From Hirudinaria manillensis (lineage: Eukaryota; Annelida; Clitellata; Hirudinida; Hirudinidae): a stretch of DNA of 64,000 nucleotides. The notes under the pieces are model-generated. The model did not search any database, was not told the DNA's origin, and saw nothing but the letters and a program-made list of their open reading frames with translations. Location of the stretch: the NCBI GenBank assembly GCA_034509925.1, contig CM067533.1, positions 4,092,035-4,156,034 of the forward strand, in the 5' to 3' direction. Shown in pieces: positions 1 through 64,000 of this stretch (position 1 is the stretch's first letter; each line of letters starts with the position of its first letter). A program made the position numbers and the translations under genes.

Positions 1-113
1 TTTCGTACGACTATGCGGTCGTATTTTTCGGAGCCAGCACGCTTGTCCACAGTGCACGACTCAACCGGAACGCCATCCATTTGCAGAAGGAGAACGAAAT
101 CGTCTTGGCTCAT
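1..113 (-). CDS. Array gene, 5' end only (cut by window edge)
   Basis: This is the first 37 codons and two further bases of the copy that runs off the left edge; its ATG is at 113-111. Its promoter is complete, with the TATA box at 216-224 and the E-box at 268-273. It is identical to the same part of the complete copies. Confidence 0.85.
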   Translation of the reverse strand, partial: MSQDDFVLLLQMDGVPVESCTVDKRAGSEKYDRIVVR

Positions 114-277
114 TTTCAAAGATCGATCAAAAATATTAACGCAAACGCTCTCCGAATATTACACCCGTCAGCTGCGCCGTCCGAACCAATAATGACGACT
201 CTATCGAAATTCCCACTTTTATAGACTTAGAACAATAGAGGGGCGGAGCTTGCGAGCGCGCGCCGCGCACGTGATGA

Positions 278-541
278 CGCGTATATAAATATACATTTAT
301 TTATTGTAATTTTCGTTATTAATTATTTCGTAATAAATATCGAATTGCCGTATTGTAATAAACAAATAAATATTTATTAATAAATTAATTATTTTATTTT
401 TATATTTTATTAATTAATTTATTATTTATTTAATTTATATACCGAGGCTCATAGTAAAAAAAAAGAGAGTTTTTTTTTTTAGATTATTTATATTTGTATA
501 TGAAATCTAATAGAAAAAAATAAATAAAAAAAAATTCTCCT
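278..541 (-). other. AT-rich 3' spacer of an array unit (representative)
   Basis: This stretch is almost entirely A and T. It is built of runs such as TTATTAATAAATTAATT, followed by an A-run, a short GAGAG, a T-run and a hairpin next to the stop codon. Read on the minus strand it lies 3' of the gene and contains several AATAAA hexamers usable as poly(A) signals. It equally lies upstream of the promoter of the neighbouring unit. All unit-to-unit variation that I can see falls here. Such DNA is a typical target for AT-hook proteins and for matrix attachment, but neither is shown here. Confidence 0.8.
479..510 (-). other. Conserved inverted repeat just 3' of the array gene
   Basis: TTAGAT at 479-484 and ATCTAA at 505-510 are perfect complements around a 20-nt AT-rich loop. 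The stem is flanked by a T-run on one side and an A-run on the other, which could extend the pairing. It lies about 30-60 nt downstream of the stop codon on the transcribed strand and recurs in every unit. It may be a 3'-UTR hairpin. It is not the histone-type hairpin. Confidence 0.5.
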
Positions 542-1837
542 TTAATCTTCGGGGGAGACGTCGAACTCTACCCCGCATTTCGCTGCGAGCCTCACGAGTT
601 TCTTGAAGGTCTGCTGGATCCACGGGGCGTTGCCGAGGCAACCTTCCACGATCGAAAGGCTGTCGGACTTTTTGGAAGTCTGGTACCTGACTTCGTCGTT
701 CGACTGAAGGAAGGTTTCATATTTAAAATGCTTTCCACCATGATAGGCGAGCATCGGTCCGAGCGCCTGCTCGCTCACCAGGTAGGCGACCCTTTCGAAT
801 GAATTTGACAGCTTGGCCAGAGTCTTCGGGTCGTATTTTGGACCGCTGAGAGTTAGAACCCTGGTGGCCGGCGCGCTCTTGGTCACCTCGCACTGAGGAT
901 TGAATCTTTTATCCATTTTATCTATCTCTTCCACTCTGAAAAAGGGCAGTCGGTCGAGGGAATCGACGACTTTCTCGTCCCAACAAACCCTCGATATCAC
1001 CAACCTCCGGCATTCCGAAAGCAGATAGTCAATCTGCTCCAACGAGCTGGCGAAGTAGCTATGAGTTTGGGCTTTATCCAAGAACGAAGAGTCCATATTT
1101 TGACTCAACAGACTCTGTATGTATACTTTGAACAAATGAAGTAGTTGGCCGCCCTCCAACTCCTCGTCTATTTTCGGTGGCAGAGATCCCTTCGTTAGTT
1201 TTACAACCTCGGGAGTTTTGCCCCTAGACGTCAAAACGTCGACCTCGACGTGCCTGAAGCTGGTCGCCAAACTATTCATGTCCTTGTAGGCCGAAAATCT
1301 CGAAGAACCTTCGTGCAGCGTCACGTCTCCTCTCTTGATCGGTTCGAATCTTTTTAGCATATTTCCCAAAGAGACGAGATATAAGGGAAACGGTGCATCG
1401 GCGCAGTAAGCGTCCTTTGCCGCAACGAAGTCTCCTACTTCGAGAAGGTGTGGTTCGTTCGAATCGATAGGACGCGGGCGAATTGGCTTCGGAGACGAGA
1501 AATTTGAGACCGACTTGTCCGACGATTCATTTGCTCTCGATTGATACGGAGAAAGTCTGGGTCTGCCTCGTCCTCTTTTCACGGGCTTTCCGGCAGTAGC
1601 TTCTTTTTCAAATCCGGCCGGACATTGGTTAGGGTTGATCTTTTTAACGGCATTAGAGGTTTCCTCGACGACGGTGCCAGTGCTTCTGTCGTACAGGAAA
1701 CTATCTGCAACGCTGCCGTCAGCATTTCGTACGACTATGCGGTCGTATTTTTCGGAGCCAGCACGCTTGTCCACAGTGCACGACTCAACCGGAACGCCAT
1801 CCATTTGCAGAAGGAGAACGAAATCGTCTTGGCTCAT
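542..1837 (-). CDS. Array unit 1: AT-hook protein of unknown function, 431 aa
   Basis: I recognise no family for this protein. The start is the ATG at 1837-1835, with A at -3; the frame extends two codons further only through a TTG, which a eukaryote would not use. Visible in order: an acidic, compact N-terminus; an AT-hook KRGRGRPR at residues 87-94, followed by a Ser/Pro/Arg-rich linker to about 125; VGDFVAAK at 134-141, opening a stretch that could be a PWWP/Tudor-like barrel (weak); and a helix-rich, charged C-terminal half with no signal peptide or membrane segment. The AT-hook implies minor-groove binding to A/T runs in the nucleus. The gene is intronless and has its own Pol II-type promoter. 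The base composition is visibly GC- and CpG-richer than the flanking genome. Identity of the protein in 25 copies, with no broken copy among them, argues that it is expressed and selected, or amplified very recently. Chromatin or DNA-binding roles are inference. Confidence 0.85.
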   Translation of the reverse strand: MSQDDFVLLLQMDGVPVESCTVDKRAGSEKYDRIVVRNADGSVADSFLYDRSTGTVVEETSNAVKKINPNQCPAGFEKEATAGKPVKRGRGRPRLSPYQSRANESSDKSVSNFSSPKPIRPRPIDSNEPHLLEVGDFVAAKDAYCADAPFPLYLVSLGNMLKRFEPIKRGDVTLHEGSSRFSAYKDMNSLATSFRHVEVDVLTSRGKTPEVVKLTKGSLPPKIDEELEGGQLLHLFKVYIQSLLSQNMDSSFLDKAQTHSYFASSLEQIDYLLSECRRLVISRVCWDEKVVDSLDRLPFFRVEEIDKMDKRFNPQCEVTKSAPATRVLTLSGPKYDPKTLAKLSNSFERVAYLVSEQALGPMLAYHGGKHFKYETFLQSNDEVRYQTSKKSDSLSIVEGCLGNAPWIQQTFKKLVRLAAKCGVEFDVSPED

Positions 1838-2001
1838 TTTCAAAGATCGATCAAAAATATTAACGCAAACGCTCTCCGAATATTACACCCGTCAGCTGCG
1901 CCGTCCGAACCAATAATGACGACTCTATCGAAATTCCCACTTTTATAGACTTAGAACAATAGAGGGGCGGAGCTTGCGAGCGCGCGCCGCGCACGTGATG
2001 A
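1838..2001 (-). promoter_or_regulatory. Core promoter of the array gene (representative copy)
   Basis: On the minus strand a CTATAAAAG TATA box lies at 1948-1940. An initiator-like TCATTA places the predicted start at about 1917, 30 bp downstream of the TATA box, giving an 80-nt leader. A GC box (GGGGCGG on the plus strand, 1964-1970) and a perfect CACGTG E-box (1992-1997) lie upstream. A short CpG-rich alternating stretch, CGCGCGCCGCGC, lies between them. The same layout occurs at the same offsets in every unit. The sites were read by eye and no factor binding is known. Confidence 0.7.
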
Positions 2002-2005
2002 CGCG

Positions 2006-2015
2006 TATATAAATA
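2006..2015 (+). promoter_or_regulatory. Opposite-strand TATA-like motif beside the E-box
   Basis: TATATAAATA on the plus strand starts nine bases beyond the E-box and points away from the array gene into the spacer. It recurs in every unit. It could support divergent transcription, or it may simply be the start of the AT-rich spacer. Confidence 0.25.
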
Positions 2016-2265
2016 TACATTTATTTATTGTAATTTTCGTTATTAATTATTTCGTAATAAATATCGAATTGCCGTATTGTAATAAACAAATAAATATTTA
2101 TTAATAAATTAATTATTTTATTTTTATATTTTATTAATTAATTTATTATTTATTTAATTTATATACCGAGGCTCATAGTAAAAAAAAAGAGAGTTTTTTT
2201 TTTTAGATTATTTATATTTGTATATGAAATCTAATAGAAAAAAATAAATAAAAAAACATTCTCCT

Positions 2266-3561
2266 TTAATCTTCGGGGGAGACGTCGAACTCTACCCCGC
2301 ATTTCGCTGCGAGCCTCACGAGTTTCTTGAAGGTCTGCTGGATCCACGGGGCGTTGCCGAGGCAACCTTCCACGATCGAAAGGCTGTCGGACTTTTTGGA
2401 AGTCTGGTACCTGACTTCGTCGTTCGACTGAAGGAAGGTTTCATATTTAAAATGCTTTCCACCATGATAGGCGAGCATCGGTCCGAGCGCCTGCTCGCTC
2501 ACCAGGTAGGCGACCCTTTCGAATGAATTTGACAGCTTGGCCAGAGTCTTCGGGTCGTATTTTGGACCGCTGAGAGTTAGAACCCTGGTGGCCGGCGCGC
2601 TCTTGGTCACCTCGCACTGAGGATTGAATCTTTTATCCATTTTATCTATCTCTTCCACTCTGAAAAAGGGCAGTCGGTCGAGGGAATCGACGACTTTCTC
2701 GTCCCAACAAACCCTCGATATCACCAACCTCCGGCATTCCGAAAGCAGATAGTCAATCTGCTCCAACGAGCTGGCGAAGTAGCTATGAGTTTGGGCTTTA
2801 TCCAAGAACGAAGAGTCCATATTTTGACTCAACAGACTCTGTATGTATACTTTGAACAAATGAAGTAGTTGGCCGCCCTCCAACTCCTCGTCTATTTTCG
2901 GTGGCAGAGATCCCTTCGTTAGTTTTACAACCTCGGGAGTTTTGCCCCTAGACGTCAAAACGTCGACCTCGACGTGCCTGAAGCTGGTCGCCAAACTATT
3001 CATGTCCTTGTAGGCCGAAAATCTCGAAGAACCTTCGTGCAGCGTCACGTCTCCTCTCTTGATCGGTTCGAATCTTTTTAGCATATTTCCCAAAGAGACG
3101 AGATATAAGGGAAACGGTGCATCGGCGCAGTAAGCGTCCTTTGCCGCAACGAAGTCTCCTACTTCGAGAAGGTGTGGTTCGTTCGAATCGATAGGACGCG
3201 GGCGAATTGGCTTCGGAGACGAGAAATTTGAGACCGACTTGTCCGACGATTCATTTGCTCTCGATTGATACGGAGAAAGTCTGGGTCTGCCTCGTCCTCT
3301 TTTCACGGGCTTTCCGGCAGTAGCTTCTTTTTCAAATCCGGCCGGACATTGGTTAGGGTTGATCTTTTTAACGGCATTAGAGGTTTCCTCGACGACGGTG
3401 CCAGTGCTTCTGTCGTACAGGAAACTATCTGCAACGCTGCCGTCAGCATTTCGTACGACTATGCGGTCGTATTTTTCGGAGCCAGCACGCTTGTCCACAG
3501 TGCACGACTCAACCGGAACGCCATCCATTTGCAGAAGGAGAACGAAATCGTCTTGGCTCAT
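2266..3561 (-). CDS. Array unit 2: AT-hook protein, 431 aa
   Basis: Protein identical to unit 1. Step from unit 1 is 1,724 bp. The 3' spacer ends ACATTCTCC before the stop codon (C type). Confidence 0.85.
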   Translation of the reverse strand: MSQDDFVLLLQMDGVPVESCTVDKRAGSEKYDRIVVRNADGSVADSFLYDRSTGTVVEETSNAVKKINPNQCPAGFEKEATAGKPVKRGRGRPRLSPYQSRANESSDKSVSNFSSPKPIRPRPIDSNEPHLLEVGDFVAAKDAYCADAPFPLYLVSLGNMLKRFEPIKRGDVTLHEGSSRFSAYKDMNSLATSFRHVEVDVLTSRGKTPEVVKLTKGSLPPKIDEELEGGQLLHLFKVYIQSLLSQNMDSSFLDKAQTHSYFASSLEQIDYLLSECRRLVISRVCWDEKVVDSLDRLPFFRVEEIDKMDKRFNPQCEVTKSAPATRVLTLSGPKYDPKTLAKLSNSFERVAYLVSEQALGPMLAYHGGKHFKYETFLQSNDEVRYQTSKKSDSLSIVEGCLGNAPWIQQTFKKLVRLAAKCGVEFDVSPED

Positions 3562-3989
3562 TTTCAAAGATCGATCAAAAATATTAACGCAAACGCTCTC
3601 CGAATATTACACCCGTCAGCTGCGCCGTCCGAACCAATAATGACGACTCTATCGAAATTCCCACTTTTATAGACTTAGAACAATAGAGGGGCGGAGCTTG
3701 CGAGCGCGCGCCGCGCACGTGATGACGCGTATATAAATATACATTTATTTATTGTAATTTTCGTTATTAATTATTTCGTAATAAATATCGAATTGCCGTA
3801 TTGTAATAAACAAATAAATATTTATTAATAAATTAATTATTTTATTTTTATATTTTATTAATTAATTTATTATTTATTTAATTTATATACCGAGGCTCAT
3901 AGTAAAAAAAAAGAGAGTTTTTTTTTTTAGATTATTTATATTTGTATATGAAATCTAATAGAAAAAAATAAATAAAAAAAAATTCTCCT

Positions 3990-5285
3990 TTAATCTTCGG
4001 GGGAGACGTCGAACTCTACCCCGCATTTCGCTGCGAGCCTCACGAGTTTCTTGAAGGTCTGCTGGATCCACGGGGCGTTGCCGAGGCAACCTTCCACGAT
4101 CGAAAGGCTGTCGGACTTTTTGGAAGTCTGGTACCTGACTTCGTCGTTCGACTGAAGGAAGGTTTCATATTTAAAATGCTTTCCACCATGATAGGCGAGC
4201 ATCGGTCCGAGCGCCTGCTCGCTCACCAGGTAGGCGACCCTTTCGAATGAATTTGACAGCTTGGCCAGAGTCTTCGGGTCGTATTTTGGACCGCTGAGAG
4301 TTAGAACCCTGGTGGCCGGCGCGCTCTTGGTCACCTCGCACTGAGGATTGAATCTTTTATCCATTTTATCTATCTCTTCCACTCTGAAAAAGGGCAGTCG
4401 GTCGAGGGAATCGACGACTTTCTCGTCCCAACAAACCCTCGATATCACCAACCTCCGGCATTCCGAAAGCAGATAGTCAATCTGCTCCAACGAGCTGGCG
4501 AAGTAGCTATGAGTTTGGGCTTTATCCAAGAACGAAGAGTCCATATTTTGACTCAACAGACTCTGTATGTATACTTTGAACAAATGAAGTAGTTGGCCGC
4601 CCTCCAACTCCTCGTCTATTTTCGGTGGCAGAGATCCCTTCGTTAGTTTTACAACCTCGGGAGTTTTGCCCCTAGACGTCAAAACGTCGACCTCGACGTG
4701 CCTGAAGCTGGTCGCCAAACTATTCATGTCCTTGTAGGCCGAAAATCTCGAAGAACCTTCGTGCAGCGTCACGTCTCCTCTCTTGATCGGTTCGAATCTT
4801 TTTAGCATATTTCCCAAAGAGACGAGATATAAGGGAAACGGTGCATCGGCGCAGTAAGCGTCCTTTGCCGCAACGAAGTCTCCTACTTCGAGAAGGTGTG
4901 GTTCGTTCGAATCGATAGGACGCGGGCGAATTGGCTTCGGAGACGAGAAATTTGAGACCGACTTGTCCGACGATTCATTTGCTCTCGATTGATACGGAGA
5001 AAGTCTGGGTCTGCCTCGTCCTCTTTTCACGGGCTTTCCGGCAGTAGCTTCTTTTTCAAATCCGGCCGGACATTGGTTAGGGTTGATCTTTTTAACGGCA
5101 TTAGAGGTTTCCTCGACGACGGTGCCAGTGCTTCTGTCGTACAGGAAACTATCTGCAACGCTGCCGTCAGCATTTCGTACGACTATGCGGTCGTATTTTT
5201 CGGAGCCAGCACGCTTGTCCACAGTGCACGACTCAACCGGAACGCCATCCATTTGCAGAAGGAGAACGAAATCGTCTTGGCTCAT
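3990..5285 (-). CDS. Array unit 3: AT-hook protein, 431 aa
   Basis: Protein identical to unit 1. Step 1,724 bp. The spacer reads AAATTCTCC at the diagnostic site (A type). Confidence 0.85.
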   Translation of the reverse strand: MSQDDFVLLLQMDGVPVESCTVDKRAGSEKYDRIVVRNADGSVADSFLYDRSTGTVVEETSNAVKKINPNQCPAGFEKEATAGKPVKRGRGRPRLSPYQSRANESSDKSVSNFSSPKPIRPRPIDSNEPHLLEVGDFVAAKDAYCADAPFPLYLVSLGNMLKRFEPIKRGDVTLHEGSSRFSAYKDMNSLATSFRHVEVDVLTSRGKTPEVVKLTKGSLPPKIDEELEGGQLLHLFKVYIQSLLSQNMDSSFLDKAQTHSYFASSLEQIDYLLSECRRLVISRVCWDEKVVDSLDRLPFFRVEEIDKMDKRFNPQCEVTKSAPATRVLTLSGPKYDPKTLAKLSNSFERVAYLVSEQALGPMLAYHGGKHFKYETFLQSNDEVRYQTSKKSDSLSIVEGCLGNAPWIQQTFKKLVRLAAKCGVEFDVSPED

Positions 5286-5713
5286 TTTCAAAGATCGATC
5301 AAAAATATTAACGCAAACGCTCTCCGAATATTACACCCGTCAGCTGCGCCGTCCGAACCAATAATGACGACTCTATCGAAATTCCCACTTTTATAGACTT
5401 AGAACAATAGAGGGGCGGAGCTTGCGAGCGCGCGCCGCGCACGTGATGACGCGTATATAAATATACATTTATTTATTGTAATTTTCGTTATTAATTATTT
5501 CGTAATAAATATCGAATTGCCGTATTGTAATAAACAAATAAATATTTATTAATAAATTAATTATTTTATTTTTATATTTTATTAATTAATTTATTATTTA
5601 TTTAATTTATATACCGAGGCTCATAGTAAAAAAAAAGAGAGTTTTTTTTTTTAGATTATTTATATTTGTATATGAAATCTAATAGAAAAAAATAAATAAA
5701 AAAACATTCTCCT

Positions 5714-7009
5714 TTAATCTTCGGGGGAGACGTCGAACTCTACCCCGCATTTCGCTGCGAGCCTCACGAGTTTCTTGAAGGTCTGCTGGATCCACGGGGC
5801 GTTGCCGAGGCAACCTTCCACGATCGAAAGGCTGTCGGACTTTTTGGAAGTCTGGTACCTGACTTCGTCGTTCGACTGAAGGAAGGTTTCATATTTAAAA
5901 TGCTTTCCACCATGATAGGCGAGCATCGGTCCGAGCGCCTGCTCGCTCACCAGGTAGGCGACCCTTTCGAATGAATTTGACAGCTTGGCCAGAGTCTTCG
6001 GGTCGTATTTTGGACCGCTGAGAGTTAGAACCCTGGTGGCCGGCGCGCTCTTGGTCACCTCGCACTGAGGATTGAATCTTTTATCCATTTTATCTATCTC
6101 TTCCACTCTGAAAAAGGGCAGTCGGTCGAGGGAATCGACGACTTTCTCGTCCCAACAAACCCTCGATATCACCAACCTCCGGCATTCCGAAAGCAGATAG
6201 TCAATCTGCTCCAACGAGCTGGCGAAGTAGCTATGAGTTTGGGCTTTATCCAAGAACGAAGAGTCCATATTTTGACTCAACAGACTCTGTATGTATACTT
6301 TGAACAAATGAAGTAGTTGGCCGCCCTCCAACTCCTCGTCTATTTTCGGTGGCAGAGATCCCTTCGTTAGTTTTACAACCTCGGGAGTTTTGCCCCTAGA
6401 CGTCAAAACGTCGACCTCGACGTGCCTGAAGCTGGTCGCCAAACTATTCATGTCCTTGTAGGCCGAAAATCTCGAAGAACCTTCGTGCAGCGTCACGTCT
6501 CCTCTCTTGATCGGTTCGAATCTTTTTAGCATATTTCCCAAAGAGACGAGATATAAGGGAAACGGTGCATCGGCGCAGTAAGCGTCCTTTGCCGCAACGA
6601 AGTCTCCTACTTCGAGAAGGTGTGGTTCGTTCGAATCGATAGGACGCGGGCGAATTGGCTTCGGAGACGAGAAATTTGAGACCGACTTGTCCGACGATTC
6701 ATTTGCTCTCGATTGATACGGAGAAAGTCTGGGTCTGCCTCGTCCTCTTTTCACGGGCTTTCCGGCAGTAGCTTCTTTTTCAAATCCGGCCGGACATTGG
6801 TTAGGGTTGATCTTTTTAACGGCATTAGAGGTTTCCTCGACGACGGTGCCAGTGCTTCTGTCGTACAGGAAACTATCTGCAACGCTGCCGTCAGCATTTC
6901 GTACGACTATGCGGTCGTATTTTTCGGAGCCAGCACGCTTGTCCACAGTGCACGACTCAACCGGAACGCCATCCATTTGCAGAAGGAGAACGAAATCGTC
7001 TTGGCTCAT
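5714..7009 (-). CDS. Array unit 4: AT-hook protein, 431 aa
   Basis: Protein identical to unit 1. Step 1,724 bp. C-type spacer. Confidence 0.85.
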   Translation of the reverse strand: MSQDDFVLLLQMDGVPVESCTVDKRAGSEKYDRIVVRNADGSVADSFLYDRSTGTVVEETSNAVKKINPNQCPAGFEKEATAGKPVKRGRGRPRLSPYQSRANESSDKSVSNFSSPKPIRPRPIDSNEPHLLEVGDFVAAKDAYCADAPFPLYLVSLGNMLKRFEPIKRGDVTLHEGSSRFSAYKDMNSLATSFRHVEVDVLTSRGKTPEVVKLTKGSLPPKIDEELEGGQLLHLFKVYIQSLLSQNMDSSFLDKAQTHSYFASSLEQIDYLLSECRRLVISRVCWDEKVVDSLDRLPFFRVEEIDKMDKRFNPQCEVTKSAPATRVLTLSGPKYDPKTLAKLSNSFERVAYLVSEQALGPMLAYHGGKHFKYETFLQSNDEVRYQTSKKSDSLSIVEGCLGNAPWIQQTFKKLVRLAAKCGVEFDVSPED

Positions 7010-7434
7010 TTTCAAAGATCGATCAAAAATATTAACGCAAACGCTCTCCGAATATTACACCCGTCAGCTGCGCCGTCCGAACCAATAATGACGACTCTAT
7101 CGAAATTCCCACTTTTATAGACTTAGAACAATAGAGGGGCGGAGCTTGCGAGCGCGCGCCGCGCACGTGATGACGCGTATATAAATATACATTTATTTAT
7201 TGTAATTTTCGTTATTAATTATTTCGTAATAAATATCGAATTGCCGTATTGTAATAAACAAATAAATATTTATTAATAAATTAATTATTTTATTTTTATA
7301 TTTTATTAATTAATTTATTATTTATTTAATTTATATACCGAGGCTCATAGTAAAAAAAAAGAGAGTTTTTTTTTTTAGATTATTTATATTTGTATATGAA
7401 ATCTAATAGAAAAAAAAATAAAAAAAATTCTCCT

Positions 7435-8730
7435 TTAATCTTCGGGGGAGACGTCGAACTCTACCCCGCATTTCGCTGCGAGCCTCACGAGTTTCTTGAA
7501 GGTCTGCTGGATCCACGGGGCGTTGCCGAGGCAACCTTCCACGATCGAAAGGCTGTCGGACTTTTTGGAAGTCTGGTACCTGACTTCGTCGTTCGACTGA
7601 AGGAAGGTTTCATATTTAAAATGCTTTCCACCATGATAGGCGAGCATCGGTCCGAGCGCCTGCTCGCTCACCAGGTAGGCGACCCTTTCGAATGAATTTG
7701 ACAGCTTGGCCAGAGTCTTCGGGTCGTATTTTGGACCGCTGAGAGTTAGAACCCTGGTGGCCGGCGCGCTCTTGGTCACCTCGCACTGAGGATTGAATCT
7801 TTTATCCATTTTATCTATCTCTTCCACTCTGAAAAAGGGCAGTCGGTCGAGGGAATCGACGACTTTCTCGTCCCAACAAACCCTCGATATCACCAACCTC
7901 CGGCATTCCGAAAGCAGATAGTCAATCTGCTCCAACGAGCTGGCGAAGTAGCTATGAGTTTGGGCTTTATCCAAGAACGAAGAGTCCATATTTTGACTCA
8001 ACAGACTCTGTATGTATACTTTGAACAAATGAAGTAGTTGGCCGCCCTCCAACTCCTCGTCTATTTTCGGTGGCAGAGATCCCTTCGTTAGTTTTACAAC
8101 CTCGGGAGTTTTGCCCCTAGACGTCAAAACGTCGACCTCGACGTGCCTGAAGCTGGTCGCCAAACTATTCATGTCCTTGTAGGCCGAAAATCTCGAAGAA
8201 CCTTCGTGCAGCGTCACGTCTCCTCTCTTGATCGGTTCGAATCTTTTTAGCATATTTCCCAAAGAGACGAGATATAAGGGAAACGGTGCATCGGCGCAGT
8301 AAGCGTCCTTTGCCGCAACGAAGTCTCCTACTTCGAGAAGGTGTGGTTCGTTCGAATCGATAGGACGCGGGCGAATTGGCTTCGGAGACGAGAAATTTGA
8401 GACCGACTTGTCCGACGATTCATTTGCTCTCGATTGATACGGAGAAAGTCTGGGTCTGCCTCGTCCTCTTTTCACGGGCTTTCCGGCAGTAGCTTCTTTT
8501 TCAAATCCGGCCGGACATTGGTTAGGGTTGATCTTTTTAACGGCATTAGAGGTTTCCTCGACGACGGTGCCAGTGCTTCTGTCGTACAGGAAACTATCTG
8601 CAACGCTGCCGTCAGCATTTCGTACGACTATGCGGTCGTATTTTTCGGAGCCAGCACGCTTGTCCACAGTGCACGACTCAACCGGAACGCCATCCATTTG
8701 CAGAAGGAGAACGAAATCGTCTTGGCTCAT
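7435..8730 (-). CDS. Array unit 5: AT-hook protein, 431 aa
   Basis: Protein identical to unit 1. Step 1,721 bp because one TAAA of the TAAATAAA motif near the stop codon has collapsed into the A-run (around 7410-7430). A-type spacer. The collapse opens a chance plus-strand frame across the stop codon in this unit only. Confidence 0.85.
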   Translation of the reverse strand: MSQDDFVLLLQMDGVPVESCTVDKRAGSEKYDRIVVRNADGSVADSFLYDRSTGTVVEETSNAVKKINPNQCPAGFEKEATAGKPVKRGRGRPRLSPYQSRANESSDKSVSNFSSPKPIRPRPIDSNEPHLLEVGDFVAAKDAYCADAPFPLYLVSLGNMLKRFEPIKRGDVTLHEGSSRFSAYKDMNSLATSFRHVEVDVLTSRGKTPEVVKLTKGSLPPKIDEELEGGQLLHLFKVYIQSLLSQNMDSSFLDKAQTHSYFASSLEQIDYLLSECRRLVISRVCWDEKVVDSLDRLPFFRVEEIDKMDKRFNPQCEVTKSAPATRVLTLSGPKYDPKTLAKLSNSFERVAYLVSEQALGPMLAYHGGKHFKYETFLQSNDEVRYQTSKKSDSLSIVEGCLGNAPWIQQTFKKLVRLAAKCGVEFDVSPED

Positions 8731-9158
8731 TTTCAAAGATCGATCAAAAATATTAACGCAAACGCTCTCCGAATATTACACCCGTCAGCTGCGCCGTCCG
8801 AACCAATAATGACGACTCTATCGAAATTCCCACTTTTATAGACTTAGAACAATAGAGGGGCGGAGCTTGCGAGCGCGCGCCGCGCACGTGATGACGCGTA
8901 TATAAATATACATTTATTTATTGTAATTTTCGTTATTAATTATTTCGTAATAAATATCGAATTGCCGTATTGTAATAAACAAATAAATATTTATTAATAA
9001 ATTAATTATTTTATTTTTATATTTTATTAATTAATTTATTATTTATTTAATTTATATACCGAGGCTCATAGTAAAAAAAAAGAGAGTTTTTTTTTTTAGA
9101 TTATTTATATTTGTATATGAAATCTAATAGAAAAAAATAAATAAAAAAACATTCTCCT

Positions 9159-10454
9159 TTAATCTTCGGGGGAGACGTCGAACTCTACCCCGCATTTCGC
9201 TGCGAGCCTCACGAGTTTCTTGAAGGTCTGCTGGATCCACGGGGCGTTGCCGAGGCAACCTTCCACGATCGAAAGGCTGTCGGACTTTTTGGAAGTCTGG
9301 TACCTGACTTCGTCGTTCGACTGAAGGAAGGTTTCATATTTAAAATGCTTTCCACCATGATAGGCGAGCATCGGTCCGAGCGCCTGCTCGCTCACCAGGT
9401 AGGCGACCCTTTCGAATGAATTTGACAGCTTGGCCAGAGTCTTCGGGTCGTATTTTGGACCGCTGAGAGTTAGAACCCTGGTGGCCGGCGCGCTCTTGGT
9501 CACCTCGCACTGAGGATTGAATCTTTTATCCATTTTATCTATCTCTTCCACTCTGAAAAAGGGCAGTCGGTCGAGGGAATCGACGACTTTCTCGTCCCAA
9601 CAAACCCTCGATATCACCAACCTCCGGCATTCCGAAAGCAGATAGTCAATCTGCTCCAACGAGCTGGCGAAGTAGCTATGAGTTTGGGCTTTATCCAAGA
9701 ACGAAGAGTCCATATTTTGACTCAACAGACTCTGTATGTATACTTTGAACAAATGAAGTAGTTGGCCGCCCTCCAACTCCTCGTCTATTTTCGGTGGCAG
9801 AGATCCCTTCGTTAGTTTTACAACCTCGGGAGTTTTGCCCCTAGACGTCAAAACGTCGACCTCGACGTGCCTGAAGCTGGTCGCCAAACTATTCATGTCC
9901 TTGTAGGCCGAAAATCTCGAAGAACCTTCGTGCAGCGTCACGTCTCCTCTCTTGATCGGTTCGAATCTTTTTAGCATATTTCCCAAAGAGACGAGATATA
10001 AGGGAAACGGTGCATCGGCGCAGTAAGCGTCCTTTGCCGCAACGAAGTCTCCTACTTCGAGAAGGTGTGGTTCGTTCGAATCGATAGGACGCGGGCGAAT
10101 TGGCTTCGGAGACGAGAAATTTGAGACCGACTTGTCCGACGATTCATTTGCTCTCGATTGATACGGAGAAAGTCTGGGTCTGCCTCGTCCTCTTTTCACG
10201 GGCTTTCCGGCAGTAGCTTCTTTTTCAAATCCGGCCGGACATTGGTTAGGGTTGATCTTTTTAACGGCATTAGAGGTTTCCTCGACGACGGTGCCAGTGC
10301 TTCTGTCGTACAGGAAACTATCTGCAACGCTGCCGTCAGCATTTCGTACGACTATGCGGTCGTATTTTTCGGAGCCAGCACGCTTGTCCACAGTGCACGA
10401 CTCAACCGGAACGCCATCCATTTGCAGAAGGAGAACGAAATCGTCTTGGCTCAT
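9159..10454 (-). CDS. Array unit 6: AT-hook protein, 431 aa
   Basis: Protein identical to unit 1. Step 1,724 bp. C-type spacer, first of a run of three C-type units (6-8). Confidence 0.85.
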   Translation of the reverse strand: MSQDDFVLLLQMDGVPVESCTVDKRAGSEKYDRIVVRNADGSVADSFLYDRSTGTVVEETSNAVKKINPNQCPAGFEKEATAGKPVKRGRGRPRLSPYQSRANESSDKSVSNFSSPKPIRPRPIDSNEPHLLEVGDFVAAKDAYCADAPFPLYLVSLGNMLKRFEPIKRGDVTLHEGSSRFSAYKDMNSLATSFRHVEVDVLTSRGKTPEVVKLTKGSLPPKIDEELEGGQLLHLFKVYIQSLLSQNMDSSFLDKAQTHSYFASSLEQIDYLLSECRRLVISRVCWDEKVVDSLDRLPFFRVEEIDKMDKRFNPQCEVTKSAPATRVLTLSGPKYDPKTLAKLSNSFERVAYLVSEQALGPMLAYHGGKHFKYETFLQSNDEVRYQTSKKSDSLSIVEGCLGNAPWIQQTFKKLVRLAAKCGVEFDVSPED

Positions 10455-10879
10455 TTTCAAAGATCGATCAAAAATATTAACGCAAACGCTCTCCGAATAT
10501 TACACCCGTCAGCTGCGCCGTCCGAACCAATAATGACGACTCTATCGAAATTCCCACTTTTATAGACTTAGAACAATAGAGGGGCGGAGCTTGCGAGCGC
10601 GCGCCGCGCACGTGATGACGCGTATATAAATATACATTTATTTATTGTAATTTTCGTTATTAATTATTTCGTAATAAATATCGAATTGCCGTATTGTAAT
10701 AAACAAATAAATATTTATTAATAAATTAATTATTTTATTTTTATATTTTATTAATTAATTTATTATTTATTTAATTTATATACCGAGGCTCATAGTAAAA
10801 AAAAAGAGTTTTTTTTTTTAGATTATTTATATTTGTATATGAAATCTAATAGAAAAAAATAAATAAAAAACATTCTCCT

Positions 10880-12175
10880 TTAATCTTCGGGGGAGACGTC
10901 GAACTCTACCCCGCATTTCGCTGCGAGCCTCACGAGTTTCTTGAAGGTCTGCTGGATCCACGGGGCGTTGCCGAGGCAACCTTCCACGATCGAAAGGCTG
11001 TCGGACTTTTTGGAAGTCTGGTACCTGACTTCGTCGTTCGACTGAAGGAAGGTTTCATATTTAAAATGCTTTCCACCATGATAGGCGAGCATCGGTCCGA
11101 GCGCCTGCTCGCTCACCAGGTAGGCGACCCTTTCGAATGAATTTGACAGCTTGGCCAGAGTCTTCGGGTCGTATTTTGGACCGCTGAGAGTTAGAACCCT
11201 GGTGGCCGGCGCGCTCTTGGTCACCTCGCACTGAGGATTGAATCTTTTATCCATTTTATCTATCTCTTCCACTCTGAAAAAGGGCAGTCGGTCGAGGGAA
11301 TCGACGACTTTCTCGTCCCAACAAACCCTCGATATCACCAACCTCCGGCATTCCGAAAGCAGATAGTCAATCTGCTCCAACGAGCTGGCGAAGTAGCTAT
11401 GAGTTTGGGCTTTATCCAAGAACGAAGAGTCCATATTTTGACTCAACAGACTCTGTATGTATACTTTGAACAAATGAAGTAGTTGGCCGCCCTCCAACTC
11501 CTCGTCTATTTTCGGTGGCAGAGATCCCTTCGTTAGTTTTACAACCTCGGGAGTTTTGCCCCTAGACGTCAAAACGTCGACCTCGACGTGCCTGAAGCTG
11601 GTCGCCAAACTATTCATGTCCTTGTAGGCCGAAAATCTCGAAGAACCTTCGTGCAGCGTCACGTCTCCTCTCTTGATCGGTTCGAATCTTTTTAGCATAT
11701 TTCCCAAAGAGACGAGATATAAGGGAAACGGTGCATCGGCGCAGTAAGCGTCCTTTGCCGCAACGAAGTCTCCTACTTCGAGAAGGTGTGGTTCGTTCGA
11801 ATCGATAGGACGCGGGCGAATTGGCTTCGGAGACGAGAAATTTGAGACCGACTTGTCCGACGATTCATTTGCTCTCGATTGATACGGAGAAAGTCTGGGT
11901 CTGCCTCGTCCTCTTTTCACGGGCTTTCCGGCAGTAGCTTCTTTTTCAAATCCGGCCGGACATTGGTTAGGGTTGATCTTTTTAACGGCATTAGAGGTTT
12001 CCTCGACGACGGTGCCAGTGCTTCTGTCGTACAGGAAACTATCTGCAACGCTGCCGTCAGCATTTCGTACGACTATGCGGTCGTATTTTTCGGAGCCAGC
12101 ACGCTTGTCCACAGTGCACGACTCAACCGGAACGCCATCCATTTGCAGAAGGAGAACGAAATCGTCTTGGCTCAT
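10880..12175 (-). CDS. Array unit 7: AT-hook protein, 431 aa
   Basis: Protein identical to unit 1. Step 1,721 bp: the spacer has GAG in place of GAGAG at about 10806 and a shorter A-run. C type. Confidence 0.85.
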   Translation of the reverse strand: MSQDDFVLLLQMDGVPVESCTVDKRAGSEKYDRIVVRNADGSVADSFLYDRSTGTVVEETSNAVKKINPNQCPAGFEKEATAGKPVKRGRGRPRLSPYQSRANESSDKSVSNFSSPKPIRPRPIDSNEPHLLEVGDFVAAKDAYCADAPFPLYLVSLGNMLKRFEPIKRGDVTLHEGSSRFSAYKDMNSLATSFRHVEVDVLTSRGKTPEVVKLTKGSLPPKIDEELEGGQLLHLFKVYIQSLLSQNMDSSFLDKAQTHSYFASSLEQIDYLLSECRRLVISRVCWDEKVVDSLDRLPFFRVEEIDKMDKRFNPQCEVTKSAPATRVLTLSGPKYDPKTLAKLSNSFERVAYLVSEQALGPMLAYHGGKHFKYETFLQSNDEVRYQTSKKSDSLSIVEGCLGNAPWIQQTFKKLVRLAAKCGVEFDVSPED

Positions 12176-12603
12176 TTTCAAAGATCGATCAAAAATATTA
12201 ACGCAAACGCTCTCCGAATATTACACCCGTCAGCTGCGCCGTCCGAACCAATAATGACGACTCTATCGAAATTCCCACTTTTATAGACTTAGAACAATAG
12301 AGGGGCGGAGCTTGCGAGCGCGCGCCGCGCACGTGATGACGCGTATATAAATATACATTTATTTATTGTAATTTTCGTTATTAATTATTTCGTAATAAAT
12401 ATCGAATTGCCGTATTGTAATAAACAAATAAATATTTATTAATAAATTAATTATTTTATTTTTATATTTTATTAATTAATTTATTATTTATTTAATTTAT
12501 ATACCGAGGCTCATAGTAAAAAAAAAGAGAGTTTTTTTTTTTAGATTATTTATATTTGTATATGAAATCTAATAGAAAAAAATAAATAAAAAAACATTCT
12601 CCT

Positions 12604-13899
12604 TTAATCTTCGGGGGAGACGTCGAACTCTACCCCGCATTTCGCTGCGAGCCTCACGAGTTTCTTGAAGGTCTGCTGGATCCACGGGGCGTTGCCGAGG
12701 CAACCTTCCACGATCGAAAGGCTGTCGGACTTTTTGGAAGTCTGGTACCTGACTTCGTCGTTCGACTGAAGGAAGGTTTCATATTTAAAATGCTTTCCAC
12801 CATGATAGGCGAGCATCGGTCCGAGCGCCTGCTCGCTCACCAGGTAGGCGACCCTTTCGAATGAATTTGACAGCTTGGCCAGAGTCTTCGGGTCGTATTT
12901 TGGACCGCTGAGAGTTAGAACCCTGGTGGCCGGCGCGCTCTTGGTCACCTCGCACTGAGGATTGAATCTTTTATCCATTTTATCTATCTCTTCCACTCTG
13001 AAAAAGGGCAGTCGGTCGAGGGAATCGACGACTTTCTCGTCCCAACAAACCCTCGATATCACCAACCTCCGGCATTCCGAAAGCAGATAGTCAATCTGCT
13101 CCAACGAGCTGGCGAAGTAGCTATGAGTTTGGGCTTTATCCAAGAACGAAGAGTCCATATTTTGACTCAACAGACTCTGTATGTATACTTTGAACAAATG
13201 AAGTAGTTGGCCGCCCTCCAACTCCTCGTCTATTTTCGGTGGCAGAGATCCCTTCGTTAGTTTTACAACCTCGGGAGTTTTGCCCCTAGACGTCAAAACG
13301 TCGACCTCGACGTGCCTGAAGCTGGTCGCCAAACTATTCATGTCCTTGTAGGCCGAAAATCTCGAAGAACCTTCGTGCAGCGTCACGTCTCCTCTCTTGA
13401 TCGGTTCGAATCTTTTTAGCATATTTCCCAAAGAGACGAGATATAAGGGAAACGGTGCATCGGCGCAGTAAGCGTCCTTTGCCGCAACGAAGTCTCCTAC
13501 TTCGAGAAGGTGTGGTTCGTTCGAATCGATAGGACGCGGGCGAATTGGCTTCGGAGACGAGAAATTTGAGACCGACTTGTCCGACGATTCATTTGCTCTC
13601 GATTGATACGGAGAAAGTCTGGGTCTGCCTCGTCCTCTTTTCACGGGCTTTCCGGCAGTAGCTTCTTTTTCAAATCCGGCCGGACATTGGTTAGGGTTGA
13701 TCTTTTTAACGGCATTAGAGGTTTCCTCGACGACGGTGCCAGTGCTTCTGTCGTACAGGAAACTATCTGCAACGCTGCCGTCAGCATTTCGTACGACTAT
13801 GCGGTCGTATTTTTCGGAGCCAGCACGCTTGTCCACAGTGCACGACTCAACCGGAACGCCATCCATTTGCAGAAGGAGAACGAAATCGTCTTGGCTCAT
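12604..13899 (-). CDS. Array unit 8: AT-hook protein, 431 aa
   Basis: Protein identical to unit 1. Step 1,724 bp. C-type spacer. Confidence 0.85.
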   Translation of the reverse strand: MSQDDFVLLLQMDGVPVESCTVDKRAGSEKYDRIVVRNADGSVADSFLYDRSTGTVVEETSNAVKKINPNQCPAGFEKEATAGKPVKRGRGRPRLSPYQSRANESSDKSVSNFSSPKPIRPRPIDSNEPHLLEVGDFVAAKDAYCADAPFPLYLVSLGNMLKRFEPIKRGDVTLHEGSSRFSAYKDMNSLATSFRHVEVDVLTSRGKTPEVVKLTKGSLPPKIDEELEGGQLLHLFKVYIQSLLSQNMDSSFLDKAQTHSYFASSLEQIDYLLSECRRLVISRVCWDEKVVDSLDRLPFFRVEEIDKMDKRFNPQCEVTKSAPATRVLTLSGPKYDPKTLAKLSNSFERVAYLVSEQALGPMLAYHGGKHFKYETFLQSNDEVRYQTSKKSDSLSIVEGCLGNAPWIQQTFKKLVRLAAKCGVEFDVSPED

Positions 13900-14327
13900 T
13901 TTCAAAGATCGATCAAAAATATTAACGCAAACGCTCTCCGAATATTACACCCGTCAGCTGCGCCGTCCGAACCAATAATGACGACTCTATCGAAATTCCC
14001 ACTTTTATAGACTTAGAACAATAGAGGGGCGGAGCTTGCGAGCGCGCGCCGCGCACGTGATGACGCGTATATAAATATACATTTATTTATTGTAATTTTC
14101 GTTATTAATTATTTCGTAATAAATATCGAATTGCCGTATTGTAATAAACAAATAAATATTTATTAATAAATTAATTATTTTATTTTTATATTTTATTAAT
14201 TAATTTATTATTTATTTAATTTATATACCGAGGCTCATAGTAAAAAAAAAGAGAGTTTTTTTTTTTAGATTATTTATATTTGTATATGAAATCTAATAGA
14301 AAAAAATAAATAAAAAAAAATTCTCCT

Positions 14328-15623
14328 TTAATCTTCGGGGGAGACGTCGAACTCTACCCCGCATTTCGCTGCGAGCCTCACGAGTTTCTTGAAGGTCTGC
14401 TGGATCCACGGGGCGTTGCCGAGGCAACCTTCCACGATCGAAAGGCTGTCGGACTTTTTGGAAGTCTGGTACCTGACTTCGTCGTTCGACTGAAGGAAGG
14501 TTTCATATTTAAAATGCTTTCCACCATGATAGGCGAGCATCGGTCCGAGCGCCTGCTCGCTCACCAGGTAGGCGACCCTTTCGAATGAATTTGACAGCTT
14601 GGCCAGAGTCTTCGGGTCGTATTTTGGACCGCTGAGAGTTAGAACCCTGGTGGCCGGCGCGCTCTTGGTCACCTCGCACTGAGGATTGAATCTTTTATCC
14701 ATTTTATCTATCTCTTCCACTCTGAAAAAGGGCAGTCGGTCGAGGGAATCGACGACTTTCTCGTCCCAACAAACCCTCGATATCACCAACCTCCGGCATT
14801 CCGAAAGCAGATAGTCAATCTGCTCCAACGAGCTGGCGAAGTAGCTATGAGTTTGGGCTTTATCCAAGAACGAAGAGTCCATATTTTGACTCAACAGACT
14901 CTGTATGTATACTTTGAACAAATGAAGTAGTTGGCCGCCCTCCAACTCCTCGTCTATTTTCGGTGGCAGAGATCCCTTCGTTAGTTTTACAACCTCGGGA
15001 GTTTTGCCCCTAGACGTCAAAACGTCGACCTCGACGTGCCTGAAGCTGGTCGCCAAACTATTCATGTCCTTGTAGGCCGAAAATCTCGAAGAACCTTCGT
15101 GCAGCGTCACGTCTCCTCTCTTGATCGGTTCGAATCTTTTTAGCATATTTCCCAAAGAGACGAGATATAAGGGAAACGGTGCATCGGCGCAGTAAGCGTC
15201 CTTTGCCGCAACGAAGTCTCCTACTTCGAGAAGGTGTGGTTCGTTCGAATCGATAGGACGCGGGCGAATTGGCTTCGGAGACGAGAAATTTGAGACCGAC
15301 TTGTCCGACGATTCATTTGCTCTCGATTGATACGGAGAAAGTCTGGGTCTGCCTCGTCCTCTTTTCACGGGCTTTCCGGCAGTAGCTTCTTTTTCAAATC
15401 CGGCCGGACATTGGTTAGGGTTGATCTTTTTAACGGCATTAGAGGTTTCCTCGACGACGGTGCCAGTGCTTCTGTCGTACAGGAAACTATCTGCAACGCT
15501 GCCGTCAGCATTTCGTACGACTATGCGGTCGTATTTTTCGGAGCCAGCACGCTTGTCCACAGTGCACGACTCAACCGGAACGCCATCCATTTGCAGAAGG
15601 AGAACGAAATCGTCTTGGCTCAT
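14328..15623 (-). CDS. Array unit 9: AT-hook protein, 431 aa
   Basis: Protein identical to unit 1. Step 1,724 bp. A-type spacer, first of a run of six A-type units (9-14). Confidence 0.85.
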   Translation of the reverse strand: MSQDDFVLLLQMDGVPVESCTVDKRAGSEKYDRIVVRNADGSVADSFLYDRSTGTVVEETSNAVKKINPNQCPAGFEKEATAGKPVKRGRGRPRLSPYQSRANESSDKSVSNFSSPKPIRPRPIDSNEPHLLEVGDFVAAKDAYCADAPFPLYLVSLGNMLKRFEPIKRGDVTLHEGSSRFSAYKDMNSLATSFRHVEVDVLTSRGKTPEVVKLTKGSLPPKIDEELEGGQLLHLFKVYIQSLLSQNMDSSFLDKAQTHSYFASSLEQIDYLLSECRRLVISRVCWDEKVVDSLDRLPFFRVEEIDKMDKRFNPQCEVTKSAPATRVLTLSGPKYDPKTLAKLSNSFERVAYLVSEQALGPMLAYHGGKHFKYETFLQSNDEVRYQTSKKSDSLSIVEGCLGNAPWIQQTFKKLVRLAAKCGVEFDVSPED

Positions 15624-16051
15624 TTTCAAAGATCGATCAAAAATATTAACGCAAACGCTCTCCGAATATTACACCCGTCAGCTGCGCCGTCCGAACCAAT
15701 AATGACGACTCTATCGAAATTCCCACTTTTATAGACTTAGAACAATAGAGGGGCGGAGCTTGCGAGCGCGCGCCGCGCACGTGATGACGCGTATATAAAT
15801 ATACATTTATTTATTGTAATTTTCGTTATTAATTATTTCGTAATAAATATCGAATTGCCGTATTGTAATAAACAAATAAATATTTATTAATAAATTAATT
15901 ATTTTATTTTTATATTTTATTAATTAATTTATTATTTATTTAATTTATATACCGAGGCTCATAGTAAAAAAAAAGAGAGTTTTTTTTTTTAGATTATTTA
16001 TATTTGTATATGAAATCTAATAGAAAAAAATAAATAAAAAAAAATTCTCCT

Positions 16052-17347
16052 TTAATCTTCGGGGGAGACGTCGAACTCTACCCCGCATTTCGCTGCGAGC
16101 CTCACGAGTTTCTTGAAGGTCTGCTGGATCCACGGGGCGTTGCCGAGGCAACCTTCCACGATCGAAAGGCTGTCGGACTTTTTGGAAGTCTGGTACCTGA
16201 CTTCGTCGTTCGACTGAAGGAAGGTTTCATATTTAAAATGCTTTCCACCATGATAGGCGAGCATCGGTCCGAGCGCCTGCTCGCTCACCAGGTAGGCGAC
16301 CCTTTCGAATGAATTTGACAGCTTGGCCAGAGTCTTCGGGTCGTATTTTGGACCGCTGAGAGTTAGAACCCTGGTGGCCGGCGCGCTCTTGGTCACCTCG
16401 CACTGAGGATTGAATCTTTTATCCATTTTATCTATCTCTTCCACTCTGAAAAAGGGCAGTCGGTCGAGGGAATCGACGACTTTCTCGTCCCAACAAACCC
16501 TCGATATCACCAACCTCCGGCATTCCGAAAGCAGATAGTCAATCTGCTCCAACGAGCTGGCGAAGTAGCTATGAGTTTGGGCTTTATCCAAGAACGAAGA
16601 GTCCATATTTTGACTCAACAGACTCTGTATGTATACTTTGAACAAATGAAGTAGTTGGCCGCCCTCCAACTCCTCGTCTATTTTCGGTGGCAGAGATCCC
16701 TTCGTTAGTTTTACAACCTCGGGAGTTTTGCCCCTAGACGTCAAAACGTCGACCTCGACGTGCCTGAAGCTGGTCGCCAAACTATTCATGTCCTTGTAGG
16801 CCGAAAATCTCGAAGAACCTTCGTGCAGCGTCACGTCTCCTCTCTTGATCGGTTCGAATCTTTTTAGCATATTTCCCAAAGAGACGAGATATAAGGGAAA
16901 CGGTGCATCGGCGCAGTAAGCGTCCTTTGCCGCAACGAAGTCTCCTACTTCGAGAAGGTGTGGTTCGTTCGAATCGATAGGACGCGGGCGAATTGGCTTC
17001 GGAGACGAGAAATTTGAGACCGACTTGTCCGACGATTCATTTGCTCTCGATTGATACGGAGAAAGTCTGGGTCTGCCTCGTCCTCTTTTCACGGGCTTTC
17101 CGGCAGTAGCTTCTTTTTCAAATCCGGCCGGACATTGGTTAGGGTTGATCTTTTTAACGGCATTAGAGGTTTCCTCGACGACGGTGCCAGTGCTTCTGTC
17201 GTACAGGAAACTATCTGCAACGCTGCCGTCAGCATTTCGTACGACTATGCGGTCGTATTTTTCGGAGCCAGCACGCTTGTCCACAGTGCACGACTCAACC
17301 GGAACGCCATCCATTTGCAGAAGGAGAACGAAATCGTCTTGGCTCAT
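16052..17347 (-). CDS. Array unit 10: AT-hook protein, 431 aa
   Basis: Protein identical to unit 1. Step 1,724 bp. A-type spacer. Confidence 0.85.
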   Translation of the reverse strand: MSQDDFVLLLQMDGVPVESCTVDKRAGSEKYDRIVVRNADGSVADSFLYDRSTGTVVEETSNAVKKINPNQCPAGFEKEATAGKPVKRGRGRPRLSPYQSRANESSDKSVSNFSSPKPIRPRPIDSNEPHLLEVGDFVAAKDAYCADAPFPLYLVSLGNMLKRFEPIKRGDVTLHEGSSRFSAYKDMNSLATSFRHVEVDVLTSRGKTPEVVKLTKGSLPPKIDEELEGGQLLHLFKVYIQSLLSQNMDSSFLDKAQTHSYFASSLEQIDYLLSECRRLVISRVCWDEKVVDSLDRLPFFRVEEIDKMDKRFNPQCEVTKSAPATRVLTLSGPKYDPKTLAKLSNSFERVAYLVSEQALGPMLAYHGGKHFKYETFLQSNDEVRYQTSKKSDSLSIVEGCLGNAPWIQQTFKKLVRLAAKCGVEFDVSPED

Positions 17348-17775
17348 TTTCAAAGATCGATCAAAAATATTAACGCAAACGCTCTCCGAATATTACACCC
17401 GTCAGCTGCGCCGTCCGAACCAATAATGACGACTCTATCGAAATTCCCACTTTTATAGACTTAGAACAATAGAGGGGCGGAGCTTGCGAGCGCGCGCCGC
17501 GCACGTGATGACGCGTATATAAATATACATTTATTTATTGTAATTTTCGTTATTAATTATTTCGTAATAAATATCGAATTGCCGTATTGTAATAAACAAA
17601 TAAATATTTATTAATAAATTAATTATTTTATTTTTATATTTTATTAATTAATTTATTATTTATTTAATTTATATACCGAGGCTCATAGTAAAAAAAAAGA
17701 GAGTTTTTTTTTTTAGATTATTTATATTTGTATATGAAATCTAATAGAAAAAAATAAATAAAAAAAAATTCTCCT

Positions 17776-19071
17776 TTAATCTTCGGGGGAGACGTCGAAC
17801 TCTACCCCGCATTTCGCTGCGAGCCTCACGAGTTTCTTGAAGGTCTGCTGGATCCACGGGGCGTTGCCGAGGCAACCTTCCACGATCGAAAGGCTGTCGG
17901 ACTTTTTGGAAGTCTGGTACCTGACTTCGTCGTTCGACTGAAGGAAGGTTTCATATTTAAAATGCTTTCCACCATGATAGGCGAGCATCGGTCCGAGCGC
18001 CTGCTCGCTCACCAGGTAGGCGACCCTTTCGAATGAATTTGACAGCTTGGCCAGAGTCTTCGGGTCGTATTTTGGACCGCTGAGAGTTAGAACCCTGGTG
18101 GCCGGCGCGCTCTTGGTCACCTCGCACTGAGGATTGAATCTTTTATCCATTTTATCTATCTCTTCCACTCTGAAAAAGGGCAGTCGGTCGAGGGAATCGA
18201 CGACTTTCTCGTCCCAACAAACCCTCGATATCACCAACCTCCGGCATTCCGAAAGCAGATAGTCAATCTGCTCCAACGAGCTGGCGAAGTAGCTATGAGT
18301 TTGGGCTTTATCCAAGAACGAAGAGTCCATATTTTGACTCAACAGACTCTGTATGTATACTTTGAACAAATGAAGTAGTTGGCCGCCCTCCAACTCCTCG
18401 TCTATTTTCGGTGGCAGAGATCCCTTCGTTAGTTTTACAACCTCGGGAGTTTTGCCCCTAGACGTCAAAACGTCGACCTCGACGTGCCTGAAGCTGGTCG
18501 CCAAACTATTCATGTCCTTGTAGGCCGAAAATCTCGAAGAACCTTCGTGCAGCGTCACGTCTCCTCTCTTGATCGGTTCGAATCTTTTTAGCATATTTCC
18601 CAAAGAGACGAGATATAAGGGAAACGGTGCATCGGCGCAGTAAGCGTCCTTTGCCGCAACGAAGTCTCCTACTTCGAGAAGGTGTGGTTCGTTCGAATCG
18701 ATAGGACGCGGGCGAATTGGCTTCGGAGACGAGAAATTTGAGACCGACTTGTCCGACGATTCATTTGCTCTCGATTGATACGGAGAAAGTCTGGGTCTGC
18801 CTCGTCCTCTTTTCACGGGCTTTCCGGCAGTAGCTTCTTTTTCAAATCCGGCCGGACATTGGTTAGGGTTGATCTTTTTAACGGCATTAGAGGTTTCCTC
18901 GACGACGGTGCCAGTGCTTCTGTCGTACAGGAAACTATCTGCAACGCTGCCGTCAGCATTTCGTACGACTATGCGGTCGTATTTTTCGGAGCCAGCACGC
19001 TTGTCCACAGTGCACGACTCAACCGGAACGCCATCCATTTGCAGAAGGAGAACGAAATCGTCTTGGCTCAT
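17776..19071 (-). CDS. Array unit 11: AT-hook protein, 431 aa
   Basis: Protein identical to unit 1. Step 1,724 bp. A-type spacer. Confidence 0.85.
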   Translation of the reverse strand: MSQDDFVLLLQMDGVPVESCTVDKRAGSEKYDRIVVRNADGSVADSFLYDRSTGTVVEETSNAVKKINPNQCPAGFEKEATAGKPVKRGRGRPRLSPYQSRANESSDKSVSNFSSPKPIRPRPIDSNEPHLLEVGDFVAAKDAYCADAPFPLYLVSLGNMLKRFEPIKRGDVTLHEGSSRFSAYKDMNSLATSFRHVEVDVLTSRGKTPEVVKLTKGSLPPKIDEELEGGQLLHLFKVYIQSLLSQNMDSSFLDKAQTHSYFASSLEQIDYLLSECRRLVISRVCWDEKVVDSLDRLPFFRVEEIDKMDKRFNPQCEVTKSAPATRVLTLSGPKYDPKTLAKLSNSFERVAYLVSEQALGPMLAYHGGKHFKYETFLQSNDEVRYQTSKKSDSLSIVEGCLGNAPWIQQTFKKLVRLAAKCGVEFDVSPED

Positions 19072-19498
19072 TTTCAAAGATCGATCAAAAATATTAACGC
19101 AAACGCTCTCCGAATATTACACCCGTCAGCTGCGCCGTCCGAACCAATAATGACGACTCTATCGAAATTCCCACTTTTATAGACTTAGAACAATAGAGGG
19201 GCGGAGCTTGCGAGCGCGCGCCGCGCACGTGATGACGCGTATATAAATATACATTTATTTATTGTAATTTTCGTTATTAATTATTTCGTAATAAATATCG
19301 AATTGCCGTATTGTAATAAACAAATAAATATTTATTAATAAATTAATTATTTTATTTTTATATTTTATTAATTAATTTATTATTTATTTAATTTATATAC
19401 CGAGGCTCATAGTAAAAAAAAAGAGAGTTTTTTTTTTAGATTATTTATATTTGTATATGAAATCTAATAGAAAAAAATAAATAAAAAAAAATTCTCCT

Positions 19499-20794
19499 TT
19501 AATCTTCGGGGGAGACGTCGAACTCTACCCCGCATTTCGCTGCGAGCCTCACGAGTTTCTTGAAGGTCTGCTGGATCCACGGGGCGTTGCCGAGGCAACC
19601 TTCCACGATCGAAAGGCTGTCGGACTTTTTGGAAGTCTGGTACCTGACTTCGTCGTTCGACTGAAGGAAGGTTTCATATTTAAAATGCTTTCCACCATGA
19701 TAGGCGAGCATCGGTCCGAGCGCCTGCTCGCTCACCAGGTAGGCGACCCTTTCGAATGAATTTGACAGCTTGGCCAGAGTCTTCGGGTCGTATTTTGGAC
19801 CGCTGAGAGTTAGAACCCTGGTGGCCGGCGCGCTCTTGGTCACCTCGCACTGAGGATTGAATCTTTTATCCATTTTATCTATCTCTTCCACTCTGAAAAA
19901 GGGCAGTCGGTCGAGGGAATCGACGACTTTCTCGTCCCAACAAACCCTCGATATCACCAACCTCCGGCATTCCGAAAGCAGATAGTCAATCTGCTCCAAC
20001 GAGCTGGCGAAGTAGCTATGAGTTTGGGCTTTATCCAAGAACGAAGAGTCCATATTTTGACTCAACAGACTCTGTATGTATACTTTGAACAAATGAAGTA
20101 GTTGGCCGCCCTCCAACTCCTCGTCTATTTTCGGTGGCAGAGATCCCTTCGTTAGTTTTACAACCTCGGGAGTTTTGCCCCTAGACGTCAAAACGTCGAC
20201 CTCGACGTGCCTGAAGCTGGTCGCCAAACTATTCATGTCCTTGTAGGCCGAAAATCTCGAAGAACCTTCGTGCAGCGTCACGTCTCCTCTCTTGATCGGT
20301 TCGAATCTTTTTAGCATATTTCCCAAAGAGACGAGATATAAGGGAAACGGTGCATCGGCGCAGTAAGCGTCCTTTGCCGCAACGAAGTCTCCTACTTCGA
20401 GAAGGTGTGGTTCGTTCGAATCGATAGGACGCGGGCGAATTGGCTTCGGAGACGAGAAATTTGAGACCGACTTGTCCGACGATTCATTTGCTCTCGATTG
20501 ATACGGAGAAAGTCTGGGTCTGCCTCGTCCTCTTTTCACGGGCTTTCCGGCAGTAGCTTCTTTTTCAAATCCGGCCGGACATTGGTTAGGGTTGATCTTT
20601 TTAACGGCATTAGAGGTTTCCTCGACGACGGTGCCAGTGCTTCTGTCGTACAGGAAACTATCTGCAACGCTGCCGTCAGCATTTCGTACGACTATGCGGT
20701 CGTATTTTTCGGAGCCAGCACGCTTGTCCACAGTGCACGACTCAACCGGAACGCCATCCATTTGCAGAAGGAGAACGAAATCGTCTTGGCTCAT
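19499..20794 (-). CDS. Array unit 12: AT-hook protein, 431 aa
   Basis: Protein identical to unit 1. Step 1,723 bp: the T-run after GAGAG (about 19428-19437) is one base shorter. A type. Confidence 0.85.
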   Translation of the reverse strand: MSQDDFVLLLQMDGVPVESCTVDKRAGSEKYDRIVVRNADGSVADSFLYDRSTGTVVEETSNAVKKINPNQCPAGFEKEATAGKPVKRGRGRPRLSPYQSRANESSDKSVSNFSSPKPIRPRPIDSNEPHLLEVGDFVAAKDAYCADAPFPLYLVSLGNMLKRFEPIKRGDVTLHEGSSRFSAYKDMNSLATSFRHVEVDVLTSRGKTPEVVKLTKGSLPPKIDEELEGGQLLHLFKVYIQSLLSQNMDSSFLDKAQTHSYFASSLEQIDYLLSECRRLVISRVCWDEKVVDSLDRLPFFRVEEIDKMDKRFNPQCEVTKSAPATRVLTLSGPKYDPKTLAKLSNSFERVAYLVSEQALGPMLAYHGGKHFKYETFLQSNDEVRYQTSKKSDSLSIVEGCLGNAPWIQQTFKKLVRLAAKCGVEFDVSPED

Positions 20795-21223
20795 TTTCAA
20801 AGATCGATCAAAAATATTAACGCAAACGCTCTCCGAATATTACACCCGTCAGCTGCGCCGTCCGAACCAATAATGACGACTCTATCGAAATTCCCACTTT
20901 TATAGACTTAGAACAATAGAGGGGCGGAGCTTGCGAGCGCGCGCCGCGCACGTGATGACGCGTATATAAATATACATTTATTTATTGTAATTTTCGTTAT
21001 TAATTATTTCGTAATAAATATCGAATTGCCGTATTGTAATAAACAAATAAATATTTATTAATAAATTAATTATTTTATTTTTATATTTTATTAATTAATT
21101 TATTATTTATTTAATTTATATACCGAGGCTCATAGTAAAAAAAAAGAGAGTTTTTTTTTTTAGATTATTTATATTTGTATATGAAATCTAATAGAAAAAA
21201 ATAAATAAAAAAAAAATTCTCCT

Positions 21224-22519
21224 TTAATCTTCGGGGGAGACGTCGAACTCTACCCCGCATTTCGCTGCGAGCCTCACGAGTTTCTTGAAGGTCTGCTGGA
21301 TCCACGGGGCGTTGCCGAGGCAACCTTCCACGATCGAAAGGCTGTCGGACTTTTTGGAAGTCTGGTACCTGACTTCGTCGTTCGACTGAAGGAAGGTTTC
21401 ATATTTAAAATGCTTTCCACCATGATAGGCGAGCATCGGTCCGAGCGCCTGCTCGCTCACCAGGTAGGCGACCCTTTCGAATGAATTTGACAGCTTGGCC
21501 AGAGTCTTCGGGTCGTATTTTGGACCGCTGAGAGTTAGAACCCTGGTGGCCGGCGCGCTCTTGGTCACCTCGCACTGAGGATTGAATCTTTTATCCATTT
21601 TATCTATCTCTTCCACTCTGAAAAAGGGCAGTCGGTCGAGGGAATCGACGACTTTCTCGTCCCAACAAACCCTCGATATCACCAACCTCCGGCATTCCGA
21701 AAGCAGATAGTCAATCTGCTCCAACGAGCTGGCGAAGTAGCTATGAGTTTGGGCTTTATCCAAGAACGAAGAGTCCATATTTTGACTCAACAGACTCTGT
21801 ATGTATACTTTGAACAAATGAAGTAGTTGGCCGCCCTCCAACTCCTCGTCTATTTTCGGTGGCAGAGATCCCTTCGTTAGTTTTACAACCTCGGGAGTTT
21901 TGCCCCTAGACGTCAAAACGTCGACCTCGACGTGCCTGAAGCTGGTCGCCAAACTATTCATGTCCTTGTAGGCCGAAAATCTCGAAGAACCTTCGTGCAG
22001 CGTCACGTCTCCTCTCTTGATCGGTTCGAATCTTTTTAGCATATTTCCCAAAGAGACGAGATATAAGGGAAACGGTGCATCGGCGCAGTAAGCGTCCTTT
22101 GCCGCAACGAAGTCTCCTACTTCGAGAAGGTGTGGTTCGTTCGAATCGATAGGACGCGGGCGAATTGGCTTCGGAGACGAGAAATTTGAGACCGACTTGT
22201 CCGACGATTCATTTGCTCTCGATTGATACGGAGAAAGTCTGGGTCTGCCTCGTCCTCTTTTCACGGGCTTTCCGGCAGTAGCTTCTTTTTCAAATCCGGC
22301 CGGACATTGGTTAGGGTTGATCTTTTTAACGGCATTAGAGGTTTCCTCGACGACGGTGCCAGTGCTTCTGTCGTACAGGAAACTATCTGCAACGCTGCCG
22401 TCAGCATTTCGTACGACTATGCGGTCGTATTTTTCGGAGCCAGCACGCTTGTCCACAGTGCACGACTCAACCGGAACGCCATCCATTTGCAGAAGGAGAA
22501 CGAAATCGTCTTGGCTCAT
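21224..22519 (-). CDS. Array unit 13: AT-hook protein, 431 aa
   Basis: Protein identical to unit 1. Step 1,725 bp: one extra A in the run before TTCTCC. A type. Confidence 0.85.
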   Translation of the reverse strand: MSQDDFVLLLQMDGVPVESCTVDKRAGSEKYDRIVVRNADGSVADSFLYDRSTGTVVEETSNAVKKINPNQCPAGFEKEATAGKPVKRGRGRPRLSPYQSRANESSDKSVSNFSSPKPIRPRPIDSNEPHLLEVGDFVAAKDAYCADAPFPLYLVSLGNMLKRFEPIKRGDVTLHEGSSRFSAYKDMNSLATSFRHVEVDVLTSRGKTPEVVKLTKGSLPPKIDEELEGGQLLHLFKVYIQSLLSQNMDSSFLDKAQTHSYFASSLEQIDYLLSECRRLVISRVCWDEKVVDSLDRLPFFRVEEIDKMDKRFNPQCEVTKSAPATRVLTLSGPKYDPKTLAKLSNSFERVAYLVSEQALGPMLAYHGGKHFKYETFLQSNDEVRYQTSKKSDSLSIVEGCLGNAPWIQQTFKKLVRLAAKCGVEFDVSPED

Positions 22520-22947
22520 TTTCAAAGATCGATCAAAAATATTAACGCAAACGCTCTCCGAATATTACACCCGTCAGCTGCGCCGTCCGAACCAATAATG
22601 ACGACTCTATCGAAATTCCCACTTTTATAGACTTAGAACAATAGAGGGGCGGAGCTTGCGAGCGCGCGCCGCGCACGTGATGACGCGTATATAAATATAC
22701 ATTTATTTATTGTAATTTTCGTTATTAATTATTTCGTAATAAATATCGAATTGCCGTATTGTAATAAACAAATAAATATTTATTAATAAATTAATTATTT
22801 TATTTTTATATTTTATTAATTAATTTATTATTTATTTAATTTATATACCGAGGCTCATAGTAAAAAAAAAGAGAGTTTTTTTTTTTAGATTATTTATATT
22901 TGTATATGAAATCTAATAGAAAAAAATAAATAAAAAAAAATTCTCCT

Positions 22948-24243
22948 TTAATCTTCGGGGGAGACGTCGAACTCTACCCCGCATTTCGCTGCGAGCCTCA
23001 CGAGTTTCTTGAAGGTCTGCTGGATCCACGGGGCGTTGCCGAGGCAACCTTCCACGATCGAAAGGCTGTCGGACTTTTTGGAAGTCTGGTACCTGACTTC
23101 GTCGTTCGACTGAAGGAAGGTTTCATATTTAAAATGCTTTCCACCATGATAGGCGAGCATCGGTCCGAGCGCCTGCTCGCTCACCAGGTAGGCGACCCTT
23201 TCGAATGAATTTGACAGCTTGGCCAGAGTCTTCGGGTCGTATTTTGGACCGCTGAGAGTTAGAACCCTGGTGGCCGGCGCGCTCTTGGTCACCTCGCACT
23301 GAGGATTGAATCTTTTATCCATTTTATCTATCTCTTCCACTCTGAAAAAGGGCAGTCGGTCGAGGGAATCGACGACTTTCTCGTCCCAACAAACCCTCGA
23401 TATCACCAACCTCCGGCATTCCGAAAGCAGATAGTCAATCTGCTCCAACGAGCTGGCGAAGTAGCTATGAGTTTGGGCTTTATCCAAGAACGAAGAGTCC
23501 ATATTTTGACTCAACAGACTCTGTATGTATACTTTGAACAAATGAAGTAGTTGGCCGCCCTCCAACTCCTCGTCTATTTTCGGTGGCAGAGATCCCTTCG
23601 TTAGTTTTACAACCTCGGGAGTTTTGCCCCTAGACGTCAAAACGTCGACCTCGACGTGCCTGAAGCTGGTCGCCAAACTATTCATGTCCTTGTAGGCCGA
23701 AAATCTCGAAGAACCTTCGTGCAGCGTCACGTCTCCTCTCTTGATCGGTTCGAATCTTTTTAGCATATTTCCCAAAGAGACGAGATATAAGGGAAACGGT
23801 GCATCGGCGCAGTAAGCGTCCTTTGCCGCAACGAAGTCTCCTACTTCGAGAAGGTGTGGTTCGTTCGAATCGATAGGACGCGGGCGAATTGGCTTCGGAG
23901 ACGAGAAATTTGAGACCGACTTGTCCGACGATTCATTTGCTCTCGATTGATACGGAGAAAGTCTGGGTCTGCCTCGTCCTCTTTTCACGGGCTTTCCGGC
24001 AGTAGCTTCTTTTTCAAATCCGGCCGGACATTGGTTAGGGTTGATCTTTTTAACGGCATTAGAGGTTTCCTCGACGACGGTGCCAGTGCTTCTGTCGTAC
24101 AGGAAACTATCTGCAACGCTGCCGTCAGCATTTCGTACGACTATGCGGTCGTATTTTTCGGAGCCAGCACGCTTGTCCACAGTGCACGACTCAACCGGAA
24201 CGCCATCCATTTGCAGAAGGAGAACGAAATCGTCTTGGCTCAT
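22948..24243 (-). CDS. Array unit 14: AT-hook protein, 431 aa
   Basis: Protein identical to unit 1. Step 1,724 bp. A-type spacer. Confidence 0.85.
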   Translation of the reverse strand: MSQDDFVLLLQMDGVPVESCTVDKRAGSEKYDRIVVRNADGSVADSFLYDRSTGTVVEETSNAVKKINPNQCPAGFEKEATAGKPVKRGRGRPRLSPYQSRANESSDKSVSNFSSPKPIRPRPIDSNEPHLLEVGDFVAAKDAYCADAPFPLYLVSLGNMLKRFEPIKRGDVTLHEGSSRFSAYKDMNSLATSFRHVEVDVLTSRGKTPEVVKLTKGSLPPKIDEELEGGQLLHLFKVYIQSLLSQNMDSSFLDKAQTHSYFASSLEQIDYLLSECRRLVISRVCWDEKVVDSLDRLPFFRVEEIDKMDKRFNPQCEVTKSAPATRVLTLSGPKYDPKTLAKLSNSFERVAYLVSEQALGPMLAYHGGKHFKYETFLQSNDEVRYQTSKKSDSLSIVEGCLGNAPWIQQTFKKLVRLAAKCGVEFDVSPED

Positions 24244-24668
24244 TTTCAAAGATCGATCAAAAATATTAACGCAAACGCTCTCCGAATATTACACCCGTCA
24301 GCTGCGCCGTCCGAACCAATAATGACGACTCTATCGAAATTCCCACTTTTATAGACTTAGAACAATAGAGGGGCGGAGCTTGCGAGCGCGCGCCGCGCAC
24401 GTGATGACGCGTATATAAATATACATTTATTTATTGTAATTTTCGTTATTAATTATTTCGTAATAAATATCGAATTGCCGTATTGTAATAAACAAATAAA
24501 TATTTATTAATAAATTAATTATTTTATTTTTATATTTTATTAATTAATTTATTTATTTAATTTATATACCGAGGCTCATAGTAAAAAAAAAGAGAGTTTT
24601 TTTTTTTAGATTATTTATATTTGTATATGAAATCTAATAGAAAAAAATAAATAAAAAAACATTCTCCT

Positions 24669-25964
24669 TTAATCTTCGGGGGAGACGTCGAACTCTACCC
24701 CGCATTTCGCTGCGAGCCTCACGAGTTTCTTGAAGGTCTGCTGGATCCACGGGGCGTTGCCGAGGCAACCTTCCACGATCGAAAGGCTGTCGGACTTTTT
24801 GGAAGTCTGGTACCTGACTTCGTCGTTCGACTGAAGGAAGGTTTCATATTTAAAATGCTTTCCACCATGATAGGCGAGCATCGGTCCGAGCGCCTGCTCG
24901 CTCACCAGGTAGGCGACCCTTTCGAATGAATTTGACAGCTTGGCCAGAGTCTTCGGGTCGTATTTTGGACCGCTGAGAGTTAGAACCCTGGTGGCCGGCG
25001 CGCTCTTGGTCACCTCGCACTGAGGATTGAATCTTTTATCCATTTTATCTATCTCTTCCACTCTGAAAAAGGGCAGTCGGTCGAGGGAATCGACGACTTT
25101 CTCGTCCCAACAAACCCTCGATATCACCAACCTCCGGCATTCCGAAAGCAGATAGTCAATCTGCTCCAACGAGCTGGCGAAGTAGCTATGAGTTTGGGCT
25201 TTATCCAAGAACGAAGAGTCCATATTTTGACTCAACAGACTCTGTATGTATACTTTGAACAAATGAAGTAGTTGGCCGCCCTCCAACTCCTCGTCTATTT
25301 TCGGTGGCAGAGATCCCTTCGTTAGTTTTACAACCTCGGGAGTTTTGCCCCTAGACGTCAAAACGTCGACCTCGACGTGCCTGAAGCTGGTCGCCAAACT
25401 ATTCATGTCCTTGTAGGCCGAAAATCTCGAAGAACCTTCGTGCAGCGTCACGTCTCCTCTCTTGATCGGTTCGAATCTTTTTAGCATATTTCCCAAAGAG
25501 ACGAGATATAAGGGAAACGGTGCATCGGCGCAGTAAGCGTCCTTTGCCGCAACGAAGTCTCCTACTTCGAGAAGGTGTGGTTCGTTCGAATCGATAGGAC
25601 GCGGGCGAATTGGCTTCGGAGACGAGAAATTTGAGACCGACTTGTCCGACGATTCATTTGCTCTCGATTGATACGGAGAAAGTCTGGGTCTGCCTCGTCC
25701 TCTTTTCACGGGCTTTCCGGCAGTAGCTTCTTTTTCAAATCCGGCCGGACATTGGTTAGGGTTGATCTTTTTAACGGCATTAGAGGTTTCCTCGACGACG
25801 GTGCCAGTGCTTCTGTCGTACAGGAAACTATCTGCAACGCTGCCGTCAGCATTTCGTACGACTATGCGGTCGTATTTTTCGGAGCCAGCACGCTTGTCCA
25901 CAGTGCACGACTCAACCGGAACGCCATCCATTTGCAGAAGGAGAACGAAATCGTCTTGGCTCAT
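24669..25964 (-). CDS. Array unit 15: AT-hook protein, 431 aa
   Basis: Protein identical to unit 1. Step 1,721 bp: a 3-bp TTA is lost in the spacer at about 24552. C type, first of four C-type units (15-18). Confidence 0.85.
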   Translation of the reverse strand: MSQDDFVLLLQMDGVPVESCTVDKRAGSEKYDRIVVRNADGSVADSFLYDRSTGTVVEETSNAVKKINPNQCPAGFEKEATAGKPVKRGRGRPRLSPYQSRANESSDKSVSNFSSPKPIRPRPIDSNEPHLLEVGDFVAAKDAYCADAPFPLYLVSLGNMLKRFEPIKRGDVTLHEGSSRFSAYKDMNSLATSFRHVEVDVLTSRGKTPEVVKLTKGSLPPKIDEELEGGQLLHLFKVYIQSLLSQNMDSSFLDKAQTHSYFASSLEQIDYLLSECRRLVISRVCWDEKVVDSLDRLPFFRVEEIDKMDKRFNPQCEVTKSAPATRVLTLSGPKYDPKTLAKLSNSFERVAYLVSEQALGPMLAYHGGKHFKYETFLQSNDEVRYQTSKKSDSLSIVEGCLGNAPWIQQTFKKLVRLAAKCGVEFDVSPED

Positions 25965-26393
25965 TTTCAAAGATCGATCAAAAATATTAACGCAAACGCT
26001 CTCCGAATATTACACCCGTCAGCTGCGCCGTCCGAACCAATAATGACGACTCTATCGAAATTCCCACTTTTATAGACTTAGAACAATAGAGGGGCGGAGC
26101 TTGCGAGCGCGCGCCGCGCACGTGATGACGCGTATATAAATATACATTTATTTATTGTAATTTTCGTTATTAATTATTTCGTAATAAATATCGAATTGCC
26201 GTATTGTAATAAACAAATAAATATTTATTAATAAATTAATTATTTTATTTTTATATTTTATTAATTAATTTATTATTTATTTAATTTATATACCGAGGCT
26301 CATAGTAAAAAAAAAGAGAGTTTTTTTTTTTAGATTATTTATATTTGTATATGAAATCTAATAGAAAAAAATAAATAAAAAAAACATTCTCCT

Positions 26394-27689
26394 TTAATCT
26401 TCGGGGGAGACGTCGAACTCTACCCCGCATTTCGCTGCGAGCCTCACGAGTTTCTTGAAGGTCTGCTGGATCCACGGGGCGTTGCCGAGGCAACCTTCCA
26501 CGATCGAAAGGCTGTCGGACTTTTTGGAAGTCTGGTACCTGACTTCGTCGTTCGACTGAAGGAAGGTTTCATATTTAAAATGCTTTCCACCATGATAGGC
26601 GAGCATCGGTCCGAGCGCCTGCTCGCTCACCAGGTAGGCGACCCTTTCGAATGAATTTGACAGCTTGGCCAGAGTCTTCGGGTCGTATTTTGGACCGCTG
26701 AGAGTTAGAACCCTGGTGGCCGGCGCGCTCTTGGTCACCTCGCACTGAGGATTGAATCTTTTATCCATTTTATCTATCTCTTCCACTCTGAAAAAGGGCA
26801 GTCGGTCGAGGGAATCGACGACTTTCTCGTCCCAACAAACCCTCGATATCACCAACCTCCGGCATTCCGAAAGCAGATAGTCAATCTGCTCCAACGAGCT
26901 GGCGAAGTAGCTATGAGTTTGGGCTTTATCCAAGAACGAAGAGTCCATATTTTGACTCAACAGACTCTGTATGTATACTTTGAACAAATGAAGTAGTTGG
27001 CCGCCCTCCAACTCCTCGTCTATTTTCGGTGGCAGAGATCCCTTCGTTAGTTTTACAACCTCGGGAGTTTTGCCCCTAGACGTCAAAACGTCGACCTCGA
27101 CGTGCCTGAAGCTGGTCGCCAAACTATTCATGTCCTTGTAGGCCGAAAATCTCGAAGAACCTTCGTGCAGCGTCACGTCTCCTCTCTTGATCGGTTCGAA
27201 TCTTTTTAGCATATTTCCCAAAGAGACGAGATATAAGGGAAACGGTGCATCGGCGCAGTAAGCGTCCTTTGCCGCAACGAAGTCTCCTACTTCGAGAAGG
27301 TGTGGTTCGTTCGAATCGATAGGACGCGGGCGAATTGGCTTCGGAGACGAGAAATTTGAGACCGACTTGTCCGACGATTCATTTGCTCTCGATTGATACG
27401 GAGAAAGTCTGGGTCTGCCTCGTCCTCTTTTCACGGGCTTTCCGGCAGTAGCTTCTTTTTCAAATCCGGCCGGACATTGGTTAGGGTTGATCTTTTTAAC
27501 GGCATTAGAGGTTTCCTCGACGACGGTGCCAGTGCTTCTGTCGTACAGGAAACTATCTGCAACGCTGCCGTCAGCATTTCGTACGACTATGCGGTCGTAT
27601 TTTTCGGAGCCAGCACGCTTGTCCACAGTGCACGACTCAACCGGAACGCCATCCATTTGCAGAAGGAGAACGAAATCGTCTTGGCTCAT
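26394..27689 (-). CDS. Array unit 16: AT-hook protein, 431 aa
   Basis: Protein identical to unit 1. Step 1,725 bp: one extra A before CATTCTCC. C type. Confidence 0.85.
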   Translation of the reverse strand: MSQDDFVLLLQMDGVPVESCTVDKRAGSEKYDRIVVRNADGSVADSFLYDRSTGTVVEETSNAVKKINPNQCPAGFEKEATAGKPVKRGRGRPRLSPYQSRANESSDKSVSNFSSPKPIRPRPIDSNEPHLLEVGDFVAAKDAYCADAPFPLYLVSLGNMLKRFEPIKRGDVTLHEGSSRFSAYKDMNSLATSFRHVEVDVLTSRGKTPEVVKLTKGSLPPKIDEELEGGQLLHLFKVYIQSLLSQNMDSSFLDKAQTHSYFASSLEQIDYLLSECRRLVISRVCWDEKVVDSLDRLPFFRVEEIDKMDKRFNPQCEVTKSAPATRVLTLSGPKYDPKTLAKLSNSFERVAYLVSEQALGPMLAYHGGKHFKYETFLQSNDEVRYQTSKKSDSLSIVEGCLGNAPWIQQTFKKLVRLAAKCGVEFDVSPED

Positions 27690-28110
27690 TTTCAAAGATC
27701 GATCAAAAATATTAACGCAAACGCTCTCCGAATATTACACCCGTCAGCTGCGCCGTCCGAACCAATAATGACGACTCTATCGAAATTCCCACTTTTATAG
27801 ACTTAGAACAATAGAGGGGCGGAGCTTGCGAGCGCGCGCCGCGCACGTGATGACGCGTATATAAATATACATTTATTTATTGTAATTTTCGTTATTAATT
27901 ATTTCGTAATAAATATCGAATTGCCGTATTGTAATAAACAAATAAATATTTATTAATAAATTAATTATTTTATTTTTATATTTTATTAATTAATTTTTTA
28001 AATTTATATACCGAGGCTCATAGTAAAAAAAAAGAGAGTTTTTTTTTTTAGATTATTTATATTTGTATATGAAATCTAATAGAAAAAAATAAATAAAAAA
28101 ACATTCTCCT

Positions 28111-29406
28111 TTAATCTTCGGGGGAGACGTCGAACTCTACCCCGCATTTCGCTGCGAGCCTCACGAGTTTCTTGAAGGTCTGCTGGATCCACGGGGCGTT
28201 GCCGAGGCAACCTTCCACGATCGAAAGGCTGTCGGACTTTTTGGAAGTCTGGTACCTGACTTCGTCGTTCGACTGAAGGAAGGTTTCATATTTAAAATGC
28301 TTTCCACCATGATAGGCGAGCATCGGTCCGAGCGCCTGCTCGCTCACCAGGTAGGCGACCCTTTCGAATGAATTTGACAGCTTGGCCAGAGTCTTCGGGT
28401 CGTATTTTGGACCGCTGAGAGTTAGAACCCTGGTGGCCGGCGCGCTCTTGGTCACCTCGCACTGAGGATTGAATCTTTTATCCATTTTATCTATCTCTTC
28501 CACTCTGAAAAAGGGCAGTCGGTCGAGGGAATCGACGACTTTCTCGTCCCAACAAACCCTCGATATCACCAACCTCCGGCATTCCGAAAGCAGATAGTCA
28601 ATCTGCTCCAACGAGCTGGCGAAGTAGCTATGAGTTTGGGCTTTATCCAAGAACGAAGAGTCCATATTTTGACTCAACAGACTCTGTATGTATACTTTGA
28701 ACAAATGAAGTAGTTGGCCGCCCTCCAACTCCTCGTCTATTTTCGGTGGCAGAGATCCCTTCGTTAGTTTTACAACCTCGGGAGTTTTGCCCCTAGACGT
28801 CAAAACGTCGACCTCGACGTGCCTGAAGCTGGTCGCCAAACTATTCATGTCCTTGTAGGCCGAAAATCTCGAAGAACCTTCGTGCAGCGTCACGTCTCCT
28901 CTCTTGATCGGTTCGAATCTTTTTAGCATATTTCCCAAAGAGACGAGATATAAGGGAAACGGTGCATCGGCGCAGTAAGCGTCCTTTGCCGCAACGAAGT
29001 CTCCTACTTCGAGAAGGTGTGGTTCGTTCGAATCGATAGGACGCGGGCGAATTGGCTTCGGAGACGAGAAATTTGAGACCGACTTGTCCGACGATTCATT
29101 TGCTCTCGATTGATACGGAGAAAGTCTGGGTCTGCCTCGTCCTCTTTTCACGGGCTTTCCGGCAGTAGCTTCTTTTTCAAATCCGGCCGGACATTGGTTA
29201 GGGTTGATCTTTTTAACGGCATTAGAGGTTTCCTCGACGACGGTGCCAGTGCTTCTGTCGTACAGGAAACTATCTGCAACGCTGCCGTCAGCATTTCGTA
29301 CGACTATGCGGTCGTATTTTTCGGAGCCAGCACGCTTGTCCACAGTGCACGACTCAACCGGAACGCCATCCATTTGCAGAAGGAGAACGAAATCGTCTTG
29401 GCTCAT
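28111..29406 (-). CDS. Array unit 17: AT-hook protein, 431 aa
   Basis: Protein identical to unit 1. Step 1,717 bp, the shortest in the window: about 7 bp are lost and the remainder rearranged in the spacer, leaving TTAATTTTTTAAATTT at about 27992-28007. C type. This is a private marker for this unit. Confidence 0.85.
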   Translation of the reverse strand: MSQDDFVLLLQMDGVPVESCTVDKRAGSEKYDRIVVRNADGSVADSFLYDRSTGTVVEETSNAVKKINPNQCPAGFEKEATAGKPVKRGRGRPRLSPYQSRANESSDKSVSNFSSPKPIRPRPIDSNEPHLLEVGDFVAAKDAYCADAPFPLYLVSLGNMLKRFEPIKRGDVTLHEGSSRFSAYKDMNSLATSFRHVEVDVLTSRGKTPEVVKLTKGSLPPKIDEELEGGQLLHLFKVYIQSLLSQNMDSSFLDKAQTHSYFASSLEQIDYLLSECRRLVISRVCWDEKVVDSLDRLPFFRVEEIDKMDKRFNPQCEVTKSAPATRVLTLSGPKYDPKTLAKLSNSFERVAYLVSEQALGPMLAYHGGKHFKYETFLQSNDEVRYQTSKKSDSLSIVEGCLGNAPWIQQTFKKLVRLAAKCGVEFDVSPED

Positions 29407-29834
29407 TTTCAAAGATCGATCAAAAATATTAACGCAAACGCTCTCCGAATATTACACCCGTCAGCTGCGCCGTCCGAACCAATAATGACGACTCTATCGA
29501 AATTCCCACTTTTATAGACTTAGAACAATAGAGGGGCGGAGCTTGCGAGCGCGCGCCGCGCACGTGATGACGCGTATATAAATATACATTTATTTATTGT
29601 AATTTTCGTTATTAATTATTTCGTAATAAATATCGAATTGCCGTATTGTAATAAACAAATAAATATTTATTAATAAATTAATTATTTTATTTTTATATTT
29701 TATTAATTAATTTATTATTTATTTAATTTATATACCGAGGCTCATAGTAAAAAAAAAGAGAGTTTTTTTTTTTAGATTATTTATATTTGTATATGAAATC
29801 TAATAGAAAAAAATAAATAAAAAAACATTCTCCT

Positions 29835-31130
29835 TTAATCTTCGGGGGAGACGTCGAACTCTACCCCGCATTTCGCTGCGAGCCTCACGAGTTTCTTGAA
29901 GGTCTGCTGGATCCACGGGGCGTTGCCGAGGCAACCTTCCACGATCGAAAGGCTGTCGGACTTTTTGGAAGTCTGGTACCTGACTTCGTCGTTCGACTGA
30001 AGGAAGGTTTCATATTTAAAATGCTTTCCACCATGATAGGCGAGCATCGGTCCGAGCGCCTGCTCGCTCACCAGGTAGGCGACCCTTTCGAATGAATTTG
30101 ACAGCTTGGCCAGAGTCTTCGGGTCGTATTTTGGACCGCTGAGAGTTAGAACCCTGGTGGCCGGCGCGCTCTTGGTCACCTCGCACTGAGGATTGAATCT
30201 TTTATCCATTTTATCTATCTCTTCCACTCTGAAAAAGGGCAGTCGGTCGAGGGAATCGACGACTTTCTCGTCCCAACAAACCCTCGATATCACCAACCTC
30301 CGGCATTCCGAAAGCAGATAGTCAATCTGCTCCAACGAGCTGGCGAAGTAGCTATGAGTTTGGGCTTTATCCAAGAACGAAGAGTCCATATTTTGACTCA
30401 ACAGACTCTGTATGTATACTTTGAACAAATGAAGTAGTTGGCCGCCCTCCAACTCCTCGTCTATTTTCGGTGGCAGAGATCCCTTCGTTAGTTTTACAAC
30501 CTCGGGAGTTTTGCCCCTAGACGTCAAAACGTCGACCTCGACGTGCCTGAAGCTGGTCGCCAAACTATTCATGTCCTTGTAGGCCGAAAATCTCGAAGAA
30601 CCTTCGTGCAGCGTCACGTCTCCTCTCTTGATCGGTTCGAATCTTTTTAGCATATTTCCCAAAGAGACGAGATATAAGGGAAACGGTGCATCGGCGCAGT
30701 AAGCGTCCTTTGCCGCAACGAAGTCTCCTACTTCGAGAAGGTGTGGTTCGTTCGAATCGATAGGACGCGGGCGAATTGGCTTCGGAGACGAGAAATTTGA
30801 GACCGACTTGTCCGACGATTCATTTGCTCTCGATTGATACGGAGAAAGTCTGGGTCTGCCTCGTCCTCTTTTCACGGGCTTTCCGGCAGTAGCTTCTTTT
30901 TCAAATCCGGCCGGACATTGGTTAGGGTTGATCTTTTTAACGGCATTAGAGGTTTCCTCGACGACGGTGCCAGTGCTTCTGTCGTACAGGAAACTATCTG
31001 CAACGCTGCCGTCAGCATTTCGTACGACTATGCGGTCGTATTTTTCGGAGCCAGCACGCTTGTCCACAGTGCACGACTCAACCGGAACGCCATCCATTTG
31101 CAGAAGGAGAACGAAATCGTCTTGGCTCAT
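29835..31130 (-). CDS. Array unit 18: AT-hook protein, 431 aa
   Basis: Protein identical to unit 1. Step 1,724 bp. C-type spacer. Confidence 0.85.
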   Translation of the reverse strand: MSQDDFVLLLQMDGVPVESCTVDKRAGSEKYDRIVVRNADGSVADSFLYDRSTGTVVEETSNAVKKINPNQCPAGFEKEATAGKPVKRGRGRPRLSPYQSRANESSDKSVSNFSSPKPIRPRPIDSNEPHLLEVGDFVAAKDAYCADAPFPLYLVSLGNMLKRFEPIKRGDVTLHEGSSRFSAYKDMNSLATSFRHVEVDVLTSRGKTPEVVKLTKGSLPPKIDEELEGGQLLHLFKVYIQSLLSQNMDSSFLDKAQTHSYFASSLEQIDYLLSECRRLVISRVCWDEKVVDSLDRLPFFRVEEIDKMDKRFNPQCEVTKSAPATRVLTLSGPKYDPKTLAKLSNSFERVAYLVSEQALGPMLAYHGGKHFKYETFLQSNDEVRYQTSKKSDSLSIVEGCLGNAPWIQQTFKKLVRLAAKCGVEFDVSPED

Positions 31131-31559
31131 TTTCAAAGATCGATCAAAAATATTAACGCAAACGCTCTCCGAATATTACACCCGTCAGCTGCGCCGTCCG
31201 AACCAATAATGACGACTCTATCGAAATTCCCACTTTTATAGACTTAGAACAATAGAGGGGCGGAGCTTGCGAGCGCGCGCCGCGCACGTGATGACGCGTA
31301 TATAAATATACATTTATTTATTGTAATTTTCGTTATTAATTATTTCGTAATAAATATCGAATTGCCGTATTGTAATAAACAAATAAATATTTATTAATAA
31401 ATTAATTATTTTATTTTTATATTTTATTAATTAATTTATTATTTATTTAATTTATATACCGAGGCTCATAGTAAAAAAAAAGAGAGTTTTTTTTTTTAGA
31501 TTATTTATATTTGTATATGAAATCTAATAGAAAAAAAAAAAATAAAAAAAAATTCTCCT

Positions 31560-32855
31560 TTAATCTTCGGGGGAGACGTCGAACTCTACCCCGCATTTCG
31601 CTGCGAGCCTCACGAGTTTCTTGAAGGTCTGCTGGATCCACGGGGCGTTGCCGAGGCAACCTTCCACGATCGAAAGGCTGTCGGACTTTTTGGAAGTCTG
31701 GTACCTGACTTCGTCGTTCGACTGAAGGAAGGTTTCATATTTAAAATGCTTTCCACCATGATAGGCGAGCATCGGTCCGAGCGCCTGCTCGCTCACCAGG
31801 TAGGCGACCCTTTCGAATGAATTTGACAGCTTGGCCAGAGTCTTCGGGTCGTATTTTGGACCGCTGAGAGTTAGAACCCTGGTGGCCGGCGCGCTCTTGG
31901 TCACCTCGCACTGAGGATTGAATCTTTTATCCATTTTATCTATCTCTTCCACTCTGAAAAAGGGCAGTCGGTCGAGGGAATCGACGACTTTCTCGTCCCA
32001 ACAAACCCTCGATATCACCAACCTCCGGCATTCCGAAAGCAGATAGTCAATCTGCTCCAACGAGCTGGCGAAGTAGCTATGAGTTTGGGCTTTATCCAAG
32101 AACGAAGAGTCCATATTTTGACTCAACAGACTCTGTATGTATACTTTGAACAAATGAAGTAGTTGGCCGCCCTCCAACTCCTCGTCTATTTTCGGTGGCA
32201 GAGATCCCTTCGTTAGTTTTACAACCTCGGGAGTTTTGCCCCTAGACGTCAAAACGTCGACCTCGACGTGCCTGAAGCTGGTCGCCAAACTATTCATGTC
32301 CTTGTAGGCCGAAAATCTCGAAGAACCTTCGTGCAGCGTCACGTCTCCTCTCTTGATCGGTTCGAATCTTTTTAGCATATTTCCCAAAGAGACGAGATAT
32401 AAGGGAAACGGTGCATCGGCGCAGTAAGCGTCCTTTGCCGCAACGAAGTCTCCTACTTCGAGAAGGTGTGGTTCGTTCGAATCGATAGGACGCGGGCGAA
32501 TTGGCTTCGGAGACGAGAAATTTGAGACCGACTTGTCCGACGATTCATTTGCTCTCGATTGATACGGAGAAAGTCTGGGTCTGCCTCGTCCTCTTTTCAC
32601 GGGCTTTCCGGCAGTAGCTTCTTTTTCAAATCCGGCCGGACATTGGTTAGGGTTGATCTTTTTAACGGCATTAGAGGTTTCCTCGACGACGGTGCCAGTG
32701 CTTCTGTCGTACAGGAAACTATCTGCAACGCTGCCGTCAGCATTTCGTACGACTATGCGGTCGTATTTTTCGGAGCCAGCACGCTTGTCCACAGTGCACG
32801 ACTCAACCGGAACGCCATCCATTTGCAGAAGGAGAACGAAATCGTCTTGGCTCAT
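31560..32855 (-). CDS. Array unit 19: AT-hook protein, 431 aa
   Basis: Protein identical to unit 1. Step 1,725 bp: the TAAATAAA motif before the stop codon is replaced by a longer A-run (about 31532-31543). A type, isolated between C-type units. Confidence 0.85.
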   Translation of the reverse strand: MSQDDFVLLLQMDGVPVESCTVDKRAGSEKYDRIVVRNADGSVADSFLYDRSTGTVVEETSNAVKKINPNQCPAGFEKEATAGKPVKRGRGRPRLSPYQSRANESSDKSVSNFSSPKPIRPRPIDSNEPHLLEVGDFVAAKDAYCADAPFPLYLVSLGNMLKRFEPIKRGDVTLHEGSSRFSAYKDMNSLATSFRHVEVDVLTSRGKTPEVVKLTKGSLPPKIDEELEGGQLLHLFKVYIQSLLSQNMDSSFLDKAQTHSYFASSLEQIDYLLSECRRLVISRVCWDEKVVDSLDRLPFFRVEEIDKMDKRFNPQCEVTKSAPATRVLTLSGPKYDPKTLAKLSNSFERVAYLVSEQALGPMLAYHGGKHFKYETFLQSNDEVRYQTSKKSDSLSIVEGCLGNAPWIQQTFKKLVRLAAKCGVEFDVSPED

Positions 32856-33283
32856 TTTCAAAGATCGATCAAAAATATTAACGCAAACGCTCTCCGAATA
32901 TTACACCCGTCAGCTGCGCCGTCCGAACCAATAATGACGACTCTATCGAAATTCCCACTTTTATAGACTTAGAACAATAGAGGGGCGGAGCTTGCGAGCG
33001 CGCGCCGCGCACGTGATGACGCGTATATAAATATACATTTATTTATTGTAATTTTCGTTATTAATTATTTCGTAATAAATATCGAATTGCCGTATTGTAA
33101 TAAACAAATAAATATTTATTAATAAATTAATTATTTTATTTTTATATTTTATTAATTAATTTATTATTTATTTAATTTATATACCGAGGCTCATAGTAAA
33201 AAAAAAGAGAGTTTTTTTTTTTAGATTATTTATATTTGTATATGAAATCTAATAGAAAAAAATAAATAAAAAAACATTCTCCT

Positions 33284-34579
33284 TTAATCTTCGGGGGAGA
33301 CGTCGAACTCTACCCCGCATTTCGCTGCGAGCCTCACGAGTTTCTTGAAGGTCTGCTGGATCCACGGGGCGTTGCCGAGGCAACCTTCCACGATCGAAAG
33401 GCTGTCGGACTTTTTGGAAGTCTGGTACCTGACTTCGTCGTTCGACTGAAGGAAGGTTTCATATTTAAAATGCTTTCCACCATGATAGGCGAGCATCGGT
33501 CCGAGCGCCTGCTCGCTCACCAGGTAGGCGACCCTTTCGAATGAATTTGACAGCTTGGCCAGAGTCTTCGGGTCGTATTTTGGACCGCTGAGAGTTAGAA
33601 CCCTGGTGGCCGGCGCGCTCTTGGTCACCTCGCACTGAGGATTGAATCTTTTATCCATTTTATCTATCTCTTCCACTCTGAAAAAGGGCAGTCGGTCGAG
33701 GGAATCGACGACTTTCTCGTCCCAACAAACCCTCGATATCACCAACCTCCGGCATTCCGAAAGCAGATAGTCAATCTGCTCCAACGAGCTGGCGAAGTAG
33801 CTATGAGTTTGGGCTTTATCCAAGAACGAAGAGTCCATATTTTGACTCAACAGACTCTGTATGTATACTTTGAACAAATGAAGTAGTTGGCCGCCCTCCA
33901 ACTCCTCGTCTATTTTCGGTGGCAGAGATCCCTTCGTTAGTTTTACAACCTCGGGAGTTTTGCCCCTAGACGTCAAAACGTCGACCTCGACGTGCCTGAA
34001 GCTGGTCGCCAAACTATTCATGTCCTTGTAGGCCGAAAATCTCGAAGAACCTTCGTGCAGCGTCACGTCTCCTCTCTTGATCGGTTCGAATCTTTTTAGC
34101 ATATTTCCCAAAGAGACGAGATATAAGGGAAACGGTGCATCGGCGCAGTAAGCGTCCTTTGCCGCAACGAAGTCTCCTACTTCGAGAAGGTGTGGTTCGT
34201 TCGAATCGATAGGACGCGGGCGAATTGGCTTCGGAGACGAGAAATTTGAGACCGACTTGTCCGACGATTCATTTGCTCTCGATTGATACGGAGAAAGTCT
34301 GGGTCTGCCTCGTCCTCTTTTCACGGGCTTTCCGGCAGTAGCTTCTTTTTCAAATCCGGCCGGACATTGGTTAGGGTTGATCTTTTTAACGGCATTAGAG
34401 GTTTCCTCGACGACGGTGCCAGTGCTTCTGTCGTACAGGAAACTATCTGCAACGCTGCCGTCAGCATTTCGTACGACTATGCGGTCGTATTTTTCGGAGC
34501 CAGCACGCTTGTCCACAGTGCACGACTCAACCGGAACGCCATCCATTTGCAGAAGGAGAACGAAATCGTCTTGGCTCAT
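33284..34579 (-). CDS. Array unit 20: AT-hook protein, 431 aa
   Basis: Protein identical to unit 1. Step 1,724 bp. C-type spacer, the last C-type unit. Confidence 0.85.
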   Translation of the reverse strand: MSQDDFVLLLQMDGVPVESCTVDKRAGSEKYDRIVVRNADGSVADSFLYDRSTGTVVEETSNAVKKINPNQCPAGFEKEATAGKPVKRGRGRPRLSPYQSRANESSDKSVSNFSSPKPIRPRPIDSNEPHLLEVGDFVAAKDAYCADAPFPLYLVSLGNMLKRFEPIKRGDVTLHEGSSRFSAYKDMNSLATSFRHVEVDVLTSRGKTPEVVKLTKGSLPPKIDEELEGGQLLHLFKVYIQSLLSQNMDSSFLDKAQTHSYFASSLEQIDYLLSECRRLVISRVCWDEKVVDSLDRLPFFRVEEIDKMDKRFNPQCEVTKSAPATRVLTLSGPKYDPKTLAKLSNSFERVAYLVSEQALGPMLAYHGGKHFKYETFLQSNDEVRYQTSKKSDSLSIVEGCLGNAPWIQQTFKKLVRLAAKCGVEFDVSPED

Positions 34580-35007
34580 TTTCAAAGATCGATCAAAAAT
34601 ATTAACGCAAACGCTCTCCGAATATTACACCCGTCAGCTGCGCCGTCCGAACCAATAATGACGACTCTATCGAAATTCCCACTTTTATAGACTTAGAACA
34701 ATAGAGGGGCGGAGCTTGCGAGCGCGCGCCGCGCACGTGATGACGCGTATATAAATATACATTTATTTATTGTAATTTTCGTTATTAATTATTTCGTAAT
34801 AAATATCGAATTGCCGTATTGTAATAAACAAATAAATATTTATTAATAAATTAATTATTTTATTTTTATATTTTATTAATTAATTTATTATTTATTTAAT
34901 TTATATACCGAGGCTCATAGTAAAAAAAAAGAGAGTTTTTTTTTTTAGATTATTTATATTTGTATATGAAATCTAATAGAAAAAAATAAATAAAAAAAAA
35001 TTCTCCT

Positions 35008-36303
35008 TTAATCTTCGGGGGAGACGTCGAACTCTACCCCGCATTTCGCTGCGAGCCTCACGAGTTTCTTGAAGGTCTGCTGGATCCACGGGGCGTTGCC
35101 GAGGCAACCTTCCACGATCGAAAGGCTGTCGGACTTTTTGGAAGTCTGGTACCTGACTTCGTCGTTCGACTGAAGGAAGGTTTCATATTTAAAATGCTTT
35201 CCACCATGATAGGCGAGCATCGGTCCGAGCGCCTGCTCGCTCACCAGGTAGGCGACCCTTTCGAATGAATTTGACAGCTTGGCCAGAGTCTTCGGGTCGT
35301 ATTTTGGACCGCTGAGAGTTAGAACCCTGGTGGCCGGCGCGCTCTTGGTCACCTCGCACTGAGGATTGAATCTTTTATCCATTTTATCTATCTCTTCCAC
35401 TCTGAAAAAGGGCAGTCGGTCGAGGGAATCGACGACTTTCTCGTCCCAACAAACCCTCGATATCACCAACCTCCGGCATTCCGAAAGCAGATAGTCAATC
35501 TGCTCCAACGAGCTGGCGAAGTAGCTATGAGTTTGGGCTTTATCCAAGAACGAAGAGTCCATATTTTGACTCAACAGACTCTGTATGTATACTTTGAACA
35601 AATGAAGTAGTTGGCCGCCCTCCAACTCCTCGTCTATTTTCGGTGGCAGAGATCCCTTCGTTAGTTTTACAACCTCGGGAGTTTTGCCCCTAGACGTCAA
35701 AACGTCGACCTCGACGTGCCTGAAGCTGGTCGCCAAACTATTCATGTCCTTGTAGGCCGAAAATCTCGAAGAACCTTCGTGCAGCGTCACGTCTCCTCTC
35801 TTGATCGGTTCGAATCTTTTTAGCATATTTCCCAAAGAGACGAGATATAAGGGAAACGGTGCATCGGCGCAGTAAGCGTCCTTTGCCGCAACGAAGTCTC
35901 CTACTTCGAGAAGGTGTGGTTCGTTCGAATCGATAGGACGCGGGCGAATTGGCTTCGGAGACGAGAAATTTGAGACCGACTTGTCCGACGATTCATTTGC
36001 TCTCGATTGATACGGAGAAAGTCTGGGTCTGCCTCGTCCTCTTTTCACGGGCTTTCCGGCAGTAGCTTCTTTTTCAAATCCGGCCGGACATTGGTTAGGG
36101 TTGATCTTTTTAACGGCATTAGAGGTTTCCTCGACGACGGTGCCAGTGCTTCTGTCGTACAGGAAACTATCTGCAACGCTGCCGTCAGCATTTCGTACGA
36201 CTATGCGGTCGTATTTTTCGGAGCCAGCACGCTTGTCCACAGTGCACGACTCAACCGGAACGCCATCCATTTGCAGAAGGAGAACGAAATCGTCTTGGCT
36301 CAT
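35008..36303 (-). CDS. Array unit 21: AT-hook protein, 431 aa
   Basis: Protein identical to unit 1. Step 1,724 bp. A type; units 21-25 are all A type. Confidence 0.85.
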   Translation of the reverse strand: MSQDDFVLLLQMDGVPVESCTVDKRAGSEKYDRIVVRNADGSVADSFLYDRSTGTVVEETSNAVKKINPNQCPAGFEKEATAGKPVKRGRGRPRLSPYQSRANESSDKSVSNFSSPKPIRPRPIDSNEPHLLEVGDFVAAKDAYCADAPFPLYLVSLGNMLKRFEPIKRGDVTLHEGSSRFSAYKDMNSLATSFRHVEVDVLTSRGKTPEVVKLTKGSLPPKIDEELEGGQLLHLFKVYIQSLLSQNMDSSFLDKAQTHSYFASSLEQIDYLLSECRRLVISRVCWDEKVVDSLDRLPFFRVEEIDKMDKRFNPQCEVTKSAPATRVLTLSGPKYDPKTLAKLSNSFERVAYLVSEQALGPMLAYHGGKHFKYETFLQSNDEVRYQTSKKSDSLSIVEGCLGNAPWIQQTFKKLVRLAAKCGVEFDVSPED

Positions 36304-36730
36304 TTTCAAAGATCGATCAAAAATATTAACGCAAACGCTCTCCGAATATTACACCCGTCAGCTGCGCCGTCCGAACCAATAATGACGACTCTATCGAAAT
36401 TCCCACTTTTATAGACTTAGAACAATAGAGGGGCGGAGCTTGCGAGCGCGCGCCGCGCACGTGATGACGCGTATATAAATATACATTTATTTATTGTAAT
36501 TTTCGTTATTAATTATTTCGTAATAAATATCGAATTGCCGTATTGTAATAAACAAATAAATATTTATTAATAAATTAATTATTTTATTTTTATATTTTAT
36601 TAATTAATTTATTATTTATTTAATTTATATACCGAGGCTCATAGTAAAAAAAAGAGAGTTTTTTTTTTTAGATTATTTATATTTGTATATGAAATCTAAT
36701 AGAAAAAAATAAATAAAAAAAAATTCTCCT

Positions 36731-38026
36731 TTAATCTTCGGGGGAGACGTCGAACTCTACCCCGCATTTCGCTGCGAGCCTCACGAGTTTCTTGAAGGTC
36801 TGCTGGATCCACGGGGCGTTGCCGAGGCAACCTTCCACGATCGAAAGGCTGTCGGACTTTTTGGAAGTCTGGTACCTGACTTCGTCGTTCGACTGAAGGA
36901 AGGTTTCATATTTAAAATGCTTTCCACCATGATAGGCGAGCATCGGTCCGAGCGCCTGCTCGCTCACCAGGTAGGCGACCCTTTCGAATGAATTTGACAG
37001 CTTGGCCAGAGTCTTCGGGTCGTATTTTGGACCGCTGAGAGTTAGAACCCTGGTGGCCGGCGCGCTCTTGGTCACCTCGCACTGAGGATTGAATCTTTTA
37101 TCCATTTTATCTATCTCTTCCACTCTGAAAAAGGGCAGTCGGTCGAGGGAATCGACGACTTTCTCGTCCCAACAAACCCTCGATATCACCAACCTCCGGC
37201 ATTCCGAAAGCAGATAGTCAATCTGCTCCAACGAGCTGGCGAAGTAGCTATGAGTTTGGGCTTTATCCAAGAACGAAGAGTCCATATTTTGACTCAACAG
37301 ACTCTGTATGTATACTTTGAACAAATGAAGTAGTTGGCCGCCCTCCAACTCCTCGTCTATTTTCGGTGGCAGAGATCCCTTCGTTAGTTTTACAACCTCG
37401 GGAGTTTTGCCCCTAGACGTCAAAACGTCGACCTCGACGTGCCTGAAGCTGGTCGCCAAACTATTCATGTCCTTGTAGGCCGAAAATCTCGAAGAACCTT
37501 CGTGCAGCGTCACGTCTCCTCTCTTGATCGGTTCGAATCTTTTTAGCATATTTCCCAAAGAGACGAGATATAAGGGAAACGGTGCATCGGCGCAGTAAGC
37601 GTCCTTTGCCGCAACGAAGTCTCCTACTTCGAGAAGGTGTGGTTCGTTCGAATCGATAGGACGCGGGCGAATTGGCTTCGGAGACGAGAAATTTGAGACC
37701 GACTTGTCCGACGATTCATTTGCTCTCGATTGATACGGAGAAAGTCTGGGTCTGCCTCGTCCTCTTTTCACGGGCTTTCCGGCAGTAGCTTCTTTTTCAA
37801 ATCCGGCCGGACATTGGTTAGGGTTGATCTTTTTAACGGCATTAGAGGTTTCCTCGACGACGGTGCCAGTGCTTCTGTCGTACAGGAAACTATCTGCAAC
37901 GCTGCCGTCAGCATTTCGTACGACTATGCGGTCGTATTTTTCGGAGCCAGCACGCTTGTCCACAGTGCACGACTCAACCGGAACGCCATCCATTTGCAGA
38001 AGGAGAACGAAATCGTCTTGGCTCAT
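36731..38026 (-). CDS. Array unit 22: AT-hook protein, 431 aa
   Basis: Protein identical to unit 1. Step 1,723 bp: the A-run before GAGAG is one base shorter (about 36645-36652). A type. Confidence 0.85.
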   Translation of the reverse strand: MSQDDFVLLLQMDGVPVESCTVDKRAGSEKYDRIVVRNADGSVADSFLYDRSTGTVVEETSNAVKKINPNQCPAGFEKEATAGKPVKRGRGRPRLSPYQSRANESSDKSVSNFSSPKPIRPRPIDSNEPHLLEVGDFVAAKDAYCADAPFPLYLVSLGNMLKRFEPIKRGDVTLHEGSSRFSAYKDMNSLATSFRHVEVDVLTSRGKTPEVVKLTKGSLPPKIDEELEGGQLLHLFKVYIQSLLSQNMDSSFLDKAQTHSYFASSLEQIDYLLSECRRLVISRVCWDEKVVDSLDRLPFFRVEEIDKMDKRFNPQCEVTKSAPATRVLTLSGPKYDPKTLAKLSNSFERVAYLVSEQALGPMLAYHGGKHFKYETFLQSNDEVRYQTSKKSDSLSIVEGCLGNAPWIQQTFKKLVRLAAKCGVEFDVSPED

Positions 38027-38454
38027 TTTCAAAGATCGATCAAAAATATTAACGCAAACGCTCTCCGAATATTACACCCGTCAGCTGCGCCGTCCGAACC
38101 AATAATGACGACTCTATCGAAATTCCCACTTTTATAGACTTAGAACAATAGAGGGGCGGAGCTTGCGAGCGCGCGCCGCGCACGTGATGACGCGTATATA
38201 AATATACATTTATTTATTGTAATTTTCGTTATTAATTATTTCGTAATAAATATCGAATTGCCGTATTGTAATAAACAAATAAATATTTATTAATAAATTA
38301 ATTATTTTATTTTTATATTTTATTAATTAATTTATTATTTATTTAATTTATATACCGAGGCTCATAGTAAAAAAAAAGAGAGTTTTTTTTTTTAGATTAT
38401 TTATATTTGTATATGAAATCTAATAGAAAAAAATAAATAAAAAAAAATTCTCCT

Positions 38455-39750
38455 TTAATCTTCGGGGGAGACGTCGAACTCTACCCCGCATTTCGCTGCG
38501 AGCCTCACGAGTTTCTTGAAGGTCTGCTGGATCCACGGGGCGTTGCCGAGGCAACCTTCCACGATCGAAAGGCTGTCGGACTTTTTGGAAGTCTGGTACC
38601 TGACTTCGTCGTTCGACTGAAGGAAGGTTTCATATTTAAAATGCTTTCCACCATGATAGGCGAGCATCGGTCCGAGCGCCTGCTCGCTCACCAGGTAGGC
38701 GACCCTTTCGAATGAATTTGACAGCTTGGCCAGAGTCTTCGGGTCGTATTTTGGACCGCTGAGAGTTAGAACCCTGGTGGCCGGCGCGCTCTTGGTCACC
38801 TCGCACTGAGGATTGAATCTTTTATCCATTTTATCTATCTCTTCCACTCTGAAAAAGGGCAGTCGGTCGAGGGAATCGACGACTTTCTCGTCCCAACAAA
38901 CCCTCGATATCACCAACCTCCGGCATTCCGAAAGCAGATAGTCAATCTGCTCCAACGAGCTGGCGAAGTAGCTATGAGTTTGGGCTTTATCCAAGAACGA
39001 AGAGTCCATATTTTGACTCAACAGACTCTGTATGTATACTTTGAACAAATGAAGTAGTTGGCCGCCCTCCAACTCCTCGTCTATTTTCGGTGGCAGAGAT
39101 CCCTTCGTTAGTTTTACAACCTCGGGAGTTTTGCCCCTAGACGTCAAAACGTCGACCTCGACGTGCCTGAAGCTGGTCGCCAAACTATTCATGTCCTTGT
39201 AGGCCGAAAATCTCGAAGAACCTTCGTGCAGCGTCACGTCTCCTCTCTTGATCGGTTCGAATCTTTTTAGCATATTTCCCAAAGAGACGAGATATAAGGG
39301 AAACGGTGCATCGGCGCAGTAAGCGTCCTTTGCCGCAACGAAGTCTCCTACTTCGAGAAGGTGTGGTTCGTTCGAATCGATAGGACGCGGGCGAATTGGC
39401 TTCGGAGACGAGAAATTTGAGACCGACTTGTCCGACGATTCATTTGCTCTCGATTGATACGGAGAAAGTCTGGGTCTGCCTCGTCCTCTTTTCACGGGCT
39501 TTCCGGCAGTAGCTTCTTTTTCAAATCCGGCCGGACATTGGTTAGGGTTGATCTTTTTAACGGCATTAGAGGTTTCCTCGACGACGGTGCCAGTGCTTCT
39601 GTCGTACAGGAAACTATCTGCAACGCTGCCGTCAGCATTTCGTACGACTATGCGGTCGTATTTTTCGGAGCCAGCACGCTTGTCCACAGTGCACGACTCA
39701 ACCGGAACGCCATCCATTTGCAGAAGGAGAACGAAATCGTCTTGGCTCAT
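38455..39750 (-). CDS. Array unit 23: AT-hook protein, 431 aa
   Basis: Protein identical to unit 1. Step 1,724 bp. A-type spacer. Confidence 0.85.
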   Translation of the reverse strand: MSQDDFVLLLQMDGVPVESCTVDKRAGSEKYDRIVVRNADGSVADSFLYDRSTGTVVEETSNAVKKINPNQCPAGFEKEATAGKPVKRGRGRPRLSPYQSRANESSDKSVSNFSSPKPIRPRPIDSNEPHLLEVGDFVAAKDAYCADAPFPLYLVSLGNMLKRFEPIKRGDVTLHEGSSRFSAYKDMNSLATSFRHVEVDVLTSRGKTPEVVKLTKGSLPPKIDEELEGGQLLHLFKVYIQSLLSQNMDSSFLDKAQTHSYFASSLEQIDYLLSECRRLVISRVCWDEKVVDSLDRLPFFRVEEIDKMDKRFNPQCEVTKSAPATRVLTLSGPKYDPKTLAKLSNSFERVAYLVSEQALGPMLAYHGGKHFKYETFLQSNDEVRYQTSKKSDSLSIVEGCLGNAPWIQQTFKKLVRLAAKCGVEFDVSPED

Positions 39751-40178
39751 TTTCAAAGATCGATCAAAAATATTAACGCAAACGCTCTCCGAATATTACA
39801 CCCGTCAGCTGCGCCGTCCGAACCAATAATGACGACTCTATCGAAATTCCCACTTTTATAGACTTAGAACAATAGAGGGGCGGAGCTTGCGAGCGCGCGC
39901 CGCGCACGTGATGACGCGTATATAAATATACATTTATTTATTGTAATTTTCGTTATTAATTATTTCGTAATAAATATCGAATTGCCGTATTGTAATAAAC
40001 AAATAAATATTTATTAATAAATTAATTATTTTATTTTTATATTTTATTAATTAATTTATTATTTATTTAATTTATATACCGAGGCTCATAGTAAAAAAAA
40101 AGAGAGTTTTTTTTTTTAGATTATTTATATTTGTATATGAAATCTAATAGAAAAAAATAAATAAAAAAAAATTCTCCT

Positions 40179-41474
40179 TTAATCTTCGGGGGAGACGTCG
40201 AACTCTACCCCGCATTTCGCTGCGAGCCTCACGAGTTTCTTGAAGGTCTGCTGGATCCACGGGGCGTTGCCGAGGCAACCTTCCACGATCGAAAGGCTGT
40301 CGGACTTTTTGGAAGTCTGGTACCTGACTTCGTCGTTCGACTGAAGGAAGGTTTCATATTTAAAATGCTTTCCACCATGATAGGCGAGCATCGGTCCGAG
40401 CGCCTGCTCGCTCACCAGGTAGGCGACCCTTTCGAATGAATTTGACAGCTTGGCCAGAGTCTTCGGGTCGTATTTTGGACCGCTGAGAGTTAGAACCCTG
40501 GTGGCCGGCGCGCTCTTGGTCACCTCGCACTGAGGATTGAATCTTTTATCCATTTTATCTATCTCTTCCACTCTGAAAAAGGGCAGTCGGTCGAGGGAAT
40601 CGACGACTTTCTCGTCCCAACAAACCCTCGATATCACCAACCTCCGGCATTCCGAAAGCAGATAGTCAATCTGCTCCAACGAGCTGGCGAAGTAGCTATG
40701 AGTTTGGGCTTTATCCAAGAACGAAGAGTCCATATTTTGACTCAACAGACTCTGTATGTATACTTTGAACAAATGAAGTAGTTGGCCGCCCTCCAACTCC
40801 TCGTCTATTTTCGGTGGCAGAGATCCCTTCGTTAGTTTTACAACCTCGGGAGTTTTGCCCCTAGACGTCAAAACGTCGACCTCGACGTGCCTGAAGCTGG
40901 TCGCCAAACTATTCATGTCCTTGTAGGCCGAAAATCTCGAAGAACCTTCGTGCAGCGTCACGTCTCCTCTCTTGATCGGTTCGAATCTTTTTAGCATATT
41001 TCCCAAAGAGACGAGATATAAGGGAAACGGTGCATCGGCGCAGTAAGCGTCCTTTGCCGCAACGAAGTCTCCTACTTCGAGAAGGTGTGGTTCGTTCGAA
41101 TCGATAGGACGCGGGCGAATTGGCTTCGGAGACGAGAAATTTGAGACCGACTTGTCCGACGATTCATTTGCTCTCGATTGATACGGAGAAAGTCTGGGTC
41201 TGCCTCGTCCTCTTTTCACGGGCTTTCCGGCAGTAGCTTCTTTTTCAAATCCGGCCGGACATTGGTTAGGGTTGATCTTTTTAACGGCATTAGAGGTTTC
41301 CTCGACGACGGTGCCAGTGCTTCTGTCGTACAGGAAACTATCTGCAACGCTGCCGTCAGCATTTCGTACGACTATGCGGTCGTATTTTTCGGAGCCAGCA
41401 CGCTTGTCCACAGTGCACGACTCAACCGGAACGCCATCCATTTGCAGAAGGAGAACGAAATCGTCTTGGCTCAT
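40179..41474 (-). CDS. Array unit 24: AT-hook protein, 431 aa
   Basis: Protein identical to unit 1. Step 1,724 bp. A-type spacer. Confidence 0.85.
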   Translation of the reverse strand: MSQDDFVLLLQMDGVPVESCTVDKRAGSEKYDRIVVRNADGSVADSFLYDRSTGTVVEETSNAVKKINPNQCPAGFEKEATAGKPVKRGRGRPRLSPYQSRANESSDKSVSNFSSPKPIRPRPIDSNEPHLLEVGDFVAAKDAYCADAPFPLYLVSLGNMLKRFEPIKRGDVTLHEGSSRFSAYKDMNSLATSFRHVEVDVLTSRGKTPEVVKLTKGSLPPKIDEELEGGQLLHLFKVYIQSLLSQNMDSSFLDKAQTHSYFASSLEQIDYLLSECRRLVISRVCWDEKVVDSLDRLPFFRVEEIDKMDKRFNPQCEVTKSAPATRVLTLSGPKYDPKTLAKLSNSFERVAYLVSEQALGPMLAYHGGKHFKYETFLQSNDEVRYQTSKKSDSLSIVEGCLGNAPWIQQTFKKLVRLAAKCGVEFDVSPED

Positions 41475-41901
41475 TTTCAAAGATCGATCAAAAATATTAA
41501 CGCAAACGCTCTCCGAATATTACACCCGTCAGCTGCGCCGTCCGAACCAATAATGACGACTCTATCGAAATTCCCACTTTTATAGACTTAGAACAATAGA
41601 GGGGCGGAGCTTGCGAGCGCGCGCCGCGCACGTGATGACGCGTATATAAATATACATTTATTTATTGTAATTTTCGTTATTAATTATTTCGTAATAAATA
41701 TCGAATTGCCGTATTGTAATAAACAAATAAATATTTATTAATAAATTAATTATTTTATTTTTATATTTTATTAATTAATTTATTATTTATTTAATTTATA
41801 TACCGAGGCTCATAGTAAAAAAAAAGAGAGTTTTTTTTTTAGATTATTTATATTTGTATATGAAATCTAATAGAAAAAAATAAATAAAAAAAAATTCTCC
41901 T

Positions 41902-43197
41902 TTAATCTTCGGGGGAGACGTCGAACTCTACCCCGCATTTCGCTGCGAGCCTCACGAGTTTCTTGAAGGTCTGCTGGATCCACGGGGCGTTGCCGAGGCA
42001 ACCTTCCACGATCGAAAGGCTGTCGGACTTTTTGGAAGTCTGGTACCTGACTTCGTCGTTCGACTGAAGGAAGGTTTCATATTTAAAATGCTTTCCACCA
42101 TGATAGGCGAGCATCGGTCCGAGCGCCTGCTCGCTCACCAGGTAGGCGACCCTTTCGAATGAATTTGACAGCTTGGCCAGAGTCTTCGGGTCGTATTTTG
42201 GACCGCTGAGAGTTAGAACCCTGGTGGCCGGCGCGCTCTTGGTCACCTCGCACTGAGGATTGAATCTTTTATCCATTTTATCTATCTCTTCCACTCTGAA
42301 AAAGGGCAGTCGGTCGAGGGAATCGACGACTTTCTCGTCCCAACAAACCCTCGATATCACCAACCTCCGGCATTCCGAAAGCAGATAGTCAATCTGCTCC
42401 AACGAGCTGGCGAAGTAGCTATGAGTTTGGGCTTTATCCAAGAACGAAGAGTCCATATTTTGACTCAACAGACTCTGTATGTATACTTTGAACAAATGAA
42501 GTAGTTGGCCGCCCTCCAACTCCTCGTCTATTTTCGGTGGCAGAGATCCCTTCGTTAGTTTTACAACCTCGGGAGTTTTGCCCCTAGACGTCAAAACGTC
42601 GACCTCGACGTGCCTGAAGCTGGTCGCCAAACTATTCATGTCCTTGTAGGCCGAAAATCTCGAAGAACCTTCGTGCAGCGTCACGTCTCCTCTCTTGATC
42701 GGTTCGAATCTTTTTAGCATATTTCCCAAAGAGACGAGATATAAGGGAAACGGTGCATCGGCGCAGTAAGCGTCCTTTGCCGCAACGAAGTCTCCTACTT
42801 CGAGAAGGTGTGGTTCGTTCGAATCGATAGGACGCGGGCGAATTGGCTTCGGAGACGAGAAATTTGAGACCGACTTGTCCGACGATTCATTTGCTCTCGA
42901 TTGATACGGAGAAAGTCTGGGTCTGCCTCGTCCTCTTTTCACGGGCTTTCCGGCAGTAGCTTCTTTTTCAAATCCGGCCGGACATTGGTTAGGGTTGATC
43001 TTTTTAACGGCATTAGAGGTTTCCTCGACGACGGTGCCAGTGCTTCTGTCGTACAGGAAACTATCTGCAACGCTGCCGTCAGCATTTCGTACGACTATGC
43101 GGTCGTATTTTTCGGAGCCAGCACGCTTGTCCACAGTGCACGACTCAACCGGAACGCCATCCATTTGCAGAAGGAGAACGAAATCGTCTTGGCTCAT
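41902..43197 (-). CDS. Array unit 25 (last at the right edge): AT-hook protein, 431 aa
   Basis: Protein identical to unit 1. Step 1,723 bp, with a T-run one base shorter. A type. This is the terminal complete copy. Its coding sequence is intact although the promoter immediately upstream is cut short by the array boundary. Confidence 0.85.
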   Translation of the reverse strand: MSQDDFVLLLQMDGVPVESCTVDKRAGSEKYDRIVVRNADGSVADSFLYDRSTGTVVEETSNAVKKINPNQCPAGFEKEATAGKPVKRGRGRPRLSPYQSRANESSDKSVSNFSSPKPIRPRPIDSNEPHLLEVGDFVAAKDAYCADAPFPLYLVSLGNMLKRFEPIKRGDVTLHEGSSRFSAYKDMNSLATSFRHVEVDVLTSRGKTPEVVKLTKGSLPPKIDEELEGGQLLHLFKVYIQSLLSQNMDSSFLDKAQTHSYFASSLEQIDYLLSECRRLVISRVCWDEKVVDSLDRLPFFRVEEIDKMDKRFNPQCEVTKSAPATRVLTLSGPKYDPKTLAKLSNSFERVAYLVSEQALGPMLAYHGGKHFKYETFLQSNDEVRYQTSKKSDSLSIVEGCLGNAPWIQQTFKKLVRLAAKCGVEFDVSPED

Positions 43198-43356
43198 TTT
43201 CAAAGATCGATCAAAAATATTAACGCAAACGCTCTCCGAATATTACACCCGTCAGCTGCGCCGTCCGAACCAATAATGACGACTCTATCGAAATTCCCAC
43301 TTTTATAGACTTAGAACAATAGAGGGGCGGAGCTTGCGAGAGCGCGCCGCGCACGT
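43198..43356 (-). promoter_or_regulatory. Truncated promoter of the terminal array gene
   Basis: The TATA box (43300-43308) and GC box are kept. One base differs from all other units (GAGAGCGCG in place of GAGCGCGCG at about 43341). The sequence stops inside the E-box: CACGT is followed by ACCTGAC in place of GATGACG. The terminal copy therefore lacks the full CACGTG and everything upstream of it, and may be expressed differently. Confidence 0.7.
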
Positions 43357-43395
43357 ACCTGACTTCGTCGTTCGACTGATGGAAAGTTTCATATT
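43355..43395 (-). pseudogene. 41-bp relic of a further array unit at the array boundary
   Basis: These 41 bases match plus-strand array positions 2409-2449 (the C-terminal part of the gene) with two mismatches. The spacer and the first ~140 bp of that next unit are missing, so the relic is joined directly to the promoter of unit 25. The join shares GTA with the E-box side, consistent with a deletion at microhomology. Beyond the relic the match stops and LINE sequence begins. Confidence 0.65.
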
Positions 43396-44835
43396 CAGAG
43401 CATTGCTGACATCCATTCGGTCCTCCCACGGGACCGTCAGTTCTACCATAATGACTGAATCGGTAGCTGCCGACTCCAGCACCATATCAGGCCGCTTGCC
43501 ACTCTCTTGTAGCACCTGGTTGTATTGCCTTTCTTCCTGCAAGTCTGCCGCAACTGTCCAGTCTTTGGCTGTGGACAGCAAGTCCCTCCTTTGGGCCATG
43601 TTCCTTTTGCGGTGCTGTGTTGAGCCCTCTCTTAAGAAGTACATCCTTCTTGGTGCCGCGATTTCTCGGGAATTTGCCTGGGAGCATGCCGTCTTAGATG
43701 CCTCGACCACGATCTGCAGGACTTGGTTATGTTGCCAAGTGTAGCGACCGTGAGCAAGGGCGTACGTGCATGATGAAAGCACGTGTCGGAGTGACTGTTC
43801 ACCAGCTCGCAGCTGGCGTCTTGAACCAACCGCCACTTCTGTAAGTTGGACCCGGAAGGGAGCACTTCGTAGACCGACCTTATGAGGAATGCCAGGCGGA
43901 GGGGAGACTTTCCAAATGTCTTTCCATGTGATGCATCCTTATATGGCGTCTTCCTAGGTTGTCCATTATCCTTGCTGGCTTTGCTGCACCGCCAGCGCAA
44001 TCCTTTCGGTCTCCATCTCTCGCCTTCTCTTTTGGATTATCATGGTGGCTTTTGACTACACATTCGCTTTGGACCATCTTGAAAAATGGTTCCATCCGAC
44101 TCCATGGCGGTACCTGCACGGGTCCTCTTTTCTCCTCGAAGGCTAGGATTGCCTCGGATTCCTCAATTTCTTCCTGGGCTCAGAATTTCCTTCCTGAGCC
44201 GAGTTGCGGCATGAAATCGCGAACCCTGCTGTCACTTGTGTTGTTGTGCGACCATTGAGTTCTGATTTTGCTAATTTTATGTTCTTCAACGATAGATCTG
44301 AGGGGCAGCCTCAACCGTGTGCTCTTGCTGTACAGGGCAACTAACGACAGCGAAGGCGGTAACCCGAACCATTTCCTTGTACACCGATTTATTTTCCTTT
44401 CCATCTCTTCTACCGACTGCAGGCCTATTTCGTAGATGGTCAATGGCCACAGCACTCTTGGTAGCAGGACGAACTGCATGAGCCAGACTTTGAATCTGCC
44501 ATGTAGCGGCGAATCTGCAATCGCTTTCAGACCGTCTGTCATCCTACTGACAGCGGCTGCCTCCTGGTTTTTGTCGCGGTGGAACTCGTCGAAAACTCTT
44601 CCCAAGCTCTTTACTGAATCTTCTGAGACCGTCGGAATGCGTTGTCCTCCCGCAGTAAAGCACACGTCGCTGCGAACTCTCCCTCTTGTGAGAAAGACTC
44701 CGGGATTTTGCAGGCTTCAGAGCCATGCGACACCATTGGAGTAGATCATTGAGCTTGTCAAGGGCTCTTTGGACAATCTGCTGCCTCTTTAGAACGAAGT
44801 TGGTGTCGTCCATGAAAACCTTTACTGAAGGCATA
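43396..44835 (-). mobile_element. 5'-truncated, degenerate non-LTR retrotransposon (LINE), RT to C-terminus
   Basis: Minus-strand translations in several frames give the second half of a LINE polyprotein in the right order. The reverse-transcriptase motif-C variant FMDD is at 44816-44805, followed by KPAKSRSL. Next come the thumb/connection segment, with LPRVLWPLTIYEI and RKWFGLPPSLS in the 44665-44180 frame. A Cys/His-rich segment with HVLSSC follows (near 43780), and a C-terminal RPDMVL...VELTVPWEDR ends at about 43417. These are features of a reverse transcriptase family found in many invertebrates and fish. The clade is not assigned. Everything upstream of motif C is missing, frames shift at least three times, and the very C-terminus is lost at the array boundary. 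It is not functional. Confidence 0.85.
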
Positions 44836-45188
44836 AACACCTCTCTATAAAATACATAAAAATATACATAATATATGCATATATATATTTCACTAACTTT
44901 TTGCTTTAACTGAACAATAATAATAATCAAATACATGAAATAATCTTTAATTATTTTTAATAACAATATTTTTACCAAAAGAAAAAATTACGATTTTGAT
45001 TAGAAATTTTTTTTTGTCCTTGATTTATTTCTGCTTGGTTAGATTTTGAATTCAAATCACTCACTTTGCAAGTGGTTTTGCCCATCACTGTTCTTGAATT
45101 ATCGTGCTCAGTTTTTGTCCTCCTTGTACCAACGCCTTTTATTAATATATTGTAATGTCGAAATCTTTTTATCACATCATTTTGGAAG
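44836..45188. other. AT-rich intergenic stretch, no gene seen
   Basis: Between the truncated LINE and the TM2D2 gene there is only AT-rich sequence with short chance frames and a short run of TA repeats near 44870-44890. I see no conserved domain or splice pattern. Confidence 0.6.
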
Positions 45189-45362
45189 CATTTAATTTAC
45201 AAATGTTTTATACATAATTTTTAAAGATTAAAATAATTACACTGATTTTTAATTTCGTAGTTCAATCAAAAATCATTTCAATAACATTTAATTTCCAAAT
45301 ACTTTATACATAATTTTTTAAAGATTGCAATAATTACACTTGTTTTTGTTTTAACAGTTCAA
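45189..45362 (+). repeat. Two-copy tandem duplication, period ~97 bp
   Basis: The block starting CATTTAATTT at 45189 recurs at 45285 with the same order of sub-blocks: TATACATAATTTTT, then AAAGATT, AATAATTACACT, and AGTTCAA. Several substitutions and small indels separate the two, so this is an old local duplication upstream of TM2D2. Confidence 0.65.
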
Positions 45363-45517
45363 CAGCAGTTTGTTTTATGCTGGATAAATATTTACATTTA
45401 AACTTGTAACCTGGTCATTGTTTACGACCTGACACGATGAATTTGATCAGCGGGTTTGGTGATGCTCTTATGAGTATGGTGAAGTAATTAAATAAACGAA
45501 ATTTAAGCTTCGTTTAG

Positions 45518-47526
45518 ATGAGTTTGGTTGGTTTGCGGTTGTCGATTTTATTAATTCTTTCCATTAGCTCGAGGCTCAAAGCCAATCGCACGCCAGGTAT
45601 CGAATCAAAAGATTTCGAGCCATATGCGCCCTTGGTAAAGTGTAATTATTTGTAAGTCGTTTTTTTTATTGATTTTGTTTTGCTAAATAGTTTTAATCTA
45701 GCTGGACATACTTTGTAATGAAAGAAATTCATTTAAAGCTTTTATTAGAATTATGTGATCATCAGGATCTGTACTTTTTAATATTTAATTAATTTGTTAT
45801 ATTGGGTTAATTCATAATGATTTTTCATATATTTGTGGCATTAAATATTGCAAATCACGACAGGTTTGAGTTTTTTTTATAGGGATGTGGCTTTTCTGCT
45901 TTGTGATTTACATGGAACTGACTTGAAGGGGAACTCAACTGCCAAGGATGAATTGGGTTATGGTTGTGTCAAGGTAAAGATTTAACATCTGTTTGGTATT
46001 GATCATGTTTAATTAATTATTCTTAAATGATGAAATATTTAAAGTTTGGGGGACAGAAATATAATGATGTTGAATTTTCACGTGTCCTTTGTAAAGTATT
46101 GGATGGTATCGAATGCCATGGTGAGAGAACATTTCTGACTAACAAAGAATACCCCTGTTTAAAGTTGGTAGACCTGTTTAATACATGGTTTTGTTTCTTG
46201 AATTACTTGCTATATAATTAAGGACTACTTTGGGGAATTGGAGATACTAAGCTACTTTATTACCAAGATTGTGCCATTGCACTAACCTCAAAAAGATTCT
46301 GAATATTATCTTAATAAACTTAAGTAATAATAAATTCTTACAATATTATTACATTATCCACAACAGTTTCCTAATTCAGATATGTAAGCTTTTGTTTTGG
46401 AGATAGTTTTGGAATTACAGAATTTTATAGTCCCTTAAGTGGTGCAGGATAGCTGAATGGATAGCATGCCTGTGTCAAACATTAAAATAGTAACAGTCAC
46501 TACGTGTTGTGTTCGATACCCAGTTTGCAACTCCAGAAAGTCCATATGAGATGGAACCATGTAAATGGTCAGCATGCAAGCCGGCTCGGATCGTTGCATT
46601 CCTGTATACAATGGTATCAGCATCACTCGTAATATTTGCAACCCAGCTTGAATTGCAGATGCTTCCAAGGAGGAGTGCTGTGGGGTCAGGGCTATATAAA
46701 GTGAATTGCCTCTGAAGCTCTGCCTACAACATTATAATTACAATTAAGACTATAATTTCATAAATTTGATTTCAAATTATTAATTTTTTCATTTTTAGAA
46801 TATGCTACTATCCATATATTATGGATCATTTGCTGATTATTTATGCATTTATTTAATAATCACATGAAAATATAACTGAAAAGTTTGAACTAAACTAAAC
46901 AGCTGCAGGACATAGGTTATATATTCAGTTTCTTTTATTCAAAACCAGTGTTTTGCATACACTGCTTTTAATGTACAAACCATGATTTTATAATTTTTGC
47001 ACGTATTAGCTTGAGTTGTTAACATCTCAATCTCAATGAGCTAATAGTTAATTTAAGAAGCTCAATTTTAATTGGAAAAATTTAGTAATTCCATAGATTC
47101 AAATTATAGGTAGTTTTAGCATCAGGAATGTTTTATGTGTGGTTAGGGAAGATTCAATTATATGCAGATTTAATTCTTTTACAATTTTGCAAATCACAAA
47201 AAATTATGTTTTGTTTATTTCATCAGGTATAATGGTCACTATTTCATAAACACTCTCATTTATTCTTTGTTGCTTGGATTTTTGGGCATGGATAGATTTT
47301 GTCTAGGTCATACAGGTAGGTACAAATGTTATTTTTGTGGACTATGAGGTTCATTTATTGCAATGATTAGTAATTTTGGCATAATAAATCTGCTTTTGTA
47401 GGCACTGCAGTTGGCAAACTTCTGACCTTTGGAGGACTTGGTATATGGTGGATTGTTGATATAATACTCATTATTCTAGGTGAACTTACTCCAGCTGATG
47501 ATAGCAGTTGGGTACCATACTACTAG
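45518..47526 (+). CDS. TM2D2: TM2 domain-containing protein 2 (five coding exons, 185 aa)
   Basis: Exons are 45518-45651, 45883-45973, 46045-46163, 47227-47315 and 47402-47526. All junctions are GT-AG and in phase, and the reading frame closes exactly. Residues 1 to about 22 form a signal peptide. The Cys-rich ectodomain carries the family signatures [12 protein letters not shown] and [25 protein letters not shown] is the first membrane segment, [16 protein letters not shown] holds the conserved DRF loop, and [13 protein letters not shown] is the second. The protein ends SSWVPYY shortly after the second segment. This matches animal TM2D2, a two-pass membrane protein of a small conserved family whose fly members are linked to Notch signalling. 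Length is near that of other TM2D2 proteins. The match across all five exons makes the identity secure; function in this species is inferred from orthology. The gene is convergent with the bZIP gene at 49018-50941. Confidence 0.95.
46440..46735 (+). mobile_element. tRNA-derived SINE in TM2D2 intron 3
   Basis: A Pol III A box (TAGCTGAATGG, 46450-46460) and B box (GTTCGATACC, 46511-46520) are spaced about 50 bp apart, as in tRNA genes. A tRNA-unrelated body of about 200 bp follows, GC-richer than the intron around it. The cloverleaf is not intact, so it is a SINE and not a tRNA gene. The ends are approximate and no clear target duplication was found. Confidence 0.65.
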
Positions 47527-49017
47527 AACTGATTTGGGATGCCATGGGAAAAAATGAACTTTGCCAAAGTTGTATGTATTATAAAGAAAGTTTATTGAAA
47601 CATTGTCTTGTGCATTTGCTATAGGATTATCAAAAAAATTTGCTGTTAAAAGCATAGAATTGGTAAAGGGTGCTTGAAATCTAATTGTGTTGCAACCATA
47701 AGAACCCATTTTGTTATGGCCATTAATATAGAATATTCTGTTCTTAAAAAATGTTGGATGTAGGTTCTTTTGTCTGGTTTCTAAGTTTGAAATCTTTGGA
47801 TGCTTCAGATCTAATTCAGATATGGACATTTTAGGTTCAATGGATCACCCATTTCCATGCAAATTTTGGTCATAATCTGGATTTTAATTGAAATTGGGAG
47901 TTGAATGTTAAATGTAGGTGCTGCAAATTAGCAACTTGGAAAAAAATGACTAAAACGTGGGGAATTATATTTCAAAATGGCTAATTTGGTACTGAAAAAT
48001 CCGCATGGGAGCTACGTTTTCTATAGATTTTGATTTCTTTTTAGTGGTGTTGTATGTATCTCTTATTTTGTGCTTTAAAATAATAGTGATTTTGTGTTTG
48101 CACTTAGTTAATAAATACGTCGCCAAATGTAACAAGCTTAAGTGCGACTTTTCTTCATAGAAAAAAAGGCCCTGGTCATACCGTCACATTGTTGAAACGA
48201 GTTGAAATAGCTAATCGGTGGTCATAAACTGAGAACTCTGGTCTGTTTTAGACTCATGGTTTTGCGAAGTAATGAGGGAGTCGACCTGCATCAGTTGCGT
48301 TGTTGATCGAATGTGCAGGTATTCCTGTGAAGGGCAGTGAAAAGGTGCGGTCCTTACGCGTCATGTTAGAAATCCATCCTCGAGAGCCAGGTGAAAGCTA
48401 TTCTCTGTACATGGGGGTGACCCGAACCTTTTCTTAACCTCCTTGTCTTCTGGCTCTTATAACCACCCTTCTAGTGGTCGTGCTGTTAGGGCGATGTTGA
48501 CCTTGTTGTAATTAAAATTATCAAAAATTCAATAAGCGCACGTCGTACTGCATTATTTCTAGGAATGGCAGGGGGATGTCTTTCCAGCCTTGTTTAGTCT
48601 TCAGGCTATTTTAAGCAAATATAACTGATCTGAAGTTAAATCGTTCATCGCATGAAATAAAAGTTAGCATTTGTTATTCTCGAACGGAACTGCAGAGTTA
48701 CATGCTTAACGAACTAGAAATAATATTCGGCACGACGAACTCCGCCAAAAACGCGCCGTTATGACTTCGATGGTTTAACAGTTTTCCCTAATTAACTTGT
48801 CATATTTTATTTGTTTTAACGATGTTAAAGATATTTCGTTTATTTGTGCATTATACAATTTATCGAAAAATTCCAACACAAAGGGAGATGAAACGGATTA
48901 CGGCAGCGATTCTCGAGTTTTTCGTTGAATAAACATCGACTGTCTTTTTTTTTAATCTTTCAGAGTTAAATGTTTAAGTAATAACAGAAGTCTAAATCAT
49001 CGCATAAATGGTTCGGA
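47527..49017. other. Convergent intergenic region between TM2D2 and the bZIP gene
   Basis: The first part is the expected TM2D2 3' UTR. An AATAAA at 48110-48115 is one candidate poly(A) signal. A GC-richer block at about 48170-48500 interrupts the AT-rich DNA and looks like a separate inserted repeat; I could not identify it, and no frame in it stays open. The minus-strand frame at 47476-47829 overlaps the TM2D2 stop and has no recognisable content. Confidence 0.5.
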
Positions 49018-50941
49018 CTAATAATGACCCTGGAAATTATCAGTCGTTTTCAGAAAAGGGCATTGCTTCTGGTGGGCCTGAAGAATTTGGGCGTTCTCGG
49101 AAAATACTCTGGTTAGCTGGTCAACCTCTGTTTGAAGCCGTAGAAATATATCCTCCTCAGTTTGGGCATTCTGTAAATAAATTGAACATAGCTAATTAAA
49201 AACTTATATTACTCCTACCATTGGTAAATCACGTATAAAAAGAAAATGTGTCGAAGCAAAAAGCTGATAGAAAGTATACGGAGTAATAGCATTACGGGGT
49301 CGTACATACAGAGATCCTCAAGAGTGGGAGTAGTAGAGAAAGTAGAGAAAGAGACCGATCTATCGAACAAGATGAGGATTTTCAAGAAATTAATTTTAAT
49401 AAATTGAATGGCCGAAAACATTCGGTGGGAAAATGAGGAGTTCAGCATGGGTGGTCAAAAATGGGCATATTTTTGCGGATGTTTATATAACTCCGCGGAC
49501 GACGTGATCCGCGAAGTCACGCCACTGCTTAGATCTGGAAAGAAGTTCCGAGCGCAGAGGATATCGACAAGTCAGTAGCTGGACTGATGTTCGAGGATGT
49601 AAGAGGTCCTATCCAGATGGACCGTCACGCAGTTGGGTGAAACCACTTCCGAAATTGGTTCCAGGCCAAGAGAGGAGACGAAAAGAGGATCAAGACACAA
49701 GTCACAAAGGACATACAGTTAGCGTAGCAGGGTAAGGGGACAACATGAGAAGCCGTGGTCCAAGTGGACAATCTTGGGTGGCAGGGATGACAGAAGAAGG
49801 CCTCCGACAGCCGTGAAAACATTTCTATTGACATTCTATTCCTGTTATGGTATAACCTACGAATATTAAATTCATTCTTAGTTGATTTGTATTTCCCCGG
49901 GAGGCATTGGCCCCTTCCCGAAGAGATGTCTGAAAGAAACACTGGAGAAAAGTATAAATGCACAAGCTAGAACAACCCTGATTTGATGGAGTCTCCACAG
50001 GCTACAAAGCGTTGGCTCATTTGGAATGTAGCATAATGACGTCATTAAGTGGGTGATTTACCTTGATAAGTCTCTCATACTTCTGTTGTTTCTTTAAGCG
50101 TAGTTTTGCCGCTGCTTTTCTATTTTGTTCACGTCTTCTTTCCAGCTTTGAAGTAGTCTGAAAATTAGAAGTTATGCTACTTACCAAAGAATGTACACAG
50201 TACTGCATTAGTTCAGCTGCAGAGGAGAAGGAAGAGGATGTGGGACAGTGTACCCTCCCCTTATCTCCATCATTTTTGTGCGTTAAACAAATAATGCCGT
50301 GCCCCCGTAACATAGACAGAATTTAACTTTTTGAGTCTGTTGACAAGGAGAGGCGGATTTGATCTTTAAATTGAATATTTACAAACAATTTCCCGAACCT
50401 GACCCACACCTTCAAATTTTTTTCGAGTTTTCCCCCTTCCGAAATGTTCTAGATCTCCCACTGTCCCCACCCAAATTTGCTTTTCCCAAAACTCTCCCAA
50501 TTTTAATATATTGGCTAAGCCACAGAGTAAATGGAAAATCGTATAATAATACGATTACTCTTTCAATGTCTTGCATTAACCATTTCAGTTAAAATTAATA
50601 AAAATGACCAACCCACTTAAGACAAAAGTAAAAAAAAATTAAATGTTTTGAACCTTGTCATCCGCCTTTGCTATTCCTTCCGAGATCTGATGTTTGAATG
50701 ATGTAAAGTTTGCTACAAAGTTTTTTTCGGTCATCGAATTAATTCCGCAGTACTGGGCTCGAAGATTATTAGCAATCTGTTATGTCAAAATATGTCAAGA
50801 AGAAGTATGTCACATCTATAAGTTACAATTTAGTATAAATCTTAGTATAAATTATCATTTTCTAACCTTACTTGTTTCTGCCATAAGAACACTTTCTTCA
50901 TCGTGAAAATAATTTATCACTTCCGAATAGTGAGAGTCCAT
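49018..50941 (-). CDS. bZIP transcription factor, ATF3/BATF/FOS type (four coding exons, 148 aa)
   Basis: Exons on the minus strand are 50941-50867 (ATG start), 50776-50654, 50157-50062 and 49170-49018 (TAG stop). All are phase 0 with AG acceptors and GT donors. Exon 3 is the basic region: ERRREQNRKAAAKLRLKK fits the bZIP NxxAAxxxR pattern, with Leu where AP-1 proteins have Cys. Exon 4 carries the zipper. Heptad positions counted from the first Leu are L, E, L, L, N, H, followed by HQKQC, the same register and His-x3-Cys ending as ATF3, JDP2 and BATF. The protein is predicted to dimerise and bind AP-1/CRE-like sites in the nucleus. Length is close to BATF and JDP2. Exons 3 and 4 are secure. 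Exons 1 and 2 rest on open frames and splice sites only, and the donors GTTAGA and GTTCAA are weak. Confidence 0.78.
49171..50061. other. Last intron of the bZIP gene, with a GC-richer island
   Basis: The intron is about 890 bp. Its middle part (about 49490-49800) is GC-richer and has short open stretches on the plus strand separated by stops. It may be a decayed element. I could not assign it to a family. Confidence 0.4.
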
Positions 50942-51501
50942 CTCGTGTTAGTAGCAAATTAATAAGCATTAAGTAGTCTTTAAACGAAGAATCTTAATTG
51001 TCGTCAACGTGATATAACAGGAATTTACGTTTCAATAAGCATGTCATGGTTATTAGTTATTTCGATTTGGGATTAGTTTTAAAAAAACATCATCCTGTAC
51101 TACATCAAAATAATGATTCTTTATGAATTTCATGAACATAAAGTGAATTTATAGGCATGAACATAAAAAAAAATTCCGCTCTAATCCCAAGCAACGAAAG
51201 AAAGTATAATTAAGTCTTGATCGTAATCTGATTGGCGGTAGTTTGAGCAAGCCGGAAACTTTCTGAGGAAGCTAATTTTATGATTCACAATAAGAAGAAA
51301 AATAAGTGCGATTTAATGAATACACATCATCAAAGATTTGTATTTTATATTTTTCACTTCACGTATTTATAAAAATAACTCAAATCCAAAGAGGAAATTG
51401 ATTTTTAATACCATTTCAATCCAAACAGTGAATTTGTTGTCCCAATTCGATTTTAGGGCATGTTCTGAAGCGTTCTTGACCATCTCAGCCAAAACCAGAT
51501 A
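50942..51501. other. Upstream region of the bZIP gene, nothing recognised
   Basis: AT-rich DNA up to the Tigger-like element. The bZIP promoter should lie here, but I see no clear TATA box or initiator. Confidence 0.4.
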
Positions 51502-51699
51502 CAGTCAAATCTCGCTACTACGCCACTCGCTGAGCAAAAGTCGCATAGTAGCGAGAGTGGCATTGTAACGAGGGTTTCTAAAAACGGGCTTATTTTATCA
51601 AATAAAAACGGCTTTATTGTAGAAAAAAAAACGACTTTATTTTCTCAAGTTACCTATCAGCTCAGTTGTCTAGCCGATAGCACGTTTGCATTACACCGA

Positions 51700-52149
51700 A
51701 CTTGCGAATCCACCGCTCCAGCTTCGCACTGCAATGCCTTGAACGTGATGCCGCGGCGCTTCTTAAAATTGTCCAGCCAACCGTCGCTCGCCTTGAGGTC
51801 CGGGATGTGCATCACTCCGGCCAGTTTCGTAGCCTTCTCCTTGATCAGATCGCCGCTGACAGGCAGATTCTGTCCTCTTGCTTACTTCAGCCACATGAGC
51901 ATTCCCTCATCGAGCTTCGGGTAGTGAGCCTGCGTCAGCTTCCTGCGCTTTGATGGAACTCCAGCTGTGATTGCAGCCTTTCTTCTTGCTGAGAATGCCT
52001 TTCACGGTGGTTATTTTAACTTCGACGCCCCATTTCTTGCTAATCTCCCTGGCCAGCTTGGAATGATTCGACTTCTTCTTCACGGCATCGATGATCTCCT
52101 TCTTCTCCTTCAGCCTAAAATCGGTTCGCTTGCGTTTCTGAGCCGACAT
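51700..52149 (-). pseudogene. Tigger-type transposase N-terminus (CENP-B-like HTH domains), broken
   Basis: The ATG is at 52149-52147. The first part, KRKRTDFRLKEKKEIIDAVK onward, is a CENP-B N-terminal helix-turn-helix. After a frameshift near 51925 the frame continues YPKLDEGMLMWLK, a TAA stop at about 51881-51883, then LPVSGDLIKEKATKLAG and ASDGWLDNFKKRRGI. Those are hallmarks of the second CENP-B/Tc5 DNA-binding domain. The frame ends near 51660 and no DDE domain follows. The frameshift, the stop codon and the missing catalytic half make it inactive. Base composition is GC-richer than the flanks. Confidence 0.88.
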
Positions 52150-52389
52150 TTGCTAATCTTCACCCCAACTAGCAATTCTCACATAAAATCTCGACATTCA
52201 CTCTCATTCTTATTTATACCCAGTGAACTTTGACCAATCAAATTCCATGAATGTTCCATCACTTTCCTTAATCACCCCTCACCAACAAGTCCTGGGTAAG
52301 AATTAACCCGATCAAGTCTTAAAAATTTAAGGTAATGGCTCTTAATTACTTCCCCGACTGCTAATATGTTCTTGACTTCGTCTTTGGCA

Positions 52390-52528
52390 GGGCCTTGGTG
52401 GCATAGTAGCGAGTGTTGGGGTGGCATAGTAAATTTATTTTGTATTGAATTTTGTCGGTACACAGCATAAGTGGCATAATAGCATTGAGTGGCTTAGTAT
52501 TGGGTGGCCTAGTAGTGAGATATGACTG
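52390..52528 (+). repeat. Subterminal GTGGC(A/T)TAGTAG-type repeats of the Tigger-like element
   Basis: Variants GTGGCATAGTAGCGAG, GTGGCATAGTA, GTGGCATAATAG, GTGGCTTAGTAT and GTGGCCTAGTAG occur in the right end. A related CGCATAGTAGCGAG lies near 51531 in the left end. Repeated subterminal motifs are usually transposase binding sites, which is the likely role here. Confidence 0.6.
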
Positions 52529-52659
52529 TATTTGATATTTATAAAGTAAAAATATAAACATCCTCTGAGATTCTTTGATTTTTAAATGAACATTTCTATC
52601 CACAAAGACGTGAAAGCGGAATCCTGCAAATAAATATCCGGTACCTGCTTAGGCAATCC

Positions 52660-52723
52660 TGTTATATAATTGAATAATTATATTGCATAACAATATAATT
52701 TATTATATAATATAATTCTACGT
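52660..52723 (+). repeat. Truncated 5' LTR
   Basis: These 64 bp match the first 64 bp of the 3' LTR with four mismatches. The remaining ~114 bp of the LTR and the primer binding site are missing, and the sequence runs straight into the gag leader. Confidence 0.85.
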
Positions 52724-53220
52724 CTCGGATCTCAAGGCATCTGGCGATAGCTCCTTTATCTTGCCACCGCCACCTCCGTTGGAATTGGACTCAATCAATT
52801 TAGCGGAAGCGTGGAGACGATGGAAGAGCGGGTATGATACCTTGTACAGACTACGAAAAGGTGATCTGCTCCGAGAGGACAAAAGGATGTCTCTTCTCCT
52901 CCAAGCTCTCGGAGCTGGAGCGGTGTCGGTCTATTACGACATGGATTTCGACGAGGAAGATGATAAGTTCTTACACGACACCGTATAACGGAGATTCGCA
53001 GTGAAATGCTCCCCAAAGAGACACGTTTTGGTGGAAAGAAACAATTTTTACCAAATTGTCCCCAAAGCAGAGGAATCCACGTGTGACTTTGTGGAAAGAG
53101 TTAAAAAGGACACTAGGAATTGTGAGTTTGGCGATCAAACAACCAACATGGTTATAGACAAACTCACCCTGACATACCCCGATCAAACCGTTAGGCAACG
53201 AATGATGGCTGAGGAAGATA

Positions 53221-54784
53221 CAGTGCGTGTCATAAGGTTGGGACACCTACGTTTTTTATCCATAATTTTGTTTATATAAGTCATATATAAACCATTTATT
53301 TATATGATATGTAGATGTTCATTAGCTACTGGGAGATAGACTATATTTTGTAATTTAAGCAAAAAACTGGAAATATGATAAAAAGTGAAAGTCGGTGAAC
53401 CTCATATGAAAGCAAAAATCTTTATTTTTCCGGTTAAAACAAACGTTTAAAATCTAAAATAAATAAAGCTGACAATGTGTTTTGTCATTCTTTTTTTAAA
53501 TACTTCCTGAACTCGATCTTTCATTGATTTCAACAAGAGTTTCAGCCTCTTATTGTCCAACTTTATCATCTCCTCGCTCAGACATTTTTTGCAATTCAAA
53601 GTGCTAGGTTTTTGCCTTGATTATTGAGCAATCCCAACACATTTCAGTAGGAATTTGGGCCGGAAGTCGAATCAGACCACTTTAAGACATAAATTCTTCT
53701 TCTGGAAAATAACCTTTTTTGGTATTGTGATGTGGATGGAACCATTATTTTGTTAAAAGATAACCTTATCCATTTTAAATCTAATGTATAGGCATAGGAG
53801 GTATTTTTTTATAATTTAAACACATTCTGAGCAATTTTGTTTCCCCTTTAAGACCACCACATCTGATGAACCAAGAGAAGAAATGGCAGCCCAACAATGA
53901 CCTCCAAAATTTCTTTTCAAGAGTGATTTTAGGGGCTTCTGACATTATGTCAATAACATTTGGACCCATATGGACTGTCAAACTTAAAATGTTTCTCATC
54001 TGAAAAATTGCAATGCTCCAAATCACATTCAAACTCATCATCTCTTCGAGCCAATTCAATCAAATCCTTTTGTGATGTTTTGTCAAGAATGTCTTCTACT
54101 GGCGCTTTCTATACTTTAAAAATCGACTTCTCCGAAGGTATCTACATATTGGAGACTTGATTAAATTCACTTTCAACTTTTTTTCAAGCCCCGTTGAAGA
54201 GAATTCTCCCTTGCAAGCTTCACGAACAAGAAGACTCTTCTGACGATGATCCAGTGTTCGAGGTCTTCCTTATACTTAGGTGGTTCTATAACTACCTGGA
54301 TCCTTTAACAATCATCTGACAACATTTCTGGAACATTTAAACACTTTTGAAATTTCAGAAAATGACTTTATTTAGCTCATTTAATACCTTAATTTGTCCT
54401 TTCTCCATTTCAGCAAGAATCCAATTATAATAAGCTTAACTAGCATTTTTTTATTTAATCCAATAATTATTTAACATTACCCTTTATATATGTAACCTTA
54501 TTATAATATCCACTAGTAGTGGTCCATGTAATAAAATGCTATTTCCTGCACAGGAAGAGACACCATCCTTAATCTTTGAAACGCCTCTAAACAACATCAA
54601 AGGGATTTTTCCAAGTAGTGTCATTCATATCCAAATTATGCTTCGCAAACATATTGAAATTTTATTAAGCGAGAATAGAAGCATGAAATAATTGAAACTT
54701 TGGACAATTGTACGCTACGGATTTTCAGAAAACTAGACAAAATGTAAAACTTTAGCCCCTGTCCCAACCTTATGACACGCACTC
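53221..54784 (-). mobile_element. Mariner-type DNA transposon nested in gag (1,564 bp)
   Basis: The left end CAGTGCGTGTCATAAGGTTG is repeated inverted at the right end (positions 54762-54784), with only the outermost base differing. TA flanks both sides (53219-53220 and 54785-54786). Element plus one TA is 1,566 bp, a multiple of three, so the gag frame is the same before and after it. A decayed transposase lies on the minus strand. Confidence 0.9.
53800..54099 (-). pseudogene. Mariner-type transposase fragment, broken by stops
   Basis: From 54099 the minus strand reads DKTSQKDLIELARR, then CDLEHCNFSDEKHFKFDSPY. The SDEKHF motif with the first catalytic Asp lies at 54003-53986. A TGA follows within a few residues, then HNVRSP, a TAA stop, and GGHCWAAISSLGSSDVVVLK, all in the order found in intact relatives. 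The stops and the missing downstream catalytic residues show that it is dead. Confidence 0.82.
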
Positions 54785-55186
54785 TATCTCTTTGGACAAC
54801 ATGATGAAAGTGGCACTCATGTTTGAGTCGATCCAAAGCAATTGCGAAATAATCGACAATACCAGCGATATCTGCAGACTCACAAAGCCCACATTGGGGA
54901 AACAGGAGGGAAAGGAATGTCGGAATTGTGGCCAACATCATGGGCCAAGATGCCCAGCCGAAGGGAGGGTGTGCAGAAGGTGTGGGAAAGGCAACCACTT
55001 CGAGAAGGTCTGCCTTGCCAAGACAATCAGCAGTATAGAAAGTCAAAGGCATACTTTTGTAATAGACTCCTTAGAATGTCAACCCTTCAAAGGACCAAAG
55101 CGGTCATGCGCCCCCCCCCCCCCCCAAGTACACTGTGGAAACTGTGGGAGAAGGCATCCACCAAAGAAATACCCAGCAAGCAGTGA

Positions 55187-55504
55187 TCATCCTGTGGCAA
55201 ACAAAATCATTATGTAAAATGTTGCAGAACCTCACAAGCTGGAAAGCAATTACAACAGGTTCGGGAAAAGTCCAAGAAAAATCATGACCTGCACCACACA
55301 ACGCAGCATCGAGTCCTCAGTCCTGGCACTAGAGTGAGATTCAGGACATACAGTGGATGGAGGAAAGGAGAAGTTAAGGCTAACGAGGGATCCGGAGGTA
55401 CAGAGTGGCGACAGATAGCGATCAAGAGTTCATCCGGAATAGAAGATTCATATTTCCGACGCACAAACCGGAGCGGCAAAATTACAACATCTTCCGAGGA
55501 ATGA
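55187..55504 (+). pseudogene. Scrap of the pol C-terminal tail of the LTR element
   Basis: The frame at 55292 reads LSPGTRVRFRTYSGWRKGEV and later DSYFRRTNRSGK. This resembles the short basic tail after integrase in Ty3/Gypsy pol proteins, which often contains a VRF...GxW...YRRNRR pattern. It lies directly after the third gag knuckle, so nearly all of pol was deleted in between. The family assignment of this scrap is by pattern only. Confidence 0.55.
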
Positions 55505-55597
55505 TTCCCGAATGCAGAAATTAGAACTACATGGAATTTAAGGATTGTGAAACCCTCAGCCCGTTAATCTTTCAAGTGAAAAAGCTTGAGTGGGAGA

Positions 55598-55775
55598 TGT
55601 TATATAATTGAATAATTAAATTGCATAATAATATGATTTATTATGTAATATAATTCTACGTACAATTCATAGTCTTTTGGGACGCAGGTCCACATGGATT
55701 TGTTAATAAACGCGGGGCCACACGAAATTGACCAGCAATCGCTTGGACTATACGTCGCGATTCGAAAACATAACA
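55598..55775 (+). repeat. 3' LTR (178 bp)
   Basis: It begins TGTTATATAATTG straight after a purine tract and ends CATAACA before the AATCC target duplication. An AATAAA at about 55706 is the likely LTR poly(A) signal. Confidence 0.85.
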
Positions 55776-55780
55776 AATCC

Positions 55781-56995
55781 TATTAATAATTGTGGATCCT
55801 TAATATTTGGAATTTTTAATATCCTTTGTATGCGACATTCGTTAAAATTGACTGATCAGTTTATGCAATTTCTGAGCCTCCTTTCAGAGGCATATCGAGG
55901 ACGTCCAGGGCAAAACTCCCAAGTTTGCGCTCCTTCCCGGCATGCCAGTGTTTATCTTTTGGTACCCAGTAGCGTCTTACAATCGCAAATAGCAGCTCTT
56001 CCTCGTTAACATCAGTGGAATAAAAGTTTCCAAAAATCTAAGCACGACGGAGCTTTGACGGAGGACATACTGAACATCCAGATCTTCACTCCTAAGAAGT
56101 ATTTGTTTTCGGTTAAATCGTTTAACCTGTAGACCGCATGCATATGATCCAATCAACAGCTTTGCAGCAGACGTTGGCCAAAACAGCAGTTTTTATTGTG
56201 TTAATAAGTATGCACACCAGTTTTCATTAACGGATTCAATACATAATCCATCAAATCCATCGTTGATACTTTAAGCCCCTTTGGCGCCCCCAGCCACCGG
56301 CGCCTGGGTTTAATGTCCCGGCTGCAACCCCTCGCTACGCCGCTGTATCTTTTGTAGAACTAATTTAAACACAGTAACAAGTATCTTGTAAATTTCGTTT
56401 ACCAAAAATTCATTTTGTCTAATGTAATTTTTATAAACATTAAATTCACAGAGCTTGATTTTGACATGTTTTACACAATGTTGATGTGAGTCAGTCACGA
56501 AATTCAAAGTTTAAAAGTTAACATTCTTTTTTTTTTAGCAATTTAGCGTCCAAGTCAATTACTTCTAGTTCATGAAGACAATTCCGCACTGTGAATGAAT
56601 TCTTTTATTACTTTTTTATGCACACAACCATATCAATGCCATAATTTATGATTTTTCTACCCATTTGGGGATCCTTTTGAACAGCGGCTAGATTAATGGC
56701 CTAGATCTACTGCATATATCTGGATCTACATGGCGATATCTTAATTACATTCTTATTGATTTGATGTGCTGGATTCATTGGTTTTGAGATTTACCCGTAA
56801 AACTTTTACGATGGTTCGCTACACTTTATTGATCTGCATATAAAATAGCCTTAAAAAACTTTGAAAGAAAAATCTAAAGAAATTGGACTTCAGCGGATAT
56901 TTATTTGGCATTTGTTTTTTTAAACTTCGAAGGACGTACTGAATATTTTGGGAACCGGATTTCATATCTGTTTCGAACAATTCTTCATCTTAGCC
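55781..56995. other. Intergenic region and PRDM 3' flank
   Basis: Mostly AT-rich. A GC-rich patch at about 56275-56345 (GGCGCCCCCAGCCACC and following) looks like the end of an unidentified repeat. The PRDM gene's 3' UTR should begin at 56995 and run leftward. I see no other gene. Confidence 0.4.
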
Positions 56996-59900
56996 TTAAT
57001 TTTTTGATGATGTGTGAGTTCTTCTGACGTGGCTGTCATGAGCAGCATGAGATGCGAAAGTCCTTCCACAGTATCTGCACTAAAATGTAATATTTTACAT
57101 GTTTTAGTTCAGAGTTTACTAGGACGAAAACTATTTAAAATTAAACTAAAATTATGTTATGTGAATATTAAGACACAATATACTGTATATATGTAGCAAT
57201 TAAGTTACATTGAATGTAACAGGTCCAGGAATTCTTTTTCCTAATATCATTTTAGCCCTTCTATAACTTTTCATAGGCACTGTCCCGACCAAGCTCATTT
57301 ATCTTTCATAATAAAATTACCACGAACAATGTTTGTTTTGTATCTGAGAATGATGCTTTAATTAACGGATTCAATACAAACAATCTGGTTGCCTCTTTTT
57401 TAATATCATGGCAATTGATCCCGTCAATAAATTACAACTAAACTTTAATTTTAAAATGACTGGAATAAACGAACATTAAAAATCCAAATGATGCGAGTTA
57501 CCATACACCGAACACTTTTTAGGTTAAAATGATCTTACTTAAAATGACCTTGATGATAAAACATACCGCTTTTTATTTTTAGTAACAAAATAAACTTTAT
57601 TTTTTAATTTTTAATATTTAGGAAATATCATAAAAATAACATTCTAAAATAACGAGAACGTTTCCTTTAACTTAATATAAAAGTTTTAATAGTGCCAAAT
57701 TGACCCCGTAGATTAGAGATCATTATTAAAAAAGAAAAGGAATATTTATATATTATTTTATTTATACATTATAACGAGATTTTACAAGTTTTTAATTATC
57801 CTATGAAATCCATATTTTTCAAGATGTTTAAAATGTGATGAAATGAAGTACACATTGGTTTACCTATTGTTACCTGGGTATAATTCAAACATTTGTATGA
57901 TAACATTATTTTTTTCAAGTGTCTAAATATTGATAAAAGCAAAACAAACTGTAATCAATCCTAGTCGCACATTTTGCGTATTCCTCGAGAGCAGGGGCGT
58001 GACTTTATCAGTTTATTTAGGATACACTTCACTTTGAGGCTATTTACTGTTTGATATTATTTAAACACACTCTGCTGAAGTAGACTCGCTATTTAGAAGA
58101 TATATTTATAGTGCCCACATAAACCACGAGAACACTCCATAATTTCCTGAAAACTCGATAAATATAAGTAAATATTATTTAATTTTATATGTTATGTCAT
58201 CTTATTGGTCTCAAAACATCCTTTAAATGAAAATTTGCAGAATAATCAGCAATATATTAATAAACAAAACATTTAAATTTCTTCAAAATAAAAATAAAAA
58301 TTTTTAATTTGTGAGTTATTGTCCCATGGTTTTTGTGCTCACTGTATATGGACTATAGTCTCTCAAAGTGCTATTTTGTTTTAAATATATTTAAAATATA
58401 ATTAATAAAAATATATTTAAATAATAACTTCGAAATCAAGTTTTAGTTTACTTTAAAATATTAGTCATTTTATGCAATGAAGATAATTGAGGTCAATATG
58501 TTGCTGCTAATGGAGCTTTAGTACCCATATTCCACTATAAGGCTAATAAATTTCCTGAATGTAACAGAAGTCTCCTAATATGACAACAAAAAGGACCCCG
58601 CGATGTACAGAGAATGCGAAAAGTGAAGCGCGATTTGTTAGAGAATTATGTACCCGTTTGCAACTCACAAGTACAGTGTGTCCGAACCTTAAGTATCTCT
58701 ATTCAAACTTGGATCTACTTGAGCTCATAGTATACCTTTTTTAAAAGTGTAGTTTTTTTTCTGATACATGCATGCATGCATAAAAACTGATTTCCATGTG
58801 AGAGAAAGTGATATAAACTCTGTTTCTATAACTATCAAAGTCTAACATAAAATCCACAAGCGTTTTCTGCGTACTGATCTGAGATTTTCCAAACTCGTAA
58901 AGATGATATAAAATTTATTTACTTGAAAAGGTTTTTCACCAGAGTGTTGACGTATGTGAGTCCTCAGTATACTTGATGCAGTAAATGCTTTCGTGCAAAA
59001 AGGGCACTCGTATGGACGTTCCCCGCTGTGTACCTAGAAATGTTGTGCATATGGGTGGGTCTCTATTAATATTAAAAATTAATTTCCATTTAAATTACTA
59101 AAATTAACTTAAAGAACTTCAAATTGAATGTTAAATGAATATTTAAATCATAATCAATTTAGATTTTACAAAAATTTTTACAAGATATGGTAACGATTTA
59201 TAAACAATGAATATTCGTTGGAATACAACTTTTTCACTTAGTCTTAAAACTAAGCCAATTTCATTTTAATTCGGCTTAAGTGAATCCTTATCACCAACTC
59301 GTGTATGCTTGTTAAGACTCGAAGATTGGCTGAAACTTTTTCCACAAAGTCTGCATTGATGTGGTCGGTGCTTCTCGTGTACGTGCAACACGTGAATTCT
59401 TAAGCGATCTCTTTTCTCGAAAGACCTACATTGATGCATTAATATTAAGTAATTCGGTGTAATGACATGTAAGGTGAAGACCAAATAAATTTCTTAATGT
59501 TAGAAGGTTTTTATTTTTATAAATTCTTGTATTGTAGTGTGACAATTCTTGTAATATGTGATTAAATCATTTTTTTTTCGAAAATGTCAAGTTCTTACCT
59601 TCCCAAATGGTTCTATATTAAAAAAACTATTTGAAAAGTATAGTAAAAATGTTTTATTATTTAAATCTATGTCCTGCAACTCGAGACTACATATGATGTA
59701 CAAAACAGAGGTGTAAAACATATGGTGTACGTAACAGAGGTCGTCATCGGTTTCACTAAGAAAATTAATTAAAATTATTTCATTTTAAAAACAGGTCTTA
59801 TTTAAATAGTTGAGGAGTTTTAGTAATCGAGAAGGTTTGCGATTAAGTCCTAGTTTTATGGTCCTTATTTTTCTTCTGACATTCCTAGAAATGGGATAAA

Positions 59901-62662
59901 ATACTGAAGGATCTAAGTTATTAGTACAAGTCAAAGTTACTCAAACAGTAACTAGTTACATCAATTATAGGTGTATTTACTATATCAAAGCAGTTCGTCC
60001 AATTTATAGTTATTTCAAGGTAAAATTCAGCACGTGTTTTTTTAATAGAAGAGTCTCAAAAAATCGATATAAACTGATGTGATATAAGGATGTGATGTCA
60101 TGCATATTCAGTTTTAAAAAAAATATAGCTTGATAATATTTGTGATATCATGTCGTTATGCTTGTTAACATCATTGATGAAGCTGGTTCAAATATATTGT
60201 AATAACCCGGGGTCCTCAAACTAATTATAGAAGGTCAGGTTTATTGAAAGTTGTTAGATGGCTTGGAAGATGTACGATGCTTAATTGATTAAGTCTTGAA
60301 ATCTGCTGTTTCTCTAACTCTCGCTCTACTTTCCGATACAAATCCATTTGTCGAGGTGCATAACCAAAGAGTCTGAATAGCAACAATTAATTAATTCTCA
60401 AATTATATTGCCACTAAATTTAATTAATTATTAAATTAATTAATCGGCAATATAATTTTAATTATTCTTCAATTTATTGGATCTAGGGATCCAACAATAT
60501 TTTATGTGATTTTAAAAAAGGGGAGGGGAGACACATTTTATTTGTGCTGACCAAACAAAAATTAACTTCGGAAATTTAAAAAAAAAAAGCTTAAAAGAGG
60601 CTAAACTTTAATAATTGTTGTAAAAATGCGACCAACCATCGGGAACATTTAAATTAAACTAGTTACAAAAATTATAAATTACATTTTGTGTATAATAATA
60701 TCGTAGAATCTACTTCCTAAATAGAAATACATCAACTCAAAATTCTAGTTACTTCAGTAACTAAAGTTACTGAATTATGCATTTATTTGTAACTTAGTTA
60801 CAGTCCTTCGTTATTCATTATTTGTACTCGTTAGTCACTTATGAAAACTAACGAAGTTGGTAACTTTTGTTGTAAGTAACGAGTTACTGTCCAGAACTAT
60901 TAAGGGAATTATGAACAAGTATTTCGCAGTCCATTTTATTGGTTTTTTTTTCTGCTGGACGTTTACGATGCTGTTGGGGCTTCATCATTTTAACAAAACC
61001 TTCAGCAACAGAACTAATAATACACCCGCTTTAAAAGTTAATTTCGGTAATTAATCAATTTAAGCGTTGAATTGAGTCAGCTGATAAATTGCTTTTTGGA
61101 TGATATAAACTCTTACAGTTCTAGAAATTATAATACGACACAAGCCTGTTTTTTTCAGCTGGTTTAGCGCATAAACTCCACATTAGTCAATATATACCAC
61201 TGAAATTTTCAGTAATTAAGTAAATTGCTATTTTTGCAAACTTTAAATTCAATCGGTTATGATTGTAATTGTAAATTACGAAATTGAGCAAAATTCTGGT
61301 CGGAAATAATGATATGACATCTATTGCTTGAGGCTTATTTTTCAAGCTTTAAAATGTCGATTAAAGGATAAAATTTGAAATTATAATTTTTGAAACTTTT
61401 TAAATATGTTAAAGTTCAAGCCACATTGTAATGCACTTTTTCAGGCTAGCAAGACACACTTAGAGGTTCAACAGAAATAAGTGAGGTGCTGGCTAATCAT
61501 GACTCGGTACGATTGAAACTCGCGATACTTCCGATCCAAACTAAAAACTCTATTTACGAAATCCTACTGATTCTATTTTTATCAATTTTCTCCTCCTAGA
61601 TATTCATTTTAATTATATCCTTTAATTTCCTTTCATTTTATTAGTTAACCGCTAGTTTTCTGTCGTGTGTCTGATGGTTTGTTTGTTAGTTCCCTTACAT
61701 CCTTTTGGGATAAAATCGTGCAAGTTAAAAATTGGTTAAATAAATGTAAATGTAAGTTTCAGACATGTCAGTGGCTGAACTTAATTTTTTTCAAAAGCTA
61801 AAACTTCGTTGGGCACCTCTAAATATGGCTAAATCTTACTTATGATTGGTTTGAATTATTTTTTTTTAAATGTCGAATTCATCTGGAAGTTCAGAGACAA
61901 AAATTTTACCTTCGAAAATAAGGGCCACCCTAGTGTACTAATGAGAAATATGTCCATTACGAATCACTAACTGATTAAGACTATTATAATAAAGTATATA
62001 TACTTATACACTAAATATTGTTATGTAACGTCAGTAACACACTTCTACATTTTGAAATCTAAGAAGCATCTGCCTACAATTGTTCTATTATAACATTTAC
62101 GGTTTGGAACATTGATGATCATGCTTTTTACTTCAACGATAATTTTGATGTAAGTTGATAAAGACTGTGTTTCTACCAGAAATAATCAAAGCACACCTTG
62201 GGCAGAGATGGCAAGGATATTTTCTATCACCATGGTCTACGCAACGAGTATATTTGAGATGCTTGTCTCTGTAGTATCGGTAGGCAAACACTTTGCCGCA
62301 TCTTTGACATTGATGTCCTAATTGATAAAAATATCTGTAAAAGGTCGATTAAAAACCAGATAAATTTTGGAAATCTAACCATTTGGATCGTAATCCTCCG
62401 CAAAGTCCTTGCTAAGTTGTGATTCGATACGTTTATCACTTCTAAAGAAGCTTCTGATATCTGTCTCGCATATAAATAATTCTTCTCCTGGAGCTATTAA
62501 TTTCGAAGTTTTCACAAAAATGTTGGAGTCACATTGAAGTCTTAGATTTGATCGGGAACAGCTTTCTGTTCTTCTGACGTAAGCGAGCCAAGAAAACGGA
62601 CTTGAAAATAATGACATAACAATGGAGCTGCTCAATGATGGTCCGCATCCCAGTTCATTCAC
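56996..62662 (-). CDS. PRDM14: PRDM14-like PR/SET-domain zinc-finger protein, C-terminal part (5' partial)
   Basis: Exons on the minus strand are 62662-62380, 62317-62197, 59425-59299, 59033-58923 and 57079-56996. Every junction is GT-AG and in phase, giving 241 residues and a stop. Exon A is the second half of a PR domain (SWLAYVRR, then [10 protein letters not shown]) joined to an acidic linker. Five zinc fingers follow: CQRCGKVF (last ligand Cys), [51 protein letters not shown] and [36 protein letters not shown] and the last two fingers are what I recall of PRDM14, a chromatin regulator of germ-cell and neural fate in other animals. The name comes from memory, not a search. The PR domain is probably not an active methyltransferase. 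Introns reach 2.8 kb. Upstream exons are not in view. Confidence 0.85.
58109..58344. mobile_element. Mariner-like MITE in a PRDM intron (236 bp)
   Basis: The left end TAGTGCCCACATAAACCACG and the inverted right end CAGTGAGCACAAAAACCATG are imperfect terminal repeats. TA lies outside both (58107-58108 and 58345-58346). The inside is AT-rich and non-coding. Confidence 0.55.
60400..60458. repeat. Perfect 13-bp inverted repeat with AT-rich loop
   Basis: AAATTATATTGCC (60400-60412) and GGCAATATAATTT (60446-60458) are exact complements, 33 bp apart. The loop is itself rich in TTAATTAA. It may be the core of a small palindromic element in the PRDM intron. Confidence 0.5.
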
Positions 62663-64000
62663 CTAAGGTTAATGAATTACAATGCAAAACATCTAAGATA
62701 TAACATTTTCTCAAATTTAAACGAAGGAAATGATTGACGTTATTAATAAAGTTCCGAGAAATTTTGTTTTTTATAGGCTTTCCATACCGTACTTAGTTCT
62801 GGTCTTGGCTGATCTAACTATAGATCATAACTGATTTCTGATGCATTAGAGAAATTCTTAATTTCTGACAATGAAAATTTATGGCTGGATATGTTGAAGT
62901 CTTCTTCACATGTTCCCCTTTTCAATTTTTACCTACCAAAATGGAGCTGGTTCTTGCTTCTAAAATTTTCTGTATTCATTAATTATGCTTACTGATAATT
63001 CCGATAGTAAATAAAATTGTGTATTTGAATATAATTAATGCTCCAATTTCAAAATAACGTCCTAACTAATCATGAAAGCCCTCTTGTGAAACAGTGTAAT
63101 GTCCTACTAAGACATGTGCTTACGCTTGTGTGTCTGTACCATCCATTTTTGTTAATATTTTTTTTTATTTAAAAAAAAATACATTATATTTACTTTATTT
63201 ATTATATATACTATATTTCAATTGAAATGGGCTTAGCTGGAAAGTAATTGCCCACCTTGCTCTAAATCATGTTCAGATGTCAATTGGAAAGAGCATTTGG
63301 GACGAGGCTTGTAGGCTTGTTTGCAAAACTTTAGTCTTTCAATTAATCGATTAGTCAAGATTAATCAATCAACTGTATAGCGCTGGCTTAATGAGGATTT
63401 TTCAAAAAAGAGAAAAAGAACAAATCAATGTTTGTGACAGCTGTTTTAAACTTTTGTTATGATAATCTTTTGCTATTAGGATAATTTTAATTCCGCTAAT
63501 TCACTTATTTGAAATGATTGTAACATTTTTTGTTTAGAACTTTTTGTCGTTAAATTTGATCTGAATACCAATGTATATGAGATAATGAACAAATATGAAT
63601 ATAAATCGTAATTCTCAATATCATACTTTTTAATCAGTATTTGGTAACGTTTCATTCAGTGCATGGTCAATTTAGTACCACCGTCAGCTTCAAATGAACT
63701 CGTGATAATTTTGATAGTTTATTTAAACTAAGGAATGCGAATAAAGCTATTGAAAAACACAGAGGATGCTCAACAAATTAAAAATATATTATGAAATTTG
63801 CTTAATTTTCAATCACATTTTTATATAACCTTCAAGTGGAAAGCAGGGCGTGAAGGCCATAGCAAAAATATATTATCCAGGAGGGAATCAAATGTAGTTT
63901 TTTTTTCAGGAAGATCTAATTTATTTTCGGTATATAGCCTCGACTGAATAACTGACATTGCTTTTAAAGCGAGTTCTGAAAAAGTTGATTTCAAATATTG
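62663..64000. other. Upstream PRDM intron or 5' region, nothing firmly recognised
   Basis: The AG acceptor at 62663-62664 shows that an upstream exon must exist. I could not place one in this AT-rich stretch. The missing N-terminal half of the PR domain is therefore probably beyond 64,000. Confidence 0.45.

Follow-up and report, generated by a model that had tools for sequence, protein, structure and literature searches.

An array of more than 40 near-identical copies of an intronless DUF4211 gene in the leech Hirudinaria manillensis

To our knowledge, large homogenised arrays of protein-coding genes are uncommon outside the histones. For the gene array of a leech described here, comparisons can be drawn with replication-dependent histone clusters, with the Stellate repeats of Drosophila and, at the level of the protein, with PRR12 and QSER1. 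In the available excerpt of one source, Stellate is given as 1.25-kb units present in about 12 to 400 copies (PMC9741089). PRR12 is described, in the accessible part of another, as having two AT-hooks and a DUF4211 domain, the latter being shared by QSER1 (PMC11050278), and an excerpt of a third presents QSER1 as a disordered protein with two folded domains at the C-terminus (PMC13172546). A search of titles and abstracts on DUF4211, leech tandem arrays and identical annelid gene copies found no description of an array of DUF4211 genes; for DUF4211 itself it led to work on PRR12 in zebrafish.

More than 40 near-identical copies of a gene whose product is probably a nuclear protein that binds DNA suggest a need for large amounts of the product, or else a selfish or chance expansion. 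Judged from sequence, our tentative preference, held at somewhat less than even confidence, is that a gene for a short chromatin protein of the PRR12/QSER1 type was amplified here for dosage.

Extent and integrity of the array

The window, that is the whole 64-kb stretch of DNA that was analysed, contains 25 complete minus-strand coding sequences and one more that the start of the window truncates. The sequence-only reading had proposed a head-to-tail array of at least 26 copies of a single-exon gene with an identical protein in the 25 complete ones. This is borne out by the counts, by one open frame per unit and by the 25/25 identity of the complete copies, which extends to their DNA. The whole array, with more than 40 copies, spans 82 kb (C8:4,053,106-4,135,390), reaching from about 39 kb left of the window to window position 43,356. 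The unit period is about 1,724 bp (range 1717-1725 bp, mostly 1724, in the window units). The features in window coordinates are:

1..43356, minus strand: right-hand part of the tandem array, one cut and 25 complete copies, units of about 1,724 bp
542, 2266, 3990, 5714, 7435, 9159, 10880, 12604, 14328, minus strand: low ends (stop codon side) of coding sequences 1-9, 1,296 bp each including the stop codon
16052, 17776, 19499, 21224, 22948, 24669, 26394, 28111, 29835, minus strand: the same for coding sequences 10-18, 1,296 bp each including the stop codon
31560, 33284, 35008, 36731, 38455, 40179, 41902, minus strand: the same for coding sequences 19-25, 1,296 bp each including the stop codon
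43355..43395, plus strand: right junction, a diverged 41-bp piece of the unit (95% identical to unit positions 142-182) that follows the last unit and precedes a broken retrotransposon
43396..44840 (end approximate), minus strand: broken non-LTR retrotransposon copy, with ORFs at 43303-43836 and 44180-44665 (minus)

A Pfam scan of the retrotransposon ORF at 43303-43836 gave no match. By eye, the broken copy looks related to the 1,215-aa ORF of an intact element inside the array. This 4.1-kb non-LTR retrotransposon (C8:4,084,824-4,088,959) lies in one of the spacers.

The earlier claim that no copy is broken stands for the 25 complete copies of the window and fails for the array as a whole: outside the window the leftmost copy is truncated, one copy has a frameshift from a single inserted base (C8:4,059,155) and one spacer is split by the retrotransposon. 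In total, 44 of the 45 full-length coding spans are intact, and 42 of these 44 encode the same protein. This intactness favours the dosage reading, although equal intactness would be expected from the recent expansion of one intact copy without any need for dose; P93L, present in the AT-hook core of two intact copies, counts against dosage.

Each full-length unit has 98.7-100% identity to the reference unit over 1.7 kb, and a chance origin of the array is thereby excluded. Identical rare variants recur in distant units, which implies homogenisation and counts for the dosage reading. The copy number of arrays is often wrong in assemblies, and homopolymer differences between units may be read errors, so that an inflated repeat with a far lower real copy number has to be considered. 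Such an artefact is very improbable because the units differ by private multi-base indels, the spacer insertion is unique, and both edges, each with diverged copies, are resolved inside a single contig of 10 Mb.

The same extreme identity, implying recent growth or recent homogenisation, could also come from neutral runaway, in which a duplicate and its flanks were caught in unequal crossing-over and grew in the manner of a satellite, with dose being irrelevant. The array tolerates a frameshifted and a truncated copy, the AT-rich spacer may favour exchange, and other intronless genes seem to form small tandem repeats, as judged from the spacing of promoter-motif copies (two each in L041, L042 and L045). 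Yet only 1/45 of the full-length copies is broken, and both the selection on the protein and the retained CpG content of its coding sequence, described below, speak against neutrality, which we regard as unlikely.

The protein, its family and past selection

The unit encodes a protein of 431 aa, for which the features of the representative copy are:

542..1837, minus strand: representative coding sequence, 431 aa, one open frame, ATG at 1837, identical in 25/25 complete window copies
1550..1579, minus strand: AT-hook motif KRGRGRPRLS, aa 87-96, from sequence; Pfam AT_hook 8.9 bits, below the cut-off of 17.4
818..1147, minus strand: DUF4211 domain (Pfam PF13926), aa 231-340, window coordinates by arithmetic

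The protein matches DUF4211 with an E-value of 2.8e-12 (47.4 bits, cut-off 27), which rules out an unknown protein family. The initial description of the family as undescribed is thus corrected to the Pfam DUF4211 family of PRR12 and QSER1; what remains of it is that the domain has no assigned function and that no array of such genes was found described. Among solved structures no convincing relative was found (lowest E-values 0.12 for the protein and 1 for the family profile). The net charge is neutral (pI 7.0), unlike that of a packaging protein, and this counts against the dosage reading, as do the AT-hook score below the Pfam cut-off and the lack of a detected histone-type 3' stem-loop.

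The genome of 148.4 Mb contains seven paralogs of the array gene in single open frames, of which six lie on the contig of the array and six match DUF4211; at E-values up to 0.05, seven of the eight family members match the domain. G-R-P motifs like the AT-hook of the array protein were seen by eye in 3/6 other complete family members, and its N-terminal segment, also by eye, is clearly common to two paralogs and weakly to two more. The longest complete paralog among those listed has 908 aa, and the closest is single-copy with 43% identity and a dS too saturated for dN/dS to be used. The family alignment has no conserved stretch of the kind needed to search viral contigs. With a GC3 of 0.588 the array gene exceeds the six other complete family members (0.44-0.53), which counts for the dosage reading, though histones lie higher still (about 0.74-0.84).

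A decayed copy of the array gene lies in opposite orientation about 309 kb from the array, and a 71-bp fragment is found on C10 in an apparent intron of a gene which we take to be HP1BP3-like. Compared with the decayed relative, the array gene has a pN of 0.131 and a pS of 0.296, with 104 of the 172 changes being nonsynonymous where about 78% would be expected (p 5e-7). Read from these substitution counts, the comparison shows that the protein was in the past under purifying selection for some or all of the time after its separation from the relic, a point in favour of dosage. Within the array, substitutions by hand count do not differ between coding sequence and spacer (3/1296 vs 3/428, p 0.17), which counts against the dosage reading; when all events are hand-counted, the spacer has an excess (4/1296 vs about 14/428, p 3e-6) that can arise from slippage in AT tracts. 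CpG in the coding sequence is not depleted (o/e 1.24 vs 0.84 and 0.55 in two flanks), which counts for the dosage reading.

The relic and the fragment also fit a selfish or conflict-driven amplification in the germ line, similar to Stellate, in which a gene-derived array grows by a gain in transmission or by escape from a silencer and the host replies with small RNAs. The array gene is a duplicate that diverges fast from a relative present in one copy (tree branch 0.73 vs 0.40), and a unit of 1.7 kb in about 45 copies is similar to what the available excerpt reports for Stellate (PMC9741089). Against this, no suppressor array occurs among the 60 matches listed from 61 candidates, those outside the array being paralogs, one relic and one fragment, and the purifying selection of the past agrees with a function for the host. 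Leeches are hermaphrodites, which makes the sex-chromosome-type amplification suggested at first unlikely; in an animal that is probably a hermaphrodite, no sex-chromosome conflict could drive selfish growth either. Such growth is rather unlikely, and if true it would be a Stellate-like case for which sex-chromosome conflict is not possible as a cause.

Spacer and promoter

The spacer between two coding sequences has the following features, all of them consensus matches only:

1838..2265, minus strand: spacer; its low end holds the promoter of copy 542-1837, its high end the 3' region of the following copy
1910, plus strand: CCAAT
1947-1941: TATAAAA
1973-1964: GC-box-like GCTCCGCCCC
1992-1997: CACGTG

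The predicted promoter-like spacer in each unit (TATA, GC-box-like, CpG-rich) agrees with the earlier proposal that every copy has its own promoter, and it does not resemble the sequence upstream of the paralogs. Capture of this promoter from elsewhere in the genome has no support, the best 40 of 47 candidate matches to the 203-bp promoter stretch all lying inside the array. A hidden RNA gene in the unit was rejected, since an Rfam scan of the window at the gathering threshold found no match (5S, snRNA, histone stem-loop) and the 3' region of the unit shows no better folding than shuffled sequence (z -0.44).

In five of the six other complete genes of the family there is a promoter motif (exact in three, near in two) that also occurs upstream of a gag-protease ORF. 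This sharing favours selfish amplification, while the array gene itself, being without the motif, argues against it; a diverged version of the motif was ruled out, as 184/500 shuffles of the upstream region score as well. A wider and quite improbable scenario would have chromatin and RNA-processing genes give rise to a group of intronless duplicates that are driven in the germ line and have a 17-bp promoter element in common with an LTR retrotransposon. One short PRR12/QSER1-type gene of this group would have left this control, gained a TATA promoter and reached more than 40 copies, serving in a genome conflict over chromatin either as a weapon or as a means of dose.

The dosage reading and known systems

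If the array is a dosage amplification, the amplified gene would be an intronless one for a short nuclear protein that combines an AT-hook with the C-terminal part containing DUF4211 and lacks the long disordered N-terminus. About 45 units, kept alike by unequal exchange and gene conversion, could then deliver through many parallel promoters a brief surge of a protein that binds DNA or chromatin, perhaps timed to fast nuclear division or repackaging in the early embryo or the germ line. Positioned by its AT-hook at AT-rich DNA, the protein would recruit partners through the DUF4211 part. The array would thereby give a handle on DUF4211, a domain without known function.

The leech array resembles Stellate in being made of tandem copies of another gene's diverged duplicate, with similar unit size and copy number. 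It differs in that the protein is CK2-beta-like there and a DUF4211 protein here, in the lack of a suppressor array among the matches listed and in that no sex chromosomes are expected. Like PRR12 and QSER1, the array protein has a DUF4211 domain, here in the C-terminal half and behind a candidate AT-hook motif that scores below the Pfam cut-off. In contrast to them, it is only 431 aa long, the very long disordered N-terminal part is absent, its N-terminal segment is common to some leech paralogs, and the gene is one open frame in more than 40 tandem copies.

With replication-dependent histone clusters the array has in common that it is tandem, intronless and homogenised, with a promoter-like spacer (by consensus) for each gene, whereas it has no detected histone 3' stem-loop and its protein is not basic. 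It also differs in having a single gene per unit and about 45 units, about five times as many as the quintets in the histone cluster of the same genome (about 9) and about three times as many as the 13 full-length H3-type matches listed. Should the dosage reading be true, about 45 units beside about 9 histone quintets would point to a bulk role in chromatin.

Extent and uniformity of the array

The sequence-only reading had claimed many identical gene copies, and this holds for the window, in which all 25 complete coding sequences (minus strand, 1,296 bp each) are identical in DNA and protein, and base 1 cuts off a 26th copy. The window lies at G000:C8:4,092,035-4,156,034, and its units are 1717-1725 bp long. 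With the neighbouring stretches, the whole array covers C8:4,053,106-4,135,390 of contig CM067533.1 (82,285 bp in a genome of 148.4 Mb). It contains 45 full-length coding spans, of which 44 are intact and the other has lost its frame through the insertion of one base; 42 of the 44 intact copies encode the same protein and the other two have a single amino-acid change. The copy at the left end is truncated, and an insertion of 4.1 kb interrupts one of the spacers.

The coding sequence varies at three base positions and by one indel over the 45 copies, and about 14 events were counted by hand in the spacers (alignment of 43 copies, from which the last unit and the one split by the insertion were excluded). 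One rare spacer variant is common to the distant units at 4,066,057 and 4,097,748, a 2-bp deletion is common to those at 4,079,825 and 4,101,193, and both states of an A/C site are interspersed along the array. Such recurrence of rare variants in distant units is the pattern that repeated exchange or gene conversion produces, and a single block duplication does not. That the array is an assembly artefact we consider very improbable.

When all events are counted, the coding sequence is less variable than the spacer (p 3e-6). With substitutions only, coding sequence and spacer do not differ within the array (p 0.17), so selection within the array is not demonstrated. Intactness of the copies alone is weak proof of use, since either the growth of the array or its homogenisation is recent. 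We think neutral growth of the array unlikely; selfish growth is unlikely too and ranks just after it.

A retrotransposon resides inside the array. Its intact reading frame begins with a C2H2-like finger (recognised by eye), and direct repeats of 168 bp lie at both ends. The first 301 bp have at least 17 further full-length matches of 99-100% among the 40 of 503 candidates that were scored, and on contigs C4 and C2 copies are arranged head to tail with a period of 3,972 bp.

Related genes and a shared upstream motif

Features related to the array gene or lying within the array
C8:506779, intact paralog
C8:1131329, intact paralog
C8:1154080, intact paralog
C8:1156134, intact paralog
C8:1159548, intact paralog
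C8:3428132, intact paralog
C6:8590415, intact paralog
C8:3,743,326-3,744,360, orientation opposite to the array, decayed array-gene copy aligning over 1,022 bases
C8:4,084,824-4,088,959 (L014:2790-6925), intact reverse-transcriptase frame of 1,215 aa (RVT_1, zf-RVT)

The seven paralogs matched by the array protein all have a single open frame of 435-954 aa (that of C8:1159548 was seen in part). DUF4211 scores over the cut-off in six of them, the profile search giving no match at C8:1156134. The closest paralog has 43% identity to the array protein. A tree built from the C-terminal regions, with eight rows of which one is partial, makes the array protein the sister of C6:8590415 (support 92/95) and places C8:1131329 next. 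The gene at C8:506779 (stretch L019, C8:502,000-511,999) has short duplicated, cysteine-rich, secreted-looking reading frames on either side.

Between the array gene and its decayed copy there are 68 synonymous differences over 229.7 sites and 104 nonsynonymous differences over 792.3 (p 5e-7 against neutrality, a comparison that includes a few bases aligned by chance within long gaps). The array protein was thus under selection along at least part of the path to the decayed copy. A 71-bp piece of the array coding sequence (98.6%) also lies at C10:9,318,141-9,318,211 (L022:4142-4212), in an apparent intron of a gene that we take to be HP1BP3-like; about 40 bp of host sequence, imperfectly duplicated as judged by eye, borders it.

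In five of the six other complete family genes, AATATTCAGAATCTTTT or a near form precedes the ATG by about 100-280 bp. The 14-letter core is exact in three of them, at 102, 151 and 194 bp, and the near forms in two score 12.1 and 18.4, against 11.8 for the best of 500 shuffled versions of the sequence upstream of the array gene itself. No such motif was found upstream of C8:1156134 or of the array gene. The core ATTCAGAATCTTTT occurs 465 times in the genome, compared with four for the reversed control. Since many copies are paired at 5.2-5.3 kb, retrotransposon copies make up part of this excess. Seven sites were picked by eye, non-randomly, from 100 listed, and in all seven a reading frame begins 97-242 bp downstream. 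By Pfam these encode a CCCH zinc-finger protein, a CPSF100-like protein and a ubiquitin-conjugating enzyme (the latter two each with a second motif copy behind), a THAP-like protein slightly under the cut-off, and the gag-protease of an LTR-type element; two had no Pfam match. The occurrence of the motif before family genes, other frames and a gag-protease (stretches L015, L017, L019 and L040-L046) suggests that one promoter element, shared with a retrotransposon, serves a class of genes that lack introns and often stand in tandem.

Putative unit promoter, CpG content and methylation-related genes

In the spacer of the first complete unit a TATAAAA precedes the ATG by about 104 bp, accompanied by a GC-box-like site, CACGTG and CCAAT, all as consensus matches; among the matches listed, all 40 scored matches of the promoter stretch fall within the array. 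The observed/expected CpG ratio is 1.24 in the coding sequence and 3.14 in the spacer; the flanks on either side of the array give 0.84 and 0.55. The genome encodes the catalytic part of DNMT1 and contains a TET-type match split into two parts, of which one is interrupted by a TAA, so a methylation-related role of the array protein, as reported for QSER1, would be possible.

Several observations concern the assembly at large. A bacterial-looking cytosine methyltransferase frame at C20:47,653-48,777 (L048), on a 71-kb contig, perhaps comes from a symbiont or contaminant. The mitochondrial contig (15,581 bases, 5,000 of them outside the reading) is readable under code 5, and its recognised genes lie on one strand in the incomplete order cox1, cox2, cox3, tRNA-Gln, nad6, cytb, ..., nad4, ..., nad1, nad3, nad2, which is the annelid ground plan. 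A cox1 match on a nuclear contig (G000:C9:3,026,446-3,027,786) equals the mitochondrial one in score and shares all nine of its in-frame TGA codons, being either a recent nuclear copy of mitochondrial DNA or a mis-join. A hirudin-family match (33.9 bits, cut-off 25) extends over 26 of the 64 positions, with a TAG in its stretch. From the mitochondrial gene order and this match, the animal is probably a leech.

Gene dose and the array protein

The histone quintet cluster comprises about nine units of about 5.06 kb at C10:5,454,217-5,499,071 (span by arithmetic, edges checked), with a likeness of 97.8-99.7% in the compared stretches, versus 98.7-100% for whole units of the array. Four full-length H3-type matches beyond the cluster (one on C3, three on C2) bring the total to 13, both among the matches listed (61 candidates scored). 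The array thus has about five times as many units as the histone cluster and about three times as many as the listed H3-type genes. Past selection, the unit promoter and this comparison tilt the balance towards use of the array, while the neutral pI and the absence of a histone-type 3' end hold the dosage reading back. We tentatively favour the reading that the array may be kept for gene dosage over neutral growth, selfish growth and artefact; the remaining probability belongs to readings not yet conceived.

DUF4211 occupies aa 231-340 of the array protein. The AT-hook motif KRGRGRPRLS (residues 87-96) has the G-R-P core and scores under the Pfam cut-off; P93L, the sole amino-acid variant in intact copies (C8:4,057,437 and C8:4,062,610), takes away the proline of this core. 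A search for relatives of solved structure gave none that was convincing. Dosage arrays in tandem are known, and so are proteins with DUF4211; in the portions available of the literature searched, no array of DUF4211 genes was found. PRR12 combines AT-hooks with DUF4211, which QSER1 has as well (PMC11050278), and QSER1 is mostly disordered with two folded C-terminal domains, the first mainly of strands and the second mainly helical and named bMERB by the authors of that description (PMC13172546); we infer that DUF4211 is located in the second. Judged by sequence, the array protein looks like a C-terminal part of this kind that carries a single AT-hook and a short segment at its N-terminus.
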